Below, piece after piece: positions 1-64,000 of a stretch of DNA of 64,000 nt. A program made the translations under genes and the position numbers. The DNA is taken from the NCBI GenBank assembly GCA_020721445.1, contig DYMU01000001.1, forward strand, positions 248,001 to 312,000, given 5' to 3'. Every line of letters starts with the position of its first letter. Positions within the stretch are counted from its first letter, which is position 1. This stretch comes from Gemmobacter nectariphilus (lineage in GTDB: Bacteria > Pseudomonadota > Alphaproteobacteria > Rhodobacterales > Rhodobacteraceae). The notes beneath the pieces were generated by a model that did no database searches, was not told the DNA's origin, and worked only from the letters and a program-made list of their open reading frames with translations.

Positions 1-427
1 GCACCAGAACCTGCGGATTGGCCAGCAGCGCGCGTGCCAGCAGCACCCGCTGCATCTGCCCGCCCGACAGCCCGACCATCTGCGCGCCCTCCAACCCCGG
101 CAGGCCCACCCGCGCCAAGGCCGCCGTCGCGGCGGCATCGCTGACCCGCACCGGCAGCGACAAAAACCGCCGCACGGTGATCGGCAAGCTGCGGTCCAGC
201 ATCAGCCGCTGCGGCACATAGCCGATGCGCAGCCCCGCCATCCGCTGCACCCGGCCCTCGGACACCGGCACAATCCCCAACAGCGCCCGGATCAGCGTTG
301 ATTTTCCCGACCCGTTCGGTCCGACGATGGTGACAATCTCGCCCGGATCAAGGCGCATCGTCACATCCTGCAACGCCTCGGCCCCGGCAAAACGCACCGA
401 GATGTGATCGGCCGACAACAGCGCCAT
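1..427 (-). CDS. znuC: Zinc ABC transporter ATP-binding protein ZnuC (3' end cut by window edge)
   Basis: This is the N-terminal 142 residues of an ABC ATPase that would energise zinc import with the periplasmic binding protein ZnuA and a membrane permease ZnuB. The sequence shows a Walker A motif GPNGSGKST near residues 37-45 and the ABC signature LSGGQ near residue 119, so the nucleotide-binding fold is intact as far as it can be read. The reading frame runs off the left edge, so Walker B and the C-terminus are not visible. Its ATG overlaps the TGA of zur (ATGA), which implies translational coupling and co-regulation by Zur. The zinc assignment rests on zur and znuA next door; the ATPase alone could serve another metal. 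Confidence 0.9.
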   Translation of the reverse strand, partial: MALLSADHISVRFAGAEALQDVTMRLDPGEIVTIVGPNGSGKSTLIRALLGIVPVSEGRVQRMAGLRIGYVPQRLMLDRSLPITVRRFLSLPVRVSDAAATAALARVGLPGLEGAQMVGLSGGQMQRVLLARALLANPQVLV

Positions 428-939
428 CACGCCGCCCCCCGGCAGGCCGGGCACTGGCCCAGGGCCTCGATGTTCGACCGCTCGATGCTAAAGCCAACCG
501 CCTGTGCGGCGGCCTCCAGCGCCGTGCGCACCGGGGCGGCAGGCGCCTCGGCCACCAGATCGCAGGTCTTGCAGATCAGGAATGCCGGTGCATGGTCTTC
601 GCCCGGATGCATGCAGGCGGCAAAGGCGTTCAGGCGGCGGATGCGATGCACAAAGCCATGCTCGACCAGAAACTCCAGCGCGCGATACGCGACCGGCGGC
701 TGGTTGCCAAAGCCTTCGGCGGCAAGACGTTGCAACACGTCATAGGCCCCCAGCGCCTTGTGGTTTTCCAGCAAGATCTCCAGCACCCGCCTGCGCACCG
801 GAGTCATCCGCGCGCCCGCATCCTGCGCCAAGGCCTCGGCCCGCGCCAGCACCTGCGCGGCGCAATGTGCGTGGTCATGCACGGCAAAGGCCAGATCGGG
901 CAGACCGCAGTCCGGGCAAGCGTTGTGATCGTGGGGCAT
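427..939 (-). CDS. zur: Zinc uptake regulator Zur (Fur family)
   Basis: This 170-residue Fur-family repressor senses zinc and shuts off zinc-uptake genes when zinc is plentiful. Visible features are an N-terminal CPDC pair with His-rich stretch, a winged-helix region around MTPVRRRVLEILL, and a second zinc-binding cysteine pair (CKTC) followed by a C-terminal CPAC pair, as in Zur rather than Fur. I chose the ATG at 939 because GGAGG (945-949) lies five bases upstream; an in-frame ATG at 951 would add four residues but has no such site. The gene is cotranscribed with znuC and divergent from znuA across a 75-base gap that holds a Zur-box-like palindrome. Confidence 0.93.
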   Translation of the reverse strand: MPHDHNACPDCGLPDLAFAVHDHAHCAAQVLARAEALAQDAGARMTPVRRRVLEILLENHKALGAYDVLQRLAAEGFGNQPPVAYRALEFLVEHGFVHRIRRLNAFAACMHPGEDHAPAFLICKTCDLVAEAPAAPVRTALEAAAQAVGFSIERSNIEALGQCPACRGAA

Positions 940-955
940 CACCGCCTCCATGCTG

Positions 956-984
956 TTGACGCGTTACAGTATAACATATATACG
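956..984 (+). promoter_or_regulatory. znuA promoter
   Basis: TTGACG (956-961) and TATACG (979-984) are separated by 17 bases and precede the znuA ATG by about 30 bases. They fit a housekeeping sigma factor promoter. The Zur box lies inside the spacer, which would let the repressor block polymerase. Confidence 0.6.
963..975. promoter_or_regulatory. Zur box
   Basis: GTTACAGTATAAC is a near-perfect inverted repeat of the GTTAtrnnATAAC type used by alphaproteobacterial Zur proteins. It sits between zur and znuA and could control both directions. Confidence 0.7.
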
Positions 985-1014
985 AGACTACCCTCTTTGT
1001 GAAAGGCCCACCCC

Positions 1015-1983
1015 ATGCGTTATATCATCTCGTTTCTCTTGGCCAGCACCGCCCTCCCCGCCCTGGCTCAGGTTCCCCGTGTGGTGACCGACCTGCCCGC
1101 CGTGCATGCGATCACCGCGCAGGTGATGGGCGATCTTGGCAAGCCCGACCTGTTGCTCGACAAGGGCGGCAACGCCCACAATTTTCAGCTGCGCCCATCG
1201 CAGGCCAGGGCGCTGTCGCAGGCCGATCTGGTGATCTGGATCGGGCCCAAAATGACCCCTTGGCTGGACCGCGCCCTGGTCGGCGTCACGGTGGGCGGCG
1301 AAAAGCTGGAGCTGCTGGCGGCCGAAGGCACCTTCCGCCGCGACTTTGGCGATATGGCGGCACATGACCACGCCAACGAAGCCGAAGATACTGACCATGC
1401 AGCCAAGACCGAACACGCCCATGCCGAAGAAAGCCACGCCGAAGATGCGGGCAACACCCATGCCGGCCTTGATCCGCACGCCTGGCTTGACCCGGCAAAT
1501 GCGCAATACTGGGCGGGCCTGATCGCGGTCGAGCTGTCGCAGCTTGACCCTGAAAACGCCGCTACCTACGCCGCCAACGCCGCCGCCACGCAGGCCCGCA
1601 TCGCCACGATGGACGCCGAGATTTCGGCCATCCTCGCCCCGGTTCACGACAAGCCCTTTGTGGTGTTCCACGATGCGTACGGCTATTTCGCGGACCATTA
1701 CGATCTGACGGTGGCGGGGTCGATCTCCTTGGGCGATGCCACATCCCCCGGTGCCGCCCGGCTGCGTGAATTGTCCGACACGGTCGCCGCCGGCGGTGCG
1801 CTTTGCCTGTTTCCCGAAGGTCAGCATGACCCGGCGCTTGTCACCCAGATGGCCAATGGCAGCAAGGCCCGTATCGGTGCGGCGCTTGACCCCTCGGGCA
1901 GCCTGATCCCCCCTGGCCCCGATGCCTATGACAGCCTGATGCGCGCCCTTGCCAGCACCATCGCGGCCTGCCTGAAGGGCTGA
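1015..1983 (+). CDS. znuA: Zinc ABC transporter substrate-binding protein ZnuA
   Basis: This 322-residue periplasmic protein captures zinc and hands it to the ZnuBC importer. It has a signal peptide of about 19 residues ending in ALA-Q. The mature part is a cluster A-I metal-binding protein, with the first metal histidine in GGNAHNFQL near residue 62 and the second in DPHAWLDP. Between them lies a loop rich in His, Asp and Glu (about residues 115-155), typical of ZnuA and thought to act in zinc capture. The start follows a GAAAGG ribosome site. The divergent zur gene and the Zur box support zinc as substrate and zinc-repressed expression. Confidence 0.95.
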   Translation: MRYIISFLLASTALPALAQVPRVVTDLPAVHAITAQVMGDLGKPDLLLDKGGNAHNFQLRPSQARALSQADLVIWIGPKMTPWLDRALVGVTVGGEKLELLAAEGTFRRDFGDMAAHDHANEAEDTDHAAKTEHAHAEESHAEDAGNTHAGLDPHAWLDPANAQYWAGLIAVELSQLDPENAATYAANAAATQARIATMDAEISAILAPVHDKPFVVFHDAYGYFADHYDLTVAGSISLGDATSPGAARLRELSDTVAAGGALCLFPEGQHDPALVTQMANGSKARIGAALDPSGSLIPPGPDAYDSLMRALASTIAACLKG

Positions 1984-2044
1984 TACCACACCGCGCCCTC
2001 GGCCCCGCCTGGCCGCAGCACCGCAAATGCACCGGCGCAAGGGG

Positions 2045-2076
2045 CTTGCTGCTTGCCAAATACTCCCGCCGGAGGC
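2045..2076 (+). repeat. Dispersed intergenic repeat, copy 1
   Basis: This copy contains the core TTGCCAAATACTCCCGCC followed by GGAGG, shared with about eleven other intergenic sites in the window. It lies between the convergent ends of znuA and puuD. Confidence 0.7.
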
Positions 2077-2101
2077 GCCCCCGCCTTCGGCACGCCCATC
2101 G

Positions 2102-3355
2102 TCAGCCGTCCACGCCGCCCAAGCCCGCCGTCCGGAACCAGCGCACGATGGCACGGCGTTCCTCCGGCTCGATATGGCTCAGGTTGCCCGGCGGCATGGC
2201 ATGGCTGATCCCGGCCTGCAAGTAGATGCGCCTTGCCTCGGCCGCGATTTGCGCCTCGGTTTCCAGCAGCACGCCCTTGGGCGGCCAATACATCCCGTCC
2301 CAGGCTGGCTCTGCCGCGTGGCACATGGCGCAGCGGCCCTGCACGATGGCCACCACATCTTCAAACCCCGGTGCCGCCGCATGCTGCAAGGCGGCCTGCG
2401 ACAGGCCCGCCCCTTCCGCTACGCTCGCTGTCTCCGCCTCGACCGACGGCTTCGCGGTGGACAGCCAGGCAATCGCCACAAACAGCACCACCGTTGCCGC
2501 CCATGTCCAATAGGGGCTGCCGCTGCGCGCGTGCCGGGAATTGAACCAATGCCGGATCGTCACCCCCATCAGGAACACCAGACTTGCGATGACCCAGTTA
2601 AACTCGGTCGCAAACACCAGCGGATAGTGGTTCGACAGCATCAGGAACAGCACCGGCAGCGTCAGATAGTTGTTATGCGTGCTGCGCTGCTTGGCGATCT
2701 TGCCATATTTCGGGTCGGGCTTGCGGCCTGCCTTCAGGTCGGCCACCACGATCCGCTGATTGGGCATGATGATGAAAAACACATTGCCGGTCATGATGCT
2801 GCCGGTAAACGCCCCCAGATGCAAAAGCGCCGCCCGGCCGCTGAACACTTGGGTATAGAACCACGACATCCCCACCAGCACCACAAACAGCGCCAGCATC
2901 AGCACCGTCTGATCGGCATTCACAAACACCTTGCACAGCGTGGTATAGGCGATCCAGCCAAAGGCAAGGCTGGCCACCGAAATCGCCACCGCCTGCCAGA
3001 CCTCCAGCTCCAGCACCGCAGGATCGATCAGATACAACTCGGCCCCCAGGTAATAGACCAGGATCAGCATGGCGAACCCGGTCAGGAAGGTCGCATAGCT
3101 TTCCCATTTGAACCAGGTCAGGTGCTCGGGCATCATCGCCGGGGCCACCAGATACTTCTGGACATGATAGAACCCGCCGCCATGCACCTGCCATTCCTCG
3201 CCATGCGCCAGCGGTGGCAGGCTGGGGGTCTTGCGCAGGCCAAGGTCCAACGCCACGAAATAGAACGAGGACCCGATCCAGGCGATCACCGTGATCACAT
3301 GCGTCCAGCGCATCGCAATCTCGATCCACTCCCACAGCACGGCCGCGTCATACAT
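2102..3355 (-). CDS. puuD: Membrane urate hydroxylase PuuD with C-terminal cytochrome c domain
   Basis: This 417-residue protein is a PuuD-type urate oxidase that converts urate to 5-hydroxyisourate and passes electrons to the respiratory chain instead of to oxygen. The first about 300 residues hold seven to eight hydrophobic helices with conserved histidines (DUF989-type domain). The C-terminal about 110 residues carry one haem c motif, CAMCH, with a downstream Met in AMPPGNLS as likely axial ligand. I chose the ATG at 3355 because GGGGAGA precedes it; the open frame continues upstream without membrane-protein character. The neighbours uraH, puuE-uraD, allE and allA are the following steps of urate breakdown. 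No soluble cofactor-free uricase is seen. Confidence 0.9.
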   Translation of the reverse strand: MYDAAVLWEWIEIAMRWTHVITVIAWIGSSFYFVALDLGLRKTPSLPPLAHGEEWQVHGGGFYHVQKYLVAPAMMPEHLTWFKWESYATFLTGFAMLILVYYLGAELYLIDPAVLELEVWQAVAISVASLAFGWIAYTTLCKVFVNADQTVLMLALFVVLVGMSWFYTQVFSGRAALLHLGAFTGSIMTGNVFFIIMPNQRIVVADLKAGRKPDPKYGKIAKQRSTHNNYLTLPVLFLMLSNHYPLVFATEFNWVIASLVFLMGVTIRHWFNSRHARSGSPYWTWAATVVLFVAIAWLSTAKPSVEAETASVAEGAGLSQAALQHAAAPGFEDVVAIVQGRCAMCHAAEPAWDGMYWPPKGVLLETEAQIAAEARRIYLQAGISHAMPPGNLSHIEPEERRAIVRWFRTAGLGGVDG

Positions 3356-3477
3356 GCGCAATCTCCCCTGACCTTCTCCGCAAGCTATAGCCGGGCAGCC
3401 CGTTCTGTTCACCTTGCGATTTCGCGCGCCGCCTGCAAATGCCCCCGCCCGGCGGATCTTGCACAGATGTCCCGCAT

Positions 3478-3495
3478 CATATTCCCGAGGATATG
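3478..3495. promoter_or_regulatory. Candidate operator palindrome upstream of puuD
   Basis: CATATTCCCGAGGATATG pairs at seven of nine positions and lies about 120 bases upstream of the puuD start. Its size suits a dimeric repressor. No regulator gene for purine breakdown is visible in the window. Confidence 0.35.
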
Positions 3496-3767
3496 CAAAA
3501 CTGTCCATGAATCGGGCAGCTTGAGTCCGCCTGCCCATGATCCAAGCAACCACACCCCTCGCCCCGACGCGCCCCAAGCCGCAGTCGGCCCTGCGCCTCC
3601 CGGCCATGGCCGACATGTCTTTACACCGCAGCGCGTCAGGTCCGAAACCTAACGACAACACCAAAGCGACACCGCCGCCAGACCACAGCCAGCGGTAGTT
3701 TCCCGATATCCACAAGACAAAATCCAAAATGCCCCGCGCCGGACCAATTACAGACCGCGACGCCGGT

Positions 3768-3824
3768 TTCCTCTTGGAAAAAATACCCCCGGGGGTGCGG
3801 GGGCAGGCAGCCCCCGCTCTTTTT
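3768..3824 (+). repeat. Dispersed intergenic repeat, copy 2, with terminator-like hairpin
   Basis: TTTCCTCTTGGAAAAAATACCCCC is the repeat head in a long-hairpin variant; the first bases match copies at 8247 and 14569. It is followed by GCGGGGGC (3797-3804), a five-base loop, GCCCCCGC (3810-3817) and then a T-rich run, which is a good intrinsic terminator on the plus strand. No plus-strand gene lies upstream of it. Confidence 0.6.
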
Positions 3825-3837
3825 CGAACAAACAACA

Positions 3838-3864
3838 GGACCGGGCCGTCTTCCGGCCCGGTCC
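3838..3864 (-). terminator. Intrinsic terminator after the DUF2125 gene
   Basis: GGACCGGGCC and GGCCCGGTCC form a 10-bp stem with a seven-base loop, 25 bases beyond the stop codon. The minus-strand transcript then enters a U-rich stretch. Confidence 0.75.
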
Positions 3865-3888
3865 TTCCGTCAGATCACCGCTGGCGGT

Positions 3889-5367
3889 TTACTGAATCTG
3901 CTGGCCGTTCACAAAGATCGACCCGCCTTCCTTGGCCTCGATGGTCGAGGTCAGCACGTCCTCGCCCGCCGGCTTGCCGAACATCGCCATCATCATCCGC
4001 GCGCCCATCGCATCGTCGGCTGTCATCAGCCCCATGGCAATCAGCCCGTCGATCAGCTTGTTGCCGCCCTCCAGGCGCACATCTGCCGTGCCCAGCGGCA
4101 TCGGCGGGCCACCGGCGGCCACCATCGAATTGTCAAAGGTGAACGCGCCGGTCCCCGACAGCGCCGCGCCGGCCAGCTTCACGGCCAGGGTGCGAATGTC
4201 CACCGTCTGCACTTCCGGCATGACTTGCGGCGGTCGCCCCGCCTCGTTCGCCTGCATCAGATCCAGCGTGTCGATTTTGGCCAGCCCGCCCAGGTCCAGC
4301 GTCAGGTCGGCAGGACCGTGGTCCAGCGCCCCTGACGGATCGACCATGCTCCACGCGCCGTCATCCAGCGTCAGATTGGCAATGCCCAGGGTCAGCGCGT
4401 ATTCGCCGGCTTCTTCCACCGCGACCATCGGCATGGCAAAGCCCATCGCGAAAGCATCGGCCGTGGCATTGACCGCCGCCGGCACCATCGGCGGACGCGC
4501 GGTTACGGCCATCCCGTCGACCGTGGTGTCAAAGCTGACCTCGTCGGCGTTCAGCACCATCGAGGTGGTGCCCGGTTGGGCCGCGAAGGCAAGGCTCATC
4601 GGCACCATCGGGTTGTTGTCCACCAGATCACCGGTCGACACGCCCTGCGTGGCCTCGAACGTGATCCCCAAACCGGCGCGGGCGGCGGCAAAAACCGCCG
4701 GGGCATCTTTCAACGACATCAGATCAATGCCCTCGGGCAAGGTCACTTCGCCGGTCAGGTCCAGATCGGCGGTGTCGCTGACCTGCGCGCTGTCAATGCC
4801 AAGCGACGCATCCTTCTGCTTGATGTCATAGACCAGCCGCTCGGCCGAAAGGCCAAGACCAAGGGCTTGAAGGCCGCGCGTATAGCGACCGGCGATCCCG
4901 GTCAGATCAAAGGTTCCGTCAAAGCTCTTGGCCGTCGCATCGGCCCCTTCGGCGATCGCCACGGCGATCTTCAGGCTGTCGGCGTCAAGGCCATAGCCCA
5001 TGCCGCCGGCATCCTCATACAGGCTCAGCGACAATTCCTCATGGTCAACCGTCACCTTGGCGGGAGCGGTGTTTTCCAGCCTGATATCACCGGGGAACAG
5101 GGCCACGCTGCCATCCTCCTGTTCAACAAGGGAAATCTCTGACACGGTGGCAATCGCAGGCCCCCCGTCCGGCGCGATGCTGACACCATTCAGCGTCAGT
5201 TCGCGGTCGCCCGCAACTTGGGTCGCGACCGTGATCTTCAACCCACCGGCGATGGCCGAGGCCTGAAGGTCCGCCCAGACCTGATCCACCGTCAGCGCCG
5301 CCTGCGCCGTGCCGCACATCAGAAGCGCCATCACCGGCGCCGCCATGAAAACCGAACTCCGAACCAT
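3889..5367 (-). CDS. DUF2125 domain-containing secreted protein
   Basis: This 492-residue protein begins with a signal peptide (MVRSSVFMAAPVMALLMCG, cleavage after AQA) and should be exported. The rest matches my recollection of the DUF2125 family: a long run of beta-strand-like segments with no cysteine pairs, no membrane span and no catalytic motif I can name. Its function is unknown. I chose the ATG at 5367 because a GGGAGAG site lies just upstream and the signal peptide begins there; the frame stays open further upstream but codes nothing typical. It sits between puuD and uraH on the same strand, but it has its own terminator and may not belong to the purine pathway. Confidence 0.8.
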   Translation of the reverse strand: MVRSSVFMAAPVMALLMCGTAQAALTVDQVWADLQASAIAGGLKITVATQVAGDRELTLNGVSIAPDGGPAIATVSEISLVEQEDGSVALFPGDIRLENTAPAKVTVDHEELSLSLYEDAGGMGYGLDADSLKIAVAIAEGADATAKSFDGTFDLTGIAGRYTRGLQALGLGLSAERLVYDIKQKDASLGIDSAQVSDTADLDLTGEVTLPEGIDLMSLKDAPAVFAAARAGLGITFEATQGVSTGDLVDNNPMVPMSLAFAAQPGTTSMVLNADEVSFDTTVDGMAVTARPPMVPAAVNATADAFAMGFAMPMVAVEEAGEYALTLGIANLTLDDGAWSMVDPSGALDHGPADLTLDLGGLAKIDTLDLMQANEAGRPPQVMPEVQTVDIRTLAVKLAGAALSGTGAFTFDNSMVAAGGPPMPLGTADVRLEGGNKLIDGLIAMGLMTADDAMGARMMMAMFGKPAGEDVLTSTIEAKEGGSIFVNGQQIQ

Positions 5368-5455
5368 GCCGCTCTCCCGATCAAGCGAATTTCCATGCGC
5401 GAGACAGAACCCCGAAACGGCTTGCGGCGCAAGGCCCGGTTTCAAACGCCTTCGA

Positions 5456-5809
5456 TCAACTGCCGCGATAGGTCGAATAGGCAAAAGGCGAGATCAGCAA
5501 CGGCACATGGTACTGCGCGCCCGCGTCCGGCACGCCAAAGCGGATCGGGATCTGGTCCAGAAACAGCACCTCGCCCTTGGCCTGCCCGGTTGCCCGCAGA
5601 TAATCCCCGGCAAAAAACACCAGCTCATAACTCCCGACCTTCAGGTCATCGCCAGACAGCAGCGGCGCATCGGTGCGGCCATCGGCATTGGTCATCACCT
5701 CGGCAAGCTTCGTGTGGCTGTTGCCACTGACCCGATACAGCCGGATTTTCACCCCCGCCGCCGGCTTTCCCTGCGCCGTATCCAGCACATGCGTCGAAAG
5801 TCGCCCCAT
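5456..5809 (-). CDS. uraH: 5-hydroxyisourate hydrolase (transthyretin-like)
   Basis: This 117-residue enzyme hydrolyses 5-hydroxyisourate, the product of PuuD, to OHCU. Family hallmarks are all present: LSTHVLD at the N-terminus with the catalytic His, a central Arg in ADGRTDAP, a late His in QYHVPLL, and the C-terminal YRGS tetrapeptide that separates these enzymes from transthyretin. The length is normal for the family. There is no signal peptide, so it acts in the cytoplasm. The gene is divergent from the puuE-uraD fusion across 144 bases, which probably hold both promoters. Confidence 0.95.
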   Translation of the reverse strand: MGRLSTHVLDTAQGKPAAGVKIRLYRVSGNSHTKLAEVMTNADGRTDAPLLSGDDLKVGSYELVFFAGDYLRATGQAKGEVLFLDQIPIRFGVPDAGAQYHVPLLISPFAYSTYRGS

Positions 5810-5953
5810 TTTTCCGGCCTCCCTGATTGCGTCGCTTGCATCACAGCACAAAATCCGCGCTCCTGCGACAGCATCGCTGCACCCGACGGGATGCAAATTC
5901 CGCTTGAAACCCATCCGGCCAAGCCCGAGTCTGATCTGCACCAACGCCTGAAC

Positions 5954-7393
5954 ATGAGGTTTGCCTTGCCCTCGTCGCCCCCCCGCTACCCTCGCGATTT
6001 CCGCGGTCATGGCCCCACCCCCCCCGATGCGCAGTGGCCGGGCGGGGCGCGCATCGCGGTGTCCATCGTGCTGAACTATGAAGAGGGTGGCGAAAACAAC
6101 CTTCTGCACGGCGATGCCCAGTCCGAGGCCTTCCTGTCCGACATCGCCGGGGCTGCCCCTTGGCCGGGGATGCGGCACTGGAACATGGAATCGATCTATG
6201 AGTACGGTGCCCGCGCCGGGTTCTGGCGCCTGCACCGGCTGTTCACCGATCGCGGGCTTCGCGTCACTGTCTTCGGCGTCACCTCGGCGCTTGCCCGCAA
6301 CCCCGAACAACTGGCGGCGATGCAGGCGGCAGGTTGGGAAATCGCCAGCCACGGGTTGAAATGGGTCGATCACCGCGACATGCCCGAAGACGTGGAACGC
6401 GCGCAGATCGCCGAGGCGTTCCGCCTGCACGCCGAGGTGACAGGCCAGCCCCCGCAAGGCTGGTACACCGGGAGGTGCAGCATGAACACCGTCCGCCTGA
6501 CGGCAGAAACCCGTAAACTGGCATGGATTTCCGACGCTTACGACGATGACCTGCCCTATTGGCTGGAACTGGGCAACCATGACCAACTGGTCATTCCCTA
6601 CACGCTTGAAGCCAACGACATGCGCTTTGCCACGGCGCCGGGCTACATCACGGGCGAGCAGTTTTTCCAATACCTGAAAGACAGCTTCGACACGCTTTAC
6701 GCCGAAGGTCAGGACGGCCGCGCCAAGATGTTTTCCATCGGCCTGCACAACCGCCTGATCGGACGACCGGGCAAGATCGCCGGCCTGAAACGCTTTCTCG
6801 ACCATGCGCAGGCGCATGACGGCGTCTGGTTCCCCCGCCGCATCGACATTGCCCGCCATTGGGCGGCAACCCACCCGCACCGCCGGTTTGAGCGTCCCAG
6901 CCAGATGGACAGCGCCCGTTTCGTCGCCCGCTTTGGCAGTATCTTCGAGCACAGCGCATGGATCGCCGAGCGCGCCCATGATCTGGAACTCGGCCCGGCG
7001 CATGATTGCGCCACCGGCCTGCACAACGCCCTTGCCCGGATGTTCCGCAGCGCATCGCAGGACGAACGGCTTGGCGTCTTGCAGGCCCACCCCGACCTTG
7101 CCGGAAAGCTCGCCACCGCCAAGCGGCTGACGCCTCAATCCACCGCCGAACAGGCCAGCGCCGCGCTTGATGCCCTGACGGATGCCGAACGCGCAACCTT
7201 TCAGGCCCTCAACACCGCCTATGTTGCCAAGCACAGCTTTCCCTTCATCATCGCCGTGCGGGACAACAGCAAGGACAGCATCCTTGCCGCCTTCCACGCC
7301 CGCATCGCCAATGACACCGCCACCGAGTTCGCCACCGCCTGCGCGCAAGTCGAACGTATCGCCGAACTGCGCCTGAAGGATCTCCTGCCATGA
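5954..7393 (+). CDS. puuE: Fused allantoinase PuuE and OHCU decarboxylase UraD
   Basis: This 479-residue protein joins two steps of urate breakdown. Residues 1 to about 310 form a metal-independent PuuE allantoinase of the polysaccharide-deacetylase fold, with the family block NYEEGGENNLLHGD near residue 37 and GWEIASHGLKWVDH; it opens allantoin to allantoate. Residues about 320-479 form an OHCU decarboxylase, with the active-site block AHPDLAGK, the TAEQASA segment and FPFIIAVRD; it makes S-allantoin from the UraH product. I took the ATG at 5954 since family similarity starts just after it, although its ribosome site is weak and an ATG about 63 bases upstream is possible. The stop overlaps the allE start (ATGA). 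The domain order is the reverse of the reaction order. Confidence 0.92.
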   Translation: MRFALPSSPPRYPRDFRGHGPTPPDAQWPGGARIAVSIVLNYEEGGENNLLHGDAQSEAFLSDIAGAAPWPGMRHWNMESIYEYGARAGFWRLHRLFTDRGLRVTVFGVTSALARNPEQLAAMQAAGWEIASHGLKWVDHRDMPEDVERAQIAEAFRLHAEVTGQPPQGWYTGRCSMNTVRLTAETRKLAWISDAYDDDLPYWLELGNHDQLVIPYTLEANDMRFATAPGYITGEQFFQYLKDSFDTLYAEGQDGRAKMFSIGLHNRLIGRPGKIAGLKRFLDHAQAHDGVWFPRRIDIARHWAATHPHRRFERPSQMDSARFVARFGSIFEHSAWIAERAHDLELGPAHDCATGLHNALARMFRSASQDERLGVLQAHPDLAGKLATAKRLTPQSTAEQASAALDALTDAERATFQALNTAYVAKHSFPFIIAVRDNSKDSILAAFHARIANDTATEFATACAQVERIAELRLKDLLP

Positions 7394-8232
7394 CCACCTA
7401 CGCCGGCCCGATCGACGGCCTACCGTCCCAAACCGCCCTGCACACCGGACGGGCGGTGTTCACCGAAAGCTATGCCGTCATTCCGCGCGGCGTGATGTCG
7501 GATATCGTCACCAGCTACCTGCCGGGCTGGCATGCCACCCGCGTCTGGATCATCGCACGGCCCATGTCGGGCTTTTCCGAAACCTTCTCGCAATACATTC
7601 TCGAGCTGGACGCGGGCGGCGGCTCGAACAGCCCCGAACCCGATGACGGCGTCGAAGGCGTGCTGTTCGTCACCTCTGGCAAGCTGACCCTGACGCTGAA
7701 CGGCACCACGCACGCCTTGGCCGAAGGCGGCTATGCCTACCTGCCCCCGGCCGCCAGATGGACCCTGCACAACACCGGCGCCGCACCCGCCCGCCTTCAC
7801 TGGATCCGCAAGCTTTATGAGCCCGCCCCCGGCCTGCCCGCCCCCGATGCCTTTGTCACCAATGACCAGCACGTCACCCCCGGCGCGATGCCGGGCACCA
7901 TGGGGCGCTGGGCCACCTCGCGCTTTGCCGACCCGCGCGATCTGCGCCACGACATGCACGTCAACATCGTCACCTTCCAACCCGGCGGCCTGATCCCGTT
8001 TGAGGAAACCCATGTCATGGAACACGGGCTTTATGTTCTGGAAGGCAAGGCCGTCTATCGGCTCAACCGCGACTGGGTCGAGGTCGAGGCCGGCGATTTC
8101 ATGTGGCTGCGCGCCTATTGCCCGCAGGCCTGCTATGCCGGCGGTCCCGGACCCTTCCGTTACCTGCTCTACAAGGATGTGAACCGCCACGCCAAACTGC
8201 GCGGCCCCGGCGGCTTCGGCCCGATGCGTTGA
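7390..8232 (+). CDS. allE: (S)-ureidoglycine aminohydrolase (bicupin)
   Basis: This 280-residue cytoplasmic enzyme removes ammonia from (S)-ureidoglycine to give (S)-ureidoglycolate. It has two cupin halves. The C-terminal half holds a manganese-binding pattern around FEETHVMEHGLYVLEG near residues 205-220, and the N-terminal half is degenerate, as is usual in this family. The length is normal. Its ATG overlaps the stop of the puuE-uraD gene, and allA follows 95 bases later, so the three lie in pathway order in one transcript. Allantoate amidohydrolase, which would supply ureidoglycine, is not in the window. Confidence 0.9.
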   Translation: MTTYAGPIDGLPSQTALHTGRAVFTESYAVIPRGVMSDIVTSYLPGWHATRVWIIARPMSGFSETFSQYILELDAGGGSNSPEPDDGVEGVLFVTSGKLTLTLNGTTHALAEGGYAYLPPAARWTLHNTGAAPARLHWIRKLYEPAPGLPAPDAFVTNDQHVTPGAMPGTMGRWATSRFADPRDLRHDMHVNIVTFQPGGLIPFEETHVMEHGLYVLEGKAVYRLNRDWVEVEAGDFMWLRAYCPQACYAGGPGPFRYLLYKDVNRHAKLRGPGGFGPMR

Positions 8233-8246
8233 ACCCAGCCCCGCTG

Positions 8247-8304
8247 ATTTCCTCTTGGTCCAAATACCCCACGGGGGGTCTGGGGGGTGTGAAACCCCCC
8301 AGCC
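8247..8304 (+). repeat. Dispersed intergenic repeat, copy 3, with hairpin
   Basis: TTTCCTCTTGGTCCAAATACC is the repeat head here, written from 8248. It is followed by CTGGGGGG (8280-8287), a seven-base loop and CCCCCCAG (8295-8302). There is no T-run, so allA may still be transcribed through it from the allE side. Confidence 0.7.
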
Positions 8305-8327
8305 TTCGCCAGCCAAAGGTGCAACCG

Positions 8328-8804
8328 ATGCAAAGCCTTCGCCCCGCCCCGCTGACCGCCGATGCCTTTGCCCCCTTCGGCGATGTGCTCGACGCGACCG
8401 GCGACTTTCGCCTGATCAATGCCGGGCTCTGCCAGCGCCACCACGACCGCGCCCGGCTTGACTTCGGTCCCGAAGGCCGTGCCGGGATTTCGATCTTTCT
8501 CGCCGAAGCCCGCAGCCTGCCCTATCGCTTTGACCTGATCGAGCGCCACCCCGACGGCAGTCAGACGTTCATCCCGATGACGCAAGCGCCGTTTCTGGTC
8601 ATCGTCTCGCAGGGCCCCGACCACCGGCCGCAAGCCTTCCTCACCAATGGCGCGCAGGGCATCAATCTGCACCGGGGCATCTGGCATGGCGTGCTGACAC
8701 CGCTGCACGCCCCCGGCCTGTTCGCCGTGATCGACTGCATCGGTCCCACACCGAACCTTGAAGAACACCGCTTCCCGCAGATGTGGACCGTTCTCGCCGC
8801 CTAG
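8328..8804 (+). CDS. allA: Ureidoglycolate lyase
   Basis: This 158-residue enzyme splits (S)-ureidoglycolate into glyoxylate and urea, the last step of this ureide branch. The protein has the typical AllA layout: PLTADAFAPFGDVL at the start, a central block ending RHPDGSQTFIPM, and INLHRGIWHGVLTPL with the conserved histidines near residues 110-118. It matches the family in length. The start follows AAAGGTGCAACCG. It lies downstream of allE with a hairpin-bearing repeat between them. Its glyoxylate product is the substrate of the bhc enzymes encoded 3.5-7 kb further on. Confidence 0.93.
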   Translation: MQSLRPAPLTADAFAPFGDVLDATGDFRLINAGLCQRHHDRARLDFGPEGRAGISIFLAEARSLPYRFDLIERHPDGSQTFIPMTQAPFLVIVSQGPDHRPQAFLTNGAQGINLHRGIWHGVLTPLHAPGLFAVIDCIGPTPNLEEHRFPQMWTVLAA

Positions 8805-8918
8805 CGGCCCGGGCACAGCCAGCGCGCGCCTCTCTGGCAGGGCCGCGCCGCGGCAGCAAATCCCTGTAAAACCCCGCAGATGTCTTTATGCTGGCCGCAC
8901 CGCAACCCGGAGGCAAAG

Positions 8919-10184
8919 ATGCTTGACCGCTCTCACCCAGGCCCATTGATCCCCACCCTGCCCGGTGGCCCGCGTCCGGGCCTGTGCACCGATTGCGGCG
9001 TGTCGCGTCTGGGTGACGGCAAAGCCTGCGGCAAGGCCTGCCAATTCATCGCCCCCGATTATCCCGCGCTGGAAACCGCCGTTCATGGCCGCACTGTCAA
9101 CCCCGACACCGATGAGGCGTTCTTCGGCGTCACCCACACCATGCTGCGCGCGCGCCTGTCGCCCGCCGCCCCCGGCGCGCAATGGACCGGCATCACCACC
9201 ACCCTTGCTGCCGAGCTGTTGCGCCAGGGTCTGGTCGATGCCGTCCTGACCGTGCTGCCCGACCCCGCCGACCGCTGGAAACCGCTGCCCGCCATCATCA
9301 CCTGCCCCGAGGATATGGCAAAGGCCCGTGGCATGCGCATGGGCTGGGCCCCGACGCTGGCCCTGCTGGAACCGGCCCGCGCGGCAGGCCACACCCGCCT
9401 TGCGATGATCGGCATCCCCTGCCAGACCTACGCCCTGCGCGCGGTTGAGGCCGAGTTGGGGCTGGATGCGCTCTACATCATCGGCACACCCTGCTCCGAC
9501 AACACCACCACCCAGAACTTCCACACTTTCCTCAACCTGCTTGACCCTGCCCCCGAAACCATCAGCTATCTGGAGTTTCGCGCCGATTTCCGGGTGGAAT
9601 TGCGCTTTGACGATGGCCGCAAACCACGCTTCATCCCGTTTTTGCAACTGCCGATCAGCCAGTTGCCGCCCGACTTCTTCCCGATGACCTGCAAGACCTG
9701 CGTCGATTACACCAACCGGCTGGCCGACATCACCGTGGGCTATATGGGCGGCGACGGCGACCAATGGGTCATTGCCCGCAACGCCCGCGGCGCTGCCATG
9801 CTGGCGCTGATCGCGCCGCAACTGACCACCGCGCCCCTGACCAGTTCCGGCAAGCGTGAAGCGGCGGTCAAGGGCTTCCTGGAAAACACCGCCCGCGCCG
9901 CTGGCGGCTTGCCCCTTCGCCGCATGCCGAACTGGTTGCGCCCGCTGGTCAGCCTCATGCAAACCCGGTTCGGCCCCAAGGGGCTGGAATTCGCCCGCAC
10001 AAGGGTCGAGATGAAGGCGATCGAAACCATTCTGCACCTGCGCCGCGCCCACCCGGCCCGGATGAAGAACATGATCCCCGACCACGTCTGGCGCGTCGCC
10101 GCCCGCTATGGCTTGGTGCCGGCCCCGGAGGAGAAACGCCCCGCGCAAACGCCGCCGTCGGATGCCTCCGGCGGGAGTATTTGA
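8919..10184 (+). CDS. BciB/FrhB-type iron-sulfur flavoprotein reductase
   Basis: This 421-residue protein belongs to the coenzyme F420 hydrogenase/dehydrogenase beta-subunit family and looks closest to the BciB/HCAR branch, known for divinyl-chlorophyllide and hydroxymethyl-chlorophyll reduction. C23, C26, C37 and C41 form an N-terminal cluster motif (CTDCG, then CGKAC). Further Cys occur in GIPCQTYALR, GTPCSDN and MTCKTCVDYTN, the last followed by LADITVGYMGGDGDQW. It should bind FAD and 4Fe-4S clusters. A strong GGAGG site sets the ATG at 8919. No other pigment gene is nearby, so its substrate here is unknown. The last residues (SDASGGSI) and the stop codon lie inside a dispersed repeat, so the natural C-terminus has been rewritten by it. 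Confidence 0.8.
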   Translation: MLDRSHPGPLIPTLPGGPRPGLCTDCGVSRLGDGKACGKACQFIAPDYPALETAVHGRTVNPDTDEAFFGVTHTMLRARLSPAAPGAQWTGITTTLAAELLRQGLVDAVLTVLPDPADRWKPLPAIITCPEDMAKARGMRMGWAPTLALLEPARAAGHTRLAMIGIPCQTYALRAVEAELGLDALYIIGTPCSDNTTTQNFHTFLNLLDPAPETISYLEFRADFRVELRFDDGRKPRFIPFLQLPISQLPPDFFPMTCKTCVDYTNRLADITVGYMGGDGDQWVIARNARGAAMLALIAPQLTTAPLTSSGKREAAVKGFLENTARAAGGLPLRRMPNWLRPLVSLMQTRFGPKGLEFARTRVEMKAIETILHLRRAHPARMKNMIPDHVWRVAARYGLVPAPEEKRPAQTPPSDASGGSI

Positions 10185-10193
10185 AAAGCAGCA
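10166..10193 (-). repeat. Dispersed intergenic repeat, copy 4 (inverted)
   Basis: CCTCCGGCGGGAGTATTTGA is the reverse of the core found elsewhere and supplies the stop codon of the upstream gene. It faces copy 5 to make a long hairpin. Confidence 0.7.
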
Positions 10194-10226
10194 TGCCCAA
10201 GGATTTGCTGCTTTGCCAAATACTCC
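10174..10226. terminator. Bidirectional hairpin made by two facing repeat copies
   Basis: GGAGTATTTGAAAAGCAGCA (10174-10193) can pair with TGCTGCTTTGCCAAATACTCC (10206-10226, split here as TGCTGCTTT, GC, CAAATACTCC) with a 12-base loop. It lies between two convergent genes, where a two-way terminator would be useful. Confidence 0.55.
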
Positions 10227-10250
10227 GGGGGTTTGGGGGCAGCGCCCCCA
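10206..10250 (+). repeat. Dispersed intergenic repeat, copy 5
   Basis: The core TTTGCCAAATACTCC is followed by GGGGGC, a short loop and GCCCCC. The copy is oriented opposite to copy 4. Confidence 0.7.
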
Positions 10251-10327
10251 TCGCAAGGCCAAGGGCCGCAGGACCGCAGGCGACAGATCAGCATGCGCCA
10301 ACGGCGCTCTGACGGGTCACCCGCCGG

Positions 10328-11302
10328 TCAGGTCATCCGCAAGGCGACATCCAGCATCCGGTTGGAAAAGCCCCATTCGTTGTCATACCAGCCAAACACC
10401 CGCAGCAGGCCGCCCCGGGTCAGCCGGGTTTCGGGTGTGGCCATCACAATGCTTTCGGCCCGTGCCCGCAGGTCGGTGGACACCAGCGCCCGGTCGGTCA
10501 CGCCGATCACCCCGCCGGCAGAGTGGAAAGCCGCATTCACGTCCTCAACACGCGGCACCCGGTCGGTCATCACAACCAGATCGACGCAGGACACGCTGGC
10601 CACCGGCACCCGCACCGCCGATCCTTCGATCCGTCCTGCAATCTGCGGCAGCACCTTGTCCAGCAGGCGCGAGGCGCTGGTGGTGGTGGGCACCATCGAC
10701 AGCGCCGCCGCCCGACTGCGGGCAAAATCCGCGCCCGGCGCATCTATCGTCGGCTGGCTTCCCGTATAGCAATGGATCGTCGTCATCGATCCGGTGACCA
10801 CGCCCCACTGCGCGTCGATCAGCTTCACCAAAGGCGCCAGCGCATTGGTTGTGCACGACGCATTCGACACAATCCGCGCCGCCCCCAACGCCGCCTCGTT
10901 CGCGCCCAGCACCACCGTCACCCCGGCAGCAGCCGACGGCCCCGAGATCAGCACCCGTGACGCCCCGCCGCGCAGCCCGCGTTCGGCAACCTCAATCCTG
11001 TCAGCGCGCCCGGTGCATTCCATCACCACATCGACGCCCGCCAGCCCCAGCGTCGACAGGTCTGGCGTCCGGTGCAGCGGGATCACGTGCCCATTCACGA
11101 CCAGCGCACCGTCTTGCAAGACAACGGTCCCGCGCCATGGGCCAAATACGCTGTCGTATTCGAACAGATGCGCGCACATCTCGGGTGCTGCGATATCGTT
11201 GATGCCGGCAACCTCCAGCCCGGGCCACCGCGCGGGCTCTTGTGCCCAGGCCCGCAACACCGACCGCCCGATCCGGCCAAATCCGTTGATGAATATGCGC
11301 AT
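10328..11302 (-). CDS. Glyceraldehyde-3-phosphate dehydrogenase-like protein
   Basis: This 324-residue protein is a type I GAPDH homolog. It has the N-terminal NAD motif INGFGRIGRS, the acidic NAD-specificity residue in GINDIAA, the catalytic Cys in SNASCTTN near residue 150, the base His in TTIHCYTGSQ, and the C-terminal WYDNEWGFSNRM. It is clearly off the main glycolytic branch: SCTTNALAP replaces the usual SCTTNCLAP, and the phosphate-site block reads SMVPTTTSAS. A GGAGG site sets the ATG at 11302. It follows bhcD on the same strand after 84 bases, so cotranscription with the bhc operon is possible. Its substrate could be glyceraldehyde-3-phosphate, erythrose-4-phosphate or another aldehyde; I cannot decide. 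Confidence 0.82.
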   Translation of the reverse strand: MRIFINGFGRIGRSVLRAWAQEPARWPGLEVAGINDIAAPEMCAHLFEYDSVFGPWRGTVVLQDGALVVNGHVIPLHRTPDLSTLGLAGVDVVMECTGRADRIEVAERGLRGGASRVLISGPSAAAGVTVVLGANEAALGAARIVSNASCTTNALAPLVKLIDAQWGVVTGSMTTIHCYTGSQPTIDAPGADFARSRAAALSMVPTTTSASRLLDKVLPQIAGRIEGSAVRVPVASVSCVDLVVMTDRVPRVEDVNAAFHSAGGVIGVTDRALVSTDLRARAESIVMATPETRLTRGGLLRVFGWYDNEWGFSNRMLDVALRMT

Positions 11303-11386
11303 GACTTGCCTCCGACTTGCCGCAGGTTCAGCACGCCGCAAAGGCGCAGGCAAGCGCGGCATTGTCAGGGTCACAAGGTTCCGGGC

Positions 11387-12346
11387 CTAGACCTCGACCG
11401 TCACACCCTGGCCGCGTTCCACGGCGCGCTGCACCGCCATCGCCGCCACCGCCAGGTCCTGCAAGCCAACCCCGGTGCCATCAAACAGCGTGATCTCCTC
11501 GGCTGAGCGCCGCCCCGGATGCTTGCCGATCAGCACATCGCCCAACGGCGTGATCGCCGATGCCGCCAGCAGACCCGCCGCCACCGCATGCTGTGCCTCG
11601 CCAATCGTGACCGATTGTGCGACCTCATCGGTGAAAACCACAGCCCGGCCCAACAGCGCGGGTTCCACCTCTTGCTTGCCGATGGTATCGGTGCCCATGC
11701 AGGCCAGATGCGTGCCAGGGGCCACATGCGCCGACATCAGGCTGGCGGCAGGGCTTGAGGTGATGGTCACGATCACATCGGCCTCGACCATCCGCTCCAG
11801 CGGCACCGCCTCGAACGGCAAGCCCAGTTCGGCGGCAATCTCGCCCAGCTTCGGCAGCATGTCGGGGTGCAGGTTCCACGCGATCACCCGCTCGAACTGC
11901 CGCACCCTTGCTGCCGCGCGCAACTGGAACCCGGCCTGATGGCCTGCCCCAACCATGCCCAGCACCTTCGCATCGCGCCGCGCCAGCCGGTCAATCGAAA
12001 TCGCACTGGCCGCCGCCGTGCGCAGTGCTGTCAGCAAGCCACCGCCCACCATGGCCGTGGGCCGCCCGGTCTCGGGATCAAACAGAAACACCGTGGACTG
12101 GTGATTGATGATCCCGCGCGCCGCATTGCCCGGAAAATACCCCCCGGCCTTCACGCCCAACTGCCCCGACGACCGGTCCAGCCCGGACTTGAAGCCATAC
12201 AGCCGACCCTCGCCCAAGGCCTCGCGCACCACGGGGAAGTTATACGCCTCGCCGCGTGACATGGCGGCAAAGGTCGCCTCGACCGCCGCAAAGGCATCCT
12301 CCGGCGACACCAACCCCGCAATCAGCGCCTCTGGAACGATCCGCAT
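11387..12346 (-). CDS. bhcD: Iminosuccinate reductase BhcD
   Basis: This 319-residue protein is of the ornithine cyclodeaminase/mu-crystallin family. In the beta-hydroxyaspartate cycle BhcD reduces iminosuccinate to L-aspartate with NADH, which regenerates the amino donor. Visible features are the substrate-binding GLDRSSGQLGVKAGG block with its Lys, the dinucleotide motif GMVGAGHQAG near residues 130-139, and the family segment TSSPAASLMSAHVAPGTHL. Sequence alone would allow other cyclodeaminase-family functions. The BhcD call depends on its position as fourth gene behind bhcA, bhcB and bhcC with no unrelated gene between them. The ATG at 12346 follows GAAAGGG. Confidence 0.9.
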   Translation of the reverse strand: MRIVPEALIAGLVSPEDAFAAVEATFAAMSRGEAYNFPVVREALGEGRLYGFKSGLDRSSGQLGVKAGGYFPGNAARGIINHQSTVFLFDPETGRPTAMVGGGLLTALRTAAASAISIDRLARRDAKVLGMVGAGHQAGFQLRAAARVRQFERVIAWNLHPDMLPKLGEIAAELGLPFEAVPLERMVEADVIVTITSSPAASLMSAHVAPGTHLACMGTDTIGKQEVEPALLGRAVVFTDEVAQSVTIGEAQHAVAAGLLAASAITPLGDVLIGKHPGRRSAEEITLFDGTGVGLQDLAVAAMAVQRAVERGQGVTVEV

Positions 12347-12356
12347 CGGGCAGCCC

Positions 12357-12392
12357 TTTCTCTTTCCAAAAATATCCCCGCCGGAGGCTTCC
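12357..12392 (+). repeat. Dispersed intergenic repeat, copy 6 (bhcC-bhcD gap)
   Basis: CTTTCCAAAAATATCCCCGCC with GGAGG after it is a diverged copy. It fills most of the gap between bhcC and bhcD. Confidence 0.55.
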
Positions 12393-12421
12393 ACGCTGCC
12401 GCGAAAGCCCCCGGGTCAGGA

Positions 12422-13585
12422 TCAATAGGCCTTGCCGCGTGCAGAAACCGGCCAGACCACTTCCACCTTGCCGCCGCGCACGCCGACATACCAGTCATGC
12501 ACGTTGCAGGTCGGGTCACAGTGGCCGGGCACCAGCTTCAGCTTGTCGTTGACCTTCAACACGCCATTGGGATCTTCCACCACGCCATGCTCGTCGCTGC
12601 ACTTGACGTATTTCACATCCGTGCGGCCAAAGATCACCGGAAGGCCCGAATCCACCGACTGCGTCTTAAGACCCGCATCGACAATGGCCTTGTCGGCTTT
12701 GGCGTGGCTCATCACCGAAGTCAGCAGGAACAGCGCGTTTTCCCACTCACCCTGATCAATGCGCTTGCCATCCTTGTCCAGAATCCGGCCATAGTCGGCG
12801 TCCATGAAGGCATAGCTGCCACACTGCAACTCGTTGTAAACGCCCGAGGTGCTTTCGAAATAATAGCTGCCGGTGCCACCGCCGCCGACGATGTCACACG
12901 CAATGCACATCGCGCCCAGCGTGTCCACCGCATCCTTGACCTGCGCCACCGCCAGCTCGATCTTGGCCTTGCGGTCGGCGTAAGAGTCCATGTGCTGCAT
13001 CGCGCCCTGATAGGCCTGGATGCCGGCAAACTTCAGACCGGGCGCCGCATCAATCGCCTTGGCCAAGGCCACCACTTCGGGCGTGGTCTTCACACCGCAG
13101 CGCCCGGCACCGCAGTCGATTTCCACCAGGCACTCGATCTGCGTGCCATGTTTCACCGCCGCTGCCGACAGATCGGCCACATTGTCCAGCATGTCGACGC
13201 AGCAAATGGTCCGCGCGCCCAGCTTTGGCATCCGCGCCAGCCGGTCGATCTTGGCCGGGTCGCGCACCTGGTTGCTCACCAGCACGTCCTTGATGCCACC
13301 CCGGGCAAATACCTCGGCCTCGCTCACCTTCTGGCAGCACACACCGACCGACCCACCCAGCCGTTCTTGCAACTTGGCCACATCCACCGATTTGTGCATC
13401 TTGCCATGCACCCGGTGCCGCATGCCATGGCTGCGCGCATAGTCGCCCATCTTCTTGATGTTGCGTTCCAGCGCGTCCAGATCCAGCACCAGGCAGGGCG
13501 TCTGGATATCGGCCTCATCCATCCCCGGCAAGGCAGGAATGTCGTATCCCACTTCCAGACCTTCGAAATCAGCGTGCTTGTTCAT
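12422..13585 (-). CDS. bhcC: Beta-hydroxyaspartate aldolase BhcC
   Basis: This 387-residue PLP enzyme of the fold III, D-threonine aldolase/D-serine dehydratase type joins glycine and glyoxylate to give (2R,3S)-beta-hydroxyaspartate. The PLP lysine is most likely K62 in RVHGKMHKS. The C-terminal block PGHCDPTC (H355, C356, C360) marks the metal-binding site next to PLP. QTPCLVLDLDALERNI near residue 28 is the usual start of the barrel domain. The gene begins four bases after the bhcB stop with GAAAGGG as ribosome site, so the two are tightly linked. Alone it could be annotated as a D-amino-acid aldolase; the operon fixes its role. Confidence 0.95.
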   Translation of the reverse strand: MNKHADFEGLEVGYDIPALPGMDEADIQTPCLVLDLDALERNIKKMGDYARSHGMRHRVHGKMHKSVDVAKLQERLGGSVGVCCQKVSEAEVFARGGIKDVLVSNQVRDPAKIDRLARMPKLGARTICCVDMLDNVADLSAAAVKHGTQIECLVEIDCGAGRCGVKTTPEVVALAKAIDAAPGLKFAGIQAYQGAMQHMDSYADRKAKIELAVAQVKDAVDTLGAMCIACDIVGGGGTGSYYFESTSGVYNELQCGSYAFMDADYGRILDKDGKRIDQGEWENALFLLTSVMSHAKADKAIVDAGLKTQSVDSGLPVIFGRTDVKYVKCSDEHGVVEDPNGVLKVNDKLKLVPGHCDPTCNVHDWYVGVRGGKVEVVWPVSARGKAY

Positions 13586-13589
13586 GGTG

Positions 13590-14561
13590 TTACCCTTTCA
13601 TCCAAGGCAAATTATCCAGATCGACGTTCCCTCCGGTGATGATGACGCCCACGCGCCGCCCCCGGAACACGTCCTTGTTCTTCAGAATGGTGGCCAGCGG
13701 CACGGCGCAGCTTGGCTCCATCACGATCTTCATCCGCTTCCAGGTCAGCTTCATCGCCTCAATGATCTCGTCTTCGGTCGCGGTGAAGATATCGGTCACA
13801 TGGTTCGACACGAAATGCCAGGTCAGGTCTTTCAGCGGCACCTTCAACCCGTCGGCCACCGTTTCGGGCGCATCATCGGCAATGATATGCCCGGCCTTGA
13901 AACTGCGATAGGCATCATCGGCGTTCAAGGGCTCGGCGGCATAGATATCAACCCCCGGCGCGATCGTCGACAGCGTCAGGCAGGTGCCCGAGATCATGCC
14001 GCCGCCGCCAATCGGCGCGATCACCGCGTCCAGACCCTCAACCTGCTCCATCACCTCGCGCGAACAGGTCGCCTGCCCGGCAATCACCCGCGGGTCGTTG
14101 TAGGGATGCACGAAATCACCGCCGCTGCGCGCCTGCACCTGGGCAAACACCTCTTCGCGGCTGCTGGTCGACGGCTCGCATTCGGTGATCACCCCGCCAT
14201 AACCCCGCACCGCATCCTTCTTGGCCTGTGGTGCCGTGCGCGGCATCACCACATTGCACGGGATGCCCCGCCGCCCCGCCGCATAAGACAGGCTCAGCGC
14301 ATGGTTGCCGCTGGAATGGGTGCAAACGCCGGCACGCGCCTGCTCATCGGTCAGCCCGAACACCGCGTTGCAGGCCCCTCGCACCTTGAACGCGCCCGCC
14401 TTCTGAAAGTTCTCGCATTTGAAGAACAGTTCCGCCCCGGTCAACTCGTTGAAATAGCTCGAGGTCAGCACCGGCGTGCGATGAATATAGGGGCGGATAC
14501 GGTCATGCGCCGCGATCACGTCGTCAAAGGTAGGCACATACATCGGGGTCAGATCCTTCAT
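13590..14561 (-). CDS. bhcB: Beta-hydroxyaspartate dehydratase BhcB
   Basis: This 323-residue PLP enzyme of the threonine dehydratase/serine racemase fold removes water from beta-hydroxyaspartate to give iminosuccinate. The PLP lysine is K59 in AGAFKVRGA, the substrate loop is SSGNHALS near residue 84, and the phosphate-binding glycine loop is PIGGGGMISG. No C-terminal ACT regulatory domain is present, which fits the short catabolic members of the family. The start uses ACGAGAG, and a GAGG further upstream lies within the repeat that separates it from bhcA. Threonine or serine dehydratase would be the default name without the neighbouring bhc genes. Confidence 0.95.
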   Translation of the reverse strand: MKDLTPMYVPTFDDVIAAHDRIRPYIHRTPVLTSSYFNELTGAELFFKCENFQKAGAFKVRGACNAVFGLTDEQARAGVCTHSSGNHALSLSYAAGRRGIPCNVVMPRTAPQAKKDAVRGYGGVITECEPSTSSREEVFAQVQARSGGDFVHPYNDPRVIAGQATCSREVMEQVEGLDAVIAPIGGGGMISGTCLTLSTIAPGVDIYAAEPLNADDAYRSFKAGHIIADDAPETVADGLKVPLKDLTWHFVSNHVTDIFTATEDEIIEAMKLTWKRMKIVMEPSCAVPLATILKNKDVFRGRRVGVIITGGNVDLDNLPWMKG

Positions 14562-14568
14562 GCTCTCG

Positions 14569-14630
14569 TTTTTCCTCTTGGCCCAAATACCCTCGGGGGG
14601 TCCGGGGGGCAGACAGCCCCCCGGCCTTTT
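14569..14630 (+). repeat. Dispersed intergenic repeat, copy 7, with hairpin between bhcA and bhcB
   Basis: TTTTTCCTCTTGGCCCAAAT opens this copy. It carries CCGGGGGGC (14602-14610), a five-base loop and GCCCCCCGG (14616-14624), then CCTTTT. The bhc transcript (minus strand) must pass through it. Confidence 0.75.
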
Positions 14631-14633
14631 CCT

Positions 14634-15824
14634 TCACTCCGCCGCCAGCGCCATCGCGCGGGCAGAGCCGCGATAATACTCTTGCGCCGCCGCCACGCCA
14701 GACCCAAGCCGGATGTTCCAGCCCAGATCAGCCATGCACATCTCGGCAGCGGCCAGACCCGACAACACCATCACATCGGTCAGCATCCCAAGATGGCCGA
14801 TGCGGAACACCTTGCCCGCAACCTCGCCCAGACCGACGCCAAAGGCCACATCGTATTTCTCGGCCGCAAGCTTCACCAGATCGGTGCCGTTGCACCCCTC
14901 TGGCACCACCACGGCGGTGATGGTATCCGAATACAGGTCGGGCGACACCGCACATGGCGTCATCCCCCAGGCCGCCACGGCCCGGCGCACGCCTTCGGCA
15001 AGACGGTGGTGTCGGGCATAGACATTGTCCAGCCCCTCATCCTCCAGCACCTCAATGGCGCGGGCCAGACCGGCGATCAGACCGACAGCGGGGGTATAGG
15101 GATAGCCGCCCGCCGCATAGCTGCGCAGCATGTCGCGGAAATCAAAGAAGGTGCGCGGCAGGGTGGCGGTGTCCATCGCGGCAATCGCCTTCGGGCTGAC
15201 GCCCAGAATGGCCAGACCCGCAGGCAACATAAAGCCCTTCTGGCTGCCGGCCACCGCAATATCGACTCCCCAGCCGGCCATGTCGAACGGCATCGACCCG
15301 ATCGACGACACCCCATCAACCAGCAGCAGCGCGTCATGCCCCGCCGCGTCCATTGCGCGGCGGATGCCGGCGATGTCGGACCGCACGCCGGTGGCGGTTT
15401 CATTGTGCGTGGCCAGCACGGCCTTGATCGTGCCCGTCTTGTCGGCCTTCAACGCCGCCTCGATGGCGGCAATCGGCGCGCCTTGCCCCCAGGGGGTTTC
15501 GATGATCTGCACCTTCAGCCCATGGCGCTGGCACATGTCGATCCAGCGGTGGCTGAACATTCCGAACCGCGCGGCCAGAACCGTGTCGCCGGGCGACAGG
15601 GTGTTGCTGATCGCCGCTTCCCAGCCGCCGGTGCCGGTCGATGGCAGGATGATCACCTCGCCCTCGCCCATCTTCAGCACCCGCTTCACCCCAGCGACCG
15701 CCGGTTTGAACAGACGGGCAAAGGCCGGGCTGCGGTGGTCGATGGTGGGCATGTCGCAGGCCTTGCGCACCACCTCGGGCATATTGGTCGGGCCAGGGAT
15801 GAAAACGGGGTTCTGGGAATACAT
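14634..15824 (-). CDS. bhcA: L-aspartate:glyoxylate aminotransferase BhcA
   Basis: This 396-residue class V PLP aminotransferase moves the amino group of aspartate to glyoxylate, giving oxaloacetate and glycine. It is both the entry and exit point of the cycle. The internal aldimine lysine is K196 in AGSQKGFML. FIPGPTNMPE at the N-terminus and the PSTGTGGWEAA phosphate loop near residue 61 match alanine/serine-glyoxylate aminotransferases. A strong GGAGGTG site fixes the ATG at 15824. It heads the bhcABCD operon, is divergent from bhcR, and has a readable promoter. Serine-glyoxylate aminotransferase would be the alternative name without this context. Confidence 0.95.
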   Translation of the reverse strand: MYSQNPVFIPGPTNMPEVVRKACDMPTIDHRSPAFARLFKPAVAGVKRVLKMGEGEVIILPSTGTGGWEAAISNTLSPGDTVLAARFGMFSHRWIDMCQRHGLKVQIIETPWGQGAPIAAIEAALKADKTGTIKAVLATHNETATGVRSDIAGIRRAMDAAGHDALLLVDGVSSIGSMPFDMAGWGVDIAVAGSQKGFMLPAGLAILGVSPKAIAAMDTATLPRTFFDFRDMLRSYAAGGYPYTPAVGLIAGLARAIEVLEDEGLDNVYARHHRLAEGVRRAVAAWGMTPCAVSPDLYSDTITAVVVPEGCNGTDLVKLAAEKYDVAFGVGLGEVAGKVFRIGHLGMLTDVMVLSGLAAAEMCMADLGWNIRLGSGVAAAQEYYRGSARAMALAAE

Positions 15825-15852
15825 GTCGGCACCTCCGGGGTTTGTTGACAGG

Positions 15853-15881
15853 ACATTAGGCGATGTCCCCCTGCGCTGCAA
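15853..15881 (-). promoter_or_regulatory. bhcA promoter
   Basis: Read on the minus strand, TTGCAG (15876-15881) and TAATGT (15853-15858) are 17 bases apart and precede bhcA by about 29 bases. The -35 element overlaps a TGCGCTGC octamer (15872-15879). Confidence 0.65.
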
Positions 15882-15885
15882 TTTT

Positions 15886-15935
15886 TTCGAAATGATTTTT
15901 CATTATGCCACGACCATGCTATTTTCGCCTGAAAT
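15886..15935. promoter_or_regulatory. Candidate BhcR operator region
   Basis: Two inverted repeats lie in the bhcA-bhcR gap: AATGA-TTTT-TCATT at 15891-15904, just upstream of the bhcA -35, and ATTTTCGCCTGAAAT at 15921-15935. IclR-family regulators usually bind such palindromes between themselves and the target operon. I cannot tell which one is used. Confidence 0.45.
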
Positions 15936-15978
15936 CAAGGCACAGGTGTTTTTCATCCGATCTGAAAGGGTTTTTCCC

Positions 15979-16794
15979 ATGACACAGCCCCCCCGTCCGC
16001 GTGGCCGCCCCAAGGCGTTTTTCGACAAGACCGACCAGAACACCGTGCAGGCGCTGGACCGCGGCCTTGCGCTCTTGGAACGGCTGGCGGCCAAACCCGG
16101 CATGACCCTGTCCGATCTGGCGGCCGAAAGCGGCGAGGCGGTGGCGACAGTGTTTCGCGCGCTGGTCACGCTGCAAGGCCACGCCATGGTCGAGGTCGAG
16201 GAACCCGGCCAGTTGTGGCATGTCGGGCCGGGGGCGTTTCGCGTCGGCACGGCGTTCTTGCGCCGCACCAAGGTGGTTGAACGCGCCCGGCAACCGATGG
16301 ACCGGCTGATGCGCGACACCGGAGAGACCGCCAATCTGGGGATCGAGGCCGGCGACGAGGTGCTGTTCCTGAGCCAGATCGAGACGCATGAGGTGATCCG
16401 CGCCTTCTTTCCGCCCGGCACCAAGGCCCCGATGCATGTGTCGGGCATCGGCAAGGCGCTGCTGGCCTGGTATCCGCCGGACCGGGTCAAGCGCCTGATT
16501 GCCGCCAAGGGGCTGGAGCGGTTCACCAGCCTTAGCCACACCTCCGAGGGGACGCTGTTGCGCGATCTGGCCCGCACGCGCGAAAGGGGCTTTGCCATTG
16601 ATGATCAGGAACGCGCGGAAGGCATGCGCTGCGTGGCCGCCCCGATCTTCAACAGCCATGCAGAGCCGGTGGCGGGGCTGTCGGTGTCGGGTCCGGCCTT
16701 TCGCATGGGGGTGTCGGATGCGGGCCGCATCGGGGCGCTTGTCCGCGCCGCCGCCGATGAGGTGACAGAAGCCACCGGCGGCGTGCAGCCCTGA
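15979..16794 (+). CDS. bhcR: IclR-family regulator BhcR
   Basis: This 271-residue transcription factor has an N-terminal winged helix (about residues 25-85, TLSDLAAESGEAVATVFRAL) and a C-terminal IclR effector domain with MHVSGIGKALLA and GFAIDDQERAEGMRCVAAPI. Its Paracoccus counterpart is known to respond to glyoxylate and to control the bhc genes. The basic N-terminal tail PRPRGRPKAF may add DNA contacts. GAAAGGG precedes the ATG by about ten bases. It is divergent from bhcA across 154 bases, the same arrangement as in Paracoccus denitrificans. Confidence 0.92.
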   Translation: MTQPPRPRGRPKAFFDKTDQNTVQALDRGLALLERLAAKPGMTLSDLAAESGEAVATVFRALVTLQGHAMVEVEEPGQLWHVGPGAFRVGTAFLRRTKVVERARQPMDRLMRDTGETANLGIEAGDEVLFLSQIETHEVIRAFFPPGTKAPMHVSGIGKALLAWYPPDRVKRLIAAKGLERFTSLSHTSEGTLLRDLARTRERGFAIDDQERAEGMRCVAAPIFNSHAEPVAGLSVSGPAFRMGVSDAGRIGALVRAAADEVTEATGGVQP

Positions 16795-16825
16795 CCGCTG
16801 CCCCCCGCGCCTGCGGCAGTCGGGT

Positions 16826-16845
16826 CAGGTCAGGTCAGGTCAGGT
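16826..16845. repeat. Pentanucleotide tandem repeat across the parC stop codon
   Basis: CAGGT is repeated four times without error. The parC stop codon (16840-16842) is inside it. Confidence 0.85.
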
Positions 16846-19143
16846 AAACTTGTTGTCGCGCGGAAAGCCGCGCGGTGCCATCTTGCCGGCCCCCGCCCGC
16901 GGGCCCAGCCATTCGGTCAGGTCGGGTTCCGTGCGCGTCCGGCCCGCCGGGTCTTTCCACGAAAGCCCGCCTGCCAGCGTGAAGGTGATGGCATCCGACA
17001 GCCCGCCATCCTTGTAGCGTTGCAGGCGCACGCCCTTGCCTTTGGCCATTTCCGGCAATTCCGAGATCGGAAACACCAGCATCTTGCGGTTTTCGCCCAC
17101 CACGGCGACGTGATCGCCGCGCGCCACCGTGACCACGGCGGTGGTCACACCGTCACGCACCGTCAGCACCTGCTTGCCCGACCGGGTCTGTGCCAGCACC
17201 TCATCCGAGGCCACGATGAAACCATCGCCCGCCGTTGACGCGACCAACAGCTTCTCGCCGGCGCGGAACACCCTCAGGTCAAGGATTTCCGCATCATTCG
17301 GCAGGTCCACCATCAGCCGCACAGGCTCGCCCATGCCGCGCCCGCCGGGCAGATTGGCCCCGATCAGCGTGTAGAACCGGCCATTCGCCGCAATCAGCAC
17401 GATCTTGTCGGTGGTTTCGGCATGAAAGGCAAAGCGCGGCCCGTCGCCGTCCTTGAACTTCTGTTCCGTGGCCAGATCGACATGGCCCTTCATGCTGCGG
17501 ATCCAGCCCATTTTCGAGCAGATCACCGTGATCGGTTCGCGCTCGATCATCGCCTCGAACGGCACCTCGGCCACCTCGCCCGCCTCGACAAAGGCGGTGC
17601 GGCGGTCGCCCAGTTTGGTGCCCTTGCCAAATTGCTTGCGCACCGCTTCCAACTCGACCCCGATCTGCTTCCATTGCAGGCGGTCGCTGTCCAAAAGGTC
17701 GGCCAAGCCTGCGCGTTCCTTCATCAGGGCGTCACGCTCGGCGATCAGCTCCATCTCTTCCAGCTTGCGCAACGACCGCAGGCGCATGTTCAGAATCGCC
17801 TCGGCCTGCGCTTCGGTCAACTCGCCGTCGCCCGGCAGGGGTGGGACATAGTCCTTTTCCGCCATCGCCCGAACATGCGGCTTGCCCCAGTCTTCGTGCA
17901 TCAAGGCGGCCTTGGGGTCGGCGTCATAGCGGATGATGTCGATCACCCGGTCAAGGTTCAGGAAGGTGATGATAAAGCCTTCAAGGATCTCCAGCCGGTG
18001 GTCGATCTTTTCCATCCGGTGTTCGCTGCGCCTGCGCAACACCTCGCGCCGGTGGTCAAGGAAGGCCTTCAGCACCTCTTTCAGGCTGCACACCCGCGGC
18101 ACCTTGCCGTCGATCAGTACGTTCATGTTCAGGCTGAACCGGGTTTCCAGATCGCTGTTCTTGAACAGCATCCCCATCAGCATCTCGGCCTCGACCGTGC
18201 GGGCGCGCGGTTCCAGCACGATGCGCACGTCTTCGGTCGATTCGTCGCGCACATCGGCCAGCAGCGGGATCTTTCGGGTCTGGATCAGGTCGGCCAGCCG
18301 TTCGATCAGCTTGGACTTCTGCACCTGATACGGAATTTCGGTGACCACGATCTGCCACATGCCGCGACCCAGATCTTCCACCTGCCATTTCGCGCGGGTG
18401 CGCAGCGATCCGCGCCCGGTCTCGTAGGCGTCAAGGATGGTGGCGCGCGCCTCTACCATCACGCCGCCGGTCGGGAAATCGGGGCCGGGGATCAGCTCCA
18501 CCAACTCGGCCGTGGTGATGTCGGGGTTGCGCAGCATGGCGTGGCAGCCCTGAATCAACTCGTCCAGATTGTGCGGCGGAATGTTGGTGGCCATGCCGAC
18601 GGCAATGCCGCTAGAGCCATTGGCCAGCAGGTTGGGGAATGCGGCAGGCATCACCACCGGCTCTTCCAGCGTGCCGTCATAGTTGGGCCGGAAATCGACC
18701 GCGTTTTCGGTCAGCCCTTCCATCAACGCCTCGGCAATCGCCGTCAGGCGGGCTTCGGTATAGCGGCTGGCGGCGGGGTTATCACCGTCGATGTTGCCAA
18801 AGTTGCCCTGCCCATCAACCAGCGGGTAGCGCACGTTGAAATCCTGCGCCAGCCGCGCCATCGCATCGTAAATCGCGGCGTCACCATGCGGGTGATAATT
18901 GCCCATCACATCGCCGGCGATCTTGGCCGATTTGCGGAATGCGCTGGTGGCCGACAGCCGAAGTTCGCGCATCGCAAACAGGATGCGGCGGTGCACCGGC
19001 TTTAACCCATCCCGCGCATCGGGCAGCGCGCGGTGCATGATGGTCGACAGCGCATAGGTAAGATAACGCTCGCCAATCGCGCGGCTCAGCGGCTCGGCGA
19101 TCTCGACAGGCACGATCTTGGGGGGGTCGGCATCCTCTGACAT
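16840..19143 (-). CDS. parC: DNA topoisomerase IV subunit A
   Basis: This 767-residue subunit cuts and rejoins DNA for decatenation with ParE. The catalytic tyrosine is Y128 in [10 protein letters not shown], and the quinolone-determining block is [15 protein letters not shown]. In that block A89 and D93 stand where E. coli ParC has S80 and E84. The N-terminal winged-helix and tower domains are complete; the C-terminal pinwheel blades are short, as in ParC rather than GyrA. The ATG at 19143 is the only start that agrees with family length; the longer open frame upstream runs over the divergent SH3 gene. ParE is not in the window. Confidence 0.95.
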
Positions 19144-19280
19144 GGATGTTGTGTAATGCGCAGCGTGGCCTCGGTCCAGACGGAAAAACCATTCGGTATT
19201 TCCCGCTGTGTCGCCTGTGGCGTGACCCATGCGAAATATGGTAACGCTTCCGTCATCAAAGGTGAATCGGGTGCTGCCAC

Positions 19281-19757
19281 ATGACACGTCTGCTGTTTCT
19301 TCTGGCCGCAAGCCTTTATCTGGCGCTTTTGATTGGCGGTGTGGACCGTGGCCAGATGCGGTTTGGCCTGATCGAAGCCCGGCAAGAGGCCGCGCTGCTG
19401 GCCGAAAAACAGGCGACCGTTGCCGCCGCCGACACGCCGGTGTCGCGCGCCAAGGTGGCTCGCGCACCATCGCCCGAGGTGGTCGGCGTGGCCTTTGTCC
19501 CGCCGCAACCCTTGGTGATCCCCGCCGCCGCCGCACCGATCACAGAAACCCCAACCGAGGTGCAGTATGTGACGGGCAGCTCGGTCAACGTGCGGTCCGG
19601 GCCGTCAACCCGCGATGCGGTGGTGGCAAGGCTGACGCGCGGCGAAGCTGTCACCGTGGTCTGGATGGAAGACAACGGCTGGGCGCGGGTGCGCATCGAA
19701 GGCGATGGCATCGACGGCTTCATGTCAAAAGACTTCCTGACCGACATCGCCCCCTGA
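19281..19757 (+). CDS. SH3-domain envelope protein
   Basis: This 158-residue protein has one N-terminal hydrophobic segment (about residues 3-20), likely a signal anchor or signal peptide. An Ala/Pro-rich linker follows, and a bacterial SH3 domain occupies about residues 94-155, marked by [16 protein letters not shown], a central [17 protein letters not shown] and the end GFMSKDFL. Such domains bind peptidoglycan or peptides in the periplasm. No enzyme domain is attached, so it is an adaptor or stress-type protein of unknown role. It is divergent from parC with 137 bases between the starts. Confidence 0.8.
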
Positions 19758-20188
19758 CAGCAAAGCGAAACAGACGACGAAAAGAGTCCTCACGAAGGCT
19801 TTCTTCGGCCAAATATCGGACGCGTGGTGTTCTGCACTTTGCTTTGGCCCCGGCCATCGCCGGGGTCATGCGAAACAGAATGTGCATATCGGTCGGGGGC
19901 CAAAGCCCCCGGCCAGCGCCCGCCCCGCCAATGGCGGGCGCTTCGCACCCGCCGGGGCAGGCACTGGCCTTTGTCCGTGCGTGGTGCCGACGGTCCAGCC
20001 GCACCTTGGTCACCACGGGCGGGGAAAAGCGGTGCTTTTCCTCATCCGCCCGGACCAGGGCACGCAAATCAGTTGATCGCGCAAAACCAAACTTCCGCAG
20101 CGCCACCGGCAGTGCAAAACCACTTTGCCCCCCGCCCGTTTCGCCCTAAGCAGGGGAAAAAACCAAACGGGCAGAGAACGGGCAAAAC
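19758..20188. other. Structured non-coding gap
   Basis: I find no convincing gene in these 431 bases. Three GC-rich hairpins lie close together: CCCCGGC/GCCGGGG (19848-19865), GGGGGC/GCCCCC (19895-19910) and CCCGCC/GGCGGG (19924-19938). None has a clean T-run. The region could hold a terminator for the SH3 gene, a leader of the SDR gene or a small RNA. Confidence 0.4.
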
Positions 20189-21013
20189 ATGACGAAATCG
20201 ATTCTGATCACCGGGTGTTCCTCGGGCATCGGCCTTGACGCGGCACATGGCCTGCGGGCGCGTGGCTGGCGGGTGTTCGCCTCGTGCCGCAAGCAGGCCG
20301 ATTGCGACCGGCTGATCGCCGATGGCTTTGAAAGCCCCTGCCTTGACTATGCCAATGAGGCCAGTGTCGAGGCCGCCTTGGCCGAGGTGCTGGCGGCGAC
20401 CGGCGGCACGCTGGACGCGCTTTACAACAACGGCGCCTTTGCCTGCCCGGGGGCGGTCGAAGACCTGCCGCGCGGCGCGTTGCGGGCGATCTTCGAGACC
20501 AACCTGTTTGGCTATCACGACCTGACCCGCCGGGTGATTCCGGTGATGCGGGCGCAGGGCCATGGCAGGATCATCAATTGTTCGTCGGTACTGGGCCTTG
20601 TGCCGATGAAATGGCGCGGTGCCTATGTCGCGACCAAGTTCGCCATGGAAGGGCTGACCGATGTGCTGCGGATCGAGATGCAGGGCACCGGCATCGAGGT
20701 GATCCTGATCGAACCCGGTCCGATCACCAGCCGCATCCGCGAAAACGCCATCCCGCATTTTGAAAAATGGATCGATTGGGAACACTCGGCCCGTGCGGAC
20801 GAATACGCCGCGCTGCGGGGGCGGCTGTATGAAAGCCGCGGCCCGGACCAGTTTGAACTGCCCGCTTCGGCTGTTACCCGAAAGCTGATCCACGCGCTGG
20901 AAAGCCGCCGCCCGCATGCGCGCTATTATGTGACAACGCCAACCTACCTGATGGGCTTTGCCCGCCGTCTGCTGCCGACGCGGGCCCTCGACTGGCTGAT
21001 TGCCAAAGGCTGA
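20189..21013 (+). CDS. Short-chain dehydrogenase/reductase
   Basis: This 274-residue protein is a classical SDR. The cofactor motif GCSSGIG occupies residues 9-15, the NNGA-type segment YNNGAFAC is at 79-86, and the catalytic residues are S132 or S133, Y146 and K150 (YVATK). R34 after the second strand (ASCRK) suggests NADP preference. The C-terminal part (YYVTTPTYLMGFARRLLP) resembles SDRs annotated as acting on retinol-like or steroid-like lipids, but no substrate can be named. It is followed by the small ORF and the adenosyltransferase on the same strand with an 83-base gap. Confidence 0.88.
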   Translation: MTKSILITGCSSGIGLDAAHGLRARGWRVFASCRKQADCDRLIADGFESPCLDYANEASVEAALAEVLAATGGTLDALYNNGAFACPGAVEDLPRGALRAIFETNLFGYHDLTRRVIPVMRAQGHGRIINCSSVLGLVPMKWRGAYVATKFAMEGLTDVLRIEMQGTGIEVILIEPGPITSRIRENAIPHFEKWIDWEHSARADEYAALRGRLYESRGPDQFELPASAVTRKLIHALESRRPHARYYVTTPTYLMGFARRLLPTRALDWLIAKG

Positions 21014-21096
21014 ACCGCCAATTCGGCCTGCCGCCAAGATTTGCCTTCGCTTTTTCGCCACTGCCGCCTAAATCAGCCCGACAAGAGGGAACCCCG

Positions 21097-21207
21097 ATGC
21101 TGACCAACCCGCCGCCACCACCGTGGGATGCAGGCCATGGCAATCTTGGCCAGCCTTGGGTGCCCAACCCGCGAAAACCCTGCCCGCGAAGAAAAGGAAG
21201 CACGTGA
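21097..21207 (+). CDS. 36-residue Pro/Trp/Arg-rich small protein, coupled to the adenosyltransferase
   Basis: This short ORF starts at an ATG that follows a good GAGGGA site and ends in TGA overlapping the next ATG (TGATG). The product begins MLTNPPPPPWDAGHGNLG and continues QPWVPNPRKPCPRRKGST. It has five consecutive prolines, two tryptophans and a basic tail, and it lacks membrane or signal features. A proper ribosome site plus stop/start overlap argue that it is translated. I do not know a function. It could be a true small protein or a leader peptide whose translation opens the downstream ribosome site. Confidence 0.6.
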   Translation: MLTNPPPPPWDAGHGNLGQPWVPNPRKPCPRRKGST

Positions 21208-21779
21208 TGGTCATTCTGTCGAAAATCTACACCAAGACCGGCGACACCGGCGAAACCGCCCTTGGCAATGGTGCGCGGGTGGCCAAACACTCGCTGCGGG
21301 TTTCGGCCTATGGCACGGTCGATGAAACCAACGCCACCGTCGGCCTTGCGCGCCTGCATGCGACCGGCGACATGGACGCAGCCTTTGCCCGCATCTCGAA
21401 CGACCTGTTCGATCTGGGGGCCGATCTGTGCACGCCCGACATGTATAAAGACGCCGATCTGCCCTACACCCCCTTGCGCATGCTGGCAGGCCAGGTCACC
21501 CGGCTGGAGCAGGAAATCGACGCGATGAACGAAAAGCTGTCGCCGCTGCGCAGCTTCATCCTGCCGGGCGGCAGCGCGCTTGCCGCGCAGTTGCACCTGT
21601 GCCGCACCGTCTGCCGCCGCGCCGAACGGCTGGTGGTGGAACTGGCCACGATGGAAGAGGTCAACTCCGAGGCCGTGCGCTATCTGAACCGCCTGTCCGA
21701 CTGGTTCTTTGTCGCCGGGCGCATTGCCAACAACGACGGCGCCGACGATGTGCTGTGGGTGCCCGGTCTGACCCGCTGA
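21207..21779 (+). CDS. Cob(I)alamin/cob(I)yrinic acid adenosyltransferase, PduO type
   Basis: This 190-residue enzyme transfers adenosyl from ATP to cob(I)alamin to make coenzyme B12. Hallmarks are the N-terminal ATP loop [14 protein letters not shown] at residues 6-19, the helix [11 protein letters not shown], and the C-terminal block [15 protein letters not shown] with the conserved Arg-Arg-Glu, then [10 protein letters not shown]. It acts in the cytoplasm as a trimer in this family. The ATG overlaps the stop of the small ORF, and AAGGAAG lies just upstream. Coenzyme B12 is needed by methylmalonyl-CoA mutase at 61751-63880 and by ethylmalonyl-CoA mutase, which is expected in this pathway but not seen here. 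Confidence 0.93.
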
Positions 21780-21821
21780 CCCCAAGGCTGACCCCAAGGC
21801 TGACCCTTGGGCTGACCCCAG
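21775..21821. repeat. 12-bp tandem repeat after the adenosyltransferase
   Basis: The unit GCTGACCCCAAG occurs twice exactly, then as GCTGACCCTTGG and GCTGACCCCAG. The first unit includes the adenosyltransferase stop codon. The change in unit three makes CCCAAGG and CCTTGGG complementary, so a small hairpin can form. Confidence 0.75.
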
Positions 21822-21877
21822 ACCTGCCGTGGCAAAACGTGGCGTCCCGGCCGGTCCGGGCGTCGATTTTACACTGT

Positions 21878-21885
21878 TGCGCTGC
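21878..21885 (+). promoter_or_regulatory. TGCGCTGC site upstream of etfB
   Basis: The octamer sits 62 bases before the etfB start within GTTGCGCTGCGGCAG. The 11-base string GTTGCGCTGCG occurs identically upstream of mcd. Confidence 0.4.
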
Positions 21886-21946
21886 GGCAGTTCGGGCTAG
21901 TTACCCTGACCAGAGAGCTTGCAAACCAATTGGGAGAATTGCGCCG

Positions 21947-22708
21947 ATGAAGGTCCTCGTGCCCGTCAAACGTGTGATCGACTACAACGTGAAGGTGCGT
22001 GTGAAAGCGGACCAAAGCGGGGTCGATCTGGCCAACGTCAAGATGTCGATGAACCCCTTTGACGAAATCGCCGTGGAAGAGGCGATCCGTCTGAAGGAAA
22101 AGGGCGTCGTGACCGAGATTGTGGTGGTGTCGATCGGCGTGAAACAGGCGCAAGAGACGTTGCGTACCGCCCTTGCGATGGGCGCAGACCGCGCCATCCT
22201 GATCGAGGCCGCCGACACCGTGCAGACCGACATCGAACCCTTGGCCGTAGCCAAGCTCTTGGCCGCCGTGGTGCGCGAAGAAGCCCCGGGCCTTGTGCTG
22301 TGCGGCAAGCAGGCCATCGACAATGACATGAACGCCACCGGGCAGATGCTGTCGGCGCTCTTGGGCTGGTCGCAGGGCACCTTTGCCAGCGCCTTGGCGG
22401 TTGCGGGCGAAACCGCCACCATCACCCGCGAGGTCGATGGCGGCTTGCAGACGATCAGCCTCAAGCTGCCCGCCGTGGTGACGGTGGACCTGCGCCTGAA
22501 CGAGCCGCGCTATGCCAGCCTGCCCAACATCATGAAGGCCAAGGCCAAGCCGATGGCGATGAAAACCGCAGCCGACTATGGCGTGGACGTGACCCCGCGC
22601 CTGACGGTGCTGAAAACGGTCGAACCCGCGGGTCGCAAGGCCGGGGTCAAGGTGGCCTCGGTGGACGAGCTGGTGGCGAAACTGAAAGACGAAGCGGGGG
22701 TGATCTGA
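21947..22708 (+). CDS. etfB: Electron transfer flavoprotein subunit beta
   Basis: This 253-residue subunit forms, with EtfA, the FAD/AMP heterodimer that takes electrons from acyl-CoA dehydrogenases such as Mcd and delivers them to ETF:quinone oxidoreductase. Diagnostic segments are [15 protein letters not shown] at the start, the [18 protein letters not shown] block, the AMP-site region [10 protein letters not shown], and the recognition-loop segment [20 protein letters not shown] near residues 184-203. The length is normal. Its TGA overlaps the etfA ATG. A spacer with tandem repeats and a TGCGCTGC site lies upstream. Confidence 0.97.
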
Positions 22709-23634
22709 TGGCGGTTCTTCTTCTGGCCGATGTGAATGACGGCGCACTTGCCACGGACGCGGTTGCCAAGACCGTGGCCGCGGTAAAGGGCTTGGGCGAG
22801 GTGCATGTTCTGGTGGCCGGTCAGGGCGGTGACGCCGCTGCCGCCGAGGCAGCCAAGCTGGACGGCGTGGCCAAGGTGCTGTTTGCCGGCGATCACGCCT
22901 ATTGCCACGGCATGGCCGAGGCCACCGCCGACCTGATCGTGTCGCTGGCGGCGGGCTACAGCCATATCGCCGGTGCCTCGACCGCGTTTTGCAAGAACGT
23001 GATGCCGCGCGTGGCCGCCCTGCTGGACGTGATGGTGATCTCGGACGTGACGGCTGTGATCGACGCCGACACCTTTGATCGCCCGATCTATGCCGGCAAT
23101 GCGGTGCAAACGGTCAAATCCACCGACGCGACCAAGGTCATGACGGTGCGGACCGCCAACTTCGCCGCCGTCGGCATGACCGGCGCAGCCCCGATAGAGC
23201 CCGCAAGTGGCCCCACCGGATCGGGCCTGTCATCCTGGGTGGAAGACAAGGTCGCCTCGTCCGACCGCCCCGATCTGACCAGCGCCGGGATCGTGGTGTC
23301 GGGCGGCCGTGGCATCGGCAGCCAGGATGACTTTGCCCTGATCGAGCGGTTGGCCGACAAGCTGGGCGCAGCTGTTGGTGCCAGCCGCGCGGCGGTCGAT
23401 TCGGGCTATGCGCCGAATGACTGGCAGGTGGGCCAGACCGGCAAGGTCGTGGCACCCACGCTGTATGTCGCTGTCGGGATTTCCGGCGCGATCCAGCATC
23501 TGGCGGGCATGAAGGATTCCAAGGTCATCGTCGCCATCAACAAGGACGAAGAGGCGCCGATCTTTCAGGTCGCCGATTACGGCCTTGTGGCCGATCTGTT
23601 CACCGCCGTGCCGGAACTGATCGAAAAGCTCTGA
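22708..23634 (+). CDS. etfA: Electron transfer flavoprotein subunit alpha
   Basis: This 308-residue subunit carries most of the FAD site. The C-terminal domain shows [33 protein letters not shown] (quoted in part: SRAAVDSGY and QVGQTGK) and [11 protein letters not shown], all standard FAD-binding segments of ETF alpha. The N-terminal half is the usual Rossmann-like domain that packs on EtfB. It begins inside the etfB stop codon, so the two are made in equal amounts. A strong hairpin terminator follows 23 bases after the stop. Confidence 0.97.
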
Positions 23635-23657
23635 CCAACCGGCACAATGCCGCGAAC

Positions 23658-23681
23658 AAGGGCGCCCCAAGGGGCGCCCTT
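23658..23681. terminator. Bidirectional terminator after etfA
   Basis: AAGGGCGCCCC and GGGGCGCCCTT form an almost uninterrupted palindrome followed by T on either strand. It lies between the convergent ends of etfA and the DUF6473 gene. Confidence 0.8.
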
Positions 23682-23687
23682 TGGCTG

Positions 23688-24515
23688 TCAGAACAGGCGC
23701 TGCACTTCGGGGCCCAGTGCATCGGCCACTTCGCGGTGCAGCGCGGGGCCGGGCAGCCCTTGGGCGGCAGGCGCATCCAGCGGTGCAAAGGCCATGCCAT
23801 CGGTGCCACGCGCCTGCGCCGCCGAAGAGGCGATCACCTCAAGATAGCTGGTGGCCCGCGACCGCAGCGCCGCCACCATTTCGGCATCGATCAGCAACGG
23901 GTCTTGTGTCAGATCGGCCCTGCGTCCGGGGCCGGGCGGCGGCTGACTGCCCACCCACAACAGCACCGTCTTGCACGGCAAAGCCTCCAGCAGGGTCCGC
24001 ATCCGGCCCACCCAGGTTGCCCGCAATTCTTCGGCAAGCACCTCGAACTTGTCGACCGACACCGATTGCAGCGTTTGCAGCATGTGCCGGGTAAAGTTGA
24101 ACTCGGTAAAGTCCACCTCGCGAAAGATGGCTTGCAACATTGGCGTTGCCTGCACGAACCGGTCATTGCGGCGCGGATGCACAGAATAATAACGGTTGCT
24201 CAGGTTCTGCGCACCCATGATCTGCACCACCGCCACCCGCGCCCCTGCCGCCACCGCCAGAATGTCGGGGTCTTTCAGATAAACGTCGATCCCCGCATTG
24301 ACGCAGCCCAGATTGACCACCCTCAGCCCCAGACCAGCCTCGATCAGCGCCGGAAACGGTTCCGGCACAAACTTGCCATAGGTTTCCGTGCCACCCAATG
24401 TCACCACATAGGGACGTTCCAGATCCCGCCTGGGGCCGCGGAACACCAACCGCGACGTGCCATATCGGCATGGATAATAGTCGAGCGACCCGTCGCCCGG
24501 ATATTCAAAGGCCAT
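23688..24515 (-). CDS. DUF6473 family protein
   Basis: This 275-residue protein begins MAFEYPGDGSLDYYPCRYG, which I recognise as the DUF6473 start common in Rhodobacteraceae. The middle part VVTLGGTETYGKFVPEPFP and VNLGCVNAGIDVYLKDP suggest an SGNH-hydrolase or sugar-capsule-modification type fold, but I cannot assign catalytic residues with confidence. No signal peptide or membrane span is seen. I chose the ATG at 24515 because the family start is there and GGTGGGTG precedes it; the frame stays open 57 bases further. It is convergent with etfA and has no functional link to its neighbours that I can see. Confidence 0.75.
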   Translation of the reverse strand: MAFEYPGDGSLDYYPCRYGTSRLVFRGPRRDLERPYVVTLGGTETYGKFVPEPFPALIEAGLGLRVVNLGCVNAGIDVYLKDPDILAVAAGARVAVVQIMGAQNLSNRYYSVHPRRNDRFVQATPMLQAIFREVDFTEFNFTRHMLQTLQSVSVDKFEVLAEELRATWVGRMRTLLEALPCKTVLLWVGSQPPPGPGRRADLTQDPLLIDAEMVAALRSRATSYLEVIASSAAQARGTDGMAFAPLDAPAAQGLPGPALHREVADALGPEVQRLF

Positions 24516-24634
24516 CACACCCACCACAGTTATAGACACCCGTCGCACAGGGTTGCAGACCCGCCTTACCAAAAGGCTAAACAGCGCATTTTCTGAAAAC
24601 TTGCGGTGAACACTCCCCCGGGCCTTGCCGCAGT

Positions 24635-24642
24635 GCAGCGCA
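24635..24642 (-). promoter_or_regulatory. TGCGCTGC site upstream of hbd
   Basis: On the minus strand this reads TGCGCTGCACTGC. It lies 57 bases before the hbd start, at nearly the same distance as the sites upstream of etfB and mcd. Confidence 0.4.
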
Positions 24643-24698
24643 CTTGCTCCGCGCCGCCGTGCCGCATAAGGTCAATCCGGCATCATGGAGAGTGGCAA

Positions 24699-25574
24699 AT
24701 GGACATCCGCAGCGTGGGCGTGGTTGGGGCAGGGCAAATGGGCAATGGCATCGCGCATGTCTTTGCCCTTGCGGGTTATGACGTGATCCTGACCGATGTG
24801 AACGCCGACGCGCTTGCCAAGGCGCTTGCCACCATCGACCGCAACATCGAACGTCAGGTGGCGCGTGGCAAGGTCCTGGCCGAAGACAAGGCCGCCGCCA
24901 TGGCCCGGATCAAGACCACCCTGGCACTGGCTGACGTCGGGGCCTGTGATCTGATCATCGAAGCCGCGACCGAACGGGAAACCGTCAAGCAGGCGATTTT
25001 TGAAGACCTTGCCCCGCACCTGAAACCCACCACCATCCTGACCTCGAACACCTCGTCGATTTCCATCACCCGGCTGGCCTCGCGCACCGACCGGCCCGAA
25101 AAGTTCATGGGGTTCCACTTCATGAACCCGGTGCCAGTAATGCAACTGGTCGAATTGATCCGCGGCATCGCCACCGATCAGGAAACCTGGGACACGCTGC
25201 ATCAGGTGGTGCGCAAACTGGGCAAGACCGCCGCCAGCGCCGAAGATTTCCCCGCCTTCATCGTCAACCGCATCCTGATGCCGATGATCAACGAGGCGGT
25301 CTATACGCTGTATGAAGGCGTCGGCTCGGTCAAATCCATCGACGAGGCATTGAAACTGGGCGCAAACCACCCGATGGGGCCGCTGGAACTGGCCGATTTC
25401 ATCGGGCTGGACACCTGCCTTGCCATCATGAACGTGCTGCATGATGGGCTGGCCGACACCAAATACCGCCCCTGCCCGCTGCTGACAAAATACGTCGAGG
25501 CGGGCTGGTTGGGCCGCAAGACCCAACGCGGGTTCTACGATTATCGCGGTGAAGTGCCGGTGCCGACGCGCTGA
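24699..25574 (+). CDS. hbd: 3-hydroxybutyryl-CoA dehydrogenase
   Basis: This 291-residue enzyme interconverts acetoacetyl-CoA and (S)-3-hydroxybutyryl-CoA with NAD(H). The N-terminal Rossmann motif is VGAGQMGNGIAHVFA at residues 9-23. The catalytic His is in GFHFMNPVPVM, with the paired Glu in VELIRG; the dimerisation domain follows with DFPAFIVNRILMPMINEA and NHPMGPLELADFIGLD. It is a stand-alone short enzyme, not fused to an enoyl-CoA hydratase. GGAGAG sets the ATG. It can serve beta-oxidation or butyrate use; the ethylmalonyl-CoA route normally uses the (R)-specific reductase, so this is a related but different step. Confidence 0.95.
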   Translation: MDIRSVGVVGAGQMGNGIAHVFALAGYDVILTDVNADALAKALATIDRNIERQVARGKVLAEDKAAAMARIKTTLALADVGACDLIIEAATERETVKQAIFEDLAPHLKPTTILTSNTSSISITRLASRTDRPEKFMGFHFMNPVPVMQLVELIRGIATDQETWDTLHQVVRKLGKTAASAEDFPAFIVNRILMPMINEAVYTLYEGVGSVKSIDEALKLGANHPMGPLELADFIGLDTCLAIMNVLHDGLADTKYRPCPLLTKYVEAGWLGRKTQRGFYDYRGEVPVPTR

Positions 25575-25614
25575 CCAGAACGGCTGCACCTGTCCCTTGC
25601 GGGGGGCAGGGACT

Positions 25615-26520
25615 TCAGGACCCCAGCGCCAGCGTATGCTCACGCAGCCAGGCCAAAAACCCGCGCGGGTTGCCTTCCCACTTTTCCAACTCGCTGGCCG
25701 GGATCGGCGCGCCGATATGCGGGCGCTGCGGCTTGAACAGGGCGCGCTTGATTTCGTACAGCAACAGGCCCTGACGCAAGGTCTCGGACAGTTTGTTGGC
25801 AATCAGGAAGAACCGGCTGTTCTGGCCGGTGAAATGCACCGGCACAATCGTCGCCCCCGAACGCTGAATCATCTTGTGGGTGAACAGGTTCCACTCGGCC
25901 TCGATCGCAGGGCCAAAAAAGCCTTCCGACATCGCCACCTTGCCCGCCGGGAACAGGATGATCACGCCGCCGCGTTTCAGATGCTCCATCGTCAGGTTGC
26001 GCATCTCCAACCCCAACTCGCGTGAGTTTTCCTCATGCGGGAACGGCACCGGGATCATGAATTCCTCAACCTCGGGAATGCCGGTCAACAGTGACCGCGT
26101 CAGAATCCGGAAATCCGACCGCACCCGGTTGACCAGTTCGGCCATGATCATGCCATCGACCAACCCATGCGGGTGGTTTGCCACCACCACCACCGGGCCG
26201 GTTGCCGGAATATGCGCCACCTCTTGGGGTGGGGTGTCGATCCGGATGCCCATATGCCGCAGCGCCTTGGGCCAGAAAGGTGACCCGAACGGCGCGCCCG
26301 AGCGTTCAAATTCACGAATCAGCCGCAAAAGCGTGATCTTCGCCGTCACCCATTCGATCGCCCGGATGGTTCCGACCTTGAAAGGGTTGCTGAACGTGCC
26401 AGCATAGGACAGTCGGCGCATGTCATAGGGGCGATCCACCTTGGCCGGTGTCACCCCGTCCCCGATGCGGCTGTCGATCTTCGGATGCTCTGTCACGATC
26501 CGTAAGCCTTTCTGCACCAC
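25615..26520 (-). CDS. PlsC-type lysophospholipid acyltransferase
   Basis: This protein of about 301 residues is a 1-acylglycerol-3-phosphate-type acyltransferase. Motif I is NHPHGLVDG, a close variant of NHxxxxD (near residues 114-122). Motif III-like FPAGKVAMSEG follows, and a Pro-containing late motif VPVHFTGQNS. One hydrophobic stretch near residue 105 suggests inner-membrane association. The start is uncertain: a GTG at 26520, nine bases after the HPr stop, agrees with operon spacing, but a later ATG is possible. It is the last gene of the chvI-chvG-hprK-rapZ-EIIA-ptsH run. Transfer to lysophosphatidate or to lyso-ornithine lipid are both possible. Confidence 0.8.
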   Translation of the reverse strand: MVQKGLRIVTEHPKIDSRIGDGVTPAKVDRPYDMRRLSYAGTFSNPFKVGTIRAIEWVTAKITLLRLIREFERSGAPFGSPFWPKALRHMGIRIDTPPQEVAHIPATGPVVVVANHPHGLVDGMIMAELVNRVRSDFRILTRSLLTGIPEVEEFMIPVPFPHEENSRELGLEMRNLTMEHLKRGGVIILFPAGKVAMSEGFFGPAIEAEWNLFTHKMIQRSGATIVPVHFTGQNSRFFLIANKLSETLRQGLLLYEIKRALFKPQRPHIGAPIPASELEKWEGNPRGFLAWLREHTLALGS

Positions 26521-26529
26521 GCCTGTGGC

Positions 26530-26799
26530 TCAGTACTCTTCGCCGAAGCGGTTTGCCACCAGTGTTTCAAGCGCGCCTGCCAGCAGGTCCGCATCCACCC
26601 CGGTGATCCGAACCTCAATAGAGGTTCCGCGCGATGCTGCCAACATCAAAAGACCCATGATCGAATCCCCCGACACCGTCATGCCATCCTTGCTGACGGT
26701 CACCGCCGCATCATGCGCCTCGACCAGTTCCACGAACTTGGCACTCGCCCGGGCATGCAGGCCCTTTTCGTTCACGATCTTCAGCGTCTTCTCGGCCAA
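26530..26799 (-). CDS. ptsH: Phosphocarrier protein HPr
   Basis: This 89-residue protein relays phosphate within the PTS. H15 in KGLHARAS is the phosphorylation site for enzyme I, and S46 in GDSIMGLLML is the site used by HprK. Both are intact. The neighbouring EIIA and HprK, with no sugar permease in sight, indicate a regulatory rather than transporting phosphorelay, as is common in alphaproteobacteria. Enzyme I is not in the window. The gene starts two bases after the EIIA stop. Confidence 0.97.
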   Translation of the reverse strand: MAEKTLKIVNEKGLHARASAKFVELVEAHDAAVTVSKDGMTVSGDSIMGLLMLAASRGTSIEVRITGVDADLLAGALETLVANRFGEEY

Positions 26800-26801
26800 G
26801 A

Positions 26802-27197
26802 TCAGCTGCCTCCGCCCAGATCAAGGCTGTTGATGTATTTGCGCCCGGCGTCCAGCGCCGCCGACACCGCCTCGGCCACCGGCAGATCACGCGATTTGGC
26901 CAGTTTGATCAGCATGGGCAGATTCGCGCCATACAGAATCCGCCGGTTCGGGCCACAGCAGGCCATCAGCGACAGGTTCGACGGCGACCCGCCGAACATG
27001 TCCGTCACCAGCACCACGCCATCTGCACTGTCAACCGCATCCACTGCGCCGCAGATCTCGGCTTGCTTGGCACTGCGGTCATGGTCGTCCTCGATGGAAA
27101 TCGCGCGCACCGCCGGTTGCGGACCCACGACATGCTCAACCGCTGCGAGGTATTCCCGCGCCAGCCCGCCATGTGCCACGATCACGATCCCGATCAC
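26802..27197 (-). CDS. PTS EIIA component, mannose family
   Basis: This 131-residue protein is a stand-alone EIIA of the mannose family. H9 in IVIVAHGGL is the phosphorylated histidine. The strand/helix order and the [13 protein letters not shown] segment match this fold. No EIIB, EIIC or EIID is nearby, so it probably acts as a signal output of the phosphorelay. In Sinorhizobium and Caulobacter relatives such proteins connect to stringent-response or carbon control. It starts with GTG overlapping the rapZ TGA (GTGA). Confidence 0.93.
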
Positions 27198-28144
27198 GCG
27201 CCGCTGTTCCTGTCTGCCAAAGGCTCATGTTTGAAGACGGCAACGTTATGCCGCTCCAGTTCCCGATGACGTTTTGACACCGCCCAGCCGGTTTCCGCAA
27301 GGGCATCGGCCATCATTTCCGCAACGGCAACCGATCGATGCTGCCCGCCCGAGCACCCAAAGCCGATGCTGACATGCGACCTGCCCTCGGCCAGATGGGC
27401 CGGAAGCAGAAACAGCAGCATGTCCTTCAACTTCTGATAGAATTCGGGAAATCGCGGGTCGGTCTGGATATGCGCCACAACCGCCGAATCGCGCCCGTCC
27501 ATTGGCCGCAGGGTGGCATCCCAATGCGGGTTCTTCAGGAACCGGCAGTCAAACACGATATCCACCCCACGCGGCAGGCCACGCTTGTAACTGAAGCTTT
27601 GCACCGACACCGCCAGTCGTGGCCCTTGCCCGGCGCCGAACCAGCGGGTGACTTCGGCCTTCAACCCGTGCACGGTCAGGTCCGAAGTGTCGATCAGATC
27701 ATCGGCCCGCACCTTGACTGCGGCCAGCAGGTCAATTTCGCGCTCCACCCCTTCTTCCGGGCTGTCCGACGGGGCCAGCGGATGGCGGCGGCGGGTTTCG
27801 CTGTAACGCCGGATCAGCACGTGGGGCTGGCAATCCAGATACAACACCCGCAGGTTGACCTTTGGATTGCGGGTCAGCGTGTCGATCAACTCGATCAGAT
27901 TGGCGGCGGCAAAGTCGCGGTTGCGCACGTCAAGGCCCAGCGCAATCGGCTGCGCCGAGGGCTTGCCTTCGATCAGGCGCGGCACAAGGCTTAGCGGGAT
28001 GTTGTCAATCGCCTCATAGCCCAGATCTTCCAGCGCATTGACCGCGGTCGACCGACCGGCACCCGAAGGCCCGGTGACCAGCACCAACTGATGTTCGGCC
28101 TTGTCCTGCGTCTCTTGTGGCACGGCACCGTCCATTCGGGTCAC
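27194..28144 (-). CDS. rapZ: RNase adapter / nucleotide-binding protein RapZ
   Basis: This 316-residue protein is RapZ (YvcJ family). It has an N-terminal P-loop domain and a C-terminal domain with [12 protein letters not shown] near residue 268, the signature of the family. The P-loop reads GPSGAGRS at residues 25-32, with Arg (R31) where Lys is standard, so nucleotide use may differ. In enterics RapZ guides RNase E to the GlmZ RNA; in alphaproteobacteria its role is less clear. I took the GTG at 28144, whose GTGA overlap with hprK agrees with the operon; an ATG nine bases later is also possible. Confidence 0.93.
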
Positions 28145-28563
28145 CCATTCCGCCCATAAAGCACATAGTGCCGAACGGCATCAGGAAAATGGGCAGTGTC
28201 GCTGCGCAACACAAGGGGAAGGGACTGCCCCAGCAGGCTGGTCTGGTGCCAGTCGGGCAGACGCGCGGTTTCCAGACGGTCCAGATCGACCACCAGCCGC
28301 AGCACGGCCTGCGCCAGCGACGGCGCGTTCAGCAGGCCAATGCCGCGCGCCTCGATCAGCCCGATCAGGCCGGGCGGGCAACGGGCGACCACCTGATCGC
28401 CCTGCCGGTGCACCATGGTCTGGTCATCGGCCACCAACACCGCGCCCAGCGCCATCAATCGCAAGCCAAGCGCCGATTTGCCCGCCCCCGACGCGCCCCG
28501 GATCAGCACCCCCTGCCCGTCAAACGCAACCGTAGTGGCGTGCAGGGTGACGGGCACTGTCAT
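28141..28563 (-). CDS. hprK: Short HPr kinase/phosphorylase HprK
   Basis: This 140-residue protein contains just the kinase domain of HprK and lacks the N-terminal domain of the about 310-residue Firmicutes enzyme, as expected for alphaproteobacteria. The P-loop GASGAGKS is at residues 23-30, and VADDQ is the second nucleotide-site strand. [10 protein letters not shown] near residue 70 is the family signature. It would phosphorylate HPr on S46, and its target is encoded 1.3 kb away. It lies nine bases after chvG and overlaps rapZ by four. Confidence 0.95.
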
Positions 28564-28572
28564 CGGCGCGGG

Positions 28573-30273
28573 TCAGACCGGCAGGCCCACGACAAACCGA
28601 GCCCCCAGCGGGTCAGACGTCACATCGGCATGGGTCGGGCGTATGTTCTCGGCCCAGATCACGCCGCCATGCGCCTCGACGATCTGTTTCGAGATCGACA
28701 GGCCAAGCCCCGAGTTGTTGCCGAACTGGCCCGGCGGGCGTTCGGAATAGAACCGCTTGAAAACCTTGGTCAGCGCCTGTTCGGGAATGCCCGGCCCGGT
28801 ATCTTCCACCACCACCAGCACCCGGTTGTCGCGCTTGCGCACCCAGACCCGCACCGCATCGCCATCTTCGCAAAACGACACCGCATTGCTGATCAGGTTC
28901 ACGAAGACCTGCGCCAGACGCGCCTCAAGCCCGCCGATCATGATCGGCTCGCGCGGGAAATCGGTGATCAGCTCGACGCCCTTTTCGTGCGCCTGCTGGC
29001 CCAGATATTCACACAGGTTCGACAGGGTCTTGGTCAGGTTGAAATCTTCTTCCTGTTCCTTGACCAATTCGCTGTCCAGCCGCGAGGCGTTCGAGATATC
29101 GCTGACCAGACGGTCCAGCCGCCGCACGTCATGGTCGATCACCTCCAGCAGCCGGGCGCGCTGATCGTCGCGCTTGGCCACATGCATCGACGCCACGGCC
29201 GACCGCAGGCTGGCCAGCGGGTTCTTGATCTCATGCGCCACATCGGCGGCGAATTGTTCATTCGAATCGATCCGGTCATACAGCGCTGCCACCATGCCGC
29301 GCATCGCCACCGACAGGCGGCCGATTTCATCCGGGCGACCGGCCAGATCGGGAATGCGCACCCGCCCCGGCTGCATCTTGCGCGCGTCGCGGTCCTGCCC
29401 CAGTTCGGCCGCTGCCGCCAGATCCGACAACGGGTTGGCGATGGTCGAGGCCAGCACCAGGCTCAGCCCGATCGATACCAGCAGCGCAAACAGGAACATC
29501 TGCAAGATCTGCTCACGTTCGTTGCGCACCAAGGCGTCGATTTCGCCCTCGGCGCTGACCAGCGCCACCGTGGCCAGCACCTCACCCGCCCGTTCCACCG
29601 GGCTTGCGACCGAAAACACCGCACCACCTTGCGCCCCGGTGCCCAGATGCACCGCCGTTTCGCCAGACCGCGCGCGCACGATCAGCGCCTGCAAATCGCG
29701 TTCAGGGTCCAGCGACGCCCCATTGGTCGGCCCGGACGACAGCACCCGCGACAGGCTTTCCCAGACGCGGTTCAGAACGCCGGTGATCACGGTTGACGGG
29801 ACCGGCCCCGCGTCGATGCGCGGCGCGCCCTGCGCCGAGCCCAACAGCCGTCCGTTGGCGTCAAACAAAAACACCTGCGTGCCGGCGCTCAGCCGGATAT
29901 TGTCCAGCATCGCGGCAAGCGCGGCCGACGGTTGCGCATCAACGGCCGCCTGATCGGGCAGGCCGGCATGGATCACGTCGGCAATCAGCCGGGCCTCGGT
30001 CACCAATCCCTGCTCGCGCTGCACCACCAGCGTGTCGCGGAACGGATTCAGGAACAAGACCCCCGCCACCAGCACCACCAGCGCCAGCAGGTTGAAGATA
30101 ATGATCTTGCGCGCCAGCGGCGACCGTTTCAGCGCCACCAACCCGCGCTTGCGACGCCGGGCGCTCATTTCGGCATCGGTGCCTTCGGGCGACACCCAAT
30201 CTTCGCCCAAAAGCACGTCTGCGCCCTTCTGTTGGCGCGAGTCCTGCAGGCCGATCCGGGGCAAGGCGGTCAT
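28573..30273 (-). CDS. chvG: Sensor histidine kinase ChvG
   Basis: This 566-residue inner-membrane kinase has two membrane spans (about 56-78 and 257-280) with a periplasmic sensor of about 175 residues between them, then a HAMP domain, a dimerisation domain with phospho-acceptor H347 in [15 protein letters not shown], and an ATPase domain with [16 protein letters not shown] and GLGLSIS. ChvG/ExoS kinases respond to acid or envelope stress and phosphorylate ChvI. A cytoplasmic tail of about 50 residues precedes the first span. The gene overlaps chvI by ATGA. Confidence 0.95.
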
Positions 30274-30971
30274 GCTTCGTTGTAACGGTAGCCAATGCCA
30301 TACAGCGTCTCGATGGCCGAGAAATCATCGTCCACCGAGCGCATTTTCTTGCGCAACCGCTTGATATGGCTATCGATCGTGCGATCATCGACATAGACCT
30401 GATCGTCATAGGCCACGTCCATCAACTGATCGCGCGACTTCACGAAACCGGGCCGCTGCGCCAGCGCCTGCAACAGCATGAATTCGGTCACTGTCAAGGA
30501 CACGTCCTGGCCTTTCCATGCAACCGAGTGGCGCAACGGGTCCATCCGCAGATGGCCGCGCTCCATGATCTTGGTTTCTTCCGTCACCGCGACCTCGCCG
30601 GTCACGATGGCATCCTGACGGCGCAACAGCGCGCGGATGCGTTCTACCAGCAGGCGCTGGCTGAACGGCTTCTTGACATAGTCGTCGGCCCCCATGCGCA
30701 GCCCCAGAACCTCGTCAATCTCGTCGTCCTTCGACGTCAGAAAGATCACCGGCATCGAGGTCTTCTGGCGGATGCGCTGCAACAGGTCCATCCCGTCCAT
30801 CCGCGGCATCTTGATGTCCAGCACCGCCATGTCCGGCATGCGGCGCGTGAAGGCGTCATAGGCCGACTGGCCATCATTATAGGTTTCCACCTCAAAGCCT
30901 TCGGCCTCAAGTGTCATCGACACCGACGTCAGGATGTTCCTGTCGTCGTCAACAAGGGCGATCCTTGCCAT
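30270..30971 (-). CDS. chvI: Response regulator ChvI
   Basis: This 233-residue OmpR-type regulator has a receiver domain with the acidic triad D8/D9 and phospho-acceptor D52 ([12 protein letters not shown]), and a C-terminal winged helix ending in RKKMRSVDD and [11 protein letters not shown]. It is the partner of ChvG. I chose the ATG at 30971, preceded by AAGGAA at a fitting distance; an ATG nine bases upstream is possible. It heads the minus-strand operon and is divergent from pckA, an arrangement shared with rhizobia. Confidence 0.95.
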
Positions 30972-31339
30972 GGCTTGCATTTCCTTGTGACTGCTCAAAC
31001 GGTTATTGGTGTTATTTTGTAATATTGTCCCTTGAACCGGCCCCGGAATCAACACCCATCTGCGAATCACCTGGGTTTCAGCCCATATCTGGCAAGAAAA
31101 TTGTCAAGGAATGGCTAATTTGCCTCACTTCCGGTTTGCAGGCGATTTCAGGTGCGTTAACCTGCATTTGGTTGCGCTAACTTTGCCAATCCATCCTGTT
31201 CCGGGTTGTCATCTGTATGTTATAGGCCACGGGCGGTTCCCCCTTTGGCCCGGGGGTTCTGCCGGCATCTTTTAGGCACAGATGCCGAAATCTGACCAAA
31301 TCCGTCCGTGTCTTCGCGCGGGCAATGGGAGCGTTAAGA
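30972..31339. other. chvI-pckA divergent regulatory region
   Basis: These 368 bases hold no gene that I can support. They are richer in A and T than the neighbours and carry two direct GCGyTAAC repeats (31154-31181) and the inverted repeat CAGGT-gcgtta-ACCTG (31149-31164). Promoters for both genes must lie here, but I cannot place them with confidence. Confidence 0.5.
31154..31181. promoter_or_regulatory. Paired GCGyTAAC direct repeats
   Basis: GCGTTAAC (31154-31161) and GCGCTAAC (31174-31181) are exactly 20 bases apart, two helical turns. This spacing is typical of tandem OmpR-type binding, so ChvI itself is a candidate. Confidence 0.4.
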
Positions 31340-32938
31340 ATGATCCACGGACGTGTGAACCCCGACCACAGCCTTGATGCCTTTGGCATTTCCGGCGCTG
31401 GCAATGTCTATTGCAACATGATCGAGCCCGCGCTGGTCGAAGCCGCGGTATCGCGGGGCGAAGGCAAGCTGGGCCTTGGAGGGGCTTTCCTGTGCTCGAC
31501 CGGGCAGTTCACCGGACGCTCGCCGAAAGACAAGTTCGTGGTCCGCACGCCGGCTGTGGAAGACACGGTCTGGTGGGAAAACAACGCGCCGATGGCCCCC
31601 GATGCCTTTGCCCGGCTGAAGGCCGACATGATGGCCCATATCAAGGACCGCGATCTGTTCGTGCAGGATCTGTACGCCGGGGCCGACCCGGAACACCGGC
31701 TTGACGTGCGCATGGTGTCGGAACTGGCCTGGCATGGCCTGTTCATGCGCCACATGCTGCGCCGCCCCGCGCGCACCGATCTGGACAGCTTCGTTCCCGA
31801 ATGGACGATCATCAACCTGCCCAGCTTCAAGGCCGACCCCGCCCGGCATGGCTGCCGCACGCAAACCGTCATCGCGCTGAACTTTGACGAAAAGACCGTG
31901 CTGATCGGCAACACCGGCTATGCGGGTGAAAACAAGAAGGCGGTCTTCACCATCCTGAACTACATCCTGCCCGGCAAGGGCGTGATGGCGATGCATTGCA
32001 GCGCCAACCATGCCATCGGCAAACCGCAGGATGCCGCCGTGTTCTTCGGCCTGTCGGGCACCGGCAAGACCACGCTTTCGGCCGCACCCGACCGCACGCT
32101 GATTGGCGATGACGAACACGGCTGGTCCGATCGCGGCATCTTCAACTTCGAGGGCGGCTGCTACGCGAAAACCATCAACCTTGACCCACGGGCCGAGCCG
32201 GAAATCTACGCCACCACCTCGCGCTTTGCCACCGTGGTGGAAAACATGGTGTTCGACCCCGAAACGCTGGTGCTGGACTTCGCCGACAACAGCCTCACCG
32301 ACAACACCCGCTGCGCCTATCCGCTGGACGCCATCTCGAACGCATCAGACACCTCGCTGGGCGGCCATCCGAAGAACGTGGTGATGCTGACCTGCGATGC
32401 CTACGGCGTGCTGCCCCCCATCGCCCGGCTAACCCCGGCACAGGCGATGTATCACTTCCTGTCGGGCTTCACCTCCAAGGTCGCCGGGACCGAGCGTGGC
32501 ATCACCGAGCCGCAACCTACCTTCTCGACCTGCTTTGGCGCGCCCTTCATGCCCCGCCGCCCCGAGGTTTACGGCAAACTGCTGCAGGCCAAGATCCTGG
32601 AACAGGGCGCCACCTGCTGGCTGGTCAACACCGGCTGGACCGGCGGCGCCTATGGCACCGGAAAGCGGATGCCGATCAAGGCCACCCGCGCCCTCTTGAC
32701 CGCCGCCCTTGATGGCTCGCTGGCCAATGCCGAATTCCGGCGCGACCCGAACTTCGGCTTTGACGTGCCGGTCGCGGTGCATGACGTGGGCAGCACCTTG
32801 CTGAACCCGCGCGACACCTGGGCCGACACCGCCGCCTATGACGCGCAGGCTCGCAAACTGGTGGCGATGTTCTCGAAGAACTTCGAACAATACGTGCCCT
32901 TCATCGACGACGACGTGAAAGCCGCCGCCATCGGCTAA
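31340..32938 (+). CDS. pckA: Phosphoenolpyruvate carboxykinase (ATP)
   Basis: This 532-residue enzyme converts oxaloacetate to phosphoenolpyruvate with ATP and is the entry to gluconeogenesis. Present are the kinase P-loop GLSGTGKTT, the second motif GDDEHGWSD, the metal/oxaloacetate block TGRSPKDKF near residue 60, and the adenine-site segment [16 protein letters not shown] chose the ATG at 31340 because GGGAGCG precedes it; an in-frame ATG at 31325 overlaps that ribosome site. The divergent chvI suggests ChvI control, known for pckA in Agrobacterium. It can drain oxaloacetate made by the bhc cycle. Confidence 0.97.
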
Positions 32939-32960
32939 GCCGCGCACCCGCCCGAAAAAC

Positions 32961-32990
32961 GCCCGCGCCCCCCAAAGGCGCGGGCGCTTG
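32961..32990 (+). terminator. pckA terminator
   Basis: GCCCGCGCC (32961-32969) and GGCGCGGGC (32977-32985) form a 9-bp stem with a seven-base loop, followed by a weakly T-rich stretch, 22 bases after the pckA stop. Confidence 0.6.
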
Positions 32991-33020
32991 CCTTTGCTGC
33001 TGTCCAAATACTTCCGCGCA
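32991..33020 (+). repeat. Dispersed intergenic repeat, copy 8 (diverged)
   Basis: CCTTTGCTGCTGTCCAAATA with ACTTCCGC resembles the repeat core with a few changes. It separates the convergent ends of pckA and the TSUP gene. Confidence 0.5.
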
Positions 33021-33033
33021 CAGCGCACCCGCC

Positions 33034-33819
33034 CTATCCCAGCGCCTGCCGGATCAGGTTCAGCCCCGTCACCACCAGCAACCCTTGGGTCCAGCGGCGG
33101 AACCGCGCCTGATCCAACCGGTCCTGCAAGCGATAGCCAAGACCCATCCCGATCATCGCCGGCACCACCAGCGCGGCGGAAAACGCCATGGTCTGCGCAT
33201 TGGCCAACCCGGTGCCCAGATGCGCGCCCAGCAGCGCCACCGACCCGATCAGGAACACCACGCCCTGCACCCGGATCATCTCAAGCTTCGGCACATTCAC
33301 CGACAAAAGATACACCAGAAGCGGCGGCCCCCAGATCCCCGACACGCCACCATACAGCCCGCCAATCACCCCCAGGCCCCATTCCGCCCGCACCCGATGC
33401 TCCAGCCGCAAGGCCAGCGGCACCCCGGCCAGTTGCAGCGCGGCAAAAGCCGTCACCGGCACGCCCAGCAACAAAAGATAGGCCACGCGCGGGATCATGT
33501 CGAAAAACTGCGCCGCCACCCCGATGAACACCACCGTCCCGATCACGAACCGCCGGAACGCCCAGGCGCTTTGCGCGGCCGCCCGCACGCCTTGCCGCGC
33601 CGACTGGCTCAGGTTGGTCACCAGCGTGGGCAGGATCAGCCCCGCCAGCGCCACATCCGGCGGCAAAAAGCTTGAAAACGCCGACACCATGATCAGCGGC
33701 ATCGCAAAGCCGACCGCCCCTTTCACAAAGCCCGCCATCAACGTCACCGCCATGGCAAGACCCAATGCCCACGCCCCCTGCCCTGCCGACAGCCCCGATA
33801 TCACCGCGTCGATCATCAT
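33034..33819 (-). CDS. TSUP (TauE/SafE) family permease
   Basis: This 261-residue protein has about eight hydrophobic helices and the two repeated halves of the sulfite exporter TauE/SafE family. GFVKGAVGFAMPLIMVSAF near residue 30 and LYGGVSGIWGPPLLVYLL near residue 160 are the paired family signatures. Members export sulfite, sulfoacetate or other organic anions. The substrate here cannot be read from the sequence or from the neighbours, although mcd, which is divergent, hints at an organic acid. Two adjacent ATG codons (33819 and 33816) could start it. Confidence 0.88.
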   Translation of the reverse strand: MMIDAVISGLSAGQGAWALGLAMAVTLMAGFVKGAVGFAMPLIMVSAFSSFLPPDVALAGLILPTLVTNLSQSARQGVRAAAQSAWAFRRFVIGTVVFIGVAAQFFDMIPRVAYLLLLGVPVTAFAALQLAGVPLALRLEHRVRAEWGLGVIGGLYGGVSGIWGPPLLVYLLSVNVPKLEMIRVQGVVFLIGSVALLGAHLGTGLANAQTMAFSAALVVPAMIGMGLGYRLQDRLDQARFRRWTQGLLVVTGLNLIRQALG

Positions 33820-33922
33820 CCCCCCGATCCAGGTGCATGAATCAACCGCTTGGCGCCGAATGAAAAGTCAAAATCGACCACGACATTTTCCATCCTTGTA
33901 AAACGCCGCTTTGAAATTAAGT

Positions 33923-33930
33923 TGCGCTGC
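33923..33930 (+). promoter_or_regulatory. TGCGCTGC site upstream of mcd
   Basis: The octamer lies 58 bases before the mcd start within GTTGCGCTGCGACTGCAA. The same 11-base string GTTGCGCTGCG occurs upstream of etfB. Confidence 0.4.
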
Positions 33931-33987
33931 GACTGCAAAGAGATTAGCTGACTGCATCCCGCAGACTCCCAGCACAGGAATCGCGCC

Positions 33988-35655
33988 ATGGCACATGACG
34001 GACAGACATTGACCCCTTCGCCGCTGCTGGCTGACCTTGCGTCACTCACAGCCGCCGCCCTGCCCGAGGTCGAGGCGATCTTCGCCTTGGGGCGCGAAAA
34101 TCTGCGTGACATGGTTACCGTGTCGGGCAAGGTCTCGAACGCCGCGATGGAAGACCATCAATACGCCGCCCATGCCCTGTCATGGCTGGCCACCTACACC
34201 GAATCCCTGCGCCAGATGCAGGCCTGGGCCACCCGCCTGACCGCCGATGGCCGGTTCGGCGAGTTGGAGGGGCTGATCCTGCAAATCGCCTTCGGTGAAT
34301 ATCTGAACCAGATCCATGGCGGCATCGCCATGAGCCAGGGAGAGGTCGCGCGCCTGCAGGACCTTGGTCTTTCCCCGGCAGCCCGCGGTGCGGCGGCGCA
34401 AACCCTTATGGCCCAGGGGAACACCGCCGCCGCCCGCGCACGCCTTGTGGCGCTTATGCTTGATGCCCGTGCCAACGCCACCTTCGGCGCCACCGGTCTG
34501 GATGAAGAGCTGGAAATGATCCGCGATCAGTTCCGCCGTTTTGCCGATGAACAGGTCAAACCCTTCGCGCATGACTGGCACCTGAAGGACGCGTTGATCC
34601 CGATGTCGGTGATCGACCAGCTTGCCGAAATGGGCGTGTTCGGCCTGACCATCCCCGAAGAGTTTGGCGGCTTTGGCCTGTCCAAGGCCTCGATGGTGGT
34701 GGTCAGCGAAGAACTGTCGCGCGGCTATATCGGCGTCGGCAGCCTTGCCACCCGCACCGAGATTGCGGCCGAACTGATCCTGTGCGGCGGCACGCCGGCG
34801 CAAAAGGCCCACTGGCTGCCAAAACTGGCCAGCGGCGAGATTTTGCCCACCGCCGTCTTCACCGAACCCAACACCGGGTCCGACCTTGGTGCCTTGCGCA
34901 CCCGTGCCCGGCGTGACGGCGATGATTGGGTCATCAGTGGCAACAAGACCTGGATCACCCACGCCGCCCGCACCCATGTGATGACGGTTTTGGCCCGCAG
35001 CGTCGATGCCACTAGCGATTACCGCGGCCTGTCGATGTTCCTGGCCGAAAAGACCCCCGGCACCGACGAGGCCCCGTTTGTCGACCCCGGCCTGTCGGGC
35101 GGCGAGATCGAGGTGTTGGGCTATCGCGGCATGAAGGAATACACCGTCAACTTTGATGATTTCAAGGTGCGTGGCGAAAACCTGCTGGGCGGTGTCGAAG
35201 GTCAGGGCTTCAAGCAGTTGATGCAGACCTTCGAATCCGCCCGCATCCAGACCGCCGCCCGCGCCGTGGGCGTGGCGCAATCGGCGCTGGATGTCGGGTT
35301 GCAATATGCGATCGACCGCAAGCAATTCGGCAAGTCGCTGATCGAGTTTCCCCGCGTTGCCGGCAAGCTGGCGATGATGGCGGTGGAAATCATGGTGGCG
35401 CGCCAGTTGACCTATTTCAGCGCCTGGCAGAAAGACCACGACAAGCGCTGCGACCTCGAGGCCGGGATGGCCAAACTGCTTGGCGCCCGCGTTGCCTGGG
35501 CCTGCGCTGACAATGCGCTGCAAATCCACGGCGGCAATGGCTTTGCGCTGGAATACCAGATCAGCCGCATCCTGTGCGATGCCCGCATCCTGAACATCTT
35601 CGAAGGTGCGGCCGAGATTCAGGCCCAAGTTATCGCCCGGCGCTTGCTGGACTGA
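33988..35655 (+). CDS. mcd: (2S)-methylsuccinyl-CoA dehydrogenase
   Basis: This 555-residue flavoprotein is about 170 residues longer than ordinary acyl-CoA dehydrogenases. The extra part is N-terminal, which is the mark of Mcd, the enzyme that oxidises methylsuccinyl-CoA to mesaconyl-CoA in the ethylmalonyl-CoA pathway. The catalytic part shows TEPNTGSDLG, KTWITHAARTHVM, ARAVGVAQSALD and IHGGNGFALEYQISRILCDARI, all FAD/acyl-CoA dehydrogenase blocks. EtfAB, its electron acceptor, is encoded at 21947-23634. The start follows AGGAA. Other long acyl-CoA dehydrogenases exist, but the length and domain order favour Mcd. Ccr and Ecm are outside the window. Confidence 0.88.
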   Translation: MAHDGQTLTPSPLLADLASLTAAALPEVEAIFALGRENLRDMVTVSGKVSNAAMEDHQYAAHALSWLATYTESLRQMQAWATRLTADGRFGELEGLILQIAFGEYLNQIHGGIAMSQGEVARLQDLGLSPAARGAAAQTLMAQGNTAAARARLVALMLDARANATFGATGLDEELEMIRDQFRRFADEQVKPFAHDWHLKDALIPMSVIDQLAEMGVFGLTIPEEFGGFGLSKASMVVVSEELSRGYIGVGSLATRTEIAAELILCGGTPAQKAHWLPKLASGEILPTAVFTEPNTGSDLGALRTRARRDGDDWVISGNKTWITHAARTHVMTVLARSVDATSDYRGLSMFLAEKTPGTDEAPFVDPGLSGGEIEVLGYRGMKEYTVNFDDFKVRGENLLGGVEGQGFKQLMQTFESARIQTAARAVGVAQSALDVGLQYAIDRKQFGKSLIEFPRVAGKLAMMAVEIMVARQLTYFSAWQKDHDKRCDLEAGMAKLLGARVAWACADNALQIHGGNGFALEYQISRILCDARILNIFEGAAEIQAQVIARRLLD

Positions 35656-35684
35656 CGCCGCCTTTCCACCGCATCACGGCTTGG

Positions 35685-35709
35685 GGGGGCGCAGTGTCGC
35701 CCCCTTTTT
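35685..35709 (+). terminator. mcd terminator
   Basis: GGGGGCG (35685-35691), six-base loop and CGCCCCC (35698-35704) are followed by TTTTT. It is a textbook intrinsic terminator 30 bases after the mcd stop. Confidence 0.9.
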
Positions 35710-35880
35710 CATGCGGCCAAACGTGGTCACAGATGCACCACGGCCTGACCACAGCTTGCCCACGCCCGAACCACGCCAAAAACCTCATGAAAACCGGGGG
35801 TTGGGCGGCCTTCCGGTCCCGCATCCCCCAAACCACACCACGCCGCACACAGGCCGGGCCACCGCCCTGCCGCCGCGCGA

Positions 35881-36603
35881 TCAGCCCACACGCGCCAGAC
35901 GCGCCAGCAGCCTTGCGCGGGCCTCTGGCAGGGTGCCGGTCCTGCTGGCCGCCGCCAACTCACGGCCCAGAAAATGCCCTGTGATCGCCAGGGCTTGCAG
36001 TGCCTCGGCGCGGCTGACAGGCCCTTGGCCCAGCATCGCTTGCGGCAAGGGCAACAGCTTTGACGCCCACTCCCCCGCCGCCCCGCGGCTGACCGCGCGG
36101 CCGGTGCGCGGGCTGACAAAGGCCAGATCCTCACGCGCGCCCGTCACCGCACAGCGCGACAGATCAAGGCCAAAGCCGATCTCCTCCAGCACCAAAAGCT
36201 CCCAGCGCAGGTAATCGCCCAGCCAATCGGCACCATTGGCGACGGCATCCAACATGTTGATACTGCTTGTATAAATCGCACCATGTGGCGCGCGTTCAGG
36301 CAGCGCCAGACGCAGCAGGGCGCAGGCCGAGGTCAGGGCAGCCAGCGCAAGCGGGTCGTCCAGCACCGCCGCCCGCGACCGCACCGGTTCCACCACAAAG
36401 GCCCCGATCTGCTCGTCCAGCCGCGCCCGCCAGACCACCGCCACCTGCGACCCCGGCTGCAACACCGGCGCCAGCCTGCGCGACGCGCCGCCTCGGACCA
36501 CGCCGTAATGGCGGCCGTGCGCCGAGGTAAAAACCTCAATGATCGCAGAGCCTTCGCCATGCAGACGCATGGACAGAAGCACCCCTTCATCGCGCCAATC
36601 CAT
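35881..36603 (-). CDS. recO: DNA repair protein RecO
   Basis: This 240-residue protein loads RecA on SSB-coated DNA with RecR. The N-terminal OB-fold starts MDWRDEGVLLSMRLHGEGSA, and YGVVRGGASRR near residue 38 is the conserved Gly/Arg turn. The helical C-terminal part includes LRWELLVLEEIGFGLDLSRCAVTG, quoted here in part as LLVLEEIGFGLDLSRCAVTG, the family signature near residue 135. The usual four-cysteine zinc site is not visible. I chose the ATG at 36603 since RecO begins there; the frame stays open upstream. It is the last gene of the pdxJ-acpS-lepB-rnc-era run. Confidence 0.93.
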   Translation of the reverse strand: MDWRDEGVLLSMRLHGEGSAIIEVFTSAHGRHYGVVRGGASRRLAPVLQPGSQVAVVWRARLDEQIGAFVVEPVRSRAAVLDDPLALAALTSACALLRLALPERAPHGAIYTSSINMLDAVANGADWLGDYLRWELLVLEEIGFGLDLSRCAVTGAREDLAFVSPRTGRAVSRGAAGEWASKLLPLPQAMLGQGPVSRAEALQALAITGHFLGRELAAASRTGTLPEARARLLARLARVG

Positions 36604-36647
36604 GCCCTGACACTCGCAGCCAACACCGCCGCAGACAAGCCCGAAGA

Positions 36648-36983
36648 CTAATCCGACAGCCCGTCTTCCTCCAGCAGGCACCGTCCCATGCGGTCTTCGA
36701 TCTCGATCACCCACAGGTCCGGATCGCGACCCCTGGCACGGGCAATCATCGCATCCATATCGCCTTCAGCCCCCGCACTGACCTGCCGCCAGACCCGTGC
36801 ATCGGCGGCGATGTCAAAGCCGCGCTCGTAGACCTGCGCCGTGCCATCCAGCAGCGCCACCTTGATCAGAACAGCCCCCGCCGACGCATCGCCCTTGGCG
36901 GTGACATAGGCCGGAATATTGGCCAACCTCAGACGGTTAAGATAGGCCGACACCCAAAGCCCGCTGGCCAGACGCGCGCCCAT
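36648..36983 (-). CDS. DUF1491 family protein
   Basis: This 111-residue protein matches the alphaproteobacterial DUF1491 family: it opens ARLASGLWVSAYLNRLRLANIP, seen here as LASGLWVSAYLNRLRLANIP, and ends with the acidic DPDLWVIEIEDRMGRCLLEE. It has no membrane span or signal peptide. The function is unknown. Conserved placement between era and recO suggests a link with ribosome or DNA maintenance, but that is only neighbourhood evidence. Confidence 0.85.
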   Translation of the reverse strand: MGARLASGLWVSAYLNRLRLANIPAYVTAKGDASAGAVLIKVALLDGTAQVYERGFDIAADARVWRQVSAGAEGDMDAMIARARGRDPDLWVIEIEDRMGRCLLEEDGLSD

Positions 36984-37037
36984 CAGGCTTCATATATTCT
37001 GCGCGATGCATCCACGCTTTGCGCCAAGACCAGCGGC

Positions 37038-37958
37038 TCAGGCATCCCCATCCTTGAACTCCAGCCCCATTTCGGAATAGCGCTCAGGCTCGTCCAGCCA
37101 GTTCGGACGCACCTTGACCTGCAAGAACAGGTGCACGGTGCGGCCCAGAAACTCCGAGATATCGGCCCGCGCCGCCGAGCCGATGGCCTTGATCGTCTCA
37201 CCCTTGTTGCCCAGCACAATGCCCTTGTGACCATCGCGCATCACATAAATGATCTGGTCGATCCGGGTCGATCCATCGGGCAAATCCTCCCACTTTTCGG
37301 TCTCGACCGTCAGTTGATAGGGCAGTTCTTCGTGCAGACGCAGGGTCAGCTTTTCGCGCGTCGTCTCGGCCGCGATCATCCGCATCGGCAGATCGGCAAT
37401 CTGGTCTTCGGGGTAAAACCACGGCCCCTGCGGCACCTCGCCCGCCAGCCATTCGCGCAAATCCTTGACGCCATAGCCTTTTTCGGCGCTGATCATAAAG
37501 GTCTTGGTGAACGGATAGGCCTCGTTCATCCGCTCGGCCAGGGCCAGCAGCACCTCGGATTTCACCCGGTCGATCTTGTTGATGGCAAGTGCAACCGGCT
37601 GACCTTGCGGCATCTCATTCGCCATCCGGTCGATGATCGCCTGCACGCCTTCGGTCAGCCCGCGATGCGCCTCGATCAGCAGCACGATGATATCGGCATC
37701 CGACGCGCCCCCCCAGGCCGCCTTGACCATGGCACGGTCCAGCCTGCGACGCGGCCGGAACAGCCCGGGCGTATCGACAAACACGATCTGCGCCTGCCCC
37801 TCCATCGCCACACCCCTGATCCGGGTGCGCGTGGTCTGCACCTTGTGGGTGACGATCGAAACCTTGGCCCCCACCATCCGGTTGAGAAGCGTCGATTTTC
37901 CGGCATTGGGTTCGCCAATCAGCGCCACAAAGCCCGCGCGGGTGGTGGTATCGGTCAT
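37038..37958 (-). CDS. era: GTPase Era
   Basis: This 306-residue GTPase helps mature 16S rRNA and assemble the 30S subunit. G1 is GEPNAGKS (residues 15-22), G2 region TTRTRIRG, G3 DTPGL, G4 NKID near residue 128 and G5 SAEKGYG. The C-terminal KH domain is recognisable by [18 protein letters not shown] near residue 240. It overlaps rnc by ATGA, which links rRNA cleavage and assembly genes. Confidence 0.98.
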
Positions 37959-38641
37959 GTCAGGTGCTCCAGCCGGGCCAGCATACTGCGGGCGGCCATT
38001 TGTTCGGCGGTGCGTTTTGATCCGGCCTGCGCCACTTCGCGCGCGCCATCCGCAAGCACCACCTCGACGGTGAAAATCGGTTGGTGATCCGGCCCGTCAC
38101 GGCCGGTTTGGGTGTAGGTTGGCGGCGGCATGCCCCGGGCCTGCGCCCATTCCTGAAGGGCTGTCTTGGCGTCGCGGGCATCGACATCGACCGCGCCGAT
38201 ACGGTCGTCCCACAGCCGCAGGACAAGGGCCTTTGCCGCGTCAAAGCCGCCATCCAGATAGACGGCGGCGATCAGCGCTTCCATGGCATCCCCCAGCAGC
38301 GCCTCTTTGCGCCGGCCGCCGGACAGCATTTCTGATCGGCCCAGCTTCATCACCTCGCCCAGGCCAATGCAGCGGGCCACATCGGCGCAGGTTTCCTTGC
38401 GCACAAGGGCGTTGAAGCGCGGTGCCATCTGGCCTTCGCTGGCCCCGGTATCGGCGCGCAGCAGGGCTTCTGCCATCACCAGGCCAAGCACCCGGTCGCC
38501 CAGAAACTCCAGCCGCTGGTTGTCAGGCCGGGTCTGGGTGCCAAGGGACGCATGGGTCACCGCGCGGATCAGAAGTTCGGGCTTGGCAAAGCTGTGGCCA
38601 ATCCGGCTTTCAAAAGCCTTCAGATCCGCCGCAAGCCTCAT
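37955..38641 (-). CDS. rnc: Ribonuclease III
   Basis: This 228-residue endonuclease cuts double-stranded RNA, including rRNA precursors. The signature [13 protein letters not shown] holds the first metal-site acidic residues (about residues 42-54); the second set is in [16 protein letters not shown] near residue 117. The dsRNA-binding domain covers about residues 158-226 and ends [17 protein letters not shown]. It overlaps lepB and era by four bases on either side. Confidence 0.98.
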
Positions 38642-39426
38642 TCCACCGCCTTGAAGAAACGGTCCGAACGCCAGGTCCAGAAATACAGCATCGACGTGCC
38701 GCCGGACGAGAACATGATGCGATCCGCGCGACCGATCAGATGATCTGCCGGCACAAAGCCCACCCCGCCGACGGCCTGACCATAGCGGCTGTCCTGGCTG
38801 TTGTCGCGGTTGTCACCCATGAAGAAGTAGTGGCCTTCGGGCACCGTGAACACATCGGTGTTGTCGCCAAACCCGTTGGTGTCGATGTTCAGAACATCGT
38901 GACTGCGCCCCCCGGGCAGCGTTTCGGTATAGCGCGACTTGGTGCAGGTATCCCCCTGACCCACAGGGCCGTTTTCACAGCGCGGCAGGTGCCGCATCGG
39001 GCCTTGCTGATCATACACCTCGGCAAATTGCCCGTCCGGAACCTGCTTGATCTCTTCGCCGTTCAGGAACAGCACACCATTGCGCATCTGCACCGTGTCA
39101 CCGGGCACGCCGATCAGGCGCTTGATGAAATCCGACCCGTTGACGGGGTGGCGAAACACCACCACGTCGCCACGCTCGGGTTCCGAAAACAGCAGTCGAC
39201 CATCAAACGGGCATGCTGAAAACGGGCAGGAATACCGGCTGTAGCCATAGGCCATCTTGTTGACGAACAAAAAATCACCGATCAGCAAGGTATCTTTCAT
39301 GCTGCCGGACGGGATCCAGAATGGCTGAAAGAACAGGGTGCGAAACACCCCGGCGATCAGCAGCGCGTAGACCACGGTTTTCACCGTTTCGACAATGCCG
39401 CCATCGCTTTTTGCCTTGCTGGCCAT
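38638..39426 (-). CDS. lepB: Signal peptidase I
   Basis: This 262-residue inner-membrane serine protease removes signal peptides from exported proteins. One N-terminal membrane segment (about residues 15-36) is followed by the catalytic S42 in PSGSMKDTL and K102 in [12 protein letters not shown], the Ser/Lys dyad. The [11 protein letters not shown] box near residue 205 is the last family motif. A Cys pair (CPFSAC near residue 67) is typical of this group. It sits between acpS and rnc. Confidence 0.97.
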
Positions 39427-39507
39427 CTTGCATCCATCCGGTTGTTGCTCGCGGCGCTACATGCGCCCGGTTCGGGCGCGAGTCAAGTTCGGGCGGCGGA
39501 CGCCGCC

Positions 39508-39918
39508 TCACCCCGAGGCCACGCGACGGGCTTCGATCACCACGAACGCCTGTGCCCAGGGGTGGTCATCGGTCAGGGTGACATGGATCACCGCCTCATG
39601 GCCCTCGGGCGTCATCGCGCGCAACCGCTCGGCGGCCCAGCCGGTGACCTGCATGACAGGCTGGCCGGTCTCCAGATTACTGACCGCCATGTCCTTCCAG
39701 GCAATCCCCATCCGCAGGCCGGTGCCAAGCGCCTTGGAACAGGCCTCTTTCGCGGCCCAGCGTTTGGCAAATGTTGCGGCCACCGCGCGCGGCCGGCTGT
39801 CGGCTTTTCGCTGTTCGGCATCGGTGAAGACGCGGTTGCGAAACCTGTCGCCATGGCGCGCCAGTGTCGCCTCGATCCGGTCGATGTTCGCCAGATCACT
39901 GCCGATGCCAAGGATCAC
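39508..39918 (-). CDS. acpS: Holo-[acyl-carrier-protein] synthase
   Basis: This 136-residue enzyme attaches phosphopantetheine from CoA to acyl carrier protein. D8 in [13 protein letters not shown] and E58 in [13 protein letters not shown] are the magnesium ligands. The length is normal. The start is GTG at 39918, since the family begins with M/V-I-L-G-I-G. It is cotranscribed with pdxJ upstream (165-base gap with a repeat) and lepB downstream. Confidence 0.96.
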
Positions 39919-39980
39919 CGCCCCGCCCCCCGCTCAGCCATTGCCACCCCACTTCCCCGCAATTCGCACTAGAACAGGCT

Positions 39981-40012
39981 TTGCTGCTTTGCCAAATACT
40001 CCCGCCGGAGGC
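39981..40012 (+). repeat. Dispersed intergenic repeat, copy 9
   Basis: TTGCTGCTTTGCCAAATACT with CCCGCCGGAGGC is among the most complete cores. It lies between pdxJ and acpS inside the presumed operon. Confidence 0.75.
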
Positions 40013-40082
40013 ACCGACGCCGGCCGCAAGGGCCGCGCCCGAACTGGCAACAGTCCCCCGCCGCAGACACCTGGCCGGACGG

Positions 40083-40835
40083 TCACAGCCCGCGCGCCTG
40101 ATCCATGCGGCGGCGCATGCCTTCGATGGCGGGGCCAAGGCCGATGAACACCGCCTCGCCGATCAGGAAGTGACCGATGTTCAATTCCATCACCTGCGGG
40201 ATCGCGGCAATCGGGGCGACATTGTCATAGGTCAGGCCGTGGCCGGCATGCACCTCAAGCCCCAGTGCGGCCGCAAGCACCGCCCCTTGGCGCAGCGCGG
40301 CAAGTTCGGCCTCGGCCTCATCGAAGCGGCCTTCGGCATGCAGGTCGCTGTAATGCCCGGTGTGCAGTTCCACCACCGCAGCACCGATCCGGGCGCTGGC
40401 TTCGATCTGGCGGCGGTCATGACCGATGAACATGCTGACGCGGCAGCCCGCATCGCGCAAAGGTGCGATAAAGGCGGCCAGCCGGTTTTCATCGCCCGCC
40501 ACATCCAGCCCGCCTTCGGTCGTGCGCTCTTCGCGGCGTTCGGGCACAAGACAGACGGCATGCGGCCGGATGGTCAGGATGATGGCCTGCATCTCGTCGG
40601 TGGCGGCACATTCAAAGTTCAGCGGAATGCCGATCCCGGCTTTCAGCGCTGTCATATCGGCATCGCGGATGTGGCGGCGGTCTTCGCGCAGGTGCGCGGT
40701 GATCCCGTCGGCCCCGGCAGCCTCGGCCAGCAGGGCGGCGCGCAGCGGATCGGGCCAGACGCTGCCGCGCGCGTTGCGCAAGGTGGCCACGTGGTCGATG
40801 TTGATCCCCAACCGCAGCTTTCCAGATGGTTGCAT
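40083..40835 (-). CDS. pdxJ: Pyridoxine 5'-phosphate synthase
   Basis: This 250-residue TIM-barrel enzyme makes pyridoxine phosphate from 1-deoxyxylulose-5-phosphate and an aminoacetone phosphate. [18 protein letters not shown] at the start holds the phosphate-site residues. [12 protein letters not shown] carries the catalytic His, and [11 protein letters not shown] the late loop. The ATG at 40835 follows GAAGGACG. PdxJ next to AcpS is a classic pair. It provides the cofactor used by BhcA, BhcB, BhcC and the MalY-type enzyme of this window. Confidence 0.97.
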
Positions 40836-40869
40836 GGGCGACGTCCTTCTTTTTCCTGACGGCAATGAT

Positions 40870-41583
40870 CTAGGGCTTGGAGGCCGCCCCGTCATCCCCT
40901 TGATTTGTATCGGTCACAGCATCACCCGCTGCGTCAGGGCGCAAGGTCAGCTTGGCAAGCCTCTGGCGCAAGGCAACCCGCTTGTCGCTGCGTTCCTTGA
41001 ACTTGGCGGTGCGCGCCTTCTGATAGGCTTCGACAAGGGGGATGGTCAGATAATAGAAGATCAGGCTAAGCAGCAGCCCCGGAATGATTGCCCCGATGAA
41101 ATAGGGCACATAGATATCGGTCCAGAACCGGTGCAAGCCGTCCCAGTGCATGGTTTCGGGCCCGAACAGCGAGACCAGATTGTGCCACAGATCGCTGCCA
41201 GCCTGGGCAAAGGCCGCGCCGATGCCTTCGGCGTTCAGCGGCCTGTCGCTGCCCAGCATCCAATGCCCCAAGGTGATGGCGCCGACAGCAAAGAACGGCG
41301 TCGTGATCGGGTTTGAATTGAACGTCCCCAGCAGGGCGGCAAAGATGTTGCCGCGGATCAGCCAGGCAAAACCGGCAGCGCCCAGAAACTGCACACCGGG
41401 AAGCGGCAGAAAGCCGATGAAGCAGCCGGCAAAGATGCCGCGGGCAATTCGGTGCGGGCGATCGGGCAGACGGCGCATCCGGTGAAAGACATATTGCGTC
41501 GCCCGACGAAAACCGCCGGTCGGGTAGAACATCTCGCGCAGCCAAGCCCACCAGCCCCGCGGATCGCGCCGCTTGAAAACCAC
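40870..41583 (-). CDS. DUF2062 membrane protein (first of two paralogs)
   Basis: This 237-residue protein carries a DUF2062 domain. The shared block [20 protein letters not shown] near residue 40 is followed by membrane segments around [21 protein letters not shown], seen as [20 protein letters not shown], and a late helix [18 protein letters not shown]. The C-terminal tail is basic and polar. The function is not known; some relatives are linked to glycosyltransferases. It starts with GTG after GAGGACGAAG. A related gene lies just upstream, 183 bases away. Confidence 0.8.
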
Positions 41584-41635
41584 CTTCGTCCTCGCTTGCT
41601 CTTGCCTGCCACCCTGTGCAGTCGTCGCAGACCCC

Positions 41636-41649
41636 GGTCACATGTGACC
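41636..41649. promoter_or_regulatory. Perfect 14-bp palindrome between the two DUF2062 genes
   Basis: GGTCACATGTGACC is a perfect inverted repeat about 53 bases upstream of the second-transcribed DUF2062 gene. A second inverted pair GACC/GGTC lies at 41651-41666. Both suggest an operator, but no regulator can be named. Confidence 0.45.
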
Positions 41650-41765
41650 TGACCGACATATAGGTCGTCTGTATGACACAAACACTAGGGCATTTTTTGG
41701 TCAAAGGGTCACAAAATCCGGTCATCATCTTCGTGCCGGGCGCTGTCCGCGGATGTGGCCCGTTT

Positions 41766-42440
41766 TCAGCCCATCCGTTCCTTGTCGTCAGACGGCGTTG
41801 CGGTTGGATGACCCGGCGTGACGAGCGCCTGTCGACGGGCGGCGCGGTCATGTCGCCGCTTCTGGCGCAGGCGGTGATAGGCCGTGATCACCGGCAGGCT
41901 GAGCTGGTAACACAGCGTCGCCACGGCCAGACCGGGGACAAGGCCGCCGATCAGATAGGGTTTGAACAGGCCGACATAAAAGGTGCGCATATTGGTCCAG
42001 CGGACGTCGCCCCCCATCATCAGCGCCACAAAGTTTGACCAGATCTCGGCCCCGGCATTGGCAAAGGCGGTCAGGATCTGCGCCGCGGGCACCCCGTCAA
42101 CCCCGGTGCCAAGGATCATGTGGCCCAGTTGTACCGACAGCACCGCGATGACCGGAAAGGTGACCGGATTGCCAACCAAGGTGCCAAGAAGGGCGGCGAG
42201 GATATTGCCGCGCACCAGATAGGCCAGCAAGACGGCGACAAAGATGTGCAGTCCGAACAACGGCGTGAAAGACACGAACGCGCCGACAAAAATACCGCGG
42301 GCAATGCGGTGCGGCGGGTCTGGCAGCCGGGTCAGACGGTGCAGGACATACCGGATGGCCCGCAGCCAGCCGCCTTGCGGATAGACCGAGGCCTTGACCC
42401 ACTCCCATGCCGTGCGCCTTGTGCGCCGACGGAACACCAC
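41766..42440 (-). CDS. DUF2062 membrane protein (second paralog)
   Basis: This 224-residue protein shares with its neighbour the N-terminal VFxRRxxR start, [20 protein letters not shown], the RGNILAALLGTLVGNPVTFP membrane block and a similar late helix. It is a clear tandem duplicate that has diverged. It starts with GTG and follows rel after 36 bases, so it is probably cotranscribed with rpoZ and rel. The function is unknown. Confidence 0.8.
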   Translation of the reverse strand: MVFRRRTRRTAWEWVKASVYPQGGWLRAIRYVLHRLTRLPDPPHRIARGIFVGAFVSFTPLFGLHIFVAVLLAYLVRGNILAALLGTLVGNPVTFPVIAVLSVQLGHMILGTGVDGVPAAQILTAFANAGAEIWSNFVALMMGGDVRWTNMRTFYVGLFKPYLIGGLVPGLAVATLCYQLSLPVITAYHRLRQKRRHDRAARRQALVTPGHPTATPSDDKERMG

Positions 42441-42476
42441 CGTGCCAATTCTCCTGTCTTGTGGCGCATCACGGCG

Positions 42477-44597
42477 TCAGGGCTTGCGGGTCAGATCGCG
42501 GTGCCGCGACACCTGCGCCACGTCGGTTTCCGCCTCCAGCGCCGTCATCACCATGTGCAGATGTTCAACATCGCGCAGATCGACGTCAAGAATAAGACGG
42601 TAGAAATCCGGTTTGCGATCGGTAAAGCGCAGATCCGAGATATTGGCCTTCTGCTCACCGATCAAGGTGCAGATGCGGCCCAGCACACCCGCGTCATTGG
42701 CAATGGTCAACTCGATGCTGACCGTGTGAACCGCTGCGTGGCGACCCGCATGCCAGGACAGATCGACCCAGCGTTCGGTCTGTTCCTCGAACTCTTCCAG
42801 CGCCGGACAGTCAATGGCATGAGCGACCACGCCCTTGCCGCGATAGGTGATGCCGACGATCCGTTCCCCCGGCACCGGCTGGCAGCAGGGGGCGCGGCGA
42901 AAAGCTTGTTCATCCGTCAGGCCAAGCACCGGGCGGGCGGCATCAACCACCTGAAGTTCGGCACGCGCCAGTTCGGGATACAGCGTTTCCACCACCCGAC
43001 GCGCCGTCAACTCGGCCGAGCCAAGCCGCGCCAGCAGGTCTTCTTCATCGGCCAGGCCCAGCATCTTGGCCGCCGTGCGCAGCGCCTTTTCCGATGCCTT
43101 CTTGCCGACATGGTCAAAGGCGGCACGCGCCAGTTCCTGCCCCAGTTTGACAAAGCGCCCGCGGTCTTCGTCGCGCAAGGATTTGCGGATCGCGGCCTTG
43201 GCGCGGCCGGTGGTGACAATGTCGATCCAGCTGGACTGCGGCCGCTGGCCTTCGGCGGTGATGATTTCAACCGACTGGCCGTTTTTCAGCCGTGTCCACA
43301 GCGGCACGCGGATGCCGTCCACCTTGGCCGACACGCAGGAATTGCCGATGCGGGTATGGATTGCATAGGCATAGTCCAATGGCGTCGCGCCGCGCGGCAA
43401 TTGCACCACATCGCCCTTGGGCGTGAAGCAGAACACCTGATCGGAATACATCTCAAGCTTGACGTGTTCCAGAAACTCGTCGTGATCGCCTTCTTCAAAG
43501 CGTTCGGTCAGGCCGGCGACCCATTTCGCCGGGTCCACCGCAAACGGGTTCTGGGTGCGCACCCCTTCGCGGTAAGCCCAATGCGCGGCCACCCCGGCTT
43601 CGGCCACCTCGTGCATCTCGCGGGTGCGGATCTGCACCTCGACCCGCTTGCCGTCGCGGCCTGACACGGTGGTATGGATCGAGCGGTAGCCGTTCGATTT
43701 GGGTTGGCTGATGTAATCCTTGAACCGCCCCGGCACCGCACGCCAGCGTTGGTGGATCACGCCAAGGATGCCATAGCAATCGGGCACCGTCGCGCAGATG
43801 ATGCGAAAGCCGTAGATGTCGGACAGGCGCGAAAACGCCAGATCCTTTTCCTGCATCTTGCGCCAGATCGAATAGGGCTTTTTCGCGCGGCCATAAACCG
43901 TGGCGTCGATATGCACCTTGTCCAGTTCATTGCGGATGTCGGCGGTGATCTTGTGGACCACATCCCCCGCTTCGCGTTGCAGCGTCAGGAACCGGCGGAT
44001 GATGGAATTGCGCGCGTCGGGGTTCAGAACCTTGAAGGACAGATCCTCCAGTTCCTCGCGCATCCACTGCATGCCCATGCGACCGGCCAGCGGCGCATAG
44101 ATCTCCATCGTTTCGCGCGCCTTTTGTGCCTGCTTTTCAGGGCGCATGCTTTTGATCGTGCGCATGTTGTGCAGACGGTCGGCCAGCTTGACCAGGATCA
44201 CCCGCAGGTCTTTCGACATCGCCATGAACAGCTTGCGGAAGTTTTCCGCCTGCTTGGTTTCGGTGCTGGACAGTTGCAGGTTGGTGAGCTTGGTGACGCC
44301 ATCGACCAGTTCTGCCACTTCCACACCAAATTGCCGCTCGACCTCGGCATAGGTGGATTTGGTGTCTTCGATGGTGTCGTGCAGCAGCGCGGTGATCAGG
44401 GTTGCATCATCCAGCCGCTGTTCGGTCAGGATGGCGGCAACGGCAACCGGATGGGTAAAATACGGCTCGCCCGATTTGCGGAACTGGCCTTCATGCATCG
44501 CCATGCCATACGCATAGGCGCGGCGGATCAGATCAGCGTTGGTGCGCGGGTTATAGTTGCGAACAAGGGCGATGAGGTCTTCTACGTCGATCATCAT
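42477..44597 (-). CDS. relA: Bifunctional (p)ppGpp synthetase/hydrolase
   Basis: This 706-residue Rel/Spo-type enzyme makes and degrades (p)ppGpp. The HD hydrolase domain shows FTHPVAVAAIL and LLHDTIEDT with intact His-Asp, and KLADRLHNMRTI. The synthetase domain has RLSDIYGFRIIC and SNGYRSIHTTV. TGS (TPKGDVVQLPRGATPLDYAYAIH, seen as GDVVQLPRGATPLDYAYAIH) and C-terminal ACT domains complete it. HD residues are intact, so it should do both reactions as the single long enzyme of most alphaproteobacteria. It follows rpoZ after 27 bases. Two ATG codons in a row (44597, 44594) could start it. Confidence 0.96.
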   Translation of the reverse strand: MMIDVEDLIALVRNYNPRTNADLIRRAYAYGMAMHEGQFRKSGEPYFTHPVAVAAILTEQRLDDATLITALLHDTIEDTKSTYAEVERQFGVEVAELVDGVTKLTNLQLSSTETKQAENFRKLFMAMSKDLRVILVKLADRLHNMRTIKSMRPEKQAQKARETMEIYAPLAGRMGMQWMREELEDLSFKVLNPDARNSIIRRFLTLQREAGDVVHKITADIRNELDKVHIDATVYGRAKKPYSIWRKMQEKDLAFSRLSDIYGFRIICATVPDCYGILGVIHQRWRAVPGRFKDYISQPKSNGYRSIHTTVSGRDGKRVEVQIRTREMHEVAEAGVAAHWAYREGVRTQNPFAVDPAKWVAGLTERFEEGDHDEFLEHVKLEMYSDQVFCFTPKGDVVQLPRGATPLDYAYAIHTRIGNSCVSAKVDGIRVPLWTRLKNGQSVEIITAEGQRPQSSWIDIVTTGRAKAAIRKSLRDEDRGRFVKLGQELARAAFDHVGKKASEKALRTAAKMLGLADEEDLLARLGSAELTARRVVETLYPELARAELQVVDAARPVLGLTDEQAFRRAPCCQPVPGERIVGITYRGKGVVAHAIDCPALEEFEEQTERWVDLSWHAGRHAAVHTVSIELTIANDAGVLGRICTLIGEQKANISDLRFTDRKPDFYRLILDVDLRDVEHLHMVMTALEAETDVAQVSRHRDLTRKP

Positions 44598-44624
44598 CGC
44601 CCCTTTGCCGGGGTCCCCCCCGGA

Positions 44625-44978
44625 TCAAAGTTCGCCTTGGGCTTCCATCAGCGCGCGCAGCAGTTTTTCTTCCGACATGTCGTCTTGCATCGGGCGGTCG
44701 ATTTCGCCCGACATCAAAAGCGCCATCTGGTCTTCTTCCGGCTCATCGACCTCGATCTGGGTCTGATGGCTTTCGATCATCCGTTCGCGCAGCGACTCGG
44801 CGGCCTGGGTCTCTTCCGCGATCTCGCGCAGGGCGACGACTGGGTTCTTGTCATTGTCACGGTCAACCGTAATCGGCGACCCGGCCTGGATCTCGCGCGC
44901 CCTGTGGGCTGCAAGCATCACCAGTTCGAACCGGTTGGGAACCTTGTCAACGCAATCTTCTACCGTCACGCGGGCCAT
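44625..44978 (-). CDS. rpoZ: RNA polymerase subunit omega
   Basis: This 117-residue subunit assists assembly of the RNA polymerase core. [22 protein letters not shown] is the conserved start, seen here as [20 protein letters not shown], followed by AAHRAREI and [12 protein letters not shown]. The acidic C-terminal extension beyond residue 70 is usual in alphaproteobacteria. It is followed by rel, a common pairing, since omega contributes to the ppGpp site. Confidence 0.96.
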
Positions 44979-45016
44979 GGACGACTCCAGTCAGACTTTG
45001 GGGCTCGGAAACAAGG

Positions 45017-45045
45017 CACATACGCTTGATACCCGGGCTTGACAA
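45017..45045 (-). promoter_or_regulatory. Candidate rpoZ-rel promoter
   Basis: On the minus strand TTGTCA (45040-45045) and TATGTG (45017-45022) are 17 bases apart, ending about 39 bases before the rpoZ ATG. Confidence 0.5.
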
Positions 45046-45052
45046 CCCCGTA

Positions 45053-45628
45053 TCAGCCAATTGGTCTGACATCTGCCCGATCCTGCCCGGGCAGATGGGC
45101 CAGCATTTGCCGCACCGTCTGGCCCAGCACCGGATGCCGCCAGTCGGGGGCCACGTCGGCCAACGGCACCAGAACAAATGCCCGGTCTTGCAGGCGGGGA
45201 TGCGGCAAGATCAATTCATCGGGCGCGCGCAACGCCTGCTGCTCGGGCAAAAGGTCGCGCCACAGGCTTTGCGCGGTCGGACTGGGCAAGACCAACTCGC
45301 CGATAGCGAGCAAATCAAGGTCCAGCGTCCGCATCCCCCAACGTTTTTCGCGTGCCCGGCCAAACCGGGCCTCGATGCTGTGCAGGACATCCAGCACGCC
45401 TTGCGGCGACATCCCGTCAGGACAGGTCAGAACGCAAGCAGCGTTCACATAATCGGGCCCCGCGCCGCGCGGAAAGCATGGCGTCTTGAACAAGCGACTA
45501 AGCGCTGTCACCTTTAAACCCTGCGCCGACAAGGCAAAAGCTGCCGATCGGATCGTGGTTTCGGGCGGCATCCCGCCGAACGGCAAATTGGCGCCAAGTG
45601 CAACCAGCGCGTGCTGTTTGTCTTGCAT
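45053..45628 (-). CDS. folK: HPPK, 2-amino-4-hydroxy-6-hydroxymethyldihydropteridine diphosphokinase
   Basis: This 191-residue enzyme transfers pyrophosphate from ATP to the pterin alcohol in folate synthesis. The start HALVALGANLPFG, the FKTPCFPRGAGPDYVNAAC segment and the metal-site block RWGMRTLDLDLLAIGE near residue 95 are diagnostic, as is LPHPRLQDRAFVLVPLAD. The protein is somewhat longer than E. coli HPPK. It starts 150 bases from the divergent NYN gene. The other folate genes are not in the window. Confidence 0.94.
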   Translation of the reverse strand: MQDKQHALVALGANLPFGGMPPETTIRSAAFALSAQGLKVTALSRLFKTPCFPRGAGPDYVNAACVLTCPDGMSPQGVLDVLHSIEARFGRAREKRWGMRTLDLDLLAIGELVLPSPTAQSLWRDLLPEQQALRAPDELILPHPRLQDRAFVLVPLADVAPDWRHPVLGQTVRQMLAHLPGQDRADVRPIG

Positions 45629-45777
45629 TATTAGTGTTACACTTCCGTATAGAAGGACTTGCAGCCAGGCTTTGGCGGCTGATATCTTGTATTATCTTCT
45701 TACGCACGCCGTACGTCACGTTACTACAGCACTCACAAGAAGGCTGGCGTCAGAAGCTGTTTTTAGGGGAAACATAA

Positions 45778-46356
45778 ATGTTTTACAAAGACGAGCGGCT
45801 TGCGCTGTTCATAGACGGGTCAAACCTCTACGCGGCTGCAAGGGCGCTTGGGTTTGACATTGACTACAAATTGTTGCGTTCCGAGTTCATGCGTCGCGGC
45901 AAACTGCTGCGTGCGTTCTATTACACCGCTCTGCTTGAGAATGATGAGTATTCTCCGATTCGTCCTCTGGTTGATTGGCTGCATTACAATGGCTTCACCA
46001 TGGTCACCAAACCGGCCAAGGAATACACCGACAGCCAGGGTCGCCGGAAGGTCAAGGGGAACATGGACATCGAATTGACTGTCGATGCCATGGAATTGGC
46101 ACCAAGGGTCGATCACATCGTGTTGTTCTCGGGCGACGGCGATTTCCGTCCGTTGGTTGAAAGCTTGCAGCGTCAGGGGGTTCGGGTGTCGGTGGTATCG
46201 ACCATTCGCAGCCAGCCGCCGATGATTGCCGACGAGTTGCGTCGCCAAGCCGACAACTTCATCGAACTGGATGAGCTGCGTGACGTGATCGGCCGCCCCC
46301 CCCGCGAACCGCGCGAGATGGGCGAGCGCGATACCACGATGGAAAACGTGAAATAA
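45778..46356 (+). CDS. NYN-domain (LabA-like) putative RNase
   Basis: This 192-residue protein is a LabA/DUF88-type NYN domain, a PIN-like nuclease fold. Acidic residues suited for metal binding are D13 ([10 protein letters not shown]), D96 and D102 ([11 protein letters not shown]), and D119/D121 ([10 protein letters not shown]). It lacks the C-terminal OST-HTH domain found in some relatives. RNA cleavage is the expected activity, but the target is unknown. AGGGGA lies before the ATG, and a clean terminator follows the stop, so it is probably a single-gene unit. Confidence 0.88.
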
Positions 46357-46360
46357 TCAA

Positions 46361-46387
46361 AGGGGCGCCGTGACTGCGCCCCTTTTC
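46361..46387 (+). terminator. Terminator of the NYN gene
   Basis: GGGGCGC (46362-46368), a seven-base loop and GCGCCCC (46376-46382) are followed by TTTT. Confidence 0.85.
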
Positions 46388-46570
46388 TGCGGCACGGCAC
46401 AGCTTCAAAGGGCACTGGCTCTTTCGAAACACGTTGTCTGGTGCGCGCACCATAGACCCACCAACAGCAAAGACAGGCGGCAAAGCGGCGGTGTGCGGGC
46501 ATCTGGCACTGGACCTGCACGCAGCTTGGCCTTAGGTCTTTGGGGCAAAAGCCAACTCCGAAGGTGCGAC

Positions 46571-47524
46571 ATGACCACACGCCCGCCGCTGACCCTTTAT
46601 CTGGCCGCCCCGCGCGGCTTTTGTGCCGGCGTCGACCGCGCCATCAAGATCGTCGAAATGGCGCTGCAAAAATGGGGCGCGCCGGTCTATGTCCGGCACG
46701 AAATCGTGCACAACAAGTTCGTGGTCGATGCCCTGCGCGCACAAGGCGCGGTGTTTGTGGAAGAGCTGGACGATTGCCCGGTGGACCGCCCCGTGATCTT
46801 TTCCGCCCATGGCGTGCCCAAGGCGGTGCCGGCCGAGGCCGCGCGGCGCGAGATGATAGCCGTCGATGCCACCTGCCCTTTGGTCACCAAAGTGCATAAC
46901 GAGGCCGCGCGCCACAATGAAAACGGCTTGCAGATCATCATGATCGGCCATGCGGGCCACCCCGAAACCGTGGGCACCATGGGACAGTTGCCCGAGGGCG
47001 AGGTGTTGCTGGTCGAGACGGCCGAGGATGTGGCGCATCTGGTGGTGCGCGATCCGGCAAAGCTGGCCTTCATCACGCAAACCACGCTGTCAGTCGATGA
47101 TACGGCCGGCGTTGCCGCGGCCCTGAAGGCAAGGTTCCCGGCGATCAACACCCCGGCACATGAAGACATATGCTATGCCACGACCAATCGGCAGAAGGCA
47201 GTCAAGGCGATTGCGCCAAAGATTGATGCGCTGCTGGTGATCGGCGCGCCCAATTCCTCCAACTCCAAACGTCTGGTCGAGGTTGGTGCCGGTGCGGGCT
47301 GCGCCTATGCCCAACTGATCCAGCGCGCCACCGATATCGACTGGCGCGCGCTTGACGGTATTCGCGCGGTTGGCATCACCGCCGGGGCAAGTGCGCCCGA
47401 GGTCTTGGTCAACGAGGTGATCGACGCCTTCAAGGCGCGGTTCGACACCACGGTGGAACTGGTGGAAACAGCGCAGGAAAACATCGAGTTCAAGGTGCCG
47501 CGCATCTTGCGCGAACCGGCCTGA
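46571..47524 (+). CDS. ispH: 4-hydroxy-3-methylbut-2-enyl diphosphate reductase
   Basis: This 317-residue iron-sulfur enzyme makes IPP and DMAPP in the last step of the MEP isoprenoid pathway. The three cluster cysteines are C18 ([10 protein letters not shown]), C102 (DATCPLVTK) and C201 ([10 protein letters not shown]), and the proton-donor E132 lies in [10 protein letters not shown]. The ATG at 46571 follows AAGGTG. A 184-base gap separates it from the NYN gene. A GGGCTG/CAGCCC hairpin lies ten bases after its stop, but it has no T-run. Confidence 0.97.
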
Positions 47525-47633
47525 CCGCATGGCAGGGCTGCAACAGCCCGACCATTTCCTGCACTGCCCCTAGACCTTGCCCGGCCTGGCCTTATCACTT
47601 GCGGCCTATTCGCCAGCTTCGGAGGAGGCCGCG

Positions 47634-48086
47634 TTGGAACCTATTCCAAGATCTGCACTGCTGCTGGGCCTTGCCGGGCTGATCCCGTTCATCTGGGGGG
47701 CGGCCACGGCCCTGTCACCCGCCTTGGCCGACTGGGGCGGGCAATTCGTCGGGCCGCTGTTCATTGGCACCTATGTCAGCCTGACCTATGGCACGGTGAT
47801 CTTGTCGTTCATGTCCGGTGTTTTGTGGGGCTTTGCCACCCGTGCCTCGGGCAACGACGCCGCAATGGGCTATGCCTTGTCCGTTGTGCCCGCACTGTGG
47901 GCGTTTTTCATGGTGAATGGCGACCCCGGCAATGCCGCGGTCAACCTGTTTGCCGGCTTTGTCGGGCTGCTGCTGCTGGACTGGCATTTCTGGCGCATGG
48001 GAACCGCACCGGATTGGTGGCTGCGGCTGCGGCTTGTGCTGACCGGGGTGGTGCTTGTCTGCCTGCTGGTGTCCATCTTGCGCTAA
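47634..48086 (+). CDS. DUF3429 membrane protein with TTG start
   Basis: This 150-residue protein has four to five hydrophobic helices and matches DUF3429: SALLLGLAGLIPFIWGA near the start and YGTVILSFMSGVLWGFA in the middle. The start is most likely TTG at 47634, because GGAGGAGG (47621-47628) sits five bases upstream and no ATG in the frame lies between there and residue 70; an ATG 57 bases upstream has no such site. The function is unknown. Confidence 0.82.
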   Translation: MEPIPRSALLLGLAGLIPFIWGAATALSPALADWGGQFVGPLFIGTYVSLTYGTVILSFMSGVLWGFATRASGNDAAMGYALSVVPALWAFFMVNGDPGNAAVNLFAGFVGLLLLDWHFWRMGTAPDWWLRLRLVLTGVVLVCLLVSILR

Positions 48087-48145
48087 GCGGCGGTTGACCT
48101 GCGCAGCGGCCCGGCCTATGCCCTCACGGTCAACAAGGAAGCCCG

Positions 48146-48607
48146 ATGCCGCAGCTTTTCGCCTATACCGATGGGGCCTGTTCCGGCAACCCCGGCCCCG
48201 GAGGCTGGGGCGTGCTGATGGTCGCACGTGACGGTGACGCCGTGATCAAAGAGCGCGAATTGCAGGGCGGAGAGGCCGATACCACCAACAACCGGATGGA
48301 GTTGATGGCCGCAATCTCGGCGCTGGAGGCGCTGTCGCGGCCATCAGACCTGATCATCGTCACCGACAGCGCCTATGTGAAGAACGGCGTGACCACCTGG
48401 ATACATGGCTGGAAGCGCAACGGATGGAAAACCGCCGACAAAAAGCCGGTCAAGAATGTCGAGTTGTGGCAAAGGCTGGACGCGGCACAAGCCCGGCACA
48501 AGGTGGAATGGCGCTGGATCAAGGGCCATGCCGGACATGCCGAAAACGAACGCGCCGATGCCTTGGCTCGCGCCGGGATGGCGCCCTTCAAACCGGCGCG
48601 CGCATGA
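48146..48607 (+). CDS. rnhA: Ribonuclease HI
   Basis: This 153-residue enzyme cuts RNA in RNA-DNA hybrids. The catalytic acids are D9 ([14 protein letters not shown]), E52 (NNRMELMAA), D74 (TDSAYV) and D138 (ENERADALA), with the mobile His near H128 in [10 protein letters not shown]. The basic handle segment ([20 protein letters not shown], residues about 85-104) is present. Its TGA overlaps the ATG of the TRIC gene. Confidence 0.97.
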
Positions 48608-49260
48608 CGCAGGCGCAGGGTCTTTTGTGGCTGTTGCCATTTCTGGACTATGCATCGGTCGCGGTGTTTGCCCTGACCGGGGCGCTGGTTGCCAGTCGCG
48701 CGCAACTGGATATCGTCGGCTTCATCTTCATCGCCTGCCTGACCGCCACGGGGGGTGGCACGCTGCGCGACGTGATGCTGGACCGCGCCGTGTTCTGGAT
48801 CGTCGATCCGTGGATGCTGGGCGTGGCCAGCCTTGCCGCGGTGATCGTGTTCTTTGCGGCGCATCTGCTGGAAAGCCGGTATCGCACGATCCTGTGGCTG
48901 GATGCCTTTGCCCTTGCCGTGGCGGTGCCCGCCGGGGTGGCGGCGGCGGTTGGGCTGGGCATGGGTTGGCCGATCATCCTGATCATGGGCATGGTCACCG
49001 GCTGCATGGGCGGGTTGCTGCGCGATGTGGTGTGCAACGAGGTGCCCCTGGTGCTGAAACAGGGCGAATTGTATGTGACCTGCGCCTTTGCCGGGGCCTT
49101 GGCCGCGATCATCGCCGGGGCACTGGGGGCCCAGGCAAGCGTGGCCTTGCTGGTTTGCAGCCTTGTCACACTGTCGTTGCGGGCGGGCAGCCTTGGCTTG
49201 GGCTGGCGCTTGCCGGTCTATCGCCCACGCCCGCCGCGAACCCTGCCGCCCAAACGCTAG
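48604..49260 (+). CDS. TRIC cation channel family protein (UPF0126)
   Basis: This 218-residue protein has seven hydrophobic helices in two similar halves, each with a GGxxRD-type motif: [11 protein letters not shown] near residue 52 and [17 protein letters not shown] near residue 138. This is the bacterial TRIC/YadS family, which forms potassium-permeable trimeric channels. It starts within the rnhA stop codon (ATGA). The C-terminal tail is proline- and arginine-rich. Confidence 0.9.
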
Positions 49261-49268
49261 GGCTTGCG

Positions 49269-49291
49269 CATAAAGCGAACATGCGTTTATG
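49269..49291. promoter_or_regulatory. Candidate TetR operator
   Basis: CATAAA (49269-49274) and TTTATG (49286-49291) are inverted around an 11-base spacer. They lie just upstream of the TetR-family start and would allow autoregulation. Confidence 0.4.
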
Positions 49292-49299
49292 AATACGGC

Positions 49300-49821
49300 A
49301 TGCCTCGCAAGAAGATCATCCCCGACCAAGCCGTTTTTGCCACCATCCGGGCACTTTTGACCGCGTCCGGGGATCGTGCAGCCAGTTTTGGTGCCGTGTC
49401 ACGCGCCACCGGCCTTGCCGCGCCCACCTTGGTGCAGCGCTACGGGTCGCAAGAAGGCATGGTGCGCGCCGCGCTGATGGACGCCTGGGATGCGTTGGAC
49501 CGTGCCACCAATGAGGCCGAGGGCACATCGGATCTGTCGGTCAAGGGCGCGCATATGCTGCTGAAAGCCCTGGGCGCCGACGCGGGCGATACCGCCGATC
49601 TGTCGCTGCTGGCGGCCGATTTCCGCGACCCGGCGCTGCGCGACCGCGCAATGGCCTGGCGGGCGCGGGTGGAACAGGCGCTTGCCCTGCGATTGGGTGG
49701 CGGTGCCAAGGGGCGCGAGGCGGCAGCCTTGCTGTTTGCGGCCTGGCAGGGACAAATGCTGTGGCAGCCAACCGGCGACAAGGGATTCAAGCTGAAAGAC
49801 GCGATCAAGCGGCTGACCTGA
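49300..49821 (+). CDS. TetR/AcrR-family transcriptional regulator
   Basis: This 173-residue protein has an N-terminal helix-turn-helix (about residues 8-52, with AASFGAVSRATGLAAPTLVQRYG) and a short helical C-terminal ligand domain. The body matches TetR in layout, but it is short for the family. I chose the ATG at 49300, where the usual basic start MPRKKI lies; a TTG 36 bases upstream is possible. Its target is unknown: it is codirectional with the TRIC gene and convergent with the YeaQ-type gene. Confidence 0.85.
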   Translation: MPRKKIIPDQAVFATIRALLTASGDRAASFGAVSRATGLAAPTLVQRYGSQEGMVRAALMDAWDALDRATNEAEGTSDLSVKGAHMLLKALGADAGDTADLSLLAADFRDPALRDRAMAWRARVEQALALRLGGGAKGREAAALLFAAWQGQMLWQPTGDKGFKLKDAIKRLT

Positions 49822-49831
49822 CGCCGCCGCC

Positions 49832-50068
49832 CTACTTGGCGATGTAGGTTTTCCACACCCACAGCAGCAGAACCGCCCCAAGCACCGCGCCGACAAAGCC
49901 GGCCATCCAGCCGGTGATGGTAATCAGGAAGCGCAGCACAAACCCGCCGATCAACGCGCCAAAGATGCCGATGGCGATGGTTGTGGGCACATCGGTGTTC
50001 ACCTTCATCATGCGCGTCGCCAGAAACCCGGCCGCGGCACCGATGATGATCAAGGCGATAATGGGCAT
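49832..50068 (-). CDS. GlsB/YeaQ/YmgE-family membrane protein
   Basis: This 78-residue protein has three hydrophobic helices with glycine-rich turns (IIGAAAGFLATRMM, IGIFGALIGGFVLRF, AVLGAVLLLWVW). This is the transglycosylase-associated/stress-linked YeaQ family. AGGAGG sets the ATG at 50068. These proteins are small, abundant membrane proteins of unknown biochemical role. It precedes fmt with 52 bases between the coding regions, read in the same direction. Confidence 0.88.
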   Translation of the reverse strand: MPIIALIIIGAAAGFLATRMMKVNTDVPTTIAIGIFGALIGGFVLRFLITITGWMAGFVGAVLGAVLLLWVWKTYIAK

Positions 50069-50119
50069 GGCGCGCCTCCTGCTGCTGATGCGCAATATGG
50101 CGACGATGCCACGGGAAAA

Positions 50120-51016
50120 CTAGGCCAATTGCGCCGGCAGCGTCAGCCCCTTCAACACGTCGCCCGCCGCCATCGGGCGCTTGCCCTCGCGCTGCGCCTC
50201 CAGCACCTCGACCGCCCCCGTGCCACAGGCGATGGTAAAGCCGTGCAGCACCTGCCCCGGCGCACCCGCCCCGTTGGCCAGACGAGAGCGCAACAGCTTT
50301 ACCCGCTCATCCCCCACCTGCACCCAGGCACCGGGAAACGGCGACAGGCCGCGGATCAGCCGATCCACCACCGTGGCGGGTTGGGTGAAATCAACCCGCG
50401 CCTCGGATTTGTCGATCTTGGCGGCGTAGGTCACGCCCTCTTCGGGCTGCGGTTGCGGCACAAGTTCTGGCAAGCGGTCCAGCGCCTGCACGATCAGCGC
50501 GGCCCCCATCGCAGACAGCCGGTCATGCAGATCGGCGGTGGTGTCCTGCGGGCCGATGGCGGTTTCATCGCGCAGCAGCACAGGGCCGGTGTCCAGCCCC
50601 GCCTCCATCTGCATGATGCAGATGCCGGTCGTCGTATCGCCCGCCATGATGGCGCGATGAATGGGGGCAGCCCCCCGCCAGCGGGGCAACAGGCTGGCAT
50701 GGATGTTCAGACAGCCAAGCCGCGGCGCATCCAGCACCGCCTGCGGCAGGATCAGGCCATAAGCCACAACCACCGCGACATCGGCCCCCAAGGCCGCAAA
50801 CGCCGCCTGATCGCCAGCGTCTTTCAGCCGGGCAGGATGGCGCACCGGCAGACCAAGCGCCAGTGCCGCCTGATGCACCGGGCTGGGACGATCCGCCTTG
50901 CCGCGCCCCGCCGGGCGGGGGGGTTGGGTGTAAACGGCCACCACCTGATGCCGCGCCGCCAGGGCCTGCAACACCGGAACCGAAAACGCAGGCGTGCCCA
51001 TGAACACGATCTTCAT
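50120..51016 (-). CDS. fmt: Methionyl-tRNA formyltransferase
   Basis: This 298-residue enzyme formylates initiator Met-t[19 protein letters not shown] is the usual start. The catalytic Asn-His-Asp set is in [18 protein letters not shown] near residue 105 and [11 protein letters not shown] near residue 139. The C-terminal OB domain binds the tRNA acceptor stem. It overlaps the deformylase-like gene by ATGA and forms with it and def the N-formyl-methionine cycle cluster. Confidence 0.97.
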
Positions 51017-51516
51017 CCGCGTTTGCGCGCCTTTTCCGCCTTGGAGATCAACATCTTGCGTTTCAAGGGCGAGAGGTGATCGAAATACATCCGCCCCGCC
51101 AGATGGTCGATCTGGTGCTGCGCGGATGTGGCCCAGAGGCCCACAAAATCGCGATCCTCGACCTGCCCGTGTTCGTTCAGAAACCGCACCGTCACCGCGC
51201 GCGGGCGCCGGATCACCGCCGACACGAAGGGCAGGTTCGGGCTGGCCTCGTCATGGTCGCGCATCTGGCCGCTGGCATGCAGCACCACCGGGTTGGCCAT
51301 CCGCACCGCCTGGCCCCGGATGTCTGAGCAATCAACCACGGCAAGCCGCAAGGGCACCCCCAGTTGCACGGCAGCAAGGCCATAGCCGGGCATCGCGTCC
51401 ATCACCTCGATCATTTCTCCCCACAGGGCGCGCACCTCATCGGTGATCGCCTCTACATCCCGGGCCGGGGTGCGCAGGGCGGGGTGCGGCCATGGCACGC
51501 AAGGACGCGGGGTCAT
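51013..51516 (-). CDS. Peptide deformylase-like protein lacking catalytic residues
   Basis: This 167-residue protein aligns with Def over its whole length but has lost the active site. Motif 1 reads GYGLAAVQ instead of GIGLAAPQ. Motif 2 reads EASPNLP instead of EGCLSIP, so S92 replaces the metal-ligand Cys. Motif 3 reads HQIDH (134-138) instead of HEMDH, so Q135 replaces the catalytic Glu. The two metal histidines remain. Metal-dependent deformylation is therefore unlikely. It lies between def and fmt and overlaps fmt by four bases. It could bind ribosomes or nascent chains, or be a decaying duplicate; the intact frame favours a retained role. Confidence 0.88.
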
Positions 51517-51575
51517 GCCCCGCCCCCGTCGGCGCAGGCGAGCTTTGCACAGGTCAGGATCGGGCCAGGCACCAC

Positions 51576-52091
51576 CTAATCCTGCCGCGCGCGTTCACGC
51601 TTCAGCTTTACCATCTTGCGGGTGATCATCTGGCGCTTGAGCGGACCGAGGTAGTCGATGAACAGCTTGCCCTCCAGATGGTCCATCTCGTGCTGCACGC
51701 AGGTGGCCCAAAGCCCGCTGAACTGTTCTTCCTGCACGCTGCCATCCAGCGACAGCCATTCGACCCGCACCTCGGCCGGTCGTGTAACATCGGCAAACTG
51801 CTCGGGGATCGACAGGCAGCCCTCTTCGTAAACGGTCTGATCCTCTGACGCCCACAACAGGCGCGGGTTGATCAGAACCATCGGGCGGCGCGGACCATCC
51901 TTGATGCAATCCATCACCAGCACACGTTTCATCACCCCGACCTGCGGCGCCGCAAGACCAATGCCCGGCGCCGCATACATGGTTTCCAGCATATCCTTGG
52001 CCAATTGATGCAGATCATCGGTCACCTCTGCAACAGGGTCGCAGGGCTTTTTCAGGCGCGGGTCAGGATGGATCAGGATAGGGCGGATCAT
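51576..52091 (-). CDS. def: Peptide deformylase
   Basis: This 171-residue enzyme removes the formyl group from nascent proteins. All three motifs are intact: GIGLAAPQ (43-50), EGCLS with C92, and HEMDH with H134, E135, H138. The numbering of these positions is the same in the neighbouring paralog, which shows that the two genes arose by duplication. I chose the ATG at 52091, where the Def start MIRPILIHPDPRL lies; the open frame upstream is not Def-like. Confidence 0.97.
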   Translation of the reverse strand: MIRPILIHPDPRLKKPCDPVAEVTDDLHQLAKDMLETMYAAPGIGLAAPQVGVMKRVLVMDCIKDGPRRPMVLINPRLLWASEDQTVYEEGCLSIPEQFADVTRPAEVRVEWLSLDGSVQEEQFSGLWATCVQHEMDHLEGKLFIDYLGPLKRQMITRKMVKLKRERARQD

Positions 52092-52267
52092 GCGCCTTGA
52101 TTTACGGCGCAAGCGCGGCTGGTGCAAGAGGCGCGGATCGGGAGGTCGATGTTCTATGAAGTGGCGCAATAAAGGAACATTATTACGATATATTTGCAAA
52201 TATTGGGAAGACTTTCCATATCATTTTTAATACTCAGAACAAACAACCCATCCCTTGCAGGTGCGCC

Positions 52268-53440
52268 ATGAGCTTTGACGATTCCATCAACCGCCTTGGA
52301 ACCCATTCCGTGAAATGGGACATGATGCAACGCCTGTATGGCGTGCCAGCCGAAACCGGCTTGGCGATGTGGGTGGCCGACATGGACTTTCGCCCGCCTG
52401 CCTGTGTGCAGACCGCGCTGGAAAAGATGGTCGCGCATGGCATCTATGGCTATTACGGCGACGATGCAGGGTATCTGGAGGCGATCCGCTGGTGGATGCA
52501 GACCCGCCATGGCTGGACCGTGGACCCAAGGCACATCTTCACCACGCATGGGCTGGTGAATGGCACCGGGCTGGTGGTCGATACCTTTACCCAGCCGGGC
52601 GATGGCGTGGTGTTGATGACCCCGGTCTATCACGCCTTTGCCCGCACCATCAAAGCGGCGGGTCGGCGGGTGGTGGAATGCCCACTGGTGCTGCAAGGTG
52701 GACGGTATGAAATGGACTTCAACACCTGGGACGCCCAGATGACCGGGGCCGAGACCATGCTGATCCTGTGCTCGCCGCACAACCCAGGCGGACGGGTGTG
52801 GACAGTCGAGGAATTGCGCGCAACGGCCGATTTCTGCAAGCGGCACGGTCTGATCCTGGTATCGGACGAGATCCACCATGACCTTCTTATGCCGGGGCAG
52901 ACCCATCATGTGATGGCCAATGTCGCCCCCGATCTGGCCGACCGGCTGGTGATGATGACGGCGGCAACCAAGACCTTCAACATCGCGGGCACCCATACCG
53001 GCAACGTGATCATTGCCGATGATGCCCTGCGCGCGCGCTTTGCCGCCAGGATGATGGCCTTCGGCATCTCACCCAACTGTTTTGGCATGCATATGGTCGA
53101 GGCTGCCTATTCGCCCGAAGGCGCCGCCTGGGTCGATGCGCTGAACCTGTATCTGGACGGCAATCGCCAGATCTTTGATGCCGGGATCAATGCCATTCCG
53201 GGCCTGCACTCGATGCCGCTTGAGGCAACCTATCTGTCATGGGTCGATTTTGCCGGCACTGGCATGGCCCCTGATGAATTCAAGGCGCGGGTCGAACAGG
53301 CCGCGCAAATCTGTGCCAACCACGGCGAAACCTTTGGCAGCGGTGGCGAAAGCTGTCTGCGCTTCAACCTTGCCACCCCCCGCGCCCGGATCGTCGAGGC
53401 TGTGTCGCGTCTGCAAGCAGCCTTTGGCGATTTGCAGTGA
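52268..53440 (+). CDS. MalY/PatB-type aminotransferase (putative C-S lyase)
   Basis: This 390-residue PLP enzyme is of the fold-type I MalY/PatB group, often cystathionine beta-lyases. The PLP lysine is K235 in TAATKTFNIAG. AMWVADMDFRPP near residue 33 and GYYGDD near 61 are hallmarks of the group, and CSPHNPGGRVW is the PLP Asn/Pro block. The exact substrate (cystathionine, cysteine S-conjugates or a true aminotransferase reaction) cannot be read. An AT-rich stretch at 52150-52250 upstream is likely its promoter. The TGA overlaps the GTG of the next gene. Confidence 0.88.
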   Translation: MSFDDSINRLGTHSVKWDMMQRLYGVPAETGLAMWVADMDFRPPACVQTALEKMVAHGIYGYYGDDAGYLEAIRWWMQTRHGWTVDPRHIFTTHGLVNGTGLVVDTFTQPGDGVVLMTPVYHAFARTIKAAGRRVVECPLVLQGGRYEMDFNTWDAQMTGAETMLILCSPHNPGGRVWTVEELRATADFCKRHGLILVSDEIHHDLLMPGQTHHVMANVAPDLADRLVMMTAATKTFNIAGTHTGNVIIADDALRARFAARMMAFGISPNCFGMHMVEAAYSPEGAAWVDALNLYLDGNRQIFDAGINAIPGLHSMPLEATYLSWVDFAGTGMAPDEFKARVEQAAQICANHGETFGSGGESCLRFNLATPRARIVEAVSRLQAAFGDLQ

Positions 53441-53964
53441 AACGCCTGGCAGGGGCCTTTTCGGCCCTTGCGCTGGCGGCGCTGGTCACGGCGGCCCTGT
53501 TCCTGTTCCGCCCGGCGCCGCCGCCGGCACTGCTGCCACTCACGGGACAGGTGGACCGCATCGTGGTGGAAAAGGCCGCACGGCGGATGCTGCTGGTGCG
53601 GGGGGACACGGTGCTGCGCACCTATGCCGTCGCCCTTGGCTTTGCCCCGACCGGTGACAAGATGCGCAAGGGTGACGGGCGCACACCCGAAGGCTTGTTC
53701 CGCATCGACCGAAGAAATGACCAGTCAGGCTATCACCTCAGCCTTGGACTGGACTATCCACAACCCGACGACCGCATCCGCGCGCAGGCGACAGGCTTCA
53801 GCCCCGGTGGCGATATCATGATCCATGGACAACCCAACGCCCTGCCCGACGGCACCACACTGCGCGGGGACTGGACAGCGGGCTGCGTCGCCCTGTCAAA
53901 CGCAGAGATCCGTGAGGTCTGGGCGGTCACGCGCACGGGAACGATCGTGGAAATCAAGCCGTAG
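53437..53964 (+). CDS. L,D-transpeptidase family protein
   Basis: This 175-residue protein has an N-terminal hydrophobic segment (about residues 5-24) for export or anchoring and a YkuD-type catalytic domain. The active-site pattern is IMIHGQPN, then DWTAGCVALSNAEI with the nucleophile Cys in TAGCVALSN near residue 158. It should cross-link or modify peptidoglycan in the periplasm. It starts with GTG overlapping the stop of the upstream gene (GTGA), so the pair is cotranscribed, though their functions do not obviously connect. Confidence 0.9.
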   Translation: MKRLAGAFSALALAALVTAALFLFRPAPPPALLPLTGQVDRIVVEKAARRMLLVRGDTVLRTYAVALGFAPTGDKMRKGDGRTPEGLFRIDRRNDQSGYHLSLGLDYPQPDDRIRAQATGFSPGGDIMIHGQPNALPDGTTLRGDWTAGCVALSNAEIREVWAVTRTGTIVEIKP

Positions 53965-54004
53965 GCTGTGATCCGGCCACCGGCAGCGCAAGGCCAAAAT
54001 TCGG

Positions 54005-54040
54005 ATGCCTCCGGCGGGAGTATTTGACAAGCAGCAAAGC
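54005..54040 (-). repeat. Dispersed intergenic repeat, copy 10 (inverted)
   Basis: GCCTCCGGCGGGAGTATTTG with ACAAGCAGCAAAGC is an inverted complete core between two convergent genes. Confidence 0.75.
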
Positions 54041-54041
54041 C

Positions 54042-54392
54042 TCAAGTGCTGGGCAGATAGCCGACCGGGGCATTCTCGTCGCGCCAGAAATCCAGTGGCG
54101 CCGTGTCGGTCACCGCCGTCGCCCGCTTGAAGTCGCAGATCAGATCATCCTTTTCCAGGGTTGAGGCCACGATCAGGCATTGAAACTTGTGCGTGGCGCC
54201 ATCGTAGACATCCACAAGACCGCGCAGTTTGGGCGCAAGGCTGGCATCCAGCGCAAAGCCATCATGCCAGAAACGCAGCACCGGAAACACCGCCTGCCCG
54301 ACCTGCACCCGCAGCCGCGACTTGCGTTTCAACGTTTGCATGCGCGCGGCATCCAAACCGTCCTTGATGTTCTGCGGCAAAGACTCAAGCAT
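54042..54392 (-). CDS. Conserved hypothetical protein
   Basis: This 116-residue protein has no signal peptide or membrane span. It opens MLESLPQNIKDGLDAARMQT, then has a strand-rich middle (RLRVQVGQAVFPVLRFWHDG, GLVDVYDGATHKFQCLIVAS) that could be a small beta-barrel like PilZ, though the PilZ signature is not clear. A strong GGAGGTCAGG site sets the ATG at 54392. I do not know its function. Confidence 0.65.
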   Translation of the reverse strand: MLESLPQNIKDGLDAARMQTLKRKSRLRVQVGQAVFPVLRFWHDGFALDASLAPKLRGLVDVYDGATHKFQCLIVASTLEKDDLICDFKRATAVTDTAPLDFWRDENAPVGYLPST

Positions 54393-55031
54393 CCTGACCT
54401 CCTTCACCCCGTGCAAGCAAGTGTGCAGCATCCTTGACTAAAATCAAAGACAATTGCGTGCCCAAGTTCGCGCATCTTCGCTGTCAAAGAGCCATTCTCA
54501 ATCTTGCAGGCACCAAGGATGCGCGTGGCCGCTTGCCTTCAGTGACAGGCGGGGGCAATGCAGCAAGCTCGCAGCACCCTTCGCGCGCACAGCCTATGCC
54601 GGGCATGGACGTATGCGGCTGTTGCGGTTGTTCTCGTGATGGCTCGCGCGATCGGACCGATCGGACCGAGCGGACCGTGACTGCCGCAACCTGCCAGCCC
54701 CGCGATGGCCGCACCTGGTCCAGTCTTAAGGGCGCGCGGTCATCCCCCAGGGGACTGCGCCGTTCAGACCACACCGAAAATCGCCGCAACGTCCAACCGC
54801 GCTTGCCTGCTCCGTCTTGCGACACGCTCCATCGCGCGTTCAACAGGCAGGCATCAGCACTTTCTCTTTCAAGAAATATCCCGGGGTGAGCCGAAGGCGA
54901 GGGGCAGAGCCCCTTTTGTCGCTCGGGCTGAATGTCTTTCTCCGTTTGACACCGGGCCGATCGCCGGCAGATCAACGGGGGCAAAGGCGTCTTCTGCAAC
55001 GAAAGCCAGATGCCCCCCTTCCACGCCTCTG
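54393..55031. other. 639-base non-coding gap before smc
   Basis: I see no supportable gene. The gap holds a perfect-to-near-perfect 9-bp tandem repeat (ATCGGACCG, ATCGGACCG, AGCGGACCG at 54651-54677) and a diverged repeat copy with a hairpin (54861-54920). The open frames that cross it have no gene-like composition. Confidence 0.55.
54861..54920 (+). repeat. Dispersed intergenic repeat, copy 11 (diverged), with hairpin
   Basis: TTTCTCTTTCAAGAAATATC with CCGGGG resembles the long-hairpin variant. GGGGC, a short loop and GCCCC followed by TTTT can form a weak terminator. Confidence 0.5.
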
Positions 55032-58000
55032 TCAGGCGACCAGCGCCTCGGCCTTTTTCAGATCGACGCTGACCAGTTGGCTGACACCCTGCTCGGCCAT
55101 GGTCACGCCAAACAGCCGGTCCATCCGGGCCATGGTGACGGCGTGGTGGGTGATGACCAGAAACCGCGTGTCGGTGCGGCGGGTCATCTCGTCCAGCATG
55201 TCACAAAACCGGGTCACGTTGGCGTCGTCCAGCGGCGCGTCAACCTCGTCCAGCACGCAGATCGGCGCAGGGTTGGCCAGAAACACGCCAAAGATCAGCG
55301 CCAGTGCGGTCAGGGTCTGCTCGCCGCCCGACAACAGCGACAGCGTGGCCAGCTTCTTGCCGGGCGGCTGGCACAGGATTTCCAAGCCAGCCTCCAGCGG
55401 GTCATCGGATTCGACCAGCACCAGACGCGCCTCGCCGCCGCCGAACAGATGGGTGAACAGAGTGGCAAAGTTCTGGTTGACCTGTTCAAAGGCGGTCAGC
55501 AGCCGCTCGCGGCCTTCGCGGTTCAACCCGGCGATCCCGGCGCGCAGTTTCTTGATCGCTTCTTCCAGATCGGTCTTTTCCTTCAGCAGCGTGGTATGTT
55601 CGCCTGCGACCGTCGCCATGTCGTCTTCGGCCCGCAGGTTGACCGCACCCAAGGCCTCGCGCTGGCGTTTCAGGCGCTGAACCTCGATGTCCAGCGCTTC
55701 GGCATCGGGCATCCTGTCAGGGTCGGTCGACAGGCTGGTCAGCAGTTCGGCGGGGCTACAATCGGCCTCTTCGGCAATCCGCTCGGCGGCGGCGGCCACG
55801 GTTTCGCACGAGGCGTCGTTGCGGGCCTCGGCGCGGACACGGGCCTCGCGGGCCTCGCCGTTCAGGCGCGCGGCCTCGCGTTCGGCCAGTTGCGCCTCAC
55901 GCAGTGCGGTTTCTGCAGCAGCCAAGGCATCGCCGGCTTTGCGGCGGCGGGCCTCTGCACTGTCGATGGCATCGGACAACTCCTCACGCCGGGCGGCAAG
56001 GTCTTCCGGGGCGGCATTGGCCTCGGCCAGCTCGTCTTCGGTGGCGGCGCGGCGATCGGCCAGTTCGGCGCTGCGCTTTTCGGCGGTTTCCAGCCGGTGG
56101 CGCCAGCCGGAAAGTTCCTTGCTGGCCTCTTGCCGACGCCTGACCCGCGCCTCGCCTTCCCGGCGCAGTTCGTCATGCGACGATCTTCGGGCCAGCATGG
56201 CAAGGCGCGCAGCCTCGACCGCGACCTTGGCGACTTCCATCCGGTCCCGTGCGGCCGCCAGATCGGGCAGGTCGTGGACCAAGGCCTCGGCCTCATGCAG
56301 GCGCGCGCGGCTGGCCATAGCCTCATCCTCATGGCGCGCCACCGCCAGTCGCACGGCCTCCAGCTTGCCTGCCGCGATCGACATGTCGGCTTCGGCGCGG
56401 GCAGCAGCGCGGTTGGCGTCAGACACCCGGGCGTCGGCGGCGCGGCGGGCATCGCGGGCCATCTGATCGGCGCGGGCCAGATCGGCAAGGCGGGCCTGCA
56501 ACGCCTCATGCGCAAGACGCGCGCCTTCGGCACGGGCGGCAACCTGTTCAAGGTCAAGCTTGACCTGCACCAGCCGGTTAAGCTGTTGCAGGCGGGCGGC
56601 GGCGGCGGATGGCGCGTCTTCGGCGGACGCACGATACCCGTCCCATCGCCACAGATCGCCCTTCAGGCTAACCAGCCGCTGACCGGGGCGCAAGGCGGCT
56701 TGCAACGCCGCCCCCTGATCGCGCGCCACAAGGCCGATCTGGCCCAGACGGCGGTGCAGCACCACGGGCGCGCCAACATGGCTGGCCAGAGACTGCACAC
56801 CCGGTGGCAACGCGGGCGCGTCGTCATAGCCCGGCAGAACCACCCAGCCTGAGCGCGCATCCGCCGCCACCTCTGGCGCGCGCAGATCATCAGACAGCGC
56901 CGCACCAAGGGCCTTTTCATAGCCCGGCTCGACGGTCAGCCGGTCCAGCAATTGATGCCCCGCCTGGGCTTCACGCTGCACCAGCCGCGCCAGAGCCGCG
57001 ACTTCGGCGCGCAGGGCATTGGCCTCGCCCTCGGCCTCGCCGCGCGCGGCACGGGCTTCGGCTTCACGGCCTTGCGCTTCGGCGCGGGCAGACTCGGTCG
57101 CGTCCAGCACCTCTTCGGCGGCTTCGGCAAGGGCGACTGCGTCCTCCTGGCCTTCGGTCGCGGCGGCATGGGCCTCGGTCGCCGTAACAAGGGTTGCTTG
57201 CGCCACACCGACAGCATCGCGGGCGCGCGCCGCCTCGGCCTCGGCCCGGTCCAGCGTGGCGCGGGTATCGGACAGCAGGCGCTGCACAGATTGGTGCCGT
57301 GCCGCCAGACGCGCCGAATCTTCGGTGGCTTCACTCAGCAGGGTTTCGCGGTCCGACAGGATGGCCCCCGCCTCACGCGCGGCTTCGGCGGCTTCGGCCA
57401 AGCGGTCCTCGTGCCCGTCATGGGCACGGGCAAGCTGCTCCACCTCCCACTCCAGCCGGGTGATGGTGTCGCCGGCATCACGGTTCAGACCGGCCTCGCG
57501 CTCCATATCGCGGTCAAGCTGCGCGATCCGGCCACGCAGGGTTTCGATCAGCGTCCTTGCCCGCGCCTCCTGGTCGCCAAGGGCATCGCGTTGCAAGACC
57601 AGGCGTTGCAAAATGGCGGCGGCGACCGCCTCTTCCTCGCGCCGCGGTGGCAAGGCGTCTTCGGTGGCCTCGCGCGCCTTGGTGGCGGCGCGGGCGGCGG
57701 CATCGGCACGGCCCGCCGCGATCAGACGGTCGCGCAACTGCGCCTCGGCCTCGGCGCGGGCGGTTTCGGCCTCGCGCCAGCGACGATACAGCAGCATCCC
57801 TTCGGCGCGGCGCAACTCTTCGCCGATTTCCCGATAGCGTGCCGCCTGCCGCGCCTGCCGGGTCAGGCTGGCCACCTGTTGCGCCAACCCCTCCAGCACA
57901 TCATCGACGCGCAAGAGGTTCTGTTCGGCCCCGGTCAGCTTCAACTCGGCCTCGTGCCGCCGGGCATAAAGGCCTGAAATGCCTGCCGCTTCCTCCAATA

Positions 58001-58487
58001 TCCGCCGCCGCGCCTTGGGCTTGGCGTTGATCAATTCCGCGATCTGCCCCTGCCGCACCAGCGCCGGCGAATGTGACCCGGTTGACGCATCGGCAAACAG
58101 CATCTGCACGTCGCGCGCCCGCACGTCTTTGGAATTGGCCTTGTAGGCACTGCCCGCATCGCGGGTGATCCGGCGCACGATTTCGATGGTGTCGGCATCG
58201 TTGAAGCCCGAGGGGGCCAGCCGGTCCTGATTGTCGATCACCAGACTGACCTCGGCAAAGTGCCGGGCGCCGCGGGTGGCGGCCCCGGCAAAGATCACGT
58301 CCTCCATCCCGCCGCCACGCATCGCCGTCGGGCGGTTTTCGCCCATCACCCAGCGCAAGGCTTCCAGCAGGTTCGACTTGCCACAGCCATTCGGGCCGAC
58401 CACGCCTGTCAAGCCCTCATGGATCACCAGATCCGTGGGGTCGACAAAGCTTTTGAAGCCGTTCAGCCTGAGCCGGGTAAACCGCAC
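55032..58487 (-). CDS. smc: Chromosome segregation protein SMC
   Basis: This 1151-residue ATPase compacts and aligns chromosomes. The N-terminal head has Walker A GPNGCGKSN at residues 31-39. Two long coiled coils rich in Ala, Arg and Glu flank a hinge near residues 500-640. The C-terminal head has the signature LSGGEQTLTALAL and Walker B with CVLDEVDAPLDDANV. I chose the GTG at 58487, where the family start (M/V)RFTRLRLNGFKSF lies, giving the usual length. ScpA and ScpB are not in the window. Confidence 0.97.
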   Translation of the reverse strand: MRFTRLRLNGFKSFVDPTDLVIHEGLTGVVGPNGCGKSNLLEALRWVMGENRPTAMRGGGMEDVIFAGAATRGARHFAEVSLVIDNQDRLAPSGFNDADTIEIVRRITRDAGSAYKANSKDVRARDVQMLFADASTGSHSPALVRQGQIAELINAKPKARRRILEEAAGISGLYARRHEAELKLTGAEQNLLRVDDVLEGLAQQVASLTRQARQAARYREIGEELRRAEGMLLYRRWREAETARAEAEAQLRDRLIAAGRADAAARAATKAREATEDALPPRREEEAVAAAILQRLVLQRDALGDQEARARTLIETLRGRIAQLDRDMEREAGLNRDAGDTITRLEWEVEQLARAHDGHEDRLAEAAEAAREAGAILSDRETLLSEATEDSARLAARHQSVQRLLSDTRATLDRAEAEAARARDAVGVAQATLVTATEAHAAATEGQEDAVALAEAAEEVLDATESARAEAQGREAEARAARGEAEGEANALRAEVAALARLVQREAQAGHQLLDRLTVEPGYEKALGAALSDDLRAPEVAADARSGWVVLPGYDDAPALPPGVQSLASHVGAPVVLHRRLGQIGLVARDQGAALQAALRPGQRLVSLKGDLWRWDGYRASAEDAPSAAAARLQQLNRLVQVKLDLEQVAARAEGARLAHEALQARLADLARADQMARDARRAADARVSDANRAAARAEADMSIAAGKLEAVRLAVARHEDEAMASRARLHEAEALVHDLPDLAAARDRMEVAKVAVEAARLAMLARRSSHDELRREGEARVRRRQEASKELSGWRHRLETAEKRSAELADRRAATEDELAEANAAPEDLAARREELSDAIDSAEARRRKAGDALAAAETALREAQLAEREAARLNGEAREARVRAEARNDASCETVAAAAERIAEEADCSPAELLTSLSTDPDRMPDAEALDIEVQRLKRQREALGAVNLRAEDDMATVAGEHTTLLKEKTDLEEAIKKLRAGIAGLNREGRERLLTAFEQVNQNFATLFTHLFGGGEARLVLVESDDPLEAGLEILCQPPGKKLATLSLLSGGEQTLTALALIFGVFLANPAPICVLDEVDAPLDDANVTRFCDMLDEMTRRTDTRFLVITHHAVTMARMDRLFGVTMAEQGVSQLVSVDLKKAEALVA

Positions 58488-58733
58488 CTGTCCCCCACGA
58501 GTCGCAAGGCGATAGTTGTCCCGCAGGACGGGGGGGCAAGTCAACAGATCAGCCGCAGCCTATGGCGGCAAATGACGGCTTATCCCCAACATATTGATTT
58601 TCATCACCGCGCCGATCTGGCCAACCACCAGCCGCGACAGATTGCCTTGCGCCGTGGATGGGGCAGCGGCCGGGGTTGACTTGAAAGAGCCGCTTCACAT
58701 ATTCAAAAAGTTGCATTTGATTAGGAGACCGCG

Positions 58734-59939
58734 ATGTCAACCTTCACCCGTCCCGCCGATACCTGGTCCCCGCCCTATTTTCTGGCCGCGCTTGGCGCGG
58801 GCGGTCTGGCCGTCACGTTTTTCCTGTGGCTTTACATGTGGGTGCCCCACCCCGACCAGCAAGTGCCGACATTTGAAGATGTGCTGCGGTTCTGGGGCAA
58901 CGGTGAGCCGGTGCAGCAGGCCATGATCGTCGGGGCCTATCTGGGTCTTGCATTCTTTGCCATTCTGCACATCAAGCACCTGATCTGGAACCTGGGCCGG
59001 TATGCTGCCTTCAAGCGGACCCCGGCATTTGCCAAGATGCAGAATTCCAACGCCGGGGCCAGCCTGTTCAGCCTGCCGCTGACCCTTGCGATGACGATCA
59101 ACGTCGGCTTCTCGGTTGGCCTTGCCTTTGTGCCGGGGTTGTGGGGCGTGGTGGAATACCTGTTCCCGCTGGCGCTGGCAGCCTTTGCCGCGGTCGGGTT
59201 CATGACCTTGCGGATGATGGGCGCGCATCTGGCCCGGATGTCGGTGGCCGGGGCCTTTGACATGACCAAGGCCGGGTCTTTCCTGCAAATCCAGCCCGCC
59301 TTTGCACTGGGCATGGTCGGCGTCGGAATGGCCGCCCCGGCGGCCATGTCGGCATCCGCCACCACGGCGGGCATCGCGCTGATCCTGTCCACCCTGTTGC
59401 TGGTGATTGCGGTGATCTGGGCTGTTGTCGGTGTCGTGCTGGGGCTCGTCGCCAAATTCCAGTATGGCTCGGATGCCGAGCAGATCCCTTCGCTGATGGT
59501 CATCGTACCGCTGACCACGGTGCTGGGCATCCTGATGATGCGCCAGAACCACGGCTTGCATGTGCATTTCGGTGTGCATGGTGCGCCGGGCGACAATCTG
59601 TGGATGCTGACGGCGCTGCTGGCGTTGCAGATCGCCTTTCTGGGCTTTGGGTGGTCGGTTCTGAAGCACCATGATTACGCGGCGCGCTTCATGTGGGCGG
59701 CCAAACCTTCGGCAAGCGCCTATGGCCTGATCTGCCCCGGTGTGGCGCTGTCGGTGCTGCTGCAATTCTGGATCAACAGCGCACTGGTAGGGGCCGGTCT
59801 GATTGCCAAGTTCAGCGTGGCCTATTGGGCGCTGACCGGCGTGTCGGTGCTGGCCCAGTTTGCCATGGTCGTGGTGATCCTGGCCTTGAACCGGCGGCAT
59901 TTCTCGGTCCAGCAGGTCCGCGCTGTGCCGGCAGAATAG
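58734..59939 (+). CDS. Multi-pass membrane protein of unknown function (TsoY-like)
   Basis: This 401-residue protein has nine to ten hydrophobic helices, starting MSTFTRPADTWSPPYFLAAL, with GAGGLAVTFFLWLYMWVPHP in the first helix. Other notable parts are HIKHLIWNLGRYAAFKRTPA near residue 80 and MRQNHGLHVHFGVHGAPGD near residue 270, which is His-rich and could bind a metal or haem. I recall similar proteins under the name TsoY, some of which are selenoproteins; that link is tentative and this copy shows no in-frame TGA. AGGAGA precedes the ATG, and a strong terminator follows. Confidence 0.7.
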   Translation: MSTFTRPADTWSPPYFLAALGAGGLAVTFFLWLYMWVPHPDQQVPTFEDVLRFWGNGEPVQQAMIVGAYLGLAFFAILHIKHLIWNLGRYAAFKRTPAFAKMQNSNAGASLFSLPLTLAMTINVGFSVGLAFVPGLWGVVEYLFPLALAAFAAVGFMTLRMMGAHLARMSVAGAFDMTKAGSFLQIQPAFALGMVGVGMAAPAAMSASATTAGIALILSTLLLVIAVIWAVVGVVLGLVAKFQYGSDAEQIPSLMVIVPLTTVLGILMMRQNHGLHVHFGVHGAPGDNLWMLTALLALQIAFLGFGWSVLKHHDYAARFMWAAKPSASAYGLICPGVALSVLLQFWINSALVGAGLIAKFSVAYWALTGVSVLAQFAMVVVILALNRRHFSVQQVRAVPAE

Positions 59940-59988
59940 GTCGTGCGGACAAGCCTGCCGCCAACACGGCAAACAGGCGCAGCAAACG

Positions 59989-60016
59989 GGGGCAGGCCGC
60001 ACGGTCTGCCCCTTTT
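59989..60016 (+). terminator. Terminator after the membrane protein gene
   Basis: GGGGCAGGCC and GGTCTGCCCC form a 10-bp stem (one G-T pair) with a four-base loop, followed by TTTT. Confidence 0.88.
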
Positions 60017-60068
60017 GCTTTGCCGGCAAAGCGCCTAGGCTTTCGTCAAACAAGCAAAGGTCGCCGCC

Positions 60069-60422
60069 ATGCTGCACGCCCTGACCGCCCTTCTGTTGTG
60101 CCAACTGGCGGGTGAGGCCGCCGCCCGCAGCCTGTCCTTGCCGCTGCCCGGCCCGGTGCTGGGCCTGATGCTGATGCTGGCGTTGCTGGCGGGCTTTCCC
60201 CGATTTGCGGCGCTGATGCGGCCCGTGGCGCAAGGCATCCTTTCGCATCTGTCGCTGCTGTTTGTGCCAGCCGGCGTTGGCGTGGTGGGCCATCTGGCCA
60301 CGTTGGGCGGCCAGACCACGGCCCTTGTGCTGGCGGTGGTCGGGTCCACCGTCCTGTCGATCGCGGCAGGGGCTGTGACCTTTGCCGCCGTGGCGCGGCT
60401 GACCGGATCGCGTGATGACTGA
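60069..60422 (+). CDS. CidA/LrgA family protein
   Basis: This 117-residue protein has four hydrophobic helices and the LrgA/CidA pattern LPLPGPVLGLMLMLALL near residue 25, with HLSLLFVPAGVGVV in the third helix. Such holin-like proteins pair with an LrgB partner and act in murein-hydrolase control or in export of small acids such as glycolate or pyruvate. Its stop overlaps the start of the next gene. In plants the fused homolog PLGG1 carries glycolate and glycerate, which would suit the glyoxylate metabolism here, but that is speculation. Confidence 0.9.
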   Translation: MLHALTALLLCQLAGEAAARSLSLPLPGPVLGLMLMLALLAGFPRFAALMRPVAQGILSHLSLLFVPAGVGVVGHLATLGGQTTALVLAVVGSTVLSIAAGAVTFAAVARLTGSRDD

Positions 60423-61131
60423 ATTTGCCGAAATCTGGAGCTATCTGTCGCAAGGCCCGCTGTTGTGGCTGACCGCCACGCTGGCGGCCTATGGCTTTGG
60501 CGATGCCTGCTTTCGCGCCGCCGGGCGCAATCCGCTGGCCAATCCGGTGCTGATCGCGGTGGTGGTGCTGGCCGGCCTGCTGTGGCTTTCCGGCACGGCC
60601 TACCCGACCTATTTTGCCGGGGCGCAGTTCGTGCATTTTCTGCTGGGGCCTGCCACGGTGGCGCTGGCCCTGCCGCTTTACGACTCGATCCCGCAACTGC
60701 GCCGCGCCCTGCTGCCGGTGCTGGCCGCCCTGATCGTCGGATCACTGACGGCGGCTTTGTCGGCCCTTGCCATCGCGCACGCGCTTGGCGTCTCGCCCGA
60801 GGTTCTGGCCTCGCTTGCCGCGAAATCGGCCACCGCCCCGGTTGCCATCGGCATTGCCGAGCGGATGGGCGGATCACCGACACTGACAGCCATGCTGGTC
60901 ATCCTGACCGGGGTTACCGGCGCGGTGGTGGCAACCCCCGTGCTGAACGCCCTGCGGTTGAAAGACTGGCGGGCGCGCGGCTTTGCGGTCGGCGTCACCA
61001 GCCATGGCATCGGCACCGCCCGCGCGTTTCAGGTGCATCCCACCGCCGGGGCCTTTGCGGGGCTGGGAATGGCGCTAAATGCCATTGCGACGGCACTGAT
61101 CGCCCCCTTTGCCCTTTCCCTGTTCCAGTAA
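60415..61131 (+). CDS. LrgB family protein
   Basis: This 238-residue protein has about seven hydrophobic helices with the LrgB segments FLLGPATVALALPLYDSIPQ near residue 76, LAAKSATAPVAIGIAERMGG near residue 132 and GVTSHGIGTARAF near residue 195. It is the usual partner of LrgA/CidA. Either a GTG at 60412 or the ATG at 60415 may start it; both overlap the upstream stop, so the two proteins are translated together. Confidence 0.9.
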   Translation: MTEFAEIWSYLSQGPLLWLTATLAAYGFGDACFRAAGRNPLANPVLIAVVVLAGLLWLSGTAYPTYFAGAQFVHFLLGPATVALALPLYDSIPQLRRALLPVLAALIVGSLTAALSALAIAHALGVSPEVLASLAAKSATAPVAIGIAERMGGSPTLTAMLVILTGVTGAVVATPVLNALRLKDWRARGFAVGVTSHGIGTARAFQVHPTAGAFAGLGMALNAIATALIAPFALSLFQ

Positions 61132-61141
61132 GGCCCATCCC

Positions 61142-61678
61142 ATGACCCCTATCCTGCTTGGCCTGTGCGGATCGCTGCGCGCAGCCTCTACCAACCGCTT
61201 ACTGATGCATCAGGCCGCCCGCGCCTTTGGTGACTGCAGCTTTGTCGAAGGCAACCTGCGCCTGCCGCTTTATGACGCCGACCTCGAAGTTTTGGGCCTG
61301 CCGCCCGAGGTGCAAGCCCTGTCCGACCAGATCGCCGCCGCCGACGCGGTGCTGATTGCAACCCCGGAATACAACAAGAACCTGCCCGGCGGCCTGAAGA
61401 ACGCACTCGACTGGGTCAGCCGCACCAAGGGCGGGCCATGGCGCGACAAACCCGTCGCCATCGTCTCTGCCACCGCTGGCCGGGCTGGCGGGGAACGCGC
61501 GCAATATTCGCTGCGCCACTGCCTGACGCCCTTCCGTCCCCGCGTGCTGCCGGGCCCCGAAGTGTGTATCGCCAACTCCGGCGCAGCGTTTGATGCGAAC
61601 GGTCAGATGAAGGACGATCTGTCACAAAAGCTGCTGGTCGAACTCATGCAACTTCTACGGTCCGAAATCGCCCGCTAA
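61142..61678 (+). CDS. NADPH-dependent FMN reductase
   Basis: This 178-residue flavodoxin-fold protein reduces FMN or small quinone/azo-type acceptors with NADPH. The phosphate loop is GSLRAASTNR at residues 10-19, and the family block TPEYNKNLPGGLKNALDWVS lies near residue 75. It starts ten bases after the lrgB stop and may share its transcript. The physiological acceptor is unknown. Confidence 0.9.
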   Translation: MTPILLGLCGSLRAASTNRLLMHQAARAFGDCSFVEGNLRLPLYDADLEVLGLPPEVQALSDQIAAADAVLIATPEYNKNLPGGLKNALDWVSRTKGGPWRDKPVAIVSATAGRAGGERAQYSLRHCLTPFRPRVLPGPEVCIANSGAAFDANGQMKDDLSQKLLVELMQLLRSEIAR

Positions 61679-61679
61679 G

Positions 61680-61702
61680 TTCCCCTTGGTCCAAATACCC
61701 GC
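61680..61702 (+). repeat. Dispersed intergenic repeat, copy 12 (short)
   Basis: TTCCCCTTGGTCCAAATACC with CGC is a short copy without the GC hairpin, between the convergent ends of the FMN reductase and mutase genes. Confidence 0.5.
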
Positions 61703-61750
61703 CAGCGGTTCACTGCCAATCGCTGACCGAAAGCGCCCGAAGAGCCACGC

Positions 61751-63880
61751 TTAGCGGCGGCTCTGGCGGATCAGCGACAAGATATCCTTGGCGGCTTCGG
61801 GGATGTTGGTGCCGGGACCGAAGATCGCCTTGACGCCATGGTCATACAGGAACTGGTAGTCCTGCTGCGGGATCACGCCGCCGCAGATCACCAGAATATC
61901 GCCCGCTCCGGCGGCATTCAGGGCCTGCACCAGCTTGGGCGCAAGGGTCTTGTGGCCGGCCGCCTGACTGCTGATGCCGATCACATGCACGTCATTGTCG
62001 ATGGCATCTTGCGCGGCTTCCTCGGGGGTCTGGAACAAGGGGCCCACGTCCACATCAAAACCGATGTCGGCAAAGGCGGTGGCGATGACCTTGGCACCGC
62101 GGTCATGGCCGTCCTGACCCATTTTCACCACCAGCATGCGCGGGCGGCGGCCTTCCTCGGTGGCGAAGGCCTCGACATCGCGCTGAATGGCCTCAAACCC
62201 GGCGTCACCCTCATAGGCGGCGCCGTACACCCCGGCGAGGGTTTTGACTTCCGCACGATGGCGGCCAAAAACCTTTTCCATGGCGTCTGAAATCTCTCCT
62301 ACGGTGGCGCGGGCGCGGGCGGCGGTCACCGCGGCGTCAAGCAGATTGCCGCCCTCGCTTGCGCGGCGGGTCAGTTCGGTCAGCGCGGCCTGACAGGCGG
62401 CCTCGTCACGGGCGGCGCGGGTGGCGCGCAGGCGCTCAATCTGGCTTTCGCGCACGGCAACGTTGTCGATGTCCAGAATGTCGATCGGGTCTTCGCTGGG
62501 TTTGCGGTATTTGTTGACGCCGACGATCACATCTTCGCCCCGGTCGATGGCAGCCTGACGGCGGGCGGCAGACTCCTCGATCCTCAGTTTCGGCATGCCG
62601 GTGGCGACGGCCTTGGTCATGCCGCCCATGGCTTCCACCTCTTCGATCAGCGTCCACGCCTCTGTCGCCAGTTGATGCGTCAGCGTCTCGACGTAGTAGC
62701 TGCCCGCCAGCGGATCGACGACATGGGTGATGCCGGTTTCCTCTTGCAAGATCAGCTGGGTGTTGCGGGCGATGCGGGCGCTGAATTCGGTGGGCAGGGC
62801 AATGGCTTCGTCCAGAGCGTTGGTGTGCAGGCTTTGGGTGCCGCCCAGCACCGCCGACATCGCCTCGTAAGCGGTGCGGATCACATTGTTGTAGGGATCG
62901 GCCTCTTGCAGCGACACGCCAGAGGTCTGGCAATGGGTGCGCAGCATCAGCGAGGCGGGATTTTTCGCAGAAAAATCGGTCATGATGCGGTGCCACAGCA
63001 GGCGGGCGGCGCGCAGTTTGGCGGCCTCCATGAAGAAGTTCATCCCGATGGCAAAGAAGAACGACAGCCGCCCGGCAAAGGCATCGACATCCATGCCGCG
63101 CGCTAATGCTGCCCGCACATATTCGCGGCCATCGGCAAGGGTGAAGGCCAGTTCCTGCACCAGATTGGCCCCGGCCTCTTGCATGTGATAGCCCGAGATC
63201 GAGATCGAGTTGAACTTGGGCATCTGGGCGCTGGTGTATTCGATGATGTCGGCGATGATCCGCATCGACGGTTCTGGCGGGTAGATATAGGTGTTGCGCA
63301 CCATGAATTCCTTCAGAATGTCGTTCTGAATGGTGCCCGACAGCAGGCTGCGGTCGACGCCCTGCTCTTCGCCCGTCACGATGAAACTGGCCAGGATCGG
63401 GATCACCGCGCCGTTCATCGTCATGGCAACGCTGACCTTTTCCAGCGGGATGCCGTCGAACAGGATCTTCATGTCCTCGACGCTGTCAATCGCCACGCCC
63501 GCCTTGCCGACATCGCCCACCACGCGCGGATGGTCACTGTCATAGCCGCGATGGGTGGCCAGATCGAAGGCGACCGACACGCCCTGCTGGCCCGCCGACA
63601 GCGCCTTTCGGTAGAAGGAATTGCTTTCCTCGGCCGTGGAAAAGCCCGCGTATTGCCGGATGGTCCAGGGGCGGCCGGCATACATGGTGGCCTTCACGCC
63701 GCGGGTGAATGGGGCAAGCCCCGGCAGGCTGCCCATATGCGGCAGGTGGGCGGTGTCTTCCGCCGTGTACAGCGGCTTGACGGTGATGCCTTCCAGCGTT
63801 TGCCATTCAAGGCTTTCTGGCCCTTTGCCCTTCAACTCCTTGGCAACAAGGGCAGCCCATGATTTCAGCGTGTCAGTCAT
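61751..63880 (-). CDS. mcm: Methylmalonyl-CoA mutase
   Basis: This 709-residue enzyme rearranges (R)-methylmalonyl-CoA to succinyl-CoA with coenzyme B12. The N-terminal substrate barrel shows [17 protein letters not shown] and [16 protein letters not shown]. The C-terminal cobalamin domain has GQDGHDRG with the lower-ligand His, then [12 protein letters not shown] and ICGGVIP. It is a single polypeptide, not the two-subunit form. Its substrate differs from ethylmalonyl-CoA mutase by subgroup; the block layout and length favour methylmalonyl-CoA mutase. It uses the adenosyltransferase product and feeds succinyl-CoA from propionyl-CoA and the ethylmalonyl-CoA pathway. Confidence 0.93.
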
Positions 63881-63949
63881 CCGTGTTCTCCGTCATCTAC
63901 CCTTGGGTTTCCGGTTTTGCCGCCCTATGTTCAGCGCATGAGGAACCGC

Positions 63950-64000
63950 ATGAAACCACTTTTCGTTCTTGGTCTTGCCGCATTGCTGCCGCTGCTTGCC
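63950..64000 (+). CDS. Start of a secreted or lipid-anchored protein (cut by window edge)
   Basis: Seventeen codons are visible, giving MKPLFVLGLAALLPLLA. This is a typical signal peptide start with a basic residue and then a hydrophobic run. GAGGAAC lies before the ATG; another in-frame ATG at 63938 has no ribosome site. The mature protein is outside the window, so nothing can be said about its function. It is divergent from the mutase gene. Confidence 0.55.
   Translation, partial: MKPLFVLGLAALLPLLA

Follow-up and report, generated by a model that had tools for sequence, protein, structure and literature searches.

Conserved neighbourhood of purine-ureide and beta-hydroxyaspartate cycle genes in Gemmobacter nectariphilus and related Rhodobacteraceae

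The beta-hydroxyaspartate cycle is known as a marine glycolate route. In the 64,000-nucleotide stretch of Gemmobacter nectariphilus DNA analysed here (the window), the genes of the cycle lie close to genes that break urate down towards glyoxylate, which raises the question of whether purines also feed the cycle in this bacterium. The adjacency of puuD, uraH, puuE-uraD, allE and allA to bhcDCBA and bhcR, claimed in a preliminary description of the window, was borne out in both coordinates and gene identities. BhcA, BhcB, BhcC, BhcD, BhcR, UraH, PuuE, UraD and AllE all passed the cut-offs of their own NCBIfam (equivalog) models, and paired values below and throughout are score/cut-off in bits.

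puuD, 2102..3355, minus strand: membrane urate oxidase (urate to 5-hydroxyisourate); Pfam PF06181, 439 bits
DUF2125 gene, 3889..5367, minus strand: role not assigned; Pfam PF09898, 30 bits; within 1 of 140 bhc regions
uraH, 5456..5809, minus strand: 5-hydroxyisourate hydrolase; TIGR02962, 128.5 bits against a cut-off of 87
puuE-uraD fusion, 5954..7393, plus strand: allantoinase and OHCU decarboxylase; TIGR03212 500/425, TIGR03164 196/96
allE, 7390..8232, plus strand: (S)-ureidoglycine aminohydrolase; NF008373 502/445
allA, 8328..8804, plus strand: ureidoglycolate lyase (releases glyoxylate and urea); Pfam PF04115, 173 bits
FrhB/FdhB-like gene, 8919..10184, plus strand: between the two modules; PF04432 and PF04422; within 3 of 140 bhc regions
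GAPDH-like gene, 10328..11302, minus strand: adjoins bhcD; TIGR01534, 324 bits, short of the cut-off of 367
bhcD, 11387..12346, minus strand: iminosuccinate reductase; NF045643 533/500
bhcC, 12422..13585, minus strand: 3-hydroxy-D-aspartate aldolase (glycine and glyoxylate); NF045642 758/690
bhcB, 13590..14543, minus strand: beta-hydroxyaspartate dehydratase; NF045641 607/550
bhcA, 14634..15824, minus strand: aspartate-glyoxylate aminotransferase; NF045640 722/650
candidate BhcR operator, 15878..15904, plus strand: AATTTTTTYGAAAnnnTTTTTCA, in the bhcA-bhcR intergenic region; own matrix, 36.8 bits
bhcR, 15979..16794, plus strand: IclR-family regulator, divergent from bhcA; NF045644 394/350
pckA, 31340..32938, plus strand: about 14.5 kb from bhcR; NF006822 952/806

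AllE also exceeded the cut-off of NF040771, a model named bifunctional allantoicase/UGLYAH (477/350), and the best NCBIfam score of AllA was 238 bits, short of the cut-off of 260. Three genes were absent from the earlier account. The DUF2125 gene separates puuD from uraH, and the FrhB-like and GAPDH-like genes separate allA from bhcD; the GAPDH-like gene occurs within 39 of 140 bhc regions and adjoins bhcD in 36. We also observed that parC adjoins bhcR. The two blocks are convergent, with puuE-allE-allA-frhB on the plus strand and gap-bhcDCBA on the minus strand, and they are therefore neighbours rather than one operon.

The steps from urate to allantoin are all present in the window (PuuD, UraH and UraD), and xanthine dehydrogenase genes lie on the same contig about 15-20 kb upstream of the ureide module, each over its cut-off (xdhA 597/467, xdhB 1197/850, xdhC 255/162). 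The allantoicase model gave no match, but the control genomes were equally silent. On the AllC model the best protein scored 201/598; the same protein scored 627/452 on the broad 'allantoate amidohydrolase' subfamily model, and its neighbour, as read by eye, is a dihydropyrimidinase. Together with xdhABC, the first module would convert xanthine and urate, by way of allantoin and allantoate, into ureidoglycolate, and AllA would split the latter into urea and glyoxylate. The second module, the beta-hydroxyaspartate cycle, would then turn two glyoxylates into one oxaloacetate with no loss of CO2. We regard the region as probably a two-module purine catabolic locus, whose modules are linked by the shared metabolite glyoxylate.

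In order to evaluate the proximity beyond this genome, we compared 140 bhcC regions drawn from 137 further genomes in the family, and called a region linked when allA, allE or puuE lay in the stretch. The conserved proximity that the preliminary description had named as a check was found: 51 of the 140 regions are linked, while control genes occur in 0 to 2 of them (parC 2, znuA 1, glcD 1, pckA 0). Among complete bhcABCD loci with more than 8 kb on both sides of bhcC, 36 of 90 are linked. Since 20 kb makes up about 0.5% of a genome of 3.8 Mb, chance would by this estimate link roughly one of 140 loci; the regions are non-independent through shared ancestry. Across dozens of genera, and in Paracoccus denitrificans as well, the genes around bhc connect the cycle with purines. 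Both modules could nevertheless be accessory catabolic islands, often plasmid-borne, that travel together with no functional coupling, as might be proposed from the BhcC matches in 118 plasmid records and the location of some linked clusters on plasmids. We consider this very improbable, since other neighbour and accessory genes (glcD, parC, znuA) do not recur beside bhc, the window copy sits on a 398-kb contig that also carries parC and pckA, and in Paracoccus, Methylobacterium and Aurantimonas bhc is associated with other purine genes or with another gene order.

These arrangements are diverse. Within the sample there are two main gene orders, with allE either beside allA or facing bhcR, the latter at 11-119 bp in 28 of the 140 regions. 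In 20 of 140 regions a complete bhc locus lies between allE and either puuE or allA, which places bhc inside the ureide cluster. On one strand of both P. denitrificans and P. versutus, bhcD is followed by a xanthine permease, 8-oxoguanine deaminase, uraH and puuD, and the annotation of Paracoccus SMMA_5 shows an identical bhcD-purine gene order; only these upper purine genes are present in the 31-kb P. denitrificans bhc stretch, in which we found no puuE, allE or allA. The Methylobacterium neighbours of bhc are 8-oxoguanine deaminase, an NCS2 permease and a molybdoenzyme. An uncultured Aurantimonas carries bhcR, NCS1, puuE, allE and allA with a different ureide order, and in Pseudosulfitobacter DSM 107133 xdhB, xdhC, guaD and allE are on one flank and an NCS1 transporter lies between bhcC and bhcD.

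It could also be argued that bhc serves glycolate, that glyoxylate from purines is a minor side input, and that the neighbourhood is an ancestral arrangement still undecayed. According to PMC11323563, growth of P. denitrificans on glycolate and glyoxylate depends on bhcR and bhcABCD, and linkage is partly clustered on the BhcA-D tree, one branch of 23 rows being without any linked member. However, linked and unlinked states change at least 17 times across the 97 rows of that tree, gain and loss not being distinguished, and together with the two main orders this amounts to repeated rearrangement. The ureide genes of the 51 linked regions also stand against the single glcD and one further alpha-hydroxy acid oxidase in the same 140, and we find this explanation unlikely. 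With glcD, glcE and glcF of Sinorhizobium and glcD of the own genome as queries, glycolate oxidase was rejected as a usual bhc neighbour; the exception is the Sinorhizobium and Rhizobium plasmids viewed, where bhc adjoins glcDEF. The GlcD-like gene of the own genome is on a different contig (450 bits, short of the cut-off of 568), and 5 of the 19 plasmid stretches viewed, R. pomeroyi included, have neither a purine breakdown gene nor glcDEF.

Returning to the two-module purine locus, glyoxylate from AllA would be both the substrate of BhcA and BhcC and the effector of BhcR, so that purine breakdown should turn bhc on without a shared operator. The biochemistry of BhcR and glyoxylate is known from Paracoccus, as PMC11323563 describes. 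A BhcR operator matrix was built from 83 of 113 bhcA-bhcR intergenic regions, the window's own included; beyond the candidate operator, the next best place in the window scored 3.6 bits, and the scan gave no comparable site at the ureide promoters or elsewhere in the window. The best extra BhcR-like site had a median score of 11.9 in ureide-linked regions (n=44) and 11.2 in unlinked ones (n=70). Direct control of the ureide genes by BhcR was set aside as improbable for the window, there being no comparable site and the linked regions being no richer than the unlinked. In P. denitrificans the xanthine permease starts 41 bp past bhcD with no terminator-like site between them, and this spacing suggests read-through from bhc.

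The preliminary description had read purine-derived glyoxylate as a further input of the cycle and a carbon source for it, with oxaloacetate leaving through PckA. The conserved and repeatedly rearranged neighbourhoods argue strongly for the input, and as far as gene content can tell it is very likely that glyoxylate from purines enters the beta-hydroxyaspartate cycle, which suggests a cycle fed by purines besides glycolate. The exit through PckA found no genomic support beyond general metabolism, and pckA as part of a purine-bhc unit was rejected with 0 of 140 bhc regions; the interpretation as a whole therefore stands in part. Glyoxylate carboligase (gcl) was over its cut-off in 0 of 295 family genomes, the own genome included, with a positive E. 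coli control, in a search limited to E values of at most 1e-200, which a diverged relative would escape. Permeases and parts of xanthine dehydrogenase are among the ORF families that recur around 80 ureide loci; reading the first residues of these families by eye showed neither a malate synthase nor a carboligase, which is weak evidence against another glyoxylate sink at ureide loci that lack bhc.

What the cell gains is a separate matter, and the neighbourhood evidence that would fit carbon use also fits nitrogen scavenging with salvage or detoxification of glyoxylate. It is possible, although we lean away from it, that purines are a nitrogen rather than a carbon source, that the nearby bhc genes serve to remove toxic glyoxylate and recover its two carbons, and that growth on purine carbon was not selected. 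A purine ring holds at least four nitrogens but just one assimilable two-carbon unit. Of 295 genomes, more than 90% carry ureide genes and about half carry bhcC, and at 67 of 80 sampled ureide loci no gene for a bhc enzyme is adjacent, so purine breakdown needs no bhc nearby. The stretches around 74 of 119 complete bhc loci contain no allA, allE or puuE. On the other hand, a cycle with a net C4 yield exceeds the needs of detoxification, and 45 of the 51 linked regions have full bhcABCD, 44 of those with bhcR. This alternative concerns the benefit and is compatible with a two-module purine locus.

Flux, the induction of bhc by purines and the benefit to the cell are what we infer from this gene arrangement. 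To our knowledge glyoxylate is the sole purine-ring carbon assimilable by this route, so a CO2-sparing sink would decide how much carbon marine bacteria gain from nucleobases. More tentatively, purine salvage might be a principal use of the cycle in Rhodobacteraceae and perhaps its most widespread one, glycolate being one source among several for a glyoxylate sink that is exchangeable. The Paracoccus bhc transcript might continue into the genes for the xanthine permease and 8-oxoguanine deaminase and into uraH, in which case glyoxylate, via BhcR, would stimulate both the uptake of purines and the breakdown of urate, and the loop would reinforce itself. In the literature searched, as far as the accessible text went (PMC11323563, PMC11166783 and PMC11698098 among it), we found no paper on a purine-bhc linkage, and the figures or supplements of the original 2019 Nature paper may show neighbours. 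In its introduction PMC11323563 mentions purines and allantoin as sources of glyoxylate in general, and 'urate', 'xanthine' and 'permease' are absent from its main text. According to the same paper, bhc deletions of P. denitrificans are already in print.

Among known systems, the E. coli allantoin regulon (the all genes and AllR), which includes a gcl-hyi-glxR layout, is alike in that the path from allantoin to glyoxylate is joined genetically to a module for glyoxylate assimilation. In contrast to that regulon, the sink here would be the beta-hydroxyaspartate cycle, with oxaloacetate as product and no CO2 lost, the carboligase branch is absent over cut-off in the 295 family genomes, and no operator common to bhc and ureide genes was found. 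AllR is described in PMC11323563 as an IclR-family, glyoxylate-responsive regulator. The window shares with the P. denitrificans cycle all five bhc genes over curated cut-offs and a bhcR divergent from bhcA, whereas that cycle is treated, in PMC11323563, for glycolate and glyoxylate. Finally, the purine-ureide clusters of Rhodobacteraceae and other Alphaproteobacteria hold subsets of puuD, lysR, uraH, puuE-uraD, allA, allE, an NCS2 permease and xdh, and compared with their common bhc-less form the window is a bhc-containing variant.

The locus in the window spans 2102-16794 and is followed by parC. Its genes, in order, are as follows:

puuD, a DUF2125 gene and uraH
puuE-uraD fusion, allE and allA (puuE, allE and allA on the plus strand)
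8919-10184, gene for an FrhB/FdhB-like protein, between allA and the GAPDH-like gene
10328-11302, GAPDH-like gene
bhcD, bhcC, bhcB and bhcA, minus strand, then bhcR, plus strand (15878, copy of a box repeated in bhcA-bhcR intergenic regions)

Each of the five bhc proteins passed the NCBIfam cut-off of its own model, and AllA scored over the Pfam but under the NCBIfam equivalog cut-off. Since puuE, allE and allA lie on the plus strand and bhc on the minus strand, the two modules are convergent. The xdhA, xdhB and xdhC genes (all three over cut-off) are found about 15-20 kb upstream of puuD on the same contig, so that a route from xanthine to oxaloacetate fits within about 35 kb, with the exception of the uncertain allantoate step. 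For that step, the allantoicase search gave no match, the control genomes being equally silent, and the AllC model reached 201 bits (cut-off 598). The protein matched passes the broader allantoate amidohydrolase subfamily model, and it may take part in pyrimidine breakdown, given that the adjoining ORF is, by eye, a dihydropyrimidinase. With 477 bits (cut-off 350), the window AllE passes the model named bifunctional allantoicase/(S)-ureidoglycine aminohydrolase, a name also carried by the bhc-adjacent counterpart in four plasmid records. Between xdhABC and a znuB-like gene, the same genome encodes a protein that matches sarcosine oxidase and GcvT-type models, each below its cut-off (stretch L252:13174-15675).

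The preliminary description had placed ureide breakdown and the beta-hydroxyaspartate cycle side by side, and in relatives this proximity is conserved: 51 of 140 bhcC regions hold puuE, allA or allE, singly or together (hereafter linked). In a set of 295 Rhodobacteraceae genomes, nearly one per genus, BhcC was matched in 153, AllA in 271 and PuuE-UraD in 277. The regions, up to 20 kb around 140 bhcC matches from 137 genomes, were taken in the order of the BhcC match list, leaving aside the genome of the window itself, nine matches on the list that were partial or of low identity, and BhcC matches outside the list, and were compared with 15 window proteins. They contained allE (44), allA (40), the GAPDH-like gene (39), puuE (37), uraH (36) and puuD (31). 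Linkage was found in 45 of the 119 regions that carry all four of bhcA-D, and in 36 of the 90 complete ones with more than 8 kb on either side of bhcC, all these counts being lowered by short contigs. Region L094, scored as unlinked, has a xanthine permease, guaD and xdhC close to bhc, and the contig also carries allA, about 15 kb away from bhcC. The control genes were rare in the same 140 regions, namely parC, the window neighbour of bhcR (2), znuA (1), the FrhB-like gene (3), glcD (1) and an alpha-hydroxy acid oxidase (1), and therefore general synteny has decayed while the ureide-bhc link persists. The neighbourhood is real and far above chance, and several lineages have kept or rearranged it. 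The pckA gene, proposed earlier for the exit of oxaloacetate, is in none of the 140 regions. The three regions sharing the FrhB-like gene have a BhcC 93-94% identical to that of the window.

The arrangement differs between branches of the family. The branch that includes the window has allE after puuE, and there the ureide block is mostly on the bhcD side, except in two regions (L022 and L074) where it is on the bhcR side. The usual order in the other large branch is puuD, lysR, uraH, puuE, allA, NCS2 permease, (GAPDH-like gene), bhcDCBA, bhcR and allE, which places bhc inside the ureide cluster. Ureide genes flank a complete bhc on both sides in 20 of the 140 regions; in 28, allE and bhcR face each other across 11-119 bp. 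On a Ruegeria sp. THAF33 plasmid allE and bhcR overlap, with xdhA one gene beyond puuD; on a Leisingera plasmid the set recurs next to modABC, xdhA being absent from that stretch, and in Rhodobacteraceae SC52 its genes come in a different order. Sulfitobacter OXR-159 runs from puuD, lysR, uraH, puuE, allA, permease and GAPDH-like gene to bhcDCBA, where the annotation lacks bhcR and allE at the bhc end and shows transposases instead. The GAPDH-like gene adjoins bhcD in 36 of its 39 regions and also occurs in Ruegeria ureide clusters that have no bhc; it could act in gluconeogenesis or in supplying PLP to PLP enzymes, both being guesses. On a FastTree phylogeny of BhcA-D (116 rows, 97 scored) the linkage state changed at least 17 times, a count in which gain and loss are not separated, and one 23-row branch has no linked member.

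Seen from the ureide side, among the best 80 of 594 matches in the genome collection, which are the closest relatives and overlap the bhcC regions, 11 loci had at least three of the four bhc enzymes, one an edge part and one bhcC without the others, the remaining 67 having none of the four. Ureide clusters are therefore mostly without bhc nearby, and purine use does not depend on it. Their recurrent neighbours, read by eye, include xdh genes and permeases.

Other lineages pair bhc with purine genes as well. In Paracoccus denitrificans HAMBI_2443 bhcD is followed on the same strand by xanthine permease (starting 41 bp on), 8-oxoguanine deaminase, uraH and puuD, the purine genes exceeding a family cut-off or having a Pfam match. 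A consensus scan, which found 8 terminator-like hairpins against 5.2 expected, placed one 3′ of uraH and none in the bhcD-permease gap. The same genes follow bhcD in P. versutus and, by annotation, in Paracoccus SMMA_5; all four are missing at the bhc of Paracoccus Arc7-R13. Beside bhcD, Methylobacterium radiotolerans and M. oryzae carry genes for 8-oxoguanine deaminase, an NCS2 permease and a molybdopterin enzyme, and an uncultured Aurantimonas has bhcDCBA, bhcR, an NCS1 transporter, puuE, allE and allA. An NCS1-family transporter also lies between bhcC and bhcD in Pseudosulfitobacter DSM 107133 (L233:10358-11758) and in 2 of the 140 regions (L100, L129), its best model being allantoin permease, under cut-off. 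Among 19 plasmid stretches, selected by hand from 118 records and thus non-random, 11 had purine or ureide breakdown genes, two glcDEF, one an alpha-hydroxy acid oxidase, and five, including Ruegeria pomeroyi DSS-3, none of these. The glcDEF-type genes adjoin bhc on plasmids of Sinorhizobium meliloti Rm41 (L240) and Rhizobium sophoriradicis (L244), the arrangement expected for glycolate.

Partial bhc sets were also observed. In L120, L135, L144 and L148 a single bhcC (63-78% identity, over the BhcC cut-off in two of the four) is directly beside allE on the same strand, with bhcA, bhcB and bhcD absent from the stretches and a best BhcB match in these genomes no better than 33-36% identity. It may be a relic, or else an aldolase that uses ureide glyoxylate in its own way. 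Stretches L126, L128, L130 and L239 have bhcB and bhcC without bhcA. The last, Roseovarius mucosus plasmid pSMR3-2, typed as conjugative, carries them with RidA proteins, an FAD oxidoreductase, a TRAP transporter and mercury genes, perhaps for taking up and using hydroxyaspartate or D-amino acids.

As to another sink for glyoxylate, none of the 295 family genomes had a glyoxylate carboligase over the cut-off (E up to 1e-200, at which a diverged relative would escape), with a positive E. coli control, so the family seems to lack the known glycerate branch. Nothing near the ureide genes corresponds to the bhcA-bhcR box. In relatives a LysR gene is a repeated neighbour of bhc (31 regions, of which 28 are linked). 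Two switches could act in series, a purine-side regulator first and then BhcR, sensing the glyoxylate so made.

The plain functional reading of these neighbourhoods is that the cycle would consume purine-derived glyoxylate. The benefit may be carbon, as first proposed, nitrogen with carbon salvage, or detoxification, among which sequence does not choose. In the available text of the literature on this cycle we found nothing on a ureide or purine link to bhc beyond a general remark: one paper shows BhcR to be needed for bhc expression and responsive to glyoxylate, and mentions purines and allantoin as possible glyoxylate sources (PMC11323563).
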